This document shows, in pieces, positions 1 to 36,539 of a stretch of 36,539 bases of DNA (position 1 is the first letter of the stretch; each line of letters starts with the position of its first letter). The stretch comes from Siminovitchia terrae. Its GTDB lineage: Bacteria > Bacillota > Bacilli > Bacillales > Bacillaceae_C. The translations under genes were made by a program, and so were the position numbers. The notes beneath the pieces were generated by a model. It made no database searches, was not told where the DNA came from, and saw only the letters and a program-made list of their open reading frames with translations. The stretch is from NCBI RefSeq assembly GCF_003605405.2, contig NZ_QYTW02000033.1, positions 1-36,539 on the forward strand, written 5' to 3'.

Positions 1-2
1 AC

Positions 3-578
3 AGCACTGCGATTCAATCTTCACTTAAAAACCTTGCTGATTCGTATTCGCGATTTTTCAAGAAACAAAACAGGATACCTCGCTTCAAATCTAAAAAGAA
101 CAAAGTGCAATCTTACACAACCAAGCACACGAATGGTAATATCGCCATTGTAGGTAACAAAATTAAATTACCTAAACTTGGTCTTGTTCGTTTTGCAAAA
201 AGTCGTGAAATAGAAGGTCGTATTCTTAACGCAACTGTTAGGCGTAATCCAAGTGGCAAATACTTTGTGTCCGTATTGGTTGAAACAGAAGGACATGAGT
301 TGCCTAAGACAGGTTCTTCTATTGGCGTTGATGTCGGCTTAAAGAACTTTGCGATTCTTTCTAACGGAACAGAATACGAAAATCCTAAATGGTTTCGCAA
401 ACTGGAAGAAAAATTAGTGAAAGCACAACGTATTCTTTCCAGACGCCAAGAATTAGCATTCAAACGAGAATGTCAATTAGATGAAGCAAAAAATGTTCAA
501 AAACAAAAACGTAAAGTAGCACGCCTCCATGAAAAAGTCACAAACGCAAGAACAGACTACTTACATAAAATCACATAA
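3..578 (+). pseudogene. tnpB: TnpB-type transposon nuclease, truncated at the window edge and at its 3' end
   Basis: The reading frame is already open at the window edge, so the N-terminus lies outside. The visible part begins with an OrfB N-terminal segment (SRFFKKQNRIPRFKSKKN), followed by the start of the RuvC-like fold with IGVDVGLKNFAILSNG, where the Asp of DVG is the first RuvC acidic residue. The frame stops after LHKIT, about where the second half of a normal TnpB would begin. RuvC II (Glu), the zinc-finger CxxC pairs and RuvC III are absent. TnpB is the RNA-guided nuclease of IS200/IS605 elements, and this copy cannot be catalytically complete. The typical right-end hairpin follows within 20 bp, so an internal deletion that joined mid-tnpB to the element's end is likely. 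No tnpA is visible. Confidence 0.85.
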
Positions 579-582
579 AAAC

Positions 583-670
583 AGTTTGAACTACTCCCAC
601 TTAACATACTTATGGTCTGTTTGAAGTGGGAGATTCCTAAGAACACTTTCGTAACCGAAAGTTTTGATTA
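583..670 (+). mobile_element. Probable right end of the IS605/IS1341-type element
   Basis: Directly after the truncated tnpB are two hairpins. The first is a 9-bp stem, CTCCCACTT (594-602) with AAGTGGGAG (624-632). The second is ACTTTCG (645-651) with CGAAAGT (656-662), followed by TTTTG. Subterminal hairpins after tnpB are characteristic of IS200/IS605 right ends, which also give rise to the guide (omega) RNA. The outer boundary cannot be fixed from one copy. Confidence 0.55.
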
Positions 671-854
671 GGCTATCCAAAAAATTCAATATATTCCAGT
701 TTGTTAATTGTACTATAGGCTGTCAAACTATTGGTCTATAACAATCAAAAATCTGAAAAATTTTTCTTGTTTAATAGTATCGCTGATGGTACTATAATAA
801 AAACCAAATAAGTTTCTTCAGTTTCCTGTAGCTTTTTAAAAAGGTGTGAGATAA

Positions 855-1415
855 ATTAAAGAACGTATCTTAGAGGGATTCCGAAAGGAAATTCAACAGC
901 AGGGTTTAAGGTTTTCGATGGATGATCTGGCCCGAAGGTTGGGTGTCAGCAAAAAAACATTGTATAAATATTATTCGTCCAAAGCTGAAATACTGGATGA
1001 ATTGATCGACATGACCCTCGAAAACATGGAAGAAAAAGCCCGTGCAATCAAAAGTAATGAAGAGCTGCCTTTAATCGAAAGGCTCAGAGGTGTTATCGCT
1101 ATCGTTCCGGACCATCTCGAACTCACTGATATAAGAATTTTAAACGAAATGAAGAAATTCTTTCCAGAACAGTGGGCAAAAGTGGACAGCTTTCTTCAAA
1201 GTGATTGGGAAGAAATCCGAATCCTTGTAGAGCAGGGGATTGAAGAGGGAATCATTAAAAATATGAATGTCGCTTTGATTATGAAGGTGATCATTGTTTC
1301 AATCAATACGACTCTTGAGCAAAGCTTTTATTTAGAAAATAACATTGCACCAGTTGATGCAATGGATGATATTGTTTCTATTTTGATAGATGGCCTTAAA
1401 ACAGAGAATAAATGA
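855..1415 (+). CDS. TetR/AcrR-family transcriptional regulator, probable ATT start
   Basis: A 186-residue TetR-type repressor if started at ATT 855. The first ATG in frame (918) falls inside the helix-turn-helix domain. The 21 codons upstream of it read KERILEGFRKEIQQQGLRFS, the normal first helix of a TetR domain, and run straight into MDDLARRLGVSKKTLYKYY, the recognition helix. The frame is closed by TAA at 852-854, so ATT 855 is the only sensible start. It is preceded by AAGGTG at 841-846 with good spacing. The C-terminal ligand domain is unassigned. It is followed after 94 bp by the ureohydrolase operon, which it may control. A TATAAT-like -10 lies at 792-797. Confidence 0.85.
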   Translation: MKERILEGFRKEIQQQGLRFSMDDLARRLGVSKKTLYKYYSSKAEILDELIDMTLENMEEKARAIKSNEELPLIERLRGVIAIVPDHLELTDIRILNEMKKFFPEQWAKVDSFLQSDWEEIRILVEQGIEEGIIKNMNVALIMKVIIVSINTTLEQSFYLENNIAPVDAMDDIVSILIDGLKTENK

Positions 1416-1436
1416 TTGCAAAATCTTTTATTCTCT
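1403..1436 (+). terminator. AT-rich hairpin over the tetR stop codon
   Basis: AGAGAATAAA (1403-1412) and TTTATTCTCT (1427-1436) form a 10-bp stem overlapping the stop codon of the TetR gene. It has no strong U tract, so it is at best a weak terminator or a 3' stability hairpin. Confidence 0.35.
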
Positions 1437-1447
1437 AGATTTATAAG

Positions 1448-1482
1448 TTTGGAAACTATAAAAACTATATGAGTTTCCTAAA
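1448..1482. promoter_or_regulatory. Inverted repeat upstream of the ureohydrolase operon (possible operator)
   Basis: GGAAACT (1451-1457) and AGTTTCC (1472-1478) are perfect inverted arms separated by 14 bp, with partial extension on both sides. The dyad sits between the TetR gene and the ureohydrolase start, where an operator for that TetR protein would be expected. A folded mRNA leader is the alternative. Binding is inferred from position only. Confidence 0.4.
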
Positions 1483-1509
1483 AAATATAGGGTATTAGGA
1501 GGGTTTTTT

Positions 1510-2451
1510 ATGTACAATCCAGTTGTTTCTTCTATCACGCCGGCCTACTCCTTCATGAAGTTGGAGCGCAGAAAAGCTGTCGATGGGGTTGATTTTGCCA
1601 TTATTGGTGTCCCGTTTGATATGGCGGCCACAAACCGGACGGGACAAAGATATGGTCCCCAGCACATTCGGAACTTTTCGGGCATGATTCGTCCGTATAA
1701 TCCGGATCAACGGATCAAGGTCTTTGATTATTGTGTTGGCGTGGATTACGGAGATGTTGAAGTGATCCCTGGTAATATTCATAGAACCTATCAAAATATT
1801 GAGAAGGAGCTTGATCCAATTTTTAAAAGAAACATTATTCCGGTGATGATGGGTGGAGATCATTCGATTACTTTGGCCCATTTACGAGCTGCAGCAAAAC
1901 ATCATGGTCCAATTGCTCTCGTTCATTTTGATTCACACTGTGATACCTGGGATGAATTATTCGGGGAGAAATATTCGCATGCCACCCCATTCCGCAGGGC
2001 AGTTGAAGAAGGTTTGGTTGATGTTGAGCATTCCATTCAAATAGGCATGCGGGGATCGCTTTTTGAGCCCGAAGATGTTGACGGCGCAATTGAACTCGGT
2101 TTCAAAGTACTGACAATGCGAGAGGTCAGGAATATAGGTTTTGAAAGCGTTATAAAAGAAATCCATGAAAGAGTGGGGGATAAACCAGTATTTGTTTCAT
2201 ATGACATTGACTTTCTTGATCCATCCTATGCACCGGGAACAGGAACACCGGAGGTTGGGGGACCAACGAGCTTTGAAGGTCTGGAGTTTGTTAGAAGGCT
2301 GGATGGACTGAACATTATCGGATTTGATTTGGTGGAAGTTCTGCCTGCATATGACAGCGGTGACATCACTGCAGCTGCTGCGGCCAATATCATCTATGAA
2401 ATGGTTTCGCTGATTGCTTTGAAGAGAAGGGACCAAAATATAAAAAAATAA
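1510..2451 (+). CDS. Agmatinase-family ureohydrolase
   Basis: A 313-residue cytoplasmic arginase/agmatinase-fold enzyme that hydrolyses a guanidino compound to urea plus an amine. The complete binuclear metal site is visible: GGDHS (115-119, His118), DSHCD (141-145) and SYDIDFLDP (230-238, Asp232 and Asp234), followed by APGTGTPEVGG, which is typical of agmatinases and guanidinobutyrases rather than arginases. Length is normal for the family. AGGAGG lies just before the ATG. It heads an operon with a PuuP-like permease and an amidohydrolase. In this polyamine-rich neighbourhood, agmatine to putrescine plus urea is the likely reaction, but guanidinobutyrate or another guanidine substrate cannot be excluded. 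Confidence 0.85.
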   Translation: MYNPVVSSITPAYSFMKLERRKAVDGVDFAIIGVPFDMAATNRTGQRYGPQHIRNFSGMIRPYNPDQRIKVFDYCVGVDYGDVEVIPGNIHRTYQNIEKELDPIFKRNIIPVMMGGDHSITLAHLRAAAKHHGPIALVHFDSHCDTWDELFGEKYSHATPFRRAVEEGLVDVEHSIQIGMRGSLFEPEDVDGAIELGFKVLTMREVRNIGFESVIKEIHERVGDKPVFVSYDIDFLDPSYAPGTGTPEVGGPTSFEGLEFVRRLDGLNIIGFDLVEVLPAYDSGDITAAAAANIIYEMVSLIALKRRDQNIKK

Positions 2452-2503
2452 TAAATCATTTGTATGCGATTTCATGAATTGTAAAAAATGGGGGGGGAAT
2501 ATG

Positions 2504-3858
2504 ATGAACCAAAACTCATTGAAACGTACACTGTCCTTCAGGCATCTTGTATTTCTAGGACTGGCCTTTATGACGATGATGATCATCTTTACCACTTATG
2601 GCATTGCGTCGCAGGTGACACAAGGGATGGTGCCGGCCGCCTATATGATCGTTTTGGTCGCTATGCTGTTCAATGTCTATAGTTACGGCAGGATGGTGAA
2701 AGTTTTTCCGTCATCAGGAACTTCTTATGCGTATGCACAAAAAGCAATACATCCGAATGCCGGATTTTTGTCGGCTGGGCGATTATGATGGATTATTTAT
2801 TAACACCAATGCTTAACTACTTGGTTGTAGGGATATTCTTATCTACGGCTTTTCCTGCGATTCCTGCATGGTTATGGATTATACTATTTATCATCGTTAT
2901 TACAACAATTAATGTTCTCGGGGTAAAAATTGCCGCAAATATCAATTTCTTACTTGTTATTTTTCAATTTTCGGTTGTGGCTATTTTCGCCTTCCTATGT
3001 ATCAAGCAGGTTATGGGAGGAATGGGAACAGGGACATTATTTTCAGCACTTCCGTTTTACAATCCGGATGTCCCATTTTCAGCAGTTACTGCAGGAGCAG
3101 CAATTTTATTTCTGTCATTTCTTGGTTTCGATACGATCACTACATTCAGTGAAGAAACAATTAATCCTGAAAAGACCATTCCAAGGGCTATGTTTGCCGT
3201 TGTATTAATTGGCGGAGGCCTATTCATCTTTATTTCGTACATCATTCAAATGGTATTCCCTGATTTCATGAGTTTTAATGATGTGGATGCGGCCGGATTT
3301 GAGGTTGTGTCGGCTGTTACTGGCAATCTGTTCACTTCTCTGTTTTTGGCAGGGTATATCGTGGCCTGCTTCGCATCAGCTACAGTTTCACATGCAGGTA
3401 TTTCCCGATTCTTATTTGCTATGGGACGAGATGGAGTGTTACCGAAACGCTTCTTTGGATACTTGAGTCCGAAGTTGAAAGTCCCGCTTTTCAATATCCT
3501 TTTGGTAGGAGTCCTCTCTCTGTTGGCATTGATGTTGTCCATGGACCTTTTACTTGCTTTCATCAACTTCGGGGTGCTTGTTGCATTTTCGTTCGTTAAT
3601 TTGTCTGTCATTTCACATTATTTTATAAGGGAAGGCCATCGAGGCACTGTTAAAAATACAATCCTATATTTGGTCATTCCATTAATAGGATTTTGTATCA
3701 ACGCATGGTTATGGACCAACCTTGAAAAAAGCGCGTTAATCCTTGGGGGAAGCTGGCTTCTGATCGGTCTGATTTATTTGGCCTATCTTACAAACATGTT
3801 CCGCAAGTCGACCCCGCAAATGAATCTTGAAAATATAGATGAATCGGAAGCTGTTTAA
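2504..3858 (+). pseudogene. PuuP-like APC-superfamily amine permease, broken by a one-base frameshift
   Basis: Two overlapping frames (2504-2788 and 2785-3858) together encode one 12-helix APC transporter of about 450 residues. The first frame holds helices 1-2 (GLAFMTMMIIFTTYGIASQ, then YSYGRMVKVFPSSGTSYAYA) and ends in GFLSAGRL. The second resumes with MMDYLLTPMLNYLVVGI. The intact paralogue at 19334-20677 reads GFFTGWILLLDYLFLPMINYL here. Adding one T to the T5 run at 2765-2769 restores GFFVGWAIMMDYL. Sequence features follow the putrescine importer PuuP. An eight-G run at 2490-2497 serves as ribosome binding site for ATG 2504. The defect may be real inactivation, slippage-based switching or a sequencing error. 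Confidence 0.85.
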
Positions 3859-3900
3859 GCAGCTTTCGATTGCTAAACACCAAAGAAAGGACTATTTAGT

Positions 3901-5532
3901 ATGACTCAACAAAAAGCAGATATCATTATTTCAGGAAATGCAGTTTTTACAGGACTGTCTGATAAACCGGAATCCGCATTTATTGCAATAATTGGAAATA
4001 AAATCGTAGCCATTGGTTCGGAGGAGGATATAAAACCATATTCGGGGGAGCAAACGAAAACCTATCGTTTTGATGACCAGTTAATCATGCCGGGTTTTCA
4101 TGATTTTCACCTCCATGTGATGCAAAGTGCCTTATCGCTGATAAGTGTGGATCTATTTTCCGCCCGCTCGGAAAAAGAAGCAATCAGGATGATTACCGAC
4201 TTTGCGAAGGCCAATCCGGGCAACCCTTGGGTCATCGGATTCACATGGGATGCTGGATATTGGGATAATCAACAATTGCCGGACAGACACTCATTGGATC
4301 GAATTTTGCCTGACCGTCCTGCAATCATGTTCCATGCAGAAGGCCATTATGCATGGGTGAATTCTAAGGCGCTGGAAATTGCCAATATTAATCGGGATAC
4401 GGAGGGCCCGTCCTATGGGATTATCGGCAAAGATGAAAATGGTGAACCCAATGGCATTTTATATGAAAAGGCAATGGCTCTTGTGACCAATCACGCCTAT
4501 GATTTTACGAAGGAACAAAAAAGGGAGATGTTCAATAACTTCCTTGACCATGCAGCGAGTCTTGGTGTGACTGCCATGCATGACCTTTATGCAACCGAAT
4601 CACTGGCAATCCTTGATGATTTTGAGCTGTTAAAAGAGTTTGAGGATCAAGGCAGGCTGACAACCCGCATACATTTATGGCCTGCATTGAATGGGGATCT
4701 GCAGCGTGCAAAAGAGTTACAGAAAACATACCAATCCGAAAAATTAAAGGTAGCAGGACTTAAGCAATTTATAGACGGCGTCGTCACTTCCCGTACGGCC
4801 TATATGCTTGAGCCGTATGCCGATCAGCCGGAAAGCAGGGGGGACACTTCATTTTCTCCGGAAACGATCAAAAAGTGGGTTGCTGATGCGGATAAGGAAG
4901 GTTTCAGTATTCGATTCCATGCAATTGGAGACGGGGCCATCCGTCTTGCGTTGGATGCGTATGAGGAAGCACAGAAAATGAATGGAGTAAGGGATTCAAG
5001 ACACGCGATTGAACACATTGAAGTCATTCATCCGGATGACATTCACCGCTTTAAAGAGCTTGGAGTCACTGCTTCCATGCAGCCGGACCATTTTGCGATG
5101 TCAGAGCGGGGGGTTTACACTGATCGGATTGGGGATGAACGGGAAAGATTTGTATTTGCGATTAATACCCTGCAAAAAGCTGGAGCAAGGTTAGCGTTTG
5201 GTACAGATTGCCCCATTGATGTCCTTAACCCGCTTTTGCAAATTTACCGCGCAGTGACAAGGATTGACAGCAGTGGGAATGATGTTTGGCATCTGCATGA
5301 GCGTATTTCGTTATCCGAAGCATTGAAAGCTTATACATCCGGTTCGGCATACGGGACTTTCCGGGAAAACGAACTCGGAACGCTTGAAGAAGGAAAATTC
5401 GCTGATATTGTTGTATTAAAACAAAATCTGTTTGATATTCCTGCAGAGGACATTCCCAATACAGGAGTGGAGCTTACGATAGCTGATGGGAATGTCGTAT
5501 ATGAAGATTTAAAGGAAACGGTAAATCCATAG
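3901..5532 (+). CDS. YtcJ-like metal-dependent amidohydrolase
   Basis: A 543-residue amidohydrolase-superfamily (M38-like, YtcJ/Amidohydro_3 type) enzyme. It shows the metal-binding HxH pair in GFHDFHLHV (His70, His72), a conserved LKQFIDGVV segment, FHAIGDGAIR (His340), SRHAIEHIEVIHPDD with a further metal His, and the catalytic Asp in FGTDCPIDVLNP (Asp436). No signal peptide is visible, so it is probably cytoplasmic. Members cleave C-N bonds in N-acyl amines, N-acyl amino acids and related amides, but the substrate of this one is unknown. It lies 42 bp after the broken permease and is the last gene before a bidirectional terminator. A paralogue at 17700-19319 sits beside the intact permease paralogue, so hydrolase and permease appear to form a recurring pair. 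Confidence 0.85.
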   Translation: MTQQKADIIISGNAVFTGLSDKPESAFIAIIGNKIVAIGSEEDIKPYSGEQTKTYRFDDQLIMPGFHDFHLHVMQSALSLISVDLFSARSEKEAIRMITDFAKANPGNPWVIGFTWDAGYWDNQQLPDRHSLDRILPDRPAIMFHAEGHYAWVNSKALEIANINRDTEGPSYGIIGKDENGEPNGILYEKAMALVTNHAYDFTKEQKREMFNNFLDHAASLGVTAMHDLYATESLAILDDFELLKEFEDQGRLTTRIHLWPALNGDLQRAKELQKTYQSEKLKVAGLKQFIDGVVTSRTAYMLEPYADQPESRGDTSFSPETIKKWVADADKEGFSIRFHAIGDGAIRLALDAYEEAQKMNGVRDSRHAIEHIEVIHPDDIHRFKELGVTASMQPDHFAMSERGVYTDRIGDERERFVFAINTLQKAGARLAFGTDCPIDVLNPLLQIYRAVTRIDSSGNDVWHLHERISLSEALKAYTSGSAYGTFRENELGTLEEGKFADIVVLKQNLFDIPAEDIPNTGVELTIADGNVVYEDLKETVNP

Positions 5533-5536
5533 TAAT

Positions 5537-5570
5537 GAAAAGAACGGGGGACGAGCCCCTGTTCTTTTTC
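5537..5570. terminator. Bidirectional intrinsic terminator between convergent genes
   Basis: AAAGAAC-GGGG (from 5538) pairs with CCCC-GTTCTTT, giving a GC-rich stem with a T run on the plus strand and an A run that serves the minus strand. It separates the amidohydrolase from the convergent RpiR-family gene. Confidence 0.8.
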
Positions 5571-5576
5571 TAATAA

Positions 5577-6446
5577 TTATTCAGAAGACCCTCTCTTATG
5601 AAACACATCGAATCGCTCCCAAGCTTCTTCTATTTTTTCCAGGCGGGATTCGACCTCTTCCATGCGTCCTTTTCCGATACTGACCACAATCGCGTTGATT
5701 AGGCTGAGTGGAGCAGTGAACGAATCAATGAATGTCGGCATCTGGCTTGTTGCAGTCAAAGCGACGTCGGAATGGGGAATCATGGGTGAAAGCAAGCTGT
5801 CCGTGATGCAAATGGTCTTTGATCCTCTTTCCTTGGCAAAAGCGAGCGTTTGAATCGTGCTGTTCGGATAACGGGGAAAGCTAATGCCAATGACCACGTC
5901 TTTTTCATTGAGGTTATACAATTGTTCAGACAGGTTTTCCACAGAACGGACCATCTCCGCATGCCCCAGAATGATGTTTAAATAATATTGAAGGAAAATC
6001 CCCAAAGCTGCGGCACTTCGATTGGCAGCGATATATATTTTATCCGCTTCCTGTAAAAGGCCGACCGCCTGATGAAACTTTTCTATATCCAATTTCTCCA
6101 TAGTCGATTTGATATTTTCGATATCGTCGTAAAAAATGTCATATATCGATTGGTCGCGATCATCATATATATCGGTTGTCATCTTCAACCGTTCCGTTGT
6201 GGTCAATTGCTTCTGAATTGAGCTTTGCATCCTGGACTGCAGCTCCGGATAGCCTGAATATCCGAGAAAGGAAGCGAACCTTACGACAGTCGCTTCGCTC
6301 ACATCGGTTTTTTTTGCGAGAGTGGCCACATTAAAAAAAGGAACGACATTTGTGTTGTTTAAAATAAAACTGGCTATTTTTTTATGAGATTTGCTCATTT
6401 CCGGTATTTTTTCCGCAATTTGATTGTATACGTTATAGTTTTCCAT
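5577..6446 (-). CDS. RpiR/MurR-family transcriptional regulator
   Basis: A 289-residue regulator with an N-terminal HTH_6 domain (about residues 1-77; FNVATLAKKTDVSEATVVRFASFLGYSGY is the HTH) and a C-terminal SIS phosphosugar-type effector domain (about 120-255; IYIAANRSAAALG and DVVIGISFPRY). Family members repress or activate sugar, amino sugar and amine catabolism genes. ATTAAGGGTG is the ribosome binding site. It is the second gene of a minus-strand pair with the nitrilase at 6501-7277, which diverges from the aminotransferase at 7463. The intergenic palindrome at 7397-7414 is the best candidate operator. Confidence 0.88.
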   Translation of the reverse strand: MENYNVYNQIAEKIPEMSKSHKKIASFILNNTNVVPFFNVATLAKKTDVSEATVVRFASFLGYSGYPELQSRMQSSIQKQLTTTERLKMTTDIYDDRDQSIYDIFYDDIENIKSTMEKLDIEKFHQAVGLLQEADKIYIAANRSAAALGIFLQYYLNIILGHAEMVRSVENLSEQLYNLNEKDVVIGISFPRYPNSTIQTLAFAKERGSKTICITDSLLSPMIPHSDVALTATSQMPTFIDSFTAPLSLINAIVVSIGKGRMEEVESRLEKIEEAWERFDVFHKRGSSE

Positions 6447-6500
6447 TTATTTCACCCTTAATATCTGTTGAATCTCTCTATTTTTTTCTGTAACAAGGTT

Positions 6501-7277
6501 TCAGATCGGCTGACTATTGTTCAAATCTCTTAAATAAGGAATCTTCTTTCTTGTTTCGCGGATCAGATCAAAGTTTACCTCATGGATCAATATGCATGGC
6601 TCATTGGCTGGTGCTTCAGCCAGTACTCTTCCGTCAGGGGCGATCAGCTTGCTTTTCCCGCAGCTTCCTTCATACGCTGTGTTTACGCCCAAAACAAATA
6701 CGGTGTTATCGAGGGCGCGGGCAGGGAGTTGTATATCCCATCTCGGCTCAGCGGGAATGCTCCACACGGACGGCACGATAATCAACTCGACCCCTTGCAG
6801 TGCCAAGTGACGGCTTGGTTCTGGAAATTCAATGTCATAGCAAATCAATATTCCAATTTTGCCGACTGATGTTTGGACAGCTTCGTATTCTCTTTCTCCT
6901 GGTGAAAAAATTTCTTTTTCCCTTCCCCATAAGAAAGATTTCCTGTAACAAGCCAGCAGATCTCCGGATTTTTCAATGACGGCAGTGGAGATATAGAGGT
7001 TTTTCTCCTCTTTTTCAATAAAAGGTACGACTAATACAACACCTAATTCCATTGCAAGCTCTTGAAATTTCCGAACAGTGCTCCCTTTTTTGTTTTCACC
7101 CAGAAAGCCAAATTCCTCTTTCGATAAGTAATATCCGCTTTTCCAAAGCTCCGGAAGCACGATGATCCCTGCCCCTTGTGATCTTGCATTTCTAACCATT
7201 TTTAAAGCGGTATTTAAATTTTTCATAGGCTGGTTTGGCACAGAATGCATTTGGATGGCGGCCACCAGAATGGACAA
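6501..7277 (-). CDS. Carbon-nitrogen hydrolase (nitrilase superfamily amidase)
   Basis: A nitrilase-fold amidase of 258 residues from TTG 7277, the start chosen because AAGGAT lies 8 bp upstream. The longer frame to 7334 would add 19 atypical residues. The Glu-Lys-Cys triad is intact: Glu43 in LPELW, Lys113 in YRKSFLWG and Cys146 in LICYDIEFPE. These enzymes hydrolyse amides, N-carbamoyl amines or nitriles through a thioester. In this context candidates are N-carbamoylputrescine amidase, omega-amidase or deacylation of an N-acyl amino acid, and the sequence alone does not decide. It is cotranscribed with the RpiR regulator and diverges from the class III aminotransferase, suggesting one pathway. 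Confidence 0.85.
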   Translation of the reverse strand: MSILVAAIQMHSVPNQPMKNLNTALKMVRNARSQGAGIIVLPELWKSGYYLSKEEFGFLGENKKGSTVRKFQELAMELGVVLVVPFIEKEEKNLYISTAVIEKSGDLLACYRKSFLWGREKEIFSPGEREYEAVQTSVGKIGILICYDIEFPEPSRHLALQGVELIIVPSVWSIPAEPRWDIQLPARALDNTVFVLGVNTAYEGSCGKSKLIAPDGRVLAEAPANEPCILIHEVNFDLIRETRKKIPYLRDLNNSQPI

Positions 7278-7396
7278 TATGAACACATCCTTATGCTTTT
7301 CATTAAAGATATTACATTTAACGCATTTATGCAATTTTTATTACATTTAAATTAAATAAAGAAATTTTTATTTTAAATAGGCGCTTATAGGATATA

Positions 7397-7414
7397 ATGA
7401 AATAAATATTTCAT
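7397..7414. promoter_or_regulatory. Palindrome, candidate RpiR operator, just after a -10 box
   Basis: ATGAAAT and ATTTCAT are perfect 7-bp inverted arms with an AAAT centre. TATAAT at 7393-7398 overlaps the left edge, so a bound protein would block the aminotransferase promoter. RpiR-family operators are often TGAAA-type palindromes, and an RpiR gene lies in the divergent operon. The rest of the 7278-7462 spacer is AT-rich with no other clear site. Confidence 0.45.
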
Positions 7415-7462
7415 AATATATTTAAATAAGAAATTTAAATTACTCGAAAGAGGTGTTTATAA

Positions 7463-8842
7463 GTGGCAATCAGTGAAAGAGGGATGGGGATCAAACGCTT
7501 TGCAGCAAAAACTCCGAAATCATTGGAGTTTTATAAGGAAGCAATTAAGGTCATGCCGGGAGGGACGACGGCCAATATTAAGTTCTTTGCACCTTATCCT
7601 ATTATTATGGAAAAAGGGAAAGGAAGCCGCCTGTATGATTTAGATGGAAATGAATATATTGATTATTTGCTTTCTTATGGAGCATTGATTCTTGGACATG
7701 GACACCCCAGAGTACTCCAGGCGGTACAAGAGCAATTAAATGATAATGGCACCTACTTATTTGGAACTCCGCACCGGCTGGAAGTTGAAATGGGAAGGAA
7801 AATTCAACAGCTGTATCCAAGCATTGAGCTGCTGCGTTATACAAACTCAGGAACAGAAGCAACTTTGCTGGCGATTCGCCTGGCATGCGCCTATACGGGT
7901 AAAAATAAAATTGCAAAATTTGAAGGGCATTACCATGGCGGATACGATCAGGTTTTAGTAAGTGTGAATCCGTCATTAGAAGAAGCCGGGAATCCCCATC
8001 AGCCAAAGTCGGTTGCTGAATCCAAGGGGATGGATCACTATCATGAAGAACATACAATCATTTTGCCGTTTAATGATTTAGATGCAGCTTCGGATATTCT
8101 GAGGAAAAGGAAAGATGAACTAGCTGCGATTATTGTGGAGCCGATTCAAGGCGGGTTCATTCCAGCCGAGAGAAGTTTTATGGAAGGCCTTCGGAAATTG
8201 ACAGAGGAATTGGATATTCTCCTGATTTTTGATGAAGTTAAAACGTGTTTCCGGCTGGGAATGGGAGGTGCCCAAGAATATTACAACATTAAACCAGATT
8301 TGACAGCGCTTGGCAAAGCAGTTGGCGGAGGATACCCGATCGGTATTACAGGAGGCCGAAAAAATGTTATGGAGGTAAGTCTTCCAAAGGCTGCTTCAGA
8401 CGTGTTTGACAATAGTCAAAGCAAAAATTCCAAGGCAAGGGATGTGCTTTTTCATAGCGGAACGTATAATGGGCATCCCTCCATTCTGGCAGCAGGCCTT
8501 GAAACAATTGCAGTTTTGGAGGAAGAGATCAGCCGAATCAATGAGACGGTTGAAAAGTTGAAGACAGGAATCAGCAAGCTTTTTTCCCAGAGGGGAATGG
8601 CGGTACAGACATTGGGCTTGGGTTCCATTTTCAACTTGATTTTCACCGAAAAAGACCAAATCCTGAATTACCGGGATCTGCAAAGTGCTGACTTTGAATT
8701 AAGAAGAGAATTAGATTTCCAATTAATAAATGAGGGAATCTATACAAAGCCGTTGAACCGTTATAGCATTTCAAGTGCACATGGGCAGGACGAAATTGAC
8801 CAAACGTTGGACGCCTATGAAAAAGTGATTGGAAAGCTGTAA
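7463..8842 (+). CDS. Class III aminotransferase, glutamate-1-semialdehyde aminomutase-like
   Basis: A 459-residue PLP enzyme of the class III (GSA/omega-amino acid) group. It starts at GTG 7463 behind AAAGAGGTG. Visible are YTNSGTEATLLAIRLA (PLP phosphate site), FEGHYHGGYDQ, IVEPIQGG, IFDEVKTCFRLG (Asp that contacts the pyridine N) and ALGKAVGGG with Schiff-base Lys285. It resembles HemL but has insertions (for example around 320-330, DVFDNSQSKNSKARD). It sits away from heme genes and beside a nitrilase and an RpiR regulator, so a catabolic omega-aminotransferase or aminomutase acting on an amino acid or diamine is more likely than heme synthesis. A terminator follows at once. Confidence 0.85.
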   Translation: MAISERGMGIKRFAAKTPKSLEFYKEAIKVMPGGTTANIKFFAPYPIIMEKGKGSRLYDLDGNEYIDYLLSYGALILGHGHPRVLQAVQEQLNDNGTYLFGTPHRLEVEMGRKIQQLYPSIELLRYTNSGTEATLLAIRLACAYTGKNKIAKFEGHYHGGYDQVLVSVNPSLEEAGNPHQPKSVAESKGMDHYHEEHTIILPFNDLDAASDILRKRKDELAAIIVEPIQGGFIPAERSFMEGLRKLTEELDILLIFDEVKTCFRLGMGGAQEYYNIKPDLTALGKAVGGGYPIGITGGRKNVMEVSLPKAASDVFDNSQSKNSKARDVLFHSGTYNGHPSILAAGLETIAVLEEEISRINETVEKLKTGISKLFSQRGMAVQTLGLGSIFNLIFTEKDQILNYRDLQSADFELRRELDFQLINEGIYTKPLNRYSISSAHGQDEIDQTLDAYEKVIGKL

Positions 8843-8845
8843 ATA

Positions 8846-8878
8846 AAGCTCCGCTTCTCGATTGCAGAAGCGGAGCTT
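8846..8878 (+). terminator. Intrinsic terminator after the aminotransferase
   Basis: AAGCTCCGCTTCT (8846-8858) and AGAAGCGGAGCTT (8866-8878) form a perfect 13-bp GC-rich stem with a 7-nt loop, followed by a modest pyrimidine tract. It isolates the sigma-54-controlled nhaC unit from upstream transcription. Confidence 0.8.
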
Positions 8879-8926
8879 CTTCTGAAAAAAGATTAACTTT
8901 CAAAAATCCATGCAAATCAGCAATCA

Positions 8927-8944
8927 TTATTCATTTTTGAATAA
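8927..8944. promoter_or_regulatory. Enhancer-like dyad (UAS) upstream of nhaC
   Basis: TTATTCATTTTTGAATAA is a dyad with perfect TTATTCA/TGAATAA arms. It lies 50 bp upstream of a sigma-54 promoter and differs by one base from the dyad upstream of the aldehyde dehydrogenase promoter (33751-33768). This is the expected position for a binding site of the sigma-54 activator encoded at 31595-33718. Confidence 0.6.
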
Positions 8945-8994
8945 CCTTAAGCAGCTTTAATAAAGAAAACGTTATCAGTAACCCCCTTTCATTC

Positions 8995-9011
8995 TTGGCA
9001 CAAATATTGCA
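8995..9011 (+). promoter_or_regulatory. Sigma-54 (-24/-12) promoter of nhaC
   Basis: TTGGCACAAATATTGCA matches the sigma-54 consensus TGGCAY-R-N4-TTGCW at every defined position with GG and GC 12 bp apart. It lies 45 bp before the nhaC start. An inverted pair CGTTATCA (8970-8977) and TGATAACG (9019-9026) brackets it and might be a repressor site. Confidence 0.85.
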
Positions 9012-9055
9012 AGTGTAATGATAACGCTTTTTTTTCATCGGGAGGTTACATAAAT

Positions 9056-10498
9056 TTGGAAAAACAACGAGAACGGCAAGATGTGAAAAAACCTACTTTG
9101 CTTGTAGCTTTGATTCCAATTGGGTTTATGGTGATTGCTCTATTTACAGGGATATTCATATATGAGGCAGACCCCCATATTCCGTTGCTTTTAAGTGCGG
9201 GTGTTGCTGCAATTGTTGCGTTAAGGCTCGGATATAAATGGAAAGAAATCGAAGAGGGCATGCTTGATGCAGTCAGGATGGCGCTTCAAGCGATCACTAT
9301 ATTAATGGTAATCGGTGCAATTATCGGTTCTTGGATAGCTGGTGGAATTGTGCCGACCATGATTTATTATGGGTTGGATATTCTAGCTCCTGGATATTTT
9401 CTAGTTGCTGCCTGCGCTATTTCCTGTATCGTTTCTATTGCTTCGGGGAATGCTTGGACGGCTGCAGGAACTATCGGGATTGCAATTATGGGAATCGGTC
9501 AAGGTCTTGGCATGAATCCGGCTATGGTGGCAGGCGCTGTCATTTCCGGCGTGTATTTCGGGGATAAAATTTCTCCTCTTTCCGAAACGACGAATCTGGC
9601 TCCAGGTATTGTCGGAGTTGAGTTGTTTGAACATATCAAGCACATGCTTTATACGACCATCCCAGCTCTTGTCATTGCATTGATCATTTATGCAGTGATG
9701 GGTATTAAATTTGCGGGACAAGGCACTGAAATTTCAGAGGTGAAACTGCTTCAGTCCCAGCTTGGAGAAATTTTTACAATATCACCTTGGCTGTTGCTGG
9801 TTCCATCATTCATTATTGTGATGATGATCTTTAAGATTCCAGCTCTTCCGGGATTGACAATCGGCTCGCTGCTTGGAGCAATCTGTGCTATCGTAGTCCA
9901 AAAAGTTCCTGTCGGAGACGCCATAAACATTTTATATTATGGCTATTCTATCAACACAGAAATCGAGATTGTGGATAATCTATTGAACAATGGCGGTATA
10001 GAATCAGTATTGTATACGGTTTCTCTGATTATCATAGCCATGTGTTTCGGGGGTGTTCTGGAAAGAACGGGAATTTTCGAAGCGATTGTCCAAGGTATTT
10101 TAAAACTTGCTAAAAAGACTGGAAGTCTAATTGCAGCTACGGTTGCGACTTGTATATCAGCAAATATAGTCGGCTGTGATCAGTACCTGTCTATCATTGT
10201 TCCTGGACGAATGTACGCTGCGGAATATGAAAAGCGTGGACTAAAAGCAAAAAACCTGTCCCGTACACTTGAAGATGCAGGAACGATGACTTCACCGCTT
10301 ATTCCTTGGAATACATGCGGAGCCTTTATGGCGACTACGCTTGGCGTCGCGACATTAGACTATCTGCCATTTGCATTCCTATGTTTGATCAGCCCAGTCA
10401 TTTCCATTATTTATGGGATGACAGGATTTAAAATAGAATACAAGGATGAAGTAGCTGAAAAAGCCAAAAGCAAGAGAGAACAACATGCAGTCAGTTAA
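9056..10498 (+). CDS. nhaC: NhaC-family Na+/H+ antiporter-type transporter
   Basis: A 480-residue polytopic membrane protein with about 11-12 helices, of the NhaC ion-transporter family. It starts at TTG 9056 behind GGGAGG. Recognisable segments include SGNAWTAAGTIGIAIMGIG, GVYFGDKISPLSETTNLAPG (the conserved charged family signature) and a C-terminal ANIVGCDQYLSIIVPGRM stretch. NhaC-family members exchange Na+ for protons or for metabolites such as malate/lactate. Because this gene has the same kind of sigma-54 promoter and upstream dyad as the polyamine genes, exchange of an organic cation or catabolic product is plausible, but that is inference. The C-terminus is charged (EKAKSKREQHAVS) and its stop codon lies in a terminator stem. 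Confidence 0.85.
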   Translation: MEKQRERQDVKKPTLLVALIPIGFMVIALFTGIFIYEADPHIPLLLSAGVAAIVALRLGYKWKEIEEGMLDAVRMALQAITILMVIGAIIGSWIAGGIVPTMIYYGLDILAPGYFLVAACAISCIVSIASGNAWTAAGTIGIAIMGIGQGLGMNPAMVAGAVISGVYFGDKISPLSETTNLAPGIVGVELFEHIKHMLYTTIPALVIALIIYAVMGIKFAGQGTEISEVKLLQSQLGEIFTISPWLLLVPSFIIVMMIFKIPALPGLTIGSLLGAICAIVVQKVPVGDAINILYYGYSINTEIEIVDNLLNNGGIESVLYTVSLIIIAMCFGGVLERTGIFEAIVQGILKLAKKTGSLIAATVATCISANIVGCDQYLSIIVPGRMYAAEYEKRGLKAKNLSRTLEDAGTMTSPLIPWNTCGAFMATTLGVATLDYLPFAFLCLISPVISIIYGMTGFKIEYKDEVAEKAKSKREQHAVS

Positions 10499-10524
10499 CA
10501 TCGTTAACTACTGCATGCTCTTTT
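10484..10524 (+). terminator. Terminator overlapping the nhaC stop codon
   Basis: CATGCAGT-AGTTAAC (10484-10499, one bulged C) pairs with GTTAACT-ACTGCATG (10503-10517), followed by CTCTTTT. The nhaC stop codon at 10496-10498 lies in the left arm. Confidence 0.75.
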
Positions 10525-10620
10525 AAGAAGAATTTATTGAAACTTTGGTTTTTTCAAAAATGAAAGCGATTCCTTTAGAGGGAACTGAAAAATCGGTTAA
10601 AGAGGGGGAGGATAGTGTTA

Positions 10621-10857
10621 ATGGAAGAAATGATTTTAAGCCCTTGTGACGGAGTCCTGGTCACATTCCGTATTCAAGAAAATCTTACCCAAAAACGCTG
10701 TAATACATTTTTTAAAATCAGGTTAAAGGATGATACCATACTGGAAATTAAAAAGACCTATCAAGGAAAGATATCTTCAGTGGAGGTTCGGGAAGGAGAG
10801 GAAGTCGTCAAGGGAATGGTCTTGGCTTATGTGGAGGAATATGCTCTCGAAATTTAG
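10621..10857 (+). CDS. Small biotin/lipoyl-attachment-like domain protein
   Basis: A 78-residue protein from ATG 10621 (AGGGGGAGG 9 bp upstream; GTG 10615 is an alternative). It reads as a half-barrel lipoyl/biotinyl fold: MILSPCDGVLVTFRI at the start, then GKISSVEVREGEEVVKGMVLAYVEE, the usual 'V-x-EGxxVxKGxxLA' hairpin. The MKM modification lysine is absent, so covalent biotinylation or lipoylation is not expected. Its function is unknown. It sits between nhaC and the PotD1-FAD oxidoreductase-acyltransferase genes and is probably the first gene of that unit. A weak cre-like sequence lies at 10561-10574. Confidence 0.6.
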   Translation: MEEMILSPCDGVLVTFRIQENLTQKRCNTFFKIRLKDDTILEIKKTYQGKISSVEVREGEEVVKGMVLAYVEEYALEI

Positions 10858-10880
10858 GGCAGCACAATCTAATCACAAGC

Positions 10881-10918
10881 TTTCTGGCTGGTATCACAGG
10901 CGGGGAACCAGATAGAAA
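10881..10918 (+). other. Hairpin in the potD1 leader
   Basis: TTTCT and CTGGT (10881-10892) pair with ACCAG and AGAAA (10907-10918) around an internal loop, 28 bp before potD1. There is no U tract, so a processing or stability hairpin is more likely than a terminator. Confidence 0.35.
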
Positions 10919-10946
10919 TTTCTAACATCTAAAGGAGAATGTCCAA

Positions 10947-11993
10947 ATGAGATTCAAAAAGGCAGGTTTACTTGTATCAGCATTGGTGTTTGTTCTGCTG
11001 GTCGCTGGATGCGGAGGCAGCGGGGCTGGGGGCAAGGATGAAAATGTGGTCAATATTCTAAATTGGTCTGAATACTTGCCCGAAGAATTGATTAAGCAGT
11101 TTGAAGAAGAGACTGGGATTAAAGTAAACTACAGTACAATCTCTTCTAATGAAGAGCTTGTCGCAAAGTTGAACGTTGGGAATGCTACTTATGATATAGC
11201 TGTCCCTTCGACTTATTTTATCGAAGTGCTGATCAATGAAGGTCAGCTTGAGAAAATCAATAAAGATAATATTCCAAACTTAAAAAATATTGATGAAAAG
11301 TTTATGAAATGGGATTTTGATCCGGAAGATGAATACTCAGTGCCGTACATGTGGGGTACTGAAATCATTGCGTATAATGAAGATTTGGTAGACTTTAAGA
11401 TAAAGAGCTATAAAGATTTGTTTAATCCAAAGCTGAAAGATAGTCTTGTTGTAGTTGACGATCCCCGTACCATGCTAGGAGCCATGCTGGAAATGATGGG
11501 ATATTCCGTAAATAGTACAAACGAAGATGAGATCATGAAGGCTGGTAAGGAATTGAAAAAGCTGATGCCAAATATCAAAGCGTTTGACAGTGACAGCCCA
11601 AAAAACCTTCTTGTCAGCGGAGAGGTGAAAGCAGGAGTCGTTTATGGAGCTGAAGCTGCGCTTGCCATGAGAGAGAATCCAAGCATTAAGCTGGTCCTTC
11701 CTGAAGATCATCTCAGCTTGTGGCAAGATAACTTTGTTATCCCTAAGGGTGCACCACATAAAGAAAATGCAGAAAAATTTATTGACTTCATTCTTCGTCC
11801 TGAAATAAGTAAAGAAATCACATTGGATTATCCATACCATAACCCGAATAAGGCAGCACTTGAATTGCTTCCTGATGATGTACAACAAGAACTGGAATTG
11901 ACAGATGAAGAATTTGAGCGGGGCGTGCATGCGAAGGATGTCGGAGAAGCGATCAAGTACTATGACCGTGCATGGTCTGAAGTTAAACAGTAA
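10947..11993 (+). CDS. potD: PotD-like spermidine/putrescine-binding lipoprotein (PotD1)
   Basis: A 348-residue extracellular solute-binding lipoprotein. The signal peptide ends in a lipobox, LLVAGC, with Cys22 the lipidated residue. The mature part starts with ILNWSEYLPEELIKQFEEE, carrying the W-S-E-Y ligand motif of PotD. Later come VVDDPRTMLGAML, VVYGAEAALA and SLWQDNFVIPKGA. The W-Q-D triplet matches the Trp and Asp that grip the amine in E. coli PotD. It delivers polyamine to an ABC permease, but no permease genes are adjacent, so it may use PotABC at 28464-31222. It is followed after 40 bp by a DAO-family oxidoreductase. It is very similar to PotD2 (16550-17617). Confidence 0.9.
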   Translation: MRFKKAGLLVSALVFVLLVAGCGGSGAGGKDENVVNILNWSEYLPEELIKQFEEETGIKVNYSTISSNEELVAKLNVGNATYDIAVPSTYFIEVLINEGQLEKINKDNIPNLKNIDEKFMKWDFDPEDEYSVPYMWGTEIIAYNEDLVDFKIKSYKDLFNPKLKDSLVVVDDPRTMLGAMLEMMGYSVNSTNEDEIMKAGKELKKLMPNIKAFDSDSPKNLLVSGEVKAGVVYGAEAALAMRENPSIKLVLPEDHLSLWQDNFVIPKGAPHKENAEKFIDFILRPEISKEITLDYPYHNPNKAALELLPDDVQQELELTDEEFERGVHAKDVGEAIKYYDRAWSEVKQ

Positions 11994-12033
11994 TATATAT
12001 AATGATAGCTGCTAAATTCGAAGGAGTGGAAGC

Positions 12034-13311
12034 ATGAGTATCAAATCGTTGTGGCAAGCAACAGCAAATGATCTGAAGAGAAGACCTGTCCAGCAAGGGG
12101 AGGAAACATGTGACGTCGTTATCATAGGAGGCGGCTTTACTGGGCTTTCCGTAGCCTATCACTTGCAACAGAGGAATGTGAAAACTGTAGTACTGGAGTC
12201 CAATACTGTGGGGTCCGGGGCCAGTGGAAGGAACGGCGGGGAAGTCCTGATCGGCTATGTCGAGTCAATGCGTGCGCTGACTGAAAAATACGGCAGTGAT
12301 GCCGCAAGGCAAATGTTTCAAATGTCTTTGGACAGTATCGACCTGATTGAAGGCATCATTCAGAAAGAGGACATCCAGTGTGACTTTTTCCGAAACGGAA
12401 ACTTGCTTGCCGCATACAAGCCATCACATTTGGATGGGCTGAGACGGGAGCAAGAGTTTTTATATAAAAATTATAACTTTGAAACAAAGATTGTGGAAAA
12501 ACAAGATATGCATACCGAAATGGATTCTGATTTTTACCATGGAGCCCATATCGATGAAAAAAGTGCCATTTTTCATCCATTGAACTATTGTCTCGGCTTG
12601 GCTAACGCGGTGGAAAAAAACGGCGGAACAATCTATGAACATTCGGAAGCTATCAATATTAAGCGCGAATCACATGATCGAGTGATTGTTGAGACAAACA
12701 ATGGCCGGGTCATTGCCAAGCAGGTGGGAATGTTTGTTAACGCTTATACGACTGATGTTCATAAACTGATCAAGAAATCAATTGTACCGGTTGAAAGCAT
12801 TGTTCTTGCTACCGAGACACTTCCTGAGGAATTGTGCAAGAATCTGATGAAGCATAACCGTGCTGCCTGTGACACGAAAAACCTGTTGTATTATTTCAGG
12901 CTTTCCGCTGACAATCGTATGGTATTCGGCGGATCGGGACGTACGACGAGCAAGCGGGATGCCCAAAGACTCTTTGAGAATCTACAGGCTGGCATGGTAG
13001 ACGTCTTTCCTGCGTTGAAAGATGCTAAAGTGGATTACAAGTGGAGCGGAAAAGTAGGGTTTACCATCGAAAAGATTCCTTATGTTGGCCAATTGGATGA
13101 CGGTACCCACTTTGCTTTTGGATATGCAGGGCATGGAGCGGCAATGTCTACGCTTTTAGGGAAAATTGTGGCTATGAATATGCTCAATGAAGGGGATAAA
13201 AACAATCCTCTTGATCGCTCAAACCTGAAACCCATCCCGTTCCATAATATGAACGCCACTGGATTGGGAATCATGAAATATTACTTTAAGTTTTTGGATT
13301 ATATTTCCTAA
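12034..13311 (+). CDS. FAD-dependent oxidoreductase of the DAO family, PuuB-like
   Basis: A 425-residue flavoenzyme. The N-terminal dinucleotide-binding fold is CDVVIIGGGFTGLSVAYHL (GGGFTG at 31-36), with the ribose-binding Glu in VVLES and the DAO signature GSGASGRNGGEVLIGY. The C-terminus has GHGAAMSTLLGKIVA. The overall layout resembles gamma-glutamylputrescine oxidoreductase PuuB and related amine oxidases, which convert an amine or N-acylated diamine to an aldehyde, ammonia and H2O2. It lies between the polyamine-binding PotD1 and a C45 acyltransferase-type hydrolase. No gamma-glutamylputrescine synthetase (puuA) is in the window, so the substrate may be free or N-acylated polyamine instead. 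AAGGAGTGG precedes the ATG. Confidence 0.82.
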   Translation: MSIKSLWQATANDLKRRPVQQGEETCDVVIIGGGFTGLSVAYHLQQRNVKTVVLESNTVGSGASGRNGGEVLIGYVESMRALTEKYGSDAARQMFQMSLDSIDLIEGIIQKEDIQCDFFRNGNLLAAYKPSHLDGLRREQEFLYKNYNFETKIVEKQDMHTEMDSDFYHGAHIDEKSAIFHPLNYCLGLANAVEKNGGTIYEHSEAINIKRESHDRVIVETNNGRVIAKQVGMFVNAYTTDVHKLIKKSIVPVESIVLATETLPEELCKNLMKHNRAACDTKNLLYYFRLSADNRMVFGGSGRTTSKRDAQRLFENLQAGMVDVFPALKDAKVDYKWSGKVGFTIEKIPYVGQLDDGTHFAFGYAGHGAAMSTLLGKIVAMNMLNEGDKNNPLDRSNLKPIPFHNMNATGLGIMKYYFKFLDYIS

Positions 13312-13333
13312 AGAGAAAGAAGGAACAGCGTCT

Positions 13334-14416
13334 ATGATTAAACAGTTAGATTTGGAAGGAACGCCGCGTGAAATAGGTGAAAAGCATGGTCGTGAAGGAA
13401 AAGAGCAAATCCAAGTCAGCTTGGAAACGTATGAGAAGCTCTTCTACGGATATCATCAAATCAGTTGGAAAGAAGCGTGTAACCGTGGGCTTGACCATTT
13501 AAAAGCAATTGAAGCATATGATCCTGAGCTGATAGAGGAAATGGAAGGGGTGGCACGTGGCGCAGGCGTAGACTTCGAGGACATTTTAGCATTGAATGCA
13601 CGAAGTGAAATAGCTCTTACGGGGCGAAAGGACAAGCTTTTTTCTGATGGATGCACATCCATTGCCGTAACGGCTCCTGCTTGCGATGAAACGATCATAG
13701 GCCAAAACTGGGATTGGAAAGGCAGTCAGATTGACAGTCTGTTGCTTCTCCGAATCAAACAAAAGGATAAGCCTGATATCACAATGGTGACAGAAGGCGG
13801 GATTATTGGAAAAATCGGCTGTAACTCTGCCGGTTTGGCTGTTTGTCTGAATGCTTTGATTACGGACAAAAAATCCGATGAAGTTCCTATTCATCTAGGT
13901 CTAAGGGCTGTTTTGAACTCTTCTTCTTTCCATGAAGCCTTGTCAAGAGTCAACAATGGCCAAATGGCTTCTGCTGCCAATTTTATGATTGCAAGCCATG
14001 AAGGTGAAGGCATGTCTTTAGCGGCCAACGTTGAAGTGTCGCCATTTGGCATCGACCTGATTACGGAACCAAATGGTACAGCCGTTCATTCAAACCATAT
14101 CCTTTCACCAGAGCTGTTGAAGAACCTAGTAGATTTGAATGAATTTAAATACACAGATTCGATGATCCGGAAGCTGCGTGCCGAGCAGCTCATCAATACG
14201 GCTCTGACAAAGGGAGAAATGATTAATGAGGATAGTTTTAAGAGATGGTTTACCGATAAATATAATTATCCGAACTCCATTAATCATTTCCCTAATGAAA
14301 AGGCGCCGGAGCACCGCCGCTCAGAAACGGTATTCTCTATCATTATGAATCTATCACAAAAGAAAACTCTATTTTGTGCAGGTAAACCAACAATTGGCGC
14401 ATATGAAGAGATTTAA
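13334..14416 (+). CDS. C45-type N-terminal nucleophile hydrolase / acyltransferase (AAT-like)
   Basis: A 360-residue protein of the acyl-CoA:6-aminopenicillanate acyltransferase / peptidase C45 family. The precursor would cleave itself before Cys107 in SDGCTSIAV, making that Cys the new N-terminal nucleophile. GQNWDWKGSQ and GGIIGKIGCNSAGLAVCLNAL are further family landmarks. Relatives cut or exchange amide bonds of N-acyl amino acids, acyl-polyamine-like and beta-lactam compounds. It is 22 bp after the FAD oxidoreductase, so it may deacylate a polyamine conjugate before or after oxidation. Its last codons run into structured repeat A, which supplies the TAA stop. The length is still normal, so little if anything was lost. 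Confidence 0.82.
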   Translation: MIKQLDLEGTPREIGEKHGREGKEQIQVSLETYEKLFYGYHQISWKEACNRGLDHLKAIEAYDPELIEEMEGVARGAGVDFEDILALNARSEIALTGRKDKLFSDGCTSIAVTAPACDETIIGQNWDWKGSQIDSLLLLRIKQKDKPDITMVTEGGIIGKIGCNSAGLAVCLNALITDKKSDEVPIHLGLRAVLNSSSFHEALSRVNNGQMASAANFMIASHEGEGMSLAANVEVSPFGIDLITEPNGTAVHSNHILSPELLKNLVDLNEFKYTDSMIRKLRAEQLINTALTKGEMINEDSFKRWFTDKYNYPNSINHFPNEKAPEHRRSETVFSIIMNLSQKKTLFCAGKPTIGAYEEI

Positions 14417-14604
14417 CTTCATTCAGCAGAAGTCTCCCACTTCTGTAAGTGGTGAGATGAATGCCTATTGTTATTCCATTCAGTGGGGGTTCAAACCCCG
14501 GCTGAATAAAGTTAAAGCCTCCGGCGGATGCCACAGATTTTCAGAGGAAATTTATCGAGCGGAGCTCGATAAAATCTGGGCGCAAATATGCCAAGGCGTA
14601 TTTA
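14412..14604 (+). repeat. Structured ~193-bp repeat, copy A
   Basis: First of six same-orientation copies. From the 5' end: a long hairpin (CATTCA 14420-14425 with TGAATG 14458-14463, enclosing TCTCCCACTT with AAGTGGTGAGA), a second hairpin (ATTCAG/CTGAAT enclosing GGGG/CCCC), a third (CAGATTTT/AAAATCTG enclosing a TTTATCGAGC/GCTCGATAAA stem) and a terminal hairpin (CAAATATGCC 14583-14592 with GGCGTATTTA). No coding sequence fits. It looks like a non-autonomous IS200/IS605-type element with hairpin ends. The CTCCCACTT core also occurs in the IS right end at 594-602. Confidence 0.85.
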
Positions 14605-14623
14605 ATTACGGTTGATTCCCTGT

Positions 14624-14790
14624 ACGATCAGATGAGGATCTGATTGTTGGGCGGTCGTATAGGGGTAAACTATACAACTGAACCATGCGTTGGTTTAATG
14701 AATGACCGTATGCCCTATCAAACTTCAGTCTGGTTGAAGCAGTTGCCTGAAAAAAGCACCACCGAGGGGCGTTAAGTGAGATTAGTTAAA
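14624..14790 (+). ncRNA. Predicted structured leader RNA upstream of the yhcX-like gene
   Basis: Between repeat A and the GNAT-nitrilase gene several stems can be drawn by eye. A 10-bp stem pairs 14624-14633 with 14638-14647. A junction closed by GGGC-GGTC (14649-14656) with GACC (14704-14707) and GCCC (14712-14715) encloses GTATAG/CTATAC (14657-14662/14670-14675) and AACCA/TGGTT (14681-14685/14691-14695). CTTCA/TGAAG follows (14723-14727/14735-14739). ATAGGG/CCCTAT (14659-14664/14713-14718) and CAACTG/CAGTTG (14675-14680/14740-14745) are mutually competing alternatives. An intrinsic terminator follows at 14813-14836. I recognise no known riboswitch class. A stand-alone small RNA is the alternative. 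Confidence 0.5.
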
Positions 14791-14812
14791 TTGATACAGT
14801 TAATTTAAATGA

Positions 14813-14836
14813 GGAGAGAGTTTTTCTCTCCTTTTT
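14813..14836 (+). terminator. Intrinsic terminator in the leader of the yhcX-like gene
   Basis: GGAGAG (14813-14818) pairs with CTCTCC (14826-14831), followed by five T. It ends 27 bp before the start codon, so it can only serve as an attenuator for the downstream operon or as the end of an independent RNA. Confidence 0.8.
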
Positions 14837-14863
14837 GTAAAAGAAAGGGAGTGGAGTGTATTT

Positions 14864-16405
14864 ATGAGTGAAGCAGACACTGCAAAGTATCAGAATGAAA
14901 TCACCATCCGCAATATCCGTGAAGAGGATATTGAAGAAGTTGTAAAGGTTGCCAATCTAAGTTTTGGGCTTCCGGGAGTTGCTTTTGAAGCCAAGCATTA
15001 CAGGAGCCATATTAATATTTTTCCAGAGGGACAATTTTGTGTTGAATATGGTGGAAAAATCATAGGGGCGTGCTCCAGCATCATTATCAATTTTGAGGAC
15101 TATGGTGAAGACCACACTATTGATCAAATTTCCGGAAACGGCTATATCCAAAACCATAACCCAAGTGGAAAGAATCTGTATGGATTGGATGTTGTGGTGC
15201 ATCCGGATTATAGGAAATTAAAGATTGGACGCCGGTTGTATGAGGAACGACGGAAGCTTTGCCGGAAGTTTAATTTGAAAAGTATTTTATTTGGCGGCCG
15301 CATGCCCAATTATTACAAATATGCTGATAAGCTTACGCCAGAAGAATACGTTAACCAGGTAATCAAGAAGAAGATATATGATCCTGTCATCGTATTTCAA
15401 ACCATGAATGGATTTAAATTTAAGAAAGTGCTGACAAACTATCTCCCCGACGATAAAGCCTCTTTAGAAAATGCAACATTAATGGAGTGGGTGAATGAAG
15501 ATTATGTCCCTCCTTCAGACAGGGATTACAGACATTCTTTACCTGTGCGTATTTCTTCCATTCAATATGATTATAAAGAAGTCCGGTCTTTTGAGGAATT
15601 TGCCAAACAATGTGAGTATTACGTTCGCAGTAGTTCCAAGGTAAGGTCGGATTTCGTCTTATTACCTGAAGCGCTTACAATGCAGCTGGCCGCTTTTTCA
15701 AATGAAAGGTTTCCGAGTGGACAGGCCCAGAAGGTGACTACCTATACGGAAGATTATTTGCAGCTGTTTTCTGATTTAGCTCTAAAATACAATATCAATA
15801 TCATTGCCGGATCACATTATGTGGAAGAAGATAACGAGATTTATAATGTTTCTTATCTATTTAGGCGTAATGGTACATTTAATAGGCAATACAAGCTTCA
15901 TGTGCCTCCCTCAGAGAAAAGCTGGCTTGGTATTAGGCCGGGGAATGATGTGAAGGTATTTGATACGGACTGCGGAAAAATCGCGATATTGATCGGTTAC
16001 GACATTCTATTTCCGGAACTTGCTCGTAAAGCAGCCGATCAAGGGGCACAAATCATATTTACACCATTTGCAGAAGAAAATGAACAAGGCTATTTGCGAA
16101 TTCGCTATTGTTCTCAAGCAAGAGCTATTGAAAACCAGGTGTATACCGCTATTTCTGGGGCGTCCGGAAATATGACGAATGTTACACTCGCAGATGCAAG
16201 GTATGGACAATCAGGCATTTTCTCTCCGGTTGATTTCTCTTTCCCGAATGCAGGAGTCGTGGCTGAAAGCCGACCAAATGTAGAAGCTGTCGTTGTCGGA
16301 GATGTTGATTTGGAAACATTGCGGAAAAACCGCAAGACAGGATCGGCAACGCCGTTTCATGACAGAATTCAAAAACAGGAGCCGGAATCCGCATCCATTG
16401 TATGA
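14864..16405 (+). CDS. yhcX: YhcX-like GNAT acetyltransferase fused to a nitrilase-fold domain lacking the catalytic Cys
   Basis: A 513-residue two-domain protein. Residues about 14-220 are a GNAT N-acyltransferase, with the acetyl-CoA loop in DYRKLKIGRRLYEERRK and a conserved KSILFGGRMPNYYKY block. Residues about 225-490 are a carbon-nitrogen hydrolase fold with Glu269 (LLPEALTMQ) and Lys344 (QYKLHVPP). Where the catalytic Cys should be, the sequence is AILIGYDILFPELAR with Gly378 (codon GGT; Cys would be TGT). The nitrilase half is therefore probably not an amidase, unless this is an error. Length and order match B. subtilis YhcX as I recall it. It heads an operon with PotD2, amidohydrolase, permease and GNAT, behind the structured leader. 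AAAGGGAGTGGAG is the ribosome binding site. Confidence 0.85.
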   Translation: MSEADTAKYQNEITIRNIREEDIEEVVKVANLSFGLPGVAFEAKHYRSHINIFPEGQFCVEYGGKIIGACSSIIINFEDYGEDHTIDQISGNGYIQNHNPSGKNLYGLDVVVHPDYRKLKIGRRLYEERRKLCRKFNLKSILFGGRMPNYYKYADKLTPEEYVNQVIKKKIYDPVIVFQTMNGFKFKKVLTNYLPDDKASLENATLMEWVNEDYVPPSDRDYRHSLPVRISSIQYDYKEVRSFEEFAKQCEYYVRSSSKVRSDFVLLPEALTMQLAAFSNERFPSGQAQKVTTYTEDYLQLFSDLALKYNINIIAGSHYVEEDNEIYNVSYLFRRNGTFNRQYKLHVPPSEKSWLGIRPGNDVKVFDTDCGKIAILIGYDILFPELARKAADQGAQIIFTPFAEENEQGYLRIRYCSQARAIENQVYTAISGASGNMTNVTLADARYGQSGIFSPVDFSFPNAGVVAESRPNVEAVVVGDVDLETLRKNRKTGSATPFHDRIQKQEPESASIV

Positions 16406-16549
16406 CGCAAGAAAGGTTCATCAAATTGGAACAAGCAACGTATGAAAGTAGCTCGTATATACGAATGTATCGCCGTTGCTTTTTCTTTAGGCTGGGCTAT
16501 TGCTCGGCCTTTTGATTCAAATATAAAAATCAGGGGGGGGATGGCAGTA

Positions 16550-17617
16550 ATGGGGAAACGCTTGAAAAACCCAGCTATTTTTGTAACCGCTGTCATTTTA
16601 ATTGGCGTTGTTTTGGCAGGATGCGGCAGCAGTACGGGTGGATCGAAAAAGGAAGTCGTCAATATTATGAACTGGTCTGAATATTTGCCTGAGCATTTAA
16701 TTGAGCAGTTTGAGGAAGAAACCGGAATCAAGGTGAACTATAGCGAGATCTCTTCGAATGAGGAAATGATCGCGAAACTGAACGTCAGCGGCGGAGAATT
16801 TGACCTTGCTGTGCCATCCACTTATTTTATTGAAGTTCTGATCAATCAAGATAAATTGGAAAAGATCACTAAAGAGAATATACCGAACCTGAAATATATA
16901 GGTAAAGATTATCTTGGATGGGACTTCGATCCGAATGATGACTATTCACTTCCATATATGTGGGGAACAGAGGTCATTGTTGTAAACGAAGAGCTGGTTG
17001 ATAAGGACATTGAAGTGACATCTTATAAAGACTTGTTTAATCCATATTTCAAGGACAGTCTTGTCATTTTGGATGACCCGCGTACTATGCTAGGTGCTAT
17101 GCTGAGCATGCTTGGATATAACTCAAACAGTACGAAAGAAGATGAAATTGTGGCAGCAGGTGAAGAATTGAAAAAACTGAAGCCGAATATTAAGGTTTAC
17201 GACAGTGATAATGCGAAGAATCTTTTAATCAGTAACGAAGTAAAGGCCGGAGTCGTTTATGGTGCCGAAGCAGCTCTTGCCATGAGGGAAAACCCAAACA
17301 TCAAAGTCATTATTCCTGAAGACTTCCTCAGCCTGTGGCAGGATAACTTTGTCATTCCAAAGGGAGCGAAGAACAAAGAAAATGCAGAAAAATTCATCAA
17401 CTTCATTTTTGATCCTAAAGTCAGCAAGGAGATCACTCTTGACCATCCTTATGTGAATCCGAATGAAGAAGCAATGACATTGCTTCCTGATGACATTAGG
17501 CAAGAGATTGAAATGACTGTTGGAGAAGGTATTGATCATCCAAAAGCGGCACATGCAATTGACGTCGGCGAAGCTCTGCAGATGTACGATCGTGTCTGGT
17601 CTGAGGTAAAACAGTAG
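16550..17617 (+). CDS. potD: PotD-like polyamine-binding lipoprotein (PotD2)
   Basis: A 355-residue lipoprotein from ATG 16550, chosen because the AGGGGGGGG ribosome binding site abuts the earlier ATG 16541 and is 9 bp from 16550. The frame could open at 16442, but the extra residues are not signal-like. The lipobox is GVVLAGC (Cys25). MNWSEYLPEHLIEQFEEE, ILDDPRTMLGAML, VVYGAEAALA and SLWQDNFVIPKGA match PotD1 almost position for position, with the ligand W-Q-D intact. It sits in the operon after the GNAT-nitrilase gene with no permease subunits nearby. The 144-bp gap before it holds a weak GG-N10-GC match (16490-16503) and nothing else clear. Confidence 0.9.
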   Translation: MGKRLKNPAIFVTAVILIGVVLAGCGSSTGGSKKEVVNIMNWSEYLPEHLIEQFEEETGIKVNYSEISSNEEMIAKLNVSGGEFDLAVPSTYFIEVLINQDKLEKITKENIPNLKYIGKDYLGWDFDPNDDYSLPYMWGTEVIVVNEELVDKDIEVTSYKDLFNPYFKDSLVILDDPRTMLGAMLSMLGYNSNSTKEDEIVAAGEELKKLKPNIKVYDSDNAKNLLISNEVKAGVVYGAEAALAMRENPNIKVIIPEDFLSLWQDNFVIPKGAKNKENAEKFINFIFDPKVSKEITLDHPYVNPNEEAMTLLPDDIRQEIEMTVGEGIDHPKAAHAIDVGEALQMYDRVWSEVKQ

Positions 17618-17699
17618 AGTTAAGGGGGGATTGATTTCTAGTATTGAGTAGATTCAACAGGGGGTTACGAAAAAGTAGCGGTTCAAGGGGGAAATGCAA

Positions 17700-19319
17700 T
17701 TGGTCAAAGTAGCAGATATGATTATTCAGGGAAATCGTATTTTTACAGGTAAGGAGATGATGGAAGGCGGTATAGCTATCAAGGATGGAAAGATTATCGA
17801 TGTTTGTAAACAAGACGGCACAGAACAATATATAGGAAATGATACGCAAGTTTACAAGTTTGATAATCAAACGATTATGCCTGGCTTTCACGATTTCCAT
17901 ATCCATTTGACACTGGGATGTTTTTTTGAGGATTATGTAAATCTTGCTGATGCCCGTTCAGCTGAAGAAACAGCCCAAAAGGTAAAAGAGTTTGCTGACA
18001 GCCGTCCGGATGATGAATGGATTCTAGGTTTTAGCTGGTACCATATTTTCTGGGATAAAAAGGAGATGCCCGATCGGACTATTCTGGATGAAGTGATTCC
18101 GGACCGCCCTGTATTTCTGTTAAATGCTGAATGCCATGGGGCCTGGCTCAACAGTAAAGCGATGGAGCTGGCGGGGATCAATGAAAACACGGAAAACCCG
18201 CCATTCGGGATGATTATGAAAGATGAAGACGGGAAGCCGACGGGGATTTTATTGGAGACGGCTATGAGGCTTGCGGTTGATCAGGCGTTTAAAATTCCGG
18301 AAAAGAAGGCAGTTGAATTAATGGAGCGTTTCTTAGCCAAAGCGAATCGACTGGGAATTACATCAGTCAGCGATATGCTGCCTCTTCCGGGTTTTGAAGT
18401 GGGGGATCTCGCCCTTTACCGGAAGTTTGAAAAGGAAAATAAGTTGACGGTCAGAACCTTTTTCCTCAGTCCGCTAAATGGGGATTTGACTCAGGCAAGA
18501 AGACTGCGTGAGGAATATCAGTCAAATGTATTAAAGTTCTCAGGGTTAAAACAATTTCTGGATGGTGTTGCAACAACATACACAGCATTAATGGTCGAAC
18601 CGTATTCCGACAATCCGTCAGAAAAAGGGGAAGCATTCCTGCCGCCTGAGCTTTTGGAACAATGGGTGGCGGAGGCTGACCGTGAGGGTTTTCGTGTTCG
18701 CTTGCATGCATGTGGAGACGGTGCGGTACGACTTGGGCTGAATCTATGTGAAAAAGCCGAAGAGCAAAACGGCCAGCGGGATTCACGGCATGCAATTGAG
18801 CATATTGAAGTGATTCATCCGGATGATATCCATCGTTTTGCAAAACTTGGCGTGGTTGCTTCCATGCAACCTGAGCATATGGCGATTACCGAAAAATATG
18901 AGGACAATGTATATTTGTCCCGCATGGGGAAAGAAAGGGATCAATATATGTGGCCGATTAAGACTTTGGGAGAATCAGGGGCGCCCATGGCGTTTGGGAG
19001 TGATTTTCCTGTCGTCGAATTGAATCCGATGCTAGAGATTTACCGTGCTGTTACACGAAAGTTTAACGATGGAGAGCCGGAAGAAGGCTGGAATTCAACA
19101 GAAAAAATCCCTTTAGTAGAAGCTTTGAAGCATTATACTGCCGGCCCTGCTTTTGGCAATTTTATGGAGAGTAAGCTGGGAACATTGGAAAAAGGAAAAC
19201 TGGCGGATGTAATTGTGATGGACAGAGACTTGTTCGCCATAGAGCCCGAGCAACTACTAGAAGCAAAGGTAAAGCTTACGGTTATGGATGGGAAAGTCGT
19301 TTATCAAGATAGAGAGTAA
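17700..19319 (+). CDS. YtcJ-like metal-dependent amidohydrolase, second copy
   Basis: A 539-residue paralogue of the enzyme at 3901-5532. TTG 17700 is preferred because the GGGGG ribosome binding site lies 8 bp upstream; ATG 17694 is only 2 bp from it. Metal and catalytic motifs are preserved: GFHDFHIHL (HxH), LKQFLDGVATTYTALMVEPY, LHACGDGAVRLGL, SRHAIEHIEVIHPDD and FGSDFPVVELNPM with the catalytic Asp. Differences from the first copy, such as HACGDG for HAIGDG and GSDFPV for GTDCPI, suggest altered substrate range. It is probably an N-acyl amine or amide hydrolase acting in the cytoplasm on what PotD2 or the permease brings in. It is followed after 14 bp by the permease. Confidence 0.85.
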   Translation: MVKVADMIIQGNRIFTGKEMMEGGIAIKDGKIIDVCKQDGTEQYIGNDTQVYKFDNQTIMPGFHDFHIHLTLGCFFEDYVNLADARSAEETAQKVKEFADSRPDDEWILGFSWYHIFWDKKEMPDRTILDEVIPDRPVFLLNAECHGAWLNSKAMELAGINENTENPPFGMIMKDEDGKPTGILLETAMRLAVDQAFKIPEKKAVELMERFLAKANRLGITSVSDMLPLPGFEVGDLALYRKFEKENKLTVRTFFLSPLNGDLTQARRLREEYQSNVLKFSGLKQFLDGVATTYTALMVEPYSDNPSEKGEAFLPPELLEQWVAEADREGFRVRLHACGDGAVRLGLNLCEKAEEQNGQRDSRHAIEHIEVIHPDDIHRFAKLGVVASMQPEHMAITEKYEDNVYLSRMGKERDQYMWPIKTLGESGAPMAFGSDFPVVELNPMLEIYRAVTRKFNDGEPEEGWNSTEKIPLVEALKHYTAGPAFGNFMESKLGTLEKGKLADVIVMDRDLFAIEPEQLLEAKVKLTVMDGKVVYQDRE

Positions 19320-19333
19320 AAGGGGGACAATTG

Positions 19334-20677
19334 ATGAAAGCAGAAACTGAATTTAAACAGGTGCTCACCCTGTTTCCTGTAGTACTTTTTGGGTTGGCGT
19401 ATATGGTACCGATGACCGTTTTTACAACATACGGCATCGTATCGCAGCTGACATTGGGAATGTTGCCGGCGGCATATATTGCCACTTTATTGACAATGCT
19501 GTTCACCGCATACAGCTATGGGAGAATGGTAAAAGCATTTCCGTATACTGGATCTGCCTATACTTATGCGCAAAAGTCACTTAATTCCCATGTTGGCTTT
19601 TTTACAGGCTGGATATTGTTATTGGACTACTTATTTCTTCCTATGATCAATTATCTTGTTATCGGAATCTATTTAAATGCCGAGTTTCCCTCGGTACCAA
19701 ATTGGGTTTGGGTAATCTTGGCCATTTTAATCGTAACGTTTATTAATATAAGGGGAATAAAAGTTGTCACGAATGTCAATTTCTTTTTAATCGCTTTTCA
19801 AATCATTGTGATTGCGTTTTTCTTGGTTCTTTCTGTTAAAACGATTTTAAGCGGAGGCGGAACCGGGACTTTATTTTCGACCTTACCTTTTTTCAATCCT
19901 GAAGGATCGCCTTCCTTAGTTTTTGCAGGGGCTGCCATTTTATGCCTGTCCTTTTTAGGATTTGATGCGGTCACAACATTATCGGAAGAAACAGTCAATG
20001 CAAAAAAAAATATTCCCAAAGCTATTTTTCTAGTAACTATTATCGGCGGTATTCTATTCATCATTGTTTCTTATATTGGGCAAATGGTCTATCCGGATTA
20101 TATGTCATTTGAAGATCCGGACTCTGCTCCTCTTCAGATTGCTGTTTTTATCGGAGGAAATCTATTTAAAGCCATGTTCCTAGCCGGATATATATTGGGC
20201 TGTTTCGCATCAGCGACAAGCTCCCATGCCAGCGTATCCAGGCTTCTGTTCGCTATGGGACGCGATACAATCCTTCCCAAAAAGATATTTGGATATATTT
20301 CCCCCAGATACAGAACACCGGTGTACAGTACAGTTATTGTGAGTCTATTAGCGTTGTCATCATTGGTATTTTCATTAGATACAGTTGCCTCTTTTATCAG
20401 TTTTGGGGCCCTTGCAGCTTTCACGATTGTCCACATATCTGTTATCGCTCATTACTTCTTTAAAAACAAACGGCGGTCCACGAAAGATTCCATTCTCTAT
20501 TTGGTAATTCCTTTGATTGGAATCGTGCTATGTCTCTGGTTGTGGACCAGCTTAAGCAAGGAGGCATTTATGCTGGGAGTCAGTTGGTTTGTTATAGGAG
20601 CTGTGTACCTCGCCTATTTAACAAAAATGTTCAGGGAAAAACCGCCTGAGTTAAGCTTTGATGAAAAAGTTTCTTAA
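19334..20677 (+). CDS. puuP: PuuP-like APC-superfamily putrescine/amine permease
   Basis: A 447-residue, 12-helix amino acid/polyamine/organocation transporter, complete. ATG 19334 follows AGGGGG at 7 bp; the TTG at 19331 is less well placed. It closely resembles E. coli PuuP in GLAYMVPMTVFTTYGIVS, SYGRMVKAFPYTGSAYTYAQ, LLDYLFLPMINYLVIGIYL, FLGFDAVTTLSEETVNAKK and SHASVSRLLFAMGRD. Proton-driven import of putrescine is the likely role, with other amines possible. Hydrolase, permease and GNAT are spaced 14 bp apart and clearly cotranscribed. It is the intact counterpart of the frameshifted gene at 2504-3858. Confidence 0.85.
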   Translation: MKAETEFKQVLTLFPVVLFGLAYMVPMTVFTTYGIVSQLTLGMLPAAYIATLLTMLFTAYSYGRMVKAFPYTGSAYTYAQKSLNSHVGFFTGWILLLDYLFLPMINYLVIGIYLNAEFPSVPNWVWVILAILIVTFINIRGIKVVTNVNFFLIAFQIIVIAFFLVLSVKTILSGGGTGTLFSTLPFFNPEGSPSLVFAGAAILCLSFLGFDAVTTLSEETVNAKKNIPKAIFLVTIIGGILFIIVSYIGQMVYPDYMSFEDPDSAPLQIAVFIGGNLFKAMFLAGYILGCFASATSSHASVSRLLFAMGRDTILPKKIFGYISPRYRTPVYSTVIVSLLALSSLVFSLDTVASFISFGALAAFTIVHISVIAHYFFKNKRRSTKDSILYLVIPLIGIVLCLWLWTSLSKEAFMLGVSWFVIGAVYLAYLTKMFREKPPELSFDEKVS

Positions 20678-20691
20678 GGGGGGCGTTTCGT

Positions 20692-21363
20692 TTGTATAAA
20701 AAATGGTATGTCTTCGATGGGGACCAGCCTGTTCAGGCTGTTGTCAGAAACTACGCAAAGGATGATTTTCAGGCACTGATCGATGTACAAAAGGAAAGCT
20801 TCCCTCCGCCTTTTCCGCCTGATCTCTGGTGGAACGAAGAACAGCTGAAAGAGCATGTCGAGAGGTTCCCGCAAGGTGCTTTATGTGTGGAAATTGCAGG
20901 GGAAATGGCGGGTTCAATAACGGGGCTGGTGATCGACTTTGATCCAGCCCAGCCGGAGCATACATGGTCGGTGATTACGGATGATGGGTACATCCGTAAT
21001 CATGATCCAGGCGGAAATGCCATATACATTGTGGATATCTGTATCAAACCTGCATATCGAAAGCTGGGTCTCGGCAAGTGGCTGATGCAGTCTATGTATG
21101 AAGTGGTTGTGCATGAGGGGCTGGAACGGCTGCTTGGCGGGGCTCGAATGCCTTTTTACCATAAGTATCAAAATGATATGAGCGCTCAGGAGTATTTGAA
21201 CCGGGTCATGGAGGGAAATATCAAGGACCCCGTTGTAACTTTTTTGCTGCACTGCGGGCGTAGCCCAATCCAAGTTTTACCGAATTACATTGAAGATGAA
21301 GAGTCTTGCAACTATGCAGCATTAATGGAGTGGAAAAACCCGTTTCTGCGCCTTGAATCATAA
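20692..21363 (+). CDS. GNAT-family N-acetyltransferase, stand-alone
   Basis: A 223-residue GNAT that corresponds to the N-terminal half of the YhcX-like protein with no nitrilase part. It starts at TTG 20692, 8 bp after a G6 run. The acetyl-CoA binding loop is in AYRKLGLGKWLMQSMYE. The family-specific RLLGGARMPFYHKYQ and AALMEWKNP ends are shared with the proteins at 14864 and 35648. It would transfer an acyl group from CoA to an amine, and polyamine N-acetylation is the natural guess here. It is the last gene of the operon before a perfect 14-bp-stem hairpin. Confidence 0.82.
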   Translation: MYKKWYVFDGDQPVQAVVRNYAKDDFQALIDVQKESFPPPFPPDLWWNEEQLKEHVERFPQGALCVEIAGEMAGSITGLVIDFDPAQPEHTWSVITDDGYIRNHDPGGNAIYIVDICIKPAYRKLGLGKWLMQSMYEVVVHEGLERLLGGARMPFYHKYQNDMSAQEYLNRVMEGNIKDPVVTFLLHCGRSPIQVLPNYIEDEESCNYAALMEWKNPFLRLES

Positions 21364-21368
21364 TTAGC

Positions 21369-21404
21369 AAAGACGTATTGTTGTTTGGCGAACAATACGT
21401 CTTT
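21369..21404. terminator. Intrinsic terminator at the end of the yhcX operon
   Basis: AAAGACGTATTGTT (21369-21382) and AACAATACGTCTTT (21391-21404) form a perfect 14-bp stem with an 8-nt loop. The A/T ends make it usable in both directions. Confidence 0.75.
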
Positions 21405-21437
21405 GAACTTCAACTAGGAAAAGAAGCAGGGATAATA

Positions 21438-21651
21438 ATGGAGAAAACGTATCCTCTTTTGGCCTTAAAAAAGGTTCGCTTTCAGGAATGGGGGAAAGCC
21501 CGTTCAAAAGGCCGCTGTCATTGTTATAAATACGTTAGTTAAGTATAAGGAAATGCCAGTCATCTGTTCTGCCGACAAGGGAGTGGTCTTTAAGCGGTGG
21601 GAACAAACATTGTACGACATTGGTGTAGCCAAGATTGAGAAAATATTTTGA
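21438..21651 (+). pseudogene. Small unrecognised gene remnant with a one-base frameshift
   Basis: ATG 21438 with an AGGG ribosome binding site opens MEKTYPLLALKKVRFQEWG and soon stops at 21540. If one G is dropped from the G5 run at 21490-21494, the frame continues as GKPVQKAAVIVINTLVKYKE, then MPVICSADKGVVFKRWEQTL, to TGA 21649-21651, giving about 70 residues of protein-like composition. I do not recognise the family. It is either a decayed small gene or a sequencing error in a homopolymer. It stands alone between a terminator and a block of palindromes. Confidence 0.4.
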
Positions 21652-21664
21652 GAGAAAATGAATC

Positions 21665-21815
21665 TAATCAAACATTTGGTTAAAATGATCAGCTTTTTTT
21701 ACTTCTGAACAAATGATCTAATCAAACATTTGATTCGTTATAGAAAGGCAGGAGAAGTGCGGTTTTTTGAGGTTCAGCGAAGAAAGCGTCTATTTTTTAA
21801 TCAAACGTTTGATTA
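21665..21815. promoter_or_regulatory. Cluster of three TAATCAAAC-type palindromes
   Basis: The sites are 21665-21682 (TAATCAAACATTTGGTTA), 21719-21736 (TAATCAAACATTTGATTC) and 21798-21815 (TAATCAAACGTTTGATTA, a perfect 18-bp palindrome). They look like operator sites for a dimeric HTH protein. Two related sites occur beyond the other side of the beta-lactamase-fold cassette at 24111-24183. No start codon lies close downstream on either strand, so the target gene is unclear. Confidence 0.5.
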
Positions 21816-21866
21816 GCATTCGAGGGGCAGAAGGCATGCCGTTTTTTCACTGGCTTGTTGTTTAGT

Positions 21867-22060
21867 TTTAACTTCATTCAGCAGAAGTCTCCCATTTCTG
21901 TAAGTGGTGAGATGAATGCATATTGGTATTCCATTCAGTGGAGTTTCAAACCCAGGCTGAATAAAGTCAAAGCCTCCGGCGGATGCCACAGATTTTCAGA
22001 GGAAATTTATCGAGCGGAGCTCGATAAAATCTGGGCTCAAATATGTCAAGGCGCATTTGA
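21867..22060 (+). repeat. Structured ~193-bp repeat, copy B
   Basis: It is collinear with copy A over its full length and in the same orientation. The terminal hairpin CAAATATGTC/GGCGCATTTG ends at 22060. Its last bases encode, on the minus strand, the final codons and TGA stop of the beta-lactamase-fold gene. The second hairpin is weakened by one mismatch (GGAGTTT/AAACCC), so this is one of the more degenerate copies. Confidence 0.85.
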
Positions 22061-23149
22061 TTTGTGACCTCTATCATCTACTGCTTTGATAATCTTAATC
22101 ATAGCGTTAAAGGCCGAATTATGGCCTATTCCACTGGATTGGTTGACCGTACCTGTAAAGTATAGGTCCCGTTTTGGGTGATAGAAGGCAAAAGCACCTG
22201 ATTGACCCCAAAATCCGAGGATGTCCCCAATAGGTTTAAACGGAGATACAATTCTAGGTACCCATAACTTCTCCAAGCCAATTCCATAGTAGAATAGTGA
22301 GGGACGGAAGATAAGTCTCCATTTTTTTAGAGATTCAATTTCCTCTTTTTGAAAAAAACGTCCGTTGAAAAAAGCCTTCAGAAAGGTCATTGTTTCTTGA
22401 GCTGTGGATACAATGCCCCCTTCAGGAGTAAAAGAAGGACATGAGATGAATTTAGGAAGATGTAAAGACTGGGATTTGTAGTAGAGCGAAACGGGCTTCG
22501 TATCATTTTCATTTTCATAAACATATGTTTTCGATAAGTTCAGCTCGTCAAAAATATAAGATTTAAAGACATCCTTGATACTCATGCCTGCTATATTTTC
22601 TATGATTCTCCCTAAGAGTTGATAGTTTGTTCCGCAATAACTTGCTTTCTGTTCTGGCTTAAATTGTGGTTTAATTTGCTTAATACTCTCCAGTGTTTTT
22701 TCTAATGGCCATGCTTCATCCTGACCTTTAAAGAGATTTGAACCTCCTGCTTTACCATTGGCTTGCTTTTGAAAAAAATAGTCCGCTATGCCTGAGGTAT
22801 TGGAGATAAGGTGTTGAACCGTAATTTCATTTGAATAGTCCACCCCATTTAAAACGTGTATTCCATCCATTATGTCATTGGAAAGATAGATCGATATTTT
22901 ATCATCCAGATGCAACCGATTTTCTGCTCTTAATTTTAAAATGACGGCTGTAACAAATAATTTCGTGACACTGGTAATAAAGAACTGATCATTAACTTTA
23001 AGGTTGCCTGCTGAATTGATCCAAGAAAAATCATTTCCTTGTTCCACACATAACACAGCACCAAAATTGTTTTTATTTTTCACCATTTGTTTCACTGCTT
23101 GATTTAATAAGGATTGATCAATAAATGATTTTTCCAATGTCTTTACCAT
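22046..23149 (-). CDS. Beta-lactamase-fold serine hydrolase
   Basis: A 367-residue protein of the class C beta-lactamase/PBP4*/esterase superfamily. The nucleophile motif S-x-x-K is SVTK (Ser60, Lys63). The second motif, usually YSN followed by TNY, reads YCGTNYQLLG, so the usual Asn is Gly. The third motif region is WGQSGAFAFY. No signal peptide is visible, which favours a cytoplasmic esterase, amidase or peptidase over an antibiotic-resistance enzyme. It is the second gene of an operon with the TetR regulator 12 bp upstream. Its last five codons (S-N-A-P-stop) come from repeat B, so the original C-terminus was replaced by insertion of the repeat. Confidence 0.82.
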   Translation of the reverse strand: MVKTLEKSFIDQSLLNQAVKQMVKNKNNFGAVLCVEQGNDFSWINSAGNLKVNDQFFITSVTKLFVTAVILKLRAENRLHLDDKISIYLSNDIMDGIHVLNGVDYSNEITVQHLISNTSGIADYFFQKQANGKAGGSNLFKGQDEAWPLEKTLESIKQIKPQFKPEQKASYCGTNYQLLGRIIENIAGMSIKDVFKSYIFDELNLSKTYVYENENDTKPVSLYYKSQSLHLPKFISCPSFTPEGGIVSTAQETMTFLKAFFNGRFFQKEEIESLKKWRLIFRPSLFYYGIGLEKLWVPRIVSPFKPIGDILGFWGQSGAFAFYHPKRDLYFTGTVNQSSGIGHNSAFNAMIKIIKAVDDRGHKSNAP

Positions 23150-23161
23150 CGTAATCCCTCC

Positions 23162-23749
23162 CTAAATATTGTCTTTGTTTTCTTCCTTGCGCATGCGAGA
23201 TGCTATGACGATATCTTCAGCTACGCTGTTTGACATATCAATCATTTTGTCTAAGTTAAATTCTTCGGGAAGCAGTCTATTCGCTACCATGAGTGTGAGG
23301 CCAATTTGAAAAATTCTCATCTTCAATAAGATGGTCATAAGTTCTTTTTCAGTAAAACCTTCAAGCTCTGGAACTTGCTTCATAAGGGCCACAAATTCAC
23401 CGCTCATATCTTGGTCATAATATTTCAAGTATCTGTTTGATTTCAGCACAATATCCTGTGTGAGAACAGGGTATTCCGTTGCCATTTTTAGGCTGGCAAT
23501 TCCTATGTCGGCAAAAGGGTTGCCGGAATTTTGTTCATGAATTAACTGCTGGCTCCAATCAACCATCTTTTTGACCACTGCCTGTTTGAGCTCTTCCACA
23601 TCATTGAAATTGACATATATAGGAGCACTGGAACAGCCTAAATAATCAGAGACTTTTCGGATAGTTATTTTATCAATACCTTCTGTTTTGGCTATATGGA
23701 AAGCAGAATTTATTATTTGTTCTTTTGAAAACTTCTTCTTTGGGGGCAT
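23162..23749 (-). CDS. TetR/AcrR-family repressor of the beta-lactamase-fold gene
   Basis: A 195-residue TetR protein. The DNA-binding domain is KFSKEQIINSAFHIAKTEG, then DKITIRKVSDYLGCSSAPIY (HTH about residues 29-48), and the rest is a helical ligand domain. The promoter region directly upstream carries a perfect 26-bp palindrome next to the -10 box, fitting autorepression of a two-gene operon with the serine hydrolase. The inducer is not deducible. The cassette is enclosed by repeats B and C and may have arrived as a unit. Confidence 0.85.
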   Translation of the reverse strand: MPPKKKFSKEQIINSAFHIAKTEGIDKITIRKVSDYLGCSSAPIYVNFNDVEELKQAVVKKMVDWSQQLIHEQNSGNPFADIGIASLKMATEYPVLTQDIVLKSNRYLKYYDQDMSGEFVALMKQVPELEGFTEKELMTILLKMRIFQIGLTLMVANRLLPEEFNLDKMIDMSNSVAEDIVIASRMRKEENKDNI

Positions 23750-23778
23750 TGATAGTCTCTCCTTTTATATGTTAAGGT

Positions 23779-23836
23779 CGTTATATAACATATGTTATAT
23801 AACGTGCATTATAATATGTGGATGACAGTTTGTAAA
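23779..23836 (-). promoter_or_regulatory. Sigma-A promoter with a perfect 26-bp operator for the TetR cassette
   Basis: On the minus strand, TTTACA (23831-23836) and TATAAT (23808-23813) are separated by 17 bp, a strong sigma-A promoter. Immediately downstream, 23779-23804 is a perfect palindrome with 13-bp arms (CGTTATATAACAT). A TetR dimer pair bound there would block transcription start. The -35 box begins 5 bp from repeat C. Confidence 0.75.
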
Positions 23837-23840
23837 GTCT

Positions 23841-24033
23841 TTTAACTTCATTCAGCAGAAGTCTCCCACTTCTGTAAGTGGTGAGATGAATGCCTATCGG
23901 TATTCCATTCAGTGGGGGGCAAACCCCGGCTGAATAAAGTCAAAGCCTCCAGCGGATGCCACAGATTTTCAGAGGAAATTTATCGAGCCAAGCTCGATAA
24001 AATCTGGGCGCAAATACGCCAAGGCGCATTTGA
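23841..24033 (+). repeat. Structured ~193-bp repeat, copy C
   Basis: It is in the same orientation and has the same four-hairpin layout as copy A. The inner loop of the third hairpin differs (GAGCCAAGCTC), while its stem is intact. The terminal hairpin is CAAATACGCC/GGCGCATTTG. It stands upstream of the minus-strand TetR promoter. Confidence 0.85.
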
Positions 24034-24110
24034 TTTTGATTGTTCACTAGGAAAGAGGGGAGACTGTAATTTTCTGTTTTCTCGGAGTTAATCGAAAGTA
24101 TGTGTATTAT

Positions 24111-24183
24111 TAATCAAACGTTTGGTTAGCAATCATAGCATTTCTCTACTGCTGAACTTTGTATTTGATCAAACATTTGAATA
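24111..24183. promoter_or_regulatory. Second cluster of TAATCAAAC-type palindromes
   Basis: TAATCAAACGTTTGGTTA (24111-24128) and TGATCAAACATTTGAATA (24166-24183) are 55 bp apart start to start, almost the same spacing as the first two sites at 21665 and 21719 (54 bp). Both pairs are followed at similar distance by TGCGGTTTTT, so about 110 bp appears duplicated on the two sides of the cassette. The rest of 24034-24289 shows no gene. Confidence 0.45.
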
Positions 24184-24288
24184 GCGGGCAAAAGGAAAAG
24201 GTTGTGCGGTTTTTCGGGGTTGATTAGTATATTCAACCAGTATATATTCTGCCCAAATTCCTTAATTATCGTATTGTATATGGACCAA

Positions 24289-24326
24289 AAAAATCCTAAA
24301 AGAAGCTTTCCTTCCTTTAGGATTTT
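24289..24326 (-). terminator. Intrinsic terminator after potD3
   Basis: On the minus strand AAAATCCTAAA pairs with TTTAGGATTTT and is followed by a run of T (plus-strand A run ending at 24300). It closes the minus-strand pot gene series. Confidence 0.75.
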
Positions 24327-24334
24327 CAACATAT

Positions 24335-25438
24335 TTACTGTTTCACCTCGGACCAGGCGCGGTCGTAGTCCAGTACGGTTTCACCCAGATCCTTCAAGAA
24401 TTCTCCTTTTTCCAATTCTTCCTCAGGTGGATTGACAGCGGGATGGTTCATGATTTCTTCACCGATCAGTTCATGCGCAGCCTTGTTAGGGTTCGAATAT
24501 GGAAAATCCTCTGTTATTTCAGCACTGACTTCCGGTCGCAGTACGAAATCAATGAAGGCTTCTGCCGCACGTTTATTGGGAGCATTTTTTGGTATGATGA
24601 AGCAGTCGATTCCCAGGTACATGCCTTCTTCAGGAAGTACGGTCTCGATAGCAGGATTTTCGTTGTAAGCAAGATAAGCTTCGGCACCCCATACGACTCC
24701 TGCTTTGGCTTCGCCATTCAGAAGCATTGTTTTTTGTGTGTCGCTGTCAAAAGCTTTGATATTGGGTAGTAAATCGATAAGAAGTTCTTTCGATTTCTCA
24801 ATGACCTTCGGGTCAGTCGAGCTCATGGATTCACCCTGCATTTTATTGGCGATGCCGAGCATAATGCGCTGGTCATCTAATATGACTAGAGAATTTTTGA
24901 ATTCCGGTTTCCATAAGTCTTTATAGCTCGTAATCTCAGTATCTACTGTATCCTTATTGTAAGCGATAAATGCGCCTCCCCACATATAGGGTACCGAATA
25001 CTCGTTGCCGGGATCGAAAGACTTATCCAAAAATTGATCATCAATGTTATTGAGATTGGTAATGTTATCGAGGTTGATTGGCTCAAGCAGGTTCTCTTTC
25101 CGCATGACCTCCACCATATAATCTGTCCCAACGGCTATATCGTAACCGGAGGCACCAGCATTTATTTTTGCCAGCATCTCATCATTGGAAGAGTATACAC
25201 TGTAATTCACTTTGACGCCGTATTCCTTTTCGAATTTTTTGATTACGTTGTCCGGCATGTACTCAGACCAGTTAAATAGATTCAATTCTCCTGTGATTTG
25301 ATCCTCTTCACTGTCTGCATCACTAGATGCTTTCTGAGATTCAGGAGGGCTTTTTCCACCGCATCCTGCTAAAATCGAACTGATCAATAATAAAAAAACA
25401 ACTGACCATGCAAATCGCTGATATCCCATTTTTGTCAT
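24335..25438 (-). CDS. potD: PotD-like binding lipoprotein with an altered ligand motif (PotD3)
   Basis: A 367-residue lipoprotein from ATG 25438, placed 8 bp after AAAGGAG. The longer frame to 25456 starts inside that ribosome binding site. The lipobox is SILAGC (Cys26), followed by a Ser/Asp/Glu-rich linker. LFNWSEYMPDNVIKKFEKE, SVPYMWGGAFIAYN, LDDQRIMLGIA and VVWGAEAYLAYNE fit PotD. The W-x-D ligand triplet is replaced by G-I-D in YLGIDCFIIPKNA: the acidic residue that meets the amine is kept, the stacking Trp is lost. A different, perhaps bulkier or shorter, amine is a reasonable guess. It is most like PotD5 and is the last of the minus-strand pot genes. Confidence 0.88.
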   Translation of the reverse strand: MTKMGYQRFAWSVVFLLLISSILAGCGGKSPPESQKASSDADSEEDQITGELNLFNWSEYMPDNVIKKFEKEYGVKVNYSVYSSNDEMLAKINAGASGYDIAVGTDYMVEVMRKENLLEPINLDNITNLNNIDDQFLDKSFDPGNEYSVPYMWGGAFIAYNKDTVDTEITSYKDLWKPEFKNSLVILDDQRIMLGIANKMQGESMSSTDPKVIEKSKELLIDLLPNIKAFDSDTQKTMLLNGEAKAGVVWGAEAYLAYNENPAIETVLPEEGMYLGIDCFIIPKNAPNKRAAEAFIDFVLRPEVSAEITEDFPYSNPNKAAHELIGEEIMNHPAVNPPEEELEKGEFLKDLGETVLDYDRAWSEVKQ

Positions 25439-25503
25439 TTGCCGACTCCTTTCCAATGTAAAAAAAGTTTATTTTTGTGTAGTGAATATTCTATTAATTC
25501 ACG

Positions 25504-25695
25504 TTTAGCTTCATCCAGCAGAAGTCTCCCACTTCTGAAAGTGGTGAGATGAATGCATGTTGGTATTCCATTCAAGGGGGGGCAAACCCCGGTTGAATAA
25601 AGTTAAAGCCTCCGGCGGATGCCACAGATTTTCAGAGGAAATTTATCGAGCGGAGCTCGATAAAATCTGGGCGCAAATACGCCAAGACGTATTTG
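25504..25695 (+). repeat. Structured ~193-bp repeat, copy D
   Basis: It lies between potD3 and potD4, in the same orientation as the others and therefore opposite to the genes. The second hairpin reads ATTCAA...TTGAAT where other copies have ATTCAG...CTGAAT, a compensated base-pair change. The terminal hairpin is CAAATACGCC/GACGTATTTG. Confidence 0.85.
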
Positions 25696-25700
25696 ATAAA

Positions 25701-25726
25701 TATAGAGGAGGGGAACCTCCTCTATA
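25701..25726 (-). terminator. Terminator hairpin after potD4
   Basis: TATAGAGGAGG (25701-25711) and CCTCCTCTATA (25716-25726) form a perfect 11-bp stem with a GGAA loop, ending 8 bp before the potD4 stop codon. A short T run follows in the minus-strand direction. Confidence 0.65.
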
Positions 25727-25733
25727 CGTCTAA

Positions 25734-26813
25734 TTATTGTGAACCTTTTGCTTCTGACCAGACTCGGTCATATAATTGGATCGATTCTCCAATATCCTTG
25801 ATATATTCGAGGCGTTCGATTTCCTCTTCAGGTGGATAAATGGCAATATTATTGAGGATTTCTTCGTCAATCAGCTTGCGTGCTTCTTTGTTTGGATTAA
25901 TATAAGGCTGATGTTGTGCGATTTCCGCACTGATTTCAGGCTCTAAAATAAAGTTGATAAACTTCTCAGCCAGGTCTTTATTTTTGGCACCCTTTGGTAT
26001 GACCCAGTTGTCCATCGTAATAAGAAGACCTTCTTCAGGGATAATGGTCTCAAAGTTTCCTCCTTCTCTTTGAGCTAAGGCAATCTCAGGACCCCATACC
26101 AGTCCTCCTGAAGCTTCCCCATTCACCATCATTTGTTTTGGACTGTCGCTGTCAAAAGCTTTGATATTTGGAAGGAGTTCAACCATCTTCTTCTTAGCTT
26201 CCTCTAGATGTTTCGGGTCAGTATCATTCGCACTGTACCCGAGAGACTTAAGGATCATCCCGATAATCATGCGTTGGTCATCGAGAACAACCAATTTATT
26301 TTTCAATTCCGGGTTCCATAAATCGGTGTAGCTTTTTATTTCGGATACATCGACTCCGATTGAATCAGGATTTACAGCAAGGGATAGAGTATTTCCCATG
26401 AACGGTACGGAATATTTATTCCCCGAATCAAAATCCTGATCAATATAGTCATCTAACAAATTATCGAAATTCGATATGTTCTCTAAATTTATCGGTTCAA
26501 TCATATCCCGTTCAACCATGGCAGGGACAATATAATCACTTGCCATTGTCAGGTCATATATGCCTCCACCTGCTGCAACCTTTGCCAGCATTTCTTCATT
26601 AGATGAGAACATGCTGTAATTTACTTTTACATCATATTCTTCCTCAAATTTTTTAATGGTGACCTCAGGAATGTACTCTGTCCAGTTAAAAACATTCAAC
26701 TCTTTTGATTCTTTTCCTCCAGAAGTACTGCTTGATCCGCAGCCTGATAAAAAGATGCTTACTAGCAGGACAGTAATGACCATGCCTGCAAAAATATTGC
26801 CTCCTCGATTCAT
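25734..26813 (-). CDS. potD: Divergent PotD-like binding lipoprotein (PotD4)
   Basis: A 359-residue solute-binding lipoprotein with lipobox SIFLSGC (Cys25). It keeps VFNWTEYIPEVTIKKFEEE and VVLDDQRMIIGMI. It is the most divergent of the five. SVPYMWG of the others becomes SVPFMGNTLSLAVN, so the pocket Trp is gone, and the W-x-D triplet becomes T-M-D in LLITMDNWVIPKGA. The Asp is retained. It ends in SEAKGSQ rather than the shared SE(V/I)KQ. A shifted ligand specificity within the polyamine or modified-amine range is likely. It lies between repeats D and E downstream of potD5. Confidence 0.88.
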   Translation of the reverse strand: MNRGGNIFAGMVITVLLVSIFLSGCGSSSTSGGKESKELNVFNWTEYIPEVTIKKFEEEYDVKVNYSMFSSNEEMLAKVAAGGGIYDLTMASDYIVPAMVERDMIEPINLENISNFDNLLDDYIDQDFDSGNKYSVPFMGNTLSLAVNPDSIGVDVSEIKSYTDLWNPELKNKLVVLDDQRMIIGMILKSLGYSANDTDPKHLEEAKKKMVELLPNIKAFDSDSPKQMMVNGEASGGLVWGPEIALAQREGGNFETIIPEEGLLITMDNWVIPKGAKNKDLAEKFINFILEPEISAEIAQHQPYINPNKEARKLIDEEILNNIAIYPPEEEIERLEYIKDIGESIQLYDRVWSEAKGSQ

Positions 26814-26836
26814 AAAATGCCTCCTTGTCTGATTGG

Positions 26837-27030
26837 TTTAACTTCATTCAGCAGAAGTCTCCCACTTCTATAAGTGGTGAGATGAATGCATATTGGTATT
26901 CCATTCATCGGGGGTTCAACCCCCGGCTGAACAAAGTCAAAGCCTCTGGCGGATGCCACAGATTTTCAGAGGAAATTTATCGAGCGGAGCTCGATAAAAT
27001 CTGGGCGCAAATACGCCAGGGCGCATTTGA
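26837..27030 (+). repeat. Structured ~193-bp repeat, copy E
   Basis: It is in the same orientation, upstream of potD4 and opposite to it. It has all four hairpins. The outer pairs of the second hairpin are partly lost (ATTCAT against CTGAAC), while the inner GGGGG/CCCCC stem is longer than in other copies. Confidence 0.85.
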
Positions 27031-27047
27031 TAACTGCTTCCATTTTT

Positions 27048-27278
27048 GTGGTTTAGCGCTGACTTGTCGTCTTTAGGCCTAAGTGGACTCTCTTTTCCTT
27101 CCTGCAATAAGTCAACATCGGCTCGAGGTCATAAGGCAATCTTTGATGAAGGCAAACTACGCCTTCTTCACCGTTCGTCTAGCTTTGCGCCGATAAGCAG
27201 GCACTCTCGCACTTCGTTTTCCTTTATCTCGTCGGAGTCACTCCAGTCTGTACGCCGCTAAACGTCGCCCTCCGCTTT
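27048..27278 (-). repeat. Second intergenic repeat family, copy 1
   Basis: Read on the minus strand, this segment begins GAAAAGCGGAGGGCGACG, then TTTAGCGGC, contains GATGTTGACTTATTGCAG and ends near CAGCGCTAAACC. The segment at 35425-35583 begins GAAAAGCGCAAGGGGCCCG, then TTTAGCGAT, and contains GATGTTGACTTAGCAG, so the two are related. The ends carry an inverted pair, GTTTAGCG and CGCTAAAC. I recall similar spacers being common in Bacillus-group genomes. It ends 2 bp before the potD5 stop codon. Confidence 0.6.
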
Positions 27279-27280
27279 TC

Positions 27281-28366
27281 TTACTGCTTTATCTCCGACC
27301 AGACACGGTCGTATTCCAGAATAGCATCCTCAATGTCTGTGAAAAATTCACTTTTATCCAAAAACTCTTTGGGCGAATAGACCGCAGGATCGTTCAAAAT
27401 GTTTTCGTCAATAAATTCATGGGCTGAAAGGTTCGGGTTCGCATAAGGGAAGTCTTTGGATATCTCGGCGCTCACTTCAGGCTGTAAAATAAAATCGATG
27501 AAAGCTTCAGCATTCCTTTGGTTTGGTGCTCCTTTTGGAACTACAAAATTGTCCATCCAAATATTGGTTCCTTCTTCAGGAAGGACAGTTTCAACGGCTG
27601 GATTTTCAACTGAAGCAAGATATGCTTCGGCACCCCATACAATACCGGCTTTCGCTTCGCCGTTTACAAGCATTGTTTTTGGGCTGTCGCTGTCATATGC
27701 TTTAATATTTGGCAAAAGATCAATCAGAAGGTCTTTTGATTTTTGGATCACTTTCGTGTCCGTTGAGTTCATTGATTCACCCTGAAGCTTATTTCCGATT
27801 CCGATCAAAATCCTTTGATCATCCAAAACAACAAGGGAGTTCTTGAACTCGGAATCCCATAGGTCTTCATAGCTTTTGATATTTTTTTTCACTGCGTCTT
27901 TGTTTACGGCAATAACAACATTCCCCCACATATAAGGAACAGAATGTTCATTGCCCGGATCAAAAGTCGGATTTAAAAACTGTTCATCCAGATTGTTCAT
28001 GTTGGGAATATTGTCTTTATTAATAGGTTCAAGTAAATCTTGCTTTCTCATAATCTCAACCATGTAATCGCTTGCAACGGAAATATCGTATCCAGCTGCA
28101 CCGGCACTGATTTTTGCCAGCATTTCTTCGTTGGATGAGTAAACATTATAGTTGACCTTGATTCCGGTCTCTTTTTCAAACTGTTTAATCACCCGATCGG
28201 GCATGTACTCAGACCAGATGAATAAATTAAGCTCTCCGTCACCATTGTCTTTTGAAGCTTTCTCGCCAGATGTGCTGCTTTTACCACATCCGGTAGCGAA
28301 GGTCCCGACAAACACTGCCATAATGAAAAGAACGATATATTTGCCAGTATCCTTTGTAAAATTCAA
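27281..28366 (-). CDS. potD: PotD-like polyamine-binding lipoprotein linked to potABC (PotD5)
   Basis: A 361-residue lipoprotein with lipobox FATGC (Cys27). LFIWSEYMPDRVIKQFEKE, SVPYMWGNVVIAVN, LDDQRILIGIG, IVWGAEAYLA and NIWMDNFVVPKGA show a complete PotD pocket, including W-M-D. It follows potC by 97 bp with a strong intercistronic hairpin between, so it is the cognate binding protein of the PotABC transporter and the canonical potD of the cluster. The sigma-54 promoter at 31302-31317 should drive it with potABC. Confidence 0.92.
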   Translation of the reverse strand: MNFTKDTGKYIVLFIMAVFVGTFATGCGKSSTSGEKASKDNGDGELNLFIWSEYMPDRVIKQFEKETGIKVNYNVYSSNEEMLAKISAGAAGYDISVASDYMVEIMRKQDLLEPINKDNIPNMNNLDEQFLNPTFDPGNEHSVPYMWGNVVIAVNKDAVKKNIKSYEDLWDSEFKNSLVVLDDQRILIGIGNKLQGESMNSTDTKVIQKSKDLLIDLLPNIKAYDSDSPKTMLVNGEAKAGIVWGAEAYLASVENPAVETVLPEEGTNIWMDNFVVPKGAPNQRNAEAFIDFILQPEVSAEISKDFPYANPNLSAHEFIDENILNDPAVYSPKEFLDKSEFFTDIEDAILEYDRVWSEIKQ

Positions 28367-28410
28367 AATATTTCCCCCTTTTATATTTTTTGGAATTCTC
28401 TTTTCCTTAA

Positions 28411-28439
28411 ATAGCCGGTACCTTTTGAGTACCGGCTAT
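28411..28439 (-). other. Intercistronic hairpin between potC and potD5
   Basis: ATAGCCGGTAC (28411-28421) and GTACCGGCTAT (28429-28439) form a perfect 11-bp stem with a 7-nt loop. In the minus direction it is followed only by a weak T tract (TTTAAGG). Partial termination or protection of mRNA segments is likely, a common way to set the binding protein to permease ratio. Confidence 0.6.
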
Positions 28440-28463
28440 ATTTTATTGAATCGGCTATTTTAT

Positions 28464-29237
28464 TTATTTGTTTAGTCTAAGTTGAGAGAAGACTGCGATT
28501 GACAAGGTAATGACAAGCAGTATTGTGGAAAGTGCATTAATTTCAGGTGATACGCCGAACTTCACCATCGAAAAGATCTTCAAAGGTAAAGTAGTACTGC
28601 TTGGCCCGGCTACGAAGAAGCTGATAATCACATCATCAAGCGAAAGAGTGAAGGACAAAAGCGCACCTGCCATGATCCCAGGTCCGATGATGGGCAGGGT
28701 CACCTTTGTAAAAGTATGCCATTCATTTGCCCCTAGGTCCCTTGCGGCTTCTTCCATTGATGGATCAAAGCCTTCCAGCCTCGCCCTGACGATAACGACA
28801 ACAAATGGAATACAGAATGTTATGTGGGCGATCACCAATGTTGTAATGCCAAGGGGAACGTTGACAAGTGCGAAAAAGGCCAGCAAAGAAATCCCCATGA
28901 CAATTTCCGGAATGACGATAGGGAGGTACAGCATCCCATCGAGTGCAGTTTTGCCACGGAAATGAAAGCGATACATTCCGACGGCGGCGACCGTTCCGAT
29001 CATTGTGGCAACAATGGTTGAAACGAAAGCGACGGTCAAACTGTTTTTTGCTGCTGCCAGAATGTCACTGTTTTGCATTAATTTCCCATACCACTCAAAG
29101 GTAAAACCCGTCCATACGGCATTCAACCTTGATTTGTTAAAAGAGAATACGATCAATATAATAATCGGAATATATAAAAACCCATAAATGAATAATGCAT
29201 ATAGAATCGATGGCAACTTTTTCAATCGAAGATTCAT
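28464..29237 (-). CDS. potC: Polyamine ABC transporter permease PotC
   Basis: A 257-residue inner-membrane permease with six helices. The cytoplasmic EAA loop is MEEAARDLGANEWHTFTKVT, which docks on PotA. The N-terminal segment YALFIYGFLYIPIIILIVFSF and the overall length match PotC. It starts at the base after the potB stop codon, so translation is coupled. It forms the channel with PotB for import of spermidine/putrescine-type amines. Confidence 0.92.
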   Translation of the reverse strand: MNLRLKKLPSILYALFIYGFLYIPIIILIVFSFNKSRLNAVWTGFTFEWYGKLMQNSDILAAAKNSLTVAFVSTIVATMIGTVAAVGMYRFHFRGKTALDGMLYLPIVIPEIVMGISLLAFFALVNVPLGITTLVIAHITFCIPFVVVIVRARLEGFDPSMEEAARDLGANEWHTFTKVTLPIIGPGIMAGALLSFTLSLDDVIISFFVAGPSSTTLPLKIFSMVKFGVSPEINALSTILLVITLSIAVFSQLRLNK

Positions 29238-30155
29238 CTACAACACCTCGAGTCCTTTTTTATTACCGCCGATTCTGAGATAGATGAGGATAAAGATTAG
29301 TGTCAGCACCATCAAAATCATAGATGCAGCAGAGCCGAACGGCCAATCCCTTGCTGTCAGGAACTGGTTTTTTATCAGGTTTCCGATCAAGAGTGACTTG
29401 GAACCCCCCATTAAATCCGGGATAAAGAACAACCCAAGTGTGGGGATGAATGTAAGCAGGGCGCCGGCAACTACTCCAGGCATTGTGAGCGGAAGAGTGA
29501 TCCTTATAAACGTTTGCCAAGGTTTCGCCCCTAAATCGCTTGATGCTTCCAACAACGACTTATCCAACTGTTCAATGGATGCGTAAAGCGGTAATACCAT
29601 GAATGGAAATAGGGTGTAGGTCAAACCGACCATTACAGCACCGTGGTTGTACAACATGGCCAATGGCTCGGAAATGATGCCTATCTTCATCAGTAATATA
29701 TTAATGACTCCTTCTGTACGCAAAAGGACAATCCATGCATACGTTCTGACTAGTGAATTTGTCCAGAAAGGCACCATGACAAGCATTACTAGAAATGCTC
29801 GGTATTTCTTTGGTGCTCTTGCAATGATATAAGCGAATGGGTAACCAAAGACTAGACATAAGATGGTTGTAAAACCAGCTATAACCAATGAGTCCCACAA
29901 AATTTTCAAATAGAGGGGGTCAAAAAAACGGGTATAGTTTTCTAATGTAAAGCTATATTCCACTCCGCCATATAATCCCCTTGTGGCAAAACTGATGAGT
30001 AATATGAAAAGAAGTGGAAAAATAAAAAACAATACAAGCCAAAACGTAACAGGAGAGAGTGTCCATGCCATTCCGAACAATCGACCGCTTGGACGCTTCT
30101 TCTTCTTGGACATCACCGGAGTTTTATCAGCTGGTGCAACGTTGGTTTCCATCAT
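29238..30155 (-). CDS. potB: Polyamine ABC transporter permease PotB
   Basis: A 305-residue permease with six helices and a charged cytoplasmic N-terminal extension of about 27 residues (KKKKRPSGR). The EAA-type loop is [20 protein letters not shown]. Its start codon overlaps the potA stop by four bases (ATGA), and its stop abuts the potC start, so potABC is one translationally coupled unit. It partners PotC in the membrane. Confidence 0.92.
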
Positions 30156-31222
30156 GCAATGATCACCGCCTTGTCAGGCTCCCAGTTCACATATACGTCT
30201 TGATCAACAGCGAACGAATGAGCCACTTCCGGGGTTTTGTTGACAGTGACTTGATCCCCGCCGGGAAGGGACACGACCGTTTTGATAATGGATCCTACAT
30301 AAATATGCTCTACGACCTTACCTGGAATGGCGAATCCGGCTCCGTTCAATTCATTATGCAGCTGCACACGCTCAGGTCGAATGGCCATTGACACTTCTTC
30401 ATCCAGCGATACTTTGGTTGTTGGAATGATTGGTACTTTATGCCCGGAAAGGTCGAGATAAGCATGTTGTTCGTCTAACCCGACCACTTTTCCTTCAAAT
30501 AAGTTCGTTTCACCAATAAAATCTGCAACGAAGCGAGAAGCTGGACGGTCGTAAATTTCATCTGGTGTACCAAGCTGTTCGATAATACCGCCGTTCATAA
30601 CGGCAATCCTATCAGACATAGTCAGCGCTTCTTCTTGGTCATGTGTTACATAAATGAAGGTAATGCCTAGCTTTTGTTGCAAATGTTTCAATTCAACCTG
30701 CATTTGCTTTCGGAGTTTTAAATCTAGTGCCCCAAGGGGCTCATCAAGAAGCAGAACCTTCGGGCTGTTGACCAAGGCGCGTGCGATAGCGACACGCTGT
30801 TTTTGTCCTCCACTGAGCTGATCGGGTTTGCGTTTGGCAAAGCCTTCAAGTTGGACTAATTTAAGCGCTTCCATTACACGGCGCTTAATATCATCCTTGT
30901 TTATTTTTTTCATCTTAAGACCAAAAGCGACATTATCAGAAACATTCATATGAGGGAATAAGGCGTAACTTTGGAAAACTGTATTAACATCCCTCTTGTG
31001 TGGGGGGATATTGCTGACTTCTTTTCCATCTATAATGACTTCTCCATCAGTTGGCTGTTCAAATCCTGCAATCATGCGAAGGGTTGTGGTTTTTCCGCAC
31101 CCTGATGGTCCTAAAAGGGTGAGAAACTCTCCGGATTTGATATCCATGTTAATATTTTTTACCACAACGTTGTCATCGAAGTTTTTGACTACATTGTTCA
31201 ATGTCACCATCAATTCACTCAA
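30152..31222 (-). CDS. potA: Polyamine ABC transporter ATPase PotA
   Basis: A 356-residue ATPase. Walker A is GPSGCGKTT (38-46), the Q-loop is in [13 protein letters not shown], the ABC signature is [15 protein letters not shown], Walker B is [12 protein letters not shown] and the H-loop is [10 protein letters not shown]. The last 110 residues form the TOBE regulatory domain typical of PotA/MalK types. It starts at TTG 31222 with AAAGGAG about 12 bp upstream. It is the first gene of the sigma-54-controlled potABCD unit and diverges from the activator gene. As the only ATPase of this kind here, it may serve all five PotD proteins. Confidence 0.93.
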
Positions 31223-31301
31223 AATAATACCACTCCTTTAGTCTTAGTTGCTATTCGTTTAGTCAGAATATTAAGCGTCGACAAAACTTATAAAATATTA
31301 A

Positions 31302-31317
31302 TGCAAATTATATGCCA
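31302..31317 (-). promoter_or_regulatory. Sigma-54 (-24/-12) promoter of potABCD
   Basis: On the minus strand TGGCATATAATTTGCA matches TGGCAY-R-N4-TTGCW at every defined position. It lies 80 bp before the potA start. With the activator gene immediately upstream, this is the promoter expected to be switched on by that protein. Confidence 0.85.
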
Positions 31318-31378
31318 AAAGTTATATGCCCAATCTATATAAATTGATAAGTAAAAATCTTATGAAAAGGAGAAAGGT

Positions 31379-31396
31379 TTATGAGATTTTGCATAA
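31379..31396. promoter_or_regulatory. Enhancer-like dyad proximal to the potA promoter
   Basis: TTATGAGATTTTGCATAA fits TTATNCA-N4-TGNATAA with two mismatches in the left arm and lies about 60 bp upstream of the potA sigma-54 promoter. Confidence 0.45.
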
Positions 31397-31482
31397 TTTA
31401 TTCGAAATAGAATAAGGAGACGGAAATTTTGTCCTTTTTGGAATGTATTTAAATGGTAAAGATTATGCATCAAATACCTCGG

Positions 31483-31526
31483 TAATTCATTTGTGAATAA
31501 AAAATGAAAATATTCATAGATGAATG
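31483..31526. promoter_or_regulatory. Two further dyads in the potA-activator spacer
   Basis: TAATTCATTTGTGAATAA (31483-31500) matches the dyad consensus except for one base. A shorter one, TATTCA-TAGA-TGAATG (31511-31526), lies just upstream of an extended -10 box, TGCTATAAT (31536-31544), the likely sigma-A promoter of the activator gene. Activator bound here could both loop to the potA promoter and repress its own gene. Confidence 0.5.
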
Positions 31527-31594
31527 TGGATTTTCTGCTATAATGAATAAGTAGAAGCGACAAAAACTGACAAAAGCGGAAGGGGGAGAGTGGC

Positions 31595-33718
31595 GTGTTT
31601 TTAATCTCAAGAGATATTATCCAATCAATAGTCAAGCTTTCTGTGGATCGGCCTCAGCAAGAATGGCGAGCCCTTTTGTCTGATAAAAAGAACCGGTTTA
31701 TATTTTTGGAGGAAGACGGAAAAATCACTTCCTACATCTATTTGAAGGAACTTCCTGTAAGTGAGCGTGAACACGGGGAGTTGGAGCTTGATCAAATTAA
31801 GGAATATGCTTTGCCTATTACTGAATTGAGCACGCTATCTGAAAATCTGTCTTTTTCTTCAATTTTTCAAGTGTTGGGAAAGGAATTATCTTTAATTAAA
31901 AATGAAAGCGATTCAATCACTGGCTATGTATTGCGCGAGGATTTGATTGTTGAGCTTTTTAGGCAGGAAAATGAAAATGCCAATATATTGAAGATCCTTC
32001 TCATGTCCATCCCGATGGGGATAGTCATTATTGATAATCATGGAATGGTTGTTGACTGCAATGAATCGGCCTTGGAAATGACCCGGCTTAAAGCGGGACA
32101 GGTTTTGAATTATCCGGCCGAAACAATATTTAATGCCGATCATTTGAAGCATGTTTTTCAGACTGGTGAAACCGTTTTAAATCAATTGCAAGTCACGAAT
32201 GAATCGGGAATTCTTGTTGATTACAGTCCGATTATAAATGATGAAAAAAATGTAGAGGGAATCATTGTCATTGTTCAGGATCTTCCGATGGTCGAGCAGA
32301 TGGCCATGGAACTTGAATCCGTCAAGAATCTGAACAAGGATCTGAATGCTATCCTGTCCAGTATTTATGATGAAATTCTAGTAGTGAATTCCAAAGGAGA
32401 ATTGATCCGATATAGTGAAAACGCTATTCCTGAATTTTGGGGAGTGGACTTAAAAGACCTGGTCGGGAAAAATATTATCGAACTAGAAAAGCAGGGGCGG
32501 TTTATGCCTTCGGTTACTCGGCTTGTCATTGAGAAAAAGAAAAAAGTCTCTGTTGTACAGGAAACCCCAGCCGGCAAGAAAGTTTTGGCTGTCGGTAATC
32601 CAGTGCTTGATGATAATGGCGAGATTGAAAGAATAATCGTAGCTTCCCGAGACATTACAGAGGCGACTCGTCTGCGTGACGAACTCCGTGAGATGAAGAA
32701 AATATCCGCGCAGTACAAGCAAGAGCTTGATGAGATGAAAATGCAAGAACAGTTAAGTCGGAAGCTAATATACCGCAGTCAGAAAATGGAAGATATTGTG
32801 GGGCAGATCCATAAAGTGGCTAAATTTTCTTCCACTGTGCTGATCCAAGGAGAATCTGGTGTCGGTAAAGAAGTGATTGCCCATGCTATTCATCAATTGG
32901 GAGGTCGGAAGGACCAGCCGTTTTTAAAGGTGAATTGTGGAGCTATTCCAGAGCCGCTCTTGGAAAGCGAGCTTTTTGGCTATGTGAAAGGTGCCTTCAC
33001 TGGAGCGGATCCCGGCGGGAAAGATGGTTACTTCAAGCAGGCTGACCAGGGGGTGTTGTTCCTAGATGAGATTGGCGAACTGCCACTCCGACTTCAGGTG
33101 AAACTTCTTCGTGTCCTTCAGGAGAGGGAGGTTGCTCCTGTTGGAAGTACTCAGACCTTTTCGGTTGATGTGCAAATAATAGCGGCGACGAACACAAATC
33201 TGAGAGAAATGGTGGCGGATGGGTCGTTTCGCGAGGACCTCTTCTATCGTTTAAATGTCATTCCAATTCATGTCCCGCCATTAAGGGAAAGGCATGAGGA
33301 TATTCCATTAATTGCTTTCCATTTCCTGAAACAATTTAATGAAAGACATGATAGCAGCTACCATTTGACGCCGGATGCTCTTAATCTATTGGAGGCATAT
33401 ACCTGGCCTGGAAATATTCGGGAACTACAGAATATCGTTGAGCGTTTGGTAGTCACGGCTGATGATGAAATGATCGATGCTAGTGTGGTTGGACAGGTTT
33501 TAAAATTGAATGAGCCGATGACAAAGGTGAAACCAATTATCACCAATATCATGCCTTTGCAAGAAGCTTTTGAGGCTGTGGAAGAACAGCTTATAACGCA
33601 GGCGATGAATCTATATAAAACCACAACGAAAGCAGCGACAGCACTAGGGATCAGTCAATCCTCTGTCAGCAGGAAGTACCAAAAAATCGTCAGCCGGAAA
33701 CAGGGGATAGGAGGATAA
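31595..33718 (+). CDS. Sigma-54-dependent enhancer-binding activator (CBS-like/PAS-PAS/AAA+/HTH)
   Basis: A 707-residue activator. The N-terminal ~130 residues resemble a CBS-type segment (RFIFLEEDGKITSYIYLKEL). Two PAS domains follow at about 135-240 (MGIVIIDNHGMVVDCNESAL) and 255-370 (DEILVVNSKGELIRYSENAI). A coiled-coil-like linker leads to the AAA+ domain (about 395-630): Walker A GESGVGKE (419-426), an intact GAFTGA sigma-54 contact loop (466-471) and Walker B VLFLDE (487-492). The C-terminal Fis-type HTH is ATALGISQSSVSRKYQKI. It is RocR-like in layout. It starts at GTG 31595 behind GGGGGAGA. Flanking sigma-54 promoters at potA and the aldehyde dehydrogenase make it the obvious local regulator, with PAS or CBS sensing a polyamine-related ligand. 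Confidence 0.92.
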   Translation: MFLISRDIIQSIVKLSVDRPQQEWRALLSDKKNRFIFLEEDGKITSYIYLKELPVSEREHGELELDQIKEYALPITELSTLSENLSFSSIFQVLGKELSLIKNESDSITGYVLREDLIVELFRQENENANILKILLMSIPMGIVIIDNHGMVVDCNESALEMTRLKAGQVLNYPAETIFNADHLKHVFQTGETVLNQLQVTNESGILVDYSPIINDEKNVEGIIVIVQDLPMVEQMAMELESVKNLNKDLNAILSSIYDEILVVNSKGELIRYSENAIPEFWGVDLKDLVGKNIIELEKQGRFMPSVTRLVIEKKKKVSVVQETPAGKKVLAVGNPVLDDNGEIERIIVASRDITEATRLRDELREMKKISAQYKQELDEMKMQEQLSRKLIYRSQKMEDIVGQIHKVAKFSSTVLIQGESGVGKEVIAHAIHQLGGRKDQPFLKVNCGAIPEPLLESELFGYVKGAFTGADPGGKDGYFKQADQGVLFLDEIGELPLRLQVKLLRVLQEREVAPVGSTQTFSVDVQIIAATNTNLREMVADGSFREDLFYRLNVIPIHVPPLRERHEDIPLIAFHFLKQFNERHDSSYHLTPDALNLLEAYTWPGNIRELQNIVERLVVTADDEMIDASVVGQVLKLNEPMTKVKPIITNIMPLQEAFEAVEEQLITQAMNLYKTTTKAATALGISQSSVSRKYQKIVSRKQGIGG

Positions 33719-33750
33719 GGGGGTTTTTAATATTTTTGGAATGCAACAAG

Positions 33751-33768
33751 TTATGCATTTTTGAATAA
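33751..33768. promoter_or_regulatory. Enhancer-like dyad (UAS) upstream of the aldehyde dehydrogenase
   Basis: TTATGCATTTTTGAATAA differs by one base from the dyad at 8927-8944 upstream of nhaC. It is 102 bp upstream of the sigma-54 promoter at 33871, a typical enhancer distance. Confidence 0.6.
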
Positions 33769-33870
33769 AACTATTGAAAATAGAATAAATTATTGTTAAA
33801 ATGAAAGGGCTTTAAACTATTAACCGCTCTAAAATGACGGCGTTTTCAAAGAGATAGTACTGTTTAAACG

Positions 33871-33887
33871 TTGGCATGGTAATTGCA
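33871..33887 (+). promoter_or_regulatory. Sigma-54 (-24/-12) promoter of the aldehyde dehydrogenase gene
   Basis: TTGGCATGGTAATTGCA matches the sigma-54 consensus at all defined positions and lies 112 bp before the start codon. Confidence 0.85.
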
Positions 33888-33999
33888 TGATAATATTGGG
33901 TGACTGACTTCGATTCGGAAAAGTTTTTTCGAACAAATGAGTTAATCATTGAGACTAAATCATTTAATCTATTTTAATTTGTCTGAAGGGGGATTTTCC

Positions 34000-35421
34000 A
34001 TGTACTACATTAACGGAGAGTGGCATGAATCTGATCGAAAAGAACAAATTACAAACCCTGCAACATTGGAAGTAATTGACACAATCTCAGTTTGTGGAGG
34101 AGAAGAAACAAAAGCGGCAATCGCATCTGCAAAAGAAGCTTTTAAAACTTGGAAGAAGACCACAGGAAATGAAAGAAGCGCCTATCTTTTCAAAACAGTC
34201 AAGTTAATGAAAGAAAGAGTGGACGAGCTTGCACAGATCATCACGCTGGAAAACGGGAAGCCGCTTCCGGATGCAAAAAGAGAAGTGCTCAGCGCAATCA
34301 GCTATCTTGACTGGTATGCAGAAGAAGCGAAAAGAATATATGGAGAAGTGCTTCCTGCTTCCCATCAAGATAAAAGCCTTATGGTGATTAAACAGCCAGT
34401 CGGAGTCTGCGGAGCCATTACACCATGGAATTTCCCACTTTCAATGATTACAAGGAAAATTGCTCCTGCACTTGCAGCAGGCTGCACAATTGTCCTTAAG
34501 CCTGCATTGCAGACACCACTATCTGCAATCAAAGTGTTCGAATGCTTCCATGAAGCAGGACTTCCCAAAGGTGTTGTAAACCTTGTGGTTGGACCTGCTG
34601 AAGAAATTGGAAAAGCATTGACTTCCAGCCCGGATGTGCGCAAGCTTACATTCACAGGTTCAACATTTATTGGGAAGAAGCTCGTTCGCGATTCAGCTGA
34701 TACGATGAAAAAAGTATCAATGGAATTGGGCGGACATGCTCCATACATCGTTTTTGACGATGCGGATATAGACCTGGCAGTTGAAGGTGTTATGCTTTCT
34801 AAGTTTAAAAACTCAGGTCAAACATGTATCAGCACGAACCGTGTGTATGCACATCAAAGCATTGCAAAGGAATTTGCAGAAAAGCTTGCTAAACGAACTG
34901 CTGAATTGAAAATTGGTGATGGACTGGAAGAAGGAACCGATGTCGGTCCTCTAATCAATGAAAAAGCACTTGAGACAATGAAAAACCAAGTAGCAGATGC
35001 TGTAAAGAACAATGCGGAAGTCGTTGCAGGAGGAAAAGTTTTCAATTACGACAACGGTGACGGATACTTCTTCGAGCCAACGGTCCTCTTAAATGCTACG
35101 GACGACATGGTCATTGCTACAGAAGAGACGTTTGGTCCAATCGCACCAGTATTCACATTTGAAAGTGAAGAAGAGATCATTGAAAAAGCGAACAATACAT
35201 TATATGGACTTGCAGCTTACTGCTATACAAAAGACTTAGGCCGCGGCTTAAGAATGATGAAAGAACTTGAGTTTGGAATCATTGGAATCAATGACCCGGC
35301 TCCAATCGTCATTCAAGCTCCATTCGGCGGAATCAAAGAGAGTGGCATGGGTAAAGAGGGCGGAAAGTTCGGTCTGGAAGAGTATTTGGAAGAAAAATTT
35401 GTATCTATTTACGAAAACTAA
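34000..35421 (+). CDS. NAD(P)-dependent aldehyde dehydrogenase, probably for an amino- or acylamino-aldehyde
   Basis: A 473-residue ALDH. ATG 34000 follows GAAGGGGG at the right distance; the longer frame from 33949 adds only leader-like sequence. Catalytic residues are in place: Asn in PWNFP, Glu242 in SMELGGHAP and Cys276 in SGQTCIST. The cofactor loop is FTGSTFIGKKLV. The layout (ENGKPLPDAKREV, PFGGIKESGMGKEGG) is that of the succinate-semialdehyde/4-aminobutyraldehyde dehydrogenase group (GabD/PuuC/PatD-like). It would oxidise the aldehyde made by the FAD amine oxidoreductase. It has its own sigma-54 promoter and upstream dyad and follows the activator gene. Confidence 0.9.
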   Translation: MYYINGEWHESDRKEQITNPATLEVIDTISVCGGEETKAAIASAKEAFKTWKKTTGNERSAYLFKTVKLMKERVDELAQIITLENGKPLPDAKREVLSAISYLDWYAEEAKRIYGEVLPASHQDKSLMVIKQPVGVCGAITPWNFPLSMITRKIAPALAAGCTIVLKPALQTPLSAIKVFECFHEAGLPKGVVNLVVGPAEEIGKALTSSPDVRKLTFTGSTFIGKKLVRDSADTMKKVSMELGGHAPYIVFDDADIDLAVEGVMLSKFKNSGQTCISTNRVYAHQSIAKEFAEKLAKRTAELKIGDGLEEGTDVGPLINEKALETMKNQVADAVKNNAEVVAGGKVFNYDNGDGYFFEPTVLLNATDDMVIATEETFGPIAPVFTFESEEEIIEKANNTLYGLAAYCYTKDLGRGLRMMKELEFGIIGINDPAPIVIQAPFGGIKESGMGKEGGKFGLEEYLEEKFVSIYEN

Positions 35422-35424
35422 TAA

Positions 35425-35583
35425 GAAAAGCGCAAGGGGCCCGTTTAGCGATGGCAAACTAACAGAAAGGCAGACGCCTTGATCAGCCTGGCCAAGATTA
35501 AAAGTGATGTTGACTTAGCAGAAAATGGTGAGATTGTTCATAGTGAGTTAAGTTTGCTAGTCGCTGAGCGTTGGAGCTAACAG
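35425..35583 (+). repeat. Second intergenic repeat family, copy 2
   Basis: It begins GAAAAGCGCAAGGGGCCCG, then TTTAGCG, shares GATGTTGACTTA with the inverted copy at 27048-27278 and ends TGAGCGTTGGAGCTAACAG, a form I associate with abundant Bacillus-group spacers. It is shorter and more decayed than copy 1. Confidence 0.55.
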
Positions 35584-35593
35584 TAACATAAAG

Positions 35594-35622
35594 GATTGTG
35601 CGTGAATCTTTTACGCACAATC
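35594..35622. terminator. Strong hairpin just before the GNAT gene
   Basis: GATTGTGCGT (35594-35603) and ACGCACAATC (35613-35622) form a perfect 10-bp stem. There is no U tract on the plus strand, so it could be a weak terminator for the upstream unit or a leader structure of the GNAT gene, whose AGGAGG begins about 12 bp later. Confidence 0.4.
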
Positions 35623-35647
35623 TCATTAAAAAAAGGAGGGGCTGTCT

Positions 35648-36301
35648 ATGAGAACCCAGTTTCTTAAAGCTATAGAAGCAGCAGGAGCAAGACTAATGAC
35701 CTTAGACGACATCTATAAAGTGAATGAGATGGCAGCCATCGGATTCGGAGACCCAGATATTCCATTCAAGCCTGAGCACTTGGCTAGCCAAATTGAGATT
35801 TTCCCTGAAGGCCAAGTCGTCATAGAGCATGAGGATGGAAATATCGTAGGTTCTTGTTCAAGTGTCATTGTTAACTTTGAAGATTATGGTGTATATCACA
35901 ATTTTGATGATATATCGGACAATGGATATATTAGAAATCACAATCCACAAGGTAAAAACCTTTATGGAACGGAAGTAGTCGTACACCCTGAGTATAGGGG
36001 CCTAAAGATAGGAAAGCGTTTATATCAAGCTAGAAGAGCGATTACACAAGAATTCAACCTGGAAAGTATCCTTTTTGGAGGACGTATTCCAAACTATCAC
36101 AAACATGCAAACGAACTGACGCCAGAACAATATGCAGCGAAGGTAGTTAGTGGAGAACTCTATGATCCAGTTATGACATTCCAATTGAAGAATGGATTTG
36201 AATTCAAAGCAGTTATGCCAAACTACTTGCCAACTGATGCAGAATCGTTGAAATATGGAGCTTTAATGGAGTGGAAAAATCCGGATTACAAGTTGATGTA
36301 A
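35648..36301 (+). CDS. GNAT-family N-acetyltransferase, third paralogue
   Basis: A 217-residue GNAT very similar to the N-terminal domain of the YhcX-like protein: GSCSSVIVNFEDYG, NGYIRNHNPQGKNLYGTEVV, then EYRGLKIGKRLYQARRA as the acetyl-CoA loop, ESILFGGRIPNYHKHANEL, and ALMEWKNPDY at the end. The nitrilase half is absent and repeat F begins 3 bp after the stop, so this may be a stand-alone enzyme or a gene from which the C-terminal half was removed. A strong AGGAGG precedes the ATG. An amine, perhaps a polyamine or its oxidation product, is the probable acyl acceptor. Confidence 0.85.
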   Translation: MRTQFLKAIEAAGARLMTLDDIYKVNEMAAIGFGDPDIPFKPEHLASQIEIFPEGQVVIEHEDGNIVGSCSSVIVNFEDYGVYHNFDDISDNGYIRNHNPQGKNLYGTEVVVHPEYRGLKIGKRLYQARRAITQEFNLESILFGGRIPNYHKHANELTPEQYAAKVVSGELYDPVMTFQLKNGFEFKAVMPNYLPTDAESLKYGALMEWKNPDYKLM

Positions 36302-36304
36302 CCG

Positions 36305-36498
36305 TTTAACTTCATTCAGCAGAAATCTCCCACTTCTGTAAGTGGTGAGATGAATGTATATTGGTAATCCATTCAGTGGGAGTTCAAACTCCGGCTGAAT
36401 AAAGTTAAAGCCTCCGGCGGATGCCACAGATTTTCAGAGGAAATTTATCGAGCGAGGCTCGATAAAATCTTGGCGCAAATACGCCAAGGCGTATTTGA
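36305..36498 (+). repeat. Structured ~193-bp repeat, copy F
   Basis: It is in the same orientation, 3 bp after the GNAT stop codon. The second hairpin has GGGAG...CTCC where copy A has GGGGG...CCCC, a compensated change that keeps the stem. The terminal hairpin CAAATACGCC/GGCGTATTTG is perfect. Confidence 0.85.
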
Positions 36499-36539
36499 TA
36501 AAAAAGTGATAAATTGATATTTTCGGATTAGCACAATGC

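Follow-up and report, generated by a model that had tools for sequence, protein, structure and literature searches.

A sigma-54 activator of 707 residues, encoded at positions 31595-33718, very probably binds the palindrome TTATKC-N6-GMATAA and drives a sigma-54-dependent regulon for the catabolism of agmatine and putrescine, and probably of other polyamines. We analysed a window comprising bases 1-36539 of a 61.9-kb contig (C27) in the 5.30-Mb, 68-contig genome of Siminovitchia terrae. A preliminary description of this DNA had proposed that the activator acts on dyads at potA, nhaC and an aldehyde dehydrogenase gene. Comparative evidence from many genera now argues for that proposal, through the co-occurrence of activator and sites, a fixed spacer, helical phasing and an agmatine/putrescine gene context.

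Promoters and palindromes in the window

Three predicted sigma-54 promoters stand before nhaC (8996-9011, plus strand), potA (31302-31317, minus strand) and the aldehyde dehydrogenase gene (33872-33887, plus strand). All three, which had already been reported as perfect, match TGGCAYRNNNNTTGCW without a mismatch in the window scan. They carry GG at -24 and GC at -12 at fixed spacing, and the genome holds one rpoN gene. No further promoter appears in the window at one mismatch or fewer. The number alone is not striking, because shuffled windows yield a mean of 1.59 promoters at up to one mismatch and 20 of 100 shuffles reach the three observed. Genome-wide, the pattern has 41 matches against 2 for its reverse, and most of the promoter matches are therefore likely to be real.

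The 18-letter palindrome that accompanies these promoters is better written as TTATKC-N6-GMATAA. The window scan found this form perfect at 8927, 31398 and 33751, and with one mismatch at 31379, 31483 and 31533. Under the form first proposed, TTATNCA-N4-TGNATAA, the copies at 8927 and 33751 are perfect, whereas those at 31379 and 31483 carry two mismatches and one. The revised form keeps all four sites of the original list (31379 and 31483 with one mismatch each) and adds the perfect copy at 31398-31415 that the list had missed. Two dyads had been said to differ by a single base, as the perfect copies at 8927 and 33751 indeed do.

Dyads stand at differing distances from the promoters that they are proposed to serve. 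Before nhaC, the perfect dyad at 8927..8944, the proposed activator site, is centred 63 bp from the -24 GG; it is perfect in two close relatives and has one mismatch in a third. At potA, an imperfect dyad (31379..31396, one mismatch) lies 73 bp from the promoter and 19 bp from the next dyad, the perfect copy at 31398..31415, itself 92 bp from the promoter. Comparison of six same-genus genomes shows the arms of this perfect copy kept in five, while its six-base spacer varies; in the sixth, G004, the dyad is degenerate. A third potA-side dyad (31483..31500, one mismatch) is 177 bp from the potA promoter and just upstream of the activator's own promoter, a position from which autoregulation of the activator is possible. 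The aldehyde dehydrogenase promoter has a perfect dyad at 33751..33768, 115 bp away, and a weak second one with two mismatches at 33771..33788, 95 bp away.

Other elements lie among these sites. A cre-like site for CcpA (8963..8977, plus strand) falls between the nhaC dyad and its promoter; it has one mismatch to the cre consensus and appears conserved when the alignment is judged by eye. The activator gene has a putative sigma-A extended -10 element (TGnTATAAT, 31536..31544, plus strand; read by eye) whose TATAAT is conserved in the six genomes aligned. We rejected the one-mismatch match at 31533 as an enhancer, since it overlaps this conserved element just 5' of the gene. We also left out a dyad at contig position 38384: the 20 kb scanned at 36540-56539 hold no sigma-54-like site.

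Predicted target genes and the agmatine-to-GABA pathway

The nhaC promoter heads a run of transport and enzyme genes. The first (9056..10498, plus strand) encodes an NhaC-family transporter, scoring 518.7 bits on TIGR00931 against a cut-off of 370; the ArcD model gives this protein 420.1 bits, below its cut-off of 650. NhaC is a family name here, and Na+/H+ exchange or the transport of any other substrate is putative. Genes for a PotD-like binding protein, an FAD-dependent amine/amino acid oxidase (DAO) and a C45-type acyltransferase/hydrolase follow at 10947..14416 (plus strand) and, judging from strand and spacing, are probably co-transcribed with nhaC. A terminator-like hairpin at 14816-14830 then precedes genes for a GNAT-CN_hydrolase fusion, a PotD-like protein, an amidohydrolase, an APC permease and a GNAT protein (14864..21363, plus strand). 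The nhaC transcript may end at the hairpin or run on to 21363.

The other two promoters head a polyamine-type importer and an aldehyde dehydrogenase. The potABCD block (27281..31222, minus strand) comprises potA (30152-31222), potB (29238-30155), potC (28464-29237) and a potD-like gene (27281-28366), with two further genes for PotD-like binding proteins downstream (24335..26813, minus strand). The PotD-like proteins of the window score below the cut-offs of the PotD models. The aldehyde dehydrogenase gene (33949..35421, plus strand) probably starts at the ATG at 34000, and its product falls just short of the succinic semialdehyde dehydrogenase (SSADH) model, with 625.6 bits against 646.35. A GNAT acetyltransferase gene (35648..36301, plus strand) probably belongs to the same operon.

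Relatives place these genes in a wider pathway. Scanning named genomes with the sensor region of the activator gave 103 relatives, of which we used the best 80 (1.64 Mb of loci); the taxa include Siminovitchia, Neobacillus, Cytobacillus, Peribacillus, Gottfriedia, Heyndrickxia coagulans and Priestia abyssalis. Open reading frames were called with a simple script and grouped by BLAST. Clusters were named by comparing one representative (two for aldehyde dehydrogenase) with NCBIfam, or by similarity to window proteins. We then tallied, for each class of downstream gene in the best 80 of the 103 ortholog loci, the promoters that have a dyad at up to one mismatch.

Genes of agmatine and putrescine use recur behind dyad-bearing promoters. 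The preliminary description was right that potA, nhaC and aldehyde dehydrogenase are dyad-linked, but the targets met most often in relatives are aldehyde dehydrogenase (48 of 56 promoters), APC permease (39 of 52), glutamate dehydrogenase (33 of 44) and agmatinase (16 of 22). Dyads also mark all seven promoters of a second APC class, all three of agmatine deiminase, five of nine of putrescine aminotransferase, five of seven of class III aminotransferase and four of ten of NhaC. PotA has them at five of five promoters, all from the same genus group. The activator gene itself has a dyad at two of four promoters, GabT at none of five and PotD at none of four; the remaining classes account for 4 of 9, and promoters with no open reading frame found for 6 of 14. 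A cluster of APC and pot genes in Lentibacillus populi stands behind a promoter that has a one-mismatch dyad.

These targets fit a single metabolic route. Agmatine is converted by way of putrescine and 4-aminobutyraldehyde to GABA in an established pathway, and the target set together with import matches this chain. Representatives of the putrescine aminotransferase, GABA transaminase, agmatinase and agmatine deiminase clusters score above their NCBIfam cut-offs; the representative aldehyde and glutamate dehydrogenases reach no specific NCBIfam cut-off. In the window, the regulon is predicted to have taken in potABCD, the extra PotD proteins and the nhaC operon.

The same gene content could be read more broadly. 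The signal and purpose might then be general amine, GABA or amino acid catabolism, with potABCD and NhaC moving another cation in or out. Such a regulon would suit a window aldehyde dehydrogenase so close to the SSADH model and a glutamate dehydrogenase so often targeted, and neither the sub-threshold PotD scores nor the NhaC family name fixes a polyamine as substrate. It sits poorly, however, with dyads at 16 of 22 agmatinase and 3 of 3 agmatine deiminase promoters, with a putrescine aminotransferase above its cut-off and with the presence of PotA. We judge this broader purpose improbable and favour a regulon for agmatine and putrescine.

The activator and its co-occurrence with the sites

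The activator has the architecture of an enhancer-binding protein joined to an elaborate sensor region. Its domains are a CBS pair (residues ~1-125), two PAS domains (140-230 and 258-358), an AAA+ domain with GAFTGA (392-559) and a helix-turn-helix (HTH; 654-697). The AAA+ domain matches Sigma54_activat (PF00158) at 237.9 bits, and both the P-loop and the GAFTGA motif, the latter as the preliminary description had stated for 31595-33718 (plus strand), can be read in the translation. The C-terminal HTH matches HTH_50 at 29.3 bits against a cut-off of 27 and has invariant residues across 10 orthologs. Among curated models, PrdR (NF041552) scores best, matching residues 243-694 (PAS-AAA+-HTH), but with 445.7 bits against a cut-off of 795 we rejected PrdR membership. 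The class itself is known; as a predicted regulator of polyamine and agmatine use, this protein seems not to have been described before.

The N-terminal domain is predicted to be a CBS pair, or Bateman domain. Pfam gives no match in the first 130 residues of the window's own activator, and its CBS model matches the N-terminal region in 9 of 42 orthologs (best 1.9e-6). A model of the whole sensor region (pTM 0.39) found mostly PAS domains as structural matches, and we therefore modelled the N-terminal domain separately. Alone it reached a pLDDT of 83.6, and the structure closest to it in the PDB is a CBS pair holding AMP (E 1e-6); the predicted model has two CBS motifs in a CBS-pair fold.

With 33 sigma-54 activators scoring above 200 bits in this genome, adjacency alone does not prove that this protein binds the dyads. 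A genome scan for dyads paired with sigma-54 promoters, the check that the preliminary description had proposed, found a perfect dyad within 250 bp upstream at 3 of the 41 promoters, all three in the window. Among the other 38, none has a perfect dyad and two have a one-mismatch dyad within that distance, which sets the genome's background for the looser rule.

One of those two cases extends the regulon. It lies on another contig, C26, and heads an operon for an amidohydrolase, an APC permease and a class III aminotransferase. Two close relatives have a perfect dyad with the same promoter there, and the aminotransferase shares 60-65% identity with a cluster that has dyad promoters elsewhere. 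We read this as a probable fourth operon, acted on in trans; the three promoters of the original proposal keep their dyads, but the regulon appears wider than they are. Related genes are not all included: an agmatine deiminase gene of this genome (72% identical to a member of the relatives' agmatine deiminase cluster) and two of its aldehyde dehydrogenase genes (69% and 79% identical to the regulon cluster) have sigma-54 promoters without a dyad, so other activators must serve them.

Orthologs of the activator keep company with the sites. Identity is 83-97% in five genomes of the same genus and 58-62% in four others. Near the gene, each of these nine loci carries dyads and sigma-54-like sites with one mismatch or none; in G010, however, the closest dyad and site are about 350 bp apart. 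We then surveyed 397 genomes across the order, including this genome and the three used to build the sensor profile. A strict pair, defined as a perfect dyad-N40-70-promoter with no mismatch and one spacing range, occurs at 22 places in 21 genomes, with none in the reversed control among the matches listed. An activator scoring at least 350 bits on the sensor profile occurs in 43 of the 397; the next score is 251, from a partial match. Both occur together in 20 genomes (Fisher p 8e-21, a value that ignores kinship among genomes that are not independent). The other 23 of the 43 activator genomes lack a pair under this strict definition.

Genes behind the strict pairs match the tallies from the ortholog loci. 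Aldehyde dehydrogenase follows 14 of the 22, NhaC, agmatinase and APC permease two each, and a class III aminotransferase and an amidohydrolase one each; at two places the downstream gene was read by eye. In five genomes the strict pair and the activator gene lie on different contigs or some 130 kb apart, an arrangement that fits action in trans.

These data bear on whether another sigma-54 activator of the genome binds the dyads, leaving the 31595 gene a mere neighbour. Candidates are plentiful, given the 33 strong matches, and a paralog on contig C34, 42% identical to the activator, has a neighbouring gene whose promoter lies near a one-mismatch dyad. Among the order-wide sample, G303 alone has a strict pair without an ortholog, and its pair precedes the amidohydrolase gene beside a different activator. 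Yet 20 of the 21 strict-pair genomes have an ortholog of a gene that is itself present in 43 of 397, the remote sites in five genomes still coincide with it, and the genome's other 38 promoters lack a perfect dyad. We consider binding by another activator very unlikely, and the product of the 31595 gene remains the candidate that we favour.

Spacer, promoter association and helical phasing

The dyad behaves as a site of fixed geometry in relatives. In the best 80 of the 103 ortholog loci, the arms occur 73 times with the six-base spacer; with spacers of 0-5 and 7-12 the same arms occur 0 or 1 times each, and reversed sequences give 2 matches. Of 233 perfect promoters, 49, spread over 39 of the 80 loci, have a perfect dyad 30-300 bp upstream; neither of the two promoters in reversed sequences has one. 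If one mismatch in the dyad, a slightly relaxed promoter and a distance of 35-200 bp are allowed, 177 promoters out of 251 have a dyad, and 74 of the 80 loci contain such a promoter; the other six loci contain none.

Distances between dyad centre and promoter follow the DNA helix. Among 51 perfect pairs the strongest period is 10.5 bp; once pairs with one mismatch are admitted (217 in all), the periodicity peaks at 11.0, with another peak at 10.25. When repeats of the same gene class and distance are removed, leaving 124 values, none of 2000 random sets reaches the observed periodicity. Tandem dyads about 20 bp apart contribute to this signal.

Whole-genome totals of the dyad carry no such information. 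The genome has 8 strict dyads, 5 of them on the contig that holds the window (p 1e-8), a value that is flattering because the motif was chosen from the same window; the relatives supply the independent tests. Reversed-pattern controls give 16 matches against 8 in this genome and 14 against 6 in G003, and we rejected totals that do not rise above such a control as evidence. What discriminates is the association of dyads with promoters and with the activator only. That the dyads are chance AT-rich palindromes, or unrelated repressor sites near true sigma-54 promoters, would agree with the genome-wide excess of reversed matches but clashes with the spacer specificity, promoter association and phasing in relatives, and is extremely improbable.

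Comparison with described sigma-54 systems

Full-text searches confined to open-access papers gave no Bacillaceae sigma-54 polyamine regulon with this site. Eight activators are described in Bacillus thuringiensis: GabR, RocR, PrdR, KamR, SoxR, BkdR, AcoR and LevR (PMC4428206). In the available portion of that source none of the eight is described as a polyamine regulator, and the word polyamine is absent from its main text (PMC4428206).

One close likeness is to GabR of B. thuringiensis. GabR is a PAS-AAA+-HTH sigma-54 activator of an aminotransferase/semialdehyde pathway, binds upstream of a TGGCA...TTGCA promoter and is induced by GABA or succinic semialdehyde (PMC4279683). It protects 96 bp of DNA that include a 21-bp inverted repeat, separated by 5 bp, and leaves its own promoter unbound (PMC4279683). 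The window system differs in its 6-bp arms and 6-bp spacer, its CBS pair and second PAS domain, and its targeting of uptake genes and agmatinase. On that description of the site, we rejected a GabR-type element for the 6 bp-N6-6 bp palindrome found here.

Other activators share the theme of nitrogen-rich compounds and differ in their targets, as far as the available portions of their sources describe them. RocR of Bacillus subtilis, which governs arginine and ornithine use, is likewise a sigma-54 activator of nitrogen-rich amine catabolism that includes the glutamate dehydrogenase gene rocG, with a CcpA cre nearby; its targets, however, are rocABC, rocDEF and rocG, and it responds to ornithine or citrulline (PMC4348106, PMC4941409). 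AguQ of Clostridium is a predicted sigma-54 activator of agmatine metabolism, but its targets are aguDA, aguBC and aguQT, and its upstream activating sequence (UAS) is grouped with those of SarR, YglR, XptB, XhaQ and DhaR (PMC6615313). PrdR differs in targeting proline reductase genes (PMC6615313). A survey at the level of COGs lists agmatinase/arginase, glutamate dehydrogenase and 4-aminobutyrate aminotransferase among predicted sigma-54 targets in Bacillota/Bacilli; the text available from it leaves the activator and enhancer site for those targets unnamed (PMC12316311).

Proposed mechanism and significance

The regulon would work as a sigma-54 circuit. The CBS pair-PAS-PAS-AAA+-HTH activator would bind, some 50-180 bp upstream of -24/-12 promoters, sites of the form TTATKC-N6-GMATAA that often stand in tandem. 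Its N-terminal domains would sense a polyamine-derived signal, and its ATPase would remodel the sigma-54 polymerase. Polyamine uptake (potABCD and APC permeases), the nhaC operon and aldehyde dehydrogenase would then be switched on, as would the class III aminotransferase operon on another contig.

The sensor region invites a more speculative reading, which we regard as conceivable, if on balance doubtful. The activator might be a two-input switch in which the PAS pair responds to a polyamine-pathway signal and the CBS pair to an adenine nucleotide or cyclic di-AMP. This might couple the import and burning of polyamines, by way of sigma-54, to the energy or osmotic state of the cell, with the NhaC-family transporter as a matching exchanger of amines or cations. 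If so, this would be a Bateman-gated sigma-54 polyamine regulon, new within its activator class.

These predictions give a sigma-54 regulon of many Bacillaceae-type genera, as represented by the best 80 of 103 loci, a likely activator, DNA site and pathway. They assign a putative role in polyamine use to an NhaC-family transporter, as well as to several hydrolases and oxidases that are still uncharacterised, and they point to a CBS-PAS-PAS sensor for which a signal can now be looked for. One reporter and a single deletion would suffice to put polyamine catabolism in these soil bacteria to a direct test.

Sigma-54 promoters with and without a dyad

The proposed activator site, the dyad TTATKC-N6-GMATAA, also occurs outside the window. 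On contig C26 of the same genome, an operon encoding an amidohydrolase, an APC permease and a class III aminotransferase (about 49000-53250, locus L241) is preceded by a sigma-54 promoter and a dyad, and this dyad is perfect in two relatives. Two promoters in the window may additionally be subject to catabolite repression, as hinted by nearby cre-like sites (8963-8977 and 33835-33849), each one mismatch from the consensus.

Pairing of dyad and promoter is not confined to genomes carrying the activator. G303, one of the 397 genomes sampled, lacks an ortholog of the activator encoded at 31595-33718, yet has a strict dyad-promoter pair upstream of an amidohydrolase gene (C42, about 5019-5102, locus L217), adjoining a different sigma-54 activator.

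In the Siminovitchia terrae genome itself, sigma-54 promoters without a dyad precede an agmatine deiminase gene (C6, about 99164, L016) and two aldehyde dehydrogenase genes (C17, about 61011, L030; C67, about 50829, L235). Parallel amine pathways thus seem to be served by other activators.

Other genes and a palindromic repeat

The window encodes five PotD-like binding proteins within 10947-28366 (at 10947, 16442, 24335, 25734 and 27281) and a GNAT acetyltransferase fused to a carbon-nitrogen hydrolase (14864-16405). Judged by eye from its sequence, an open frame at 105-578 resembles a TnpB-type transposon-encoded fragment.

A palindromic repeat, TTTATCGAGC-N3-GCTCGATAAATTTCCTCTGA, recurs in the window, with copies near the five PotD-like genes. 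All six copies in the window (14551-14573, 22006-22028, 23979-24001, 25642-25664, 26976-26998 and 36444-36466) are on the minus strand, irrespective of gene direction. Allowing up to two mismatches, the genome holds 388 copies; nine relatives hold 0 to 38. Among the first matches listed, orientation follows the contig (C23, 14/14 plus; C6, 10/10 minus; C12, 9/9 minus). This pattern points to an element with a strand bias that has been amplified recently.
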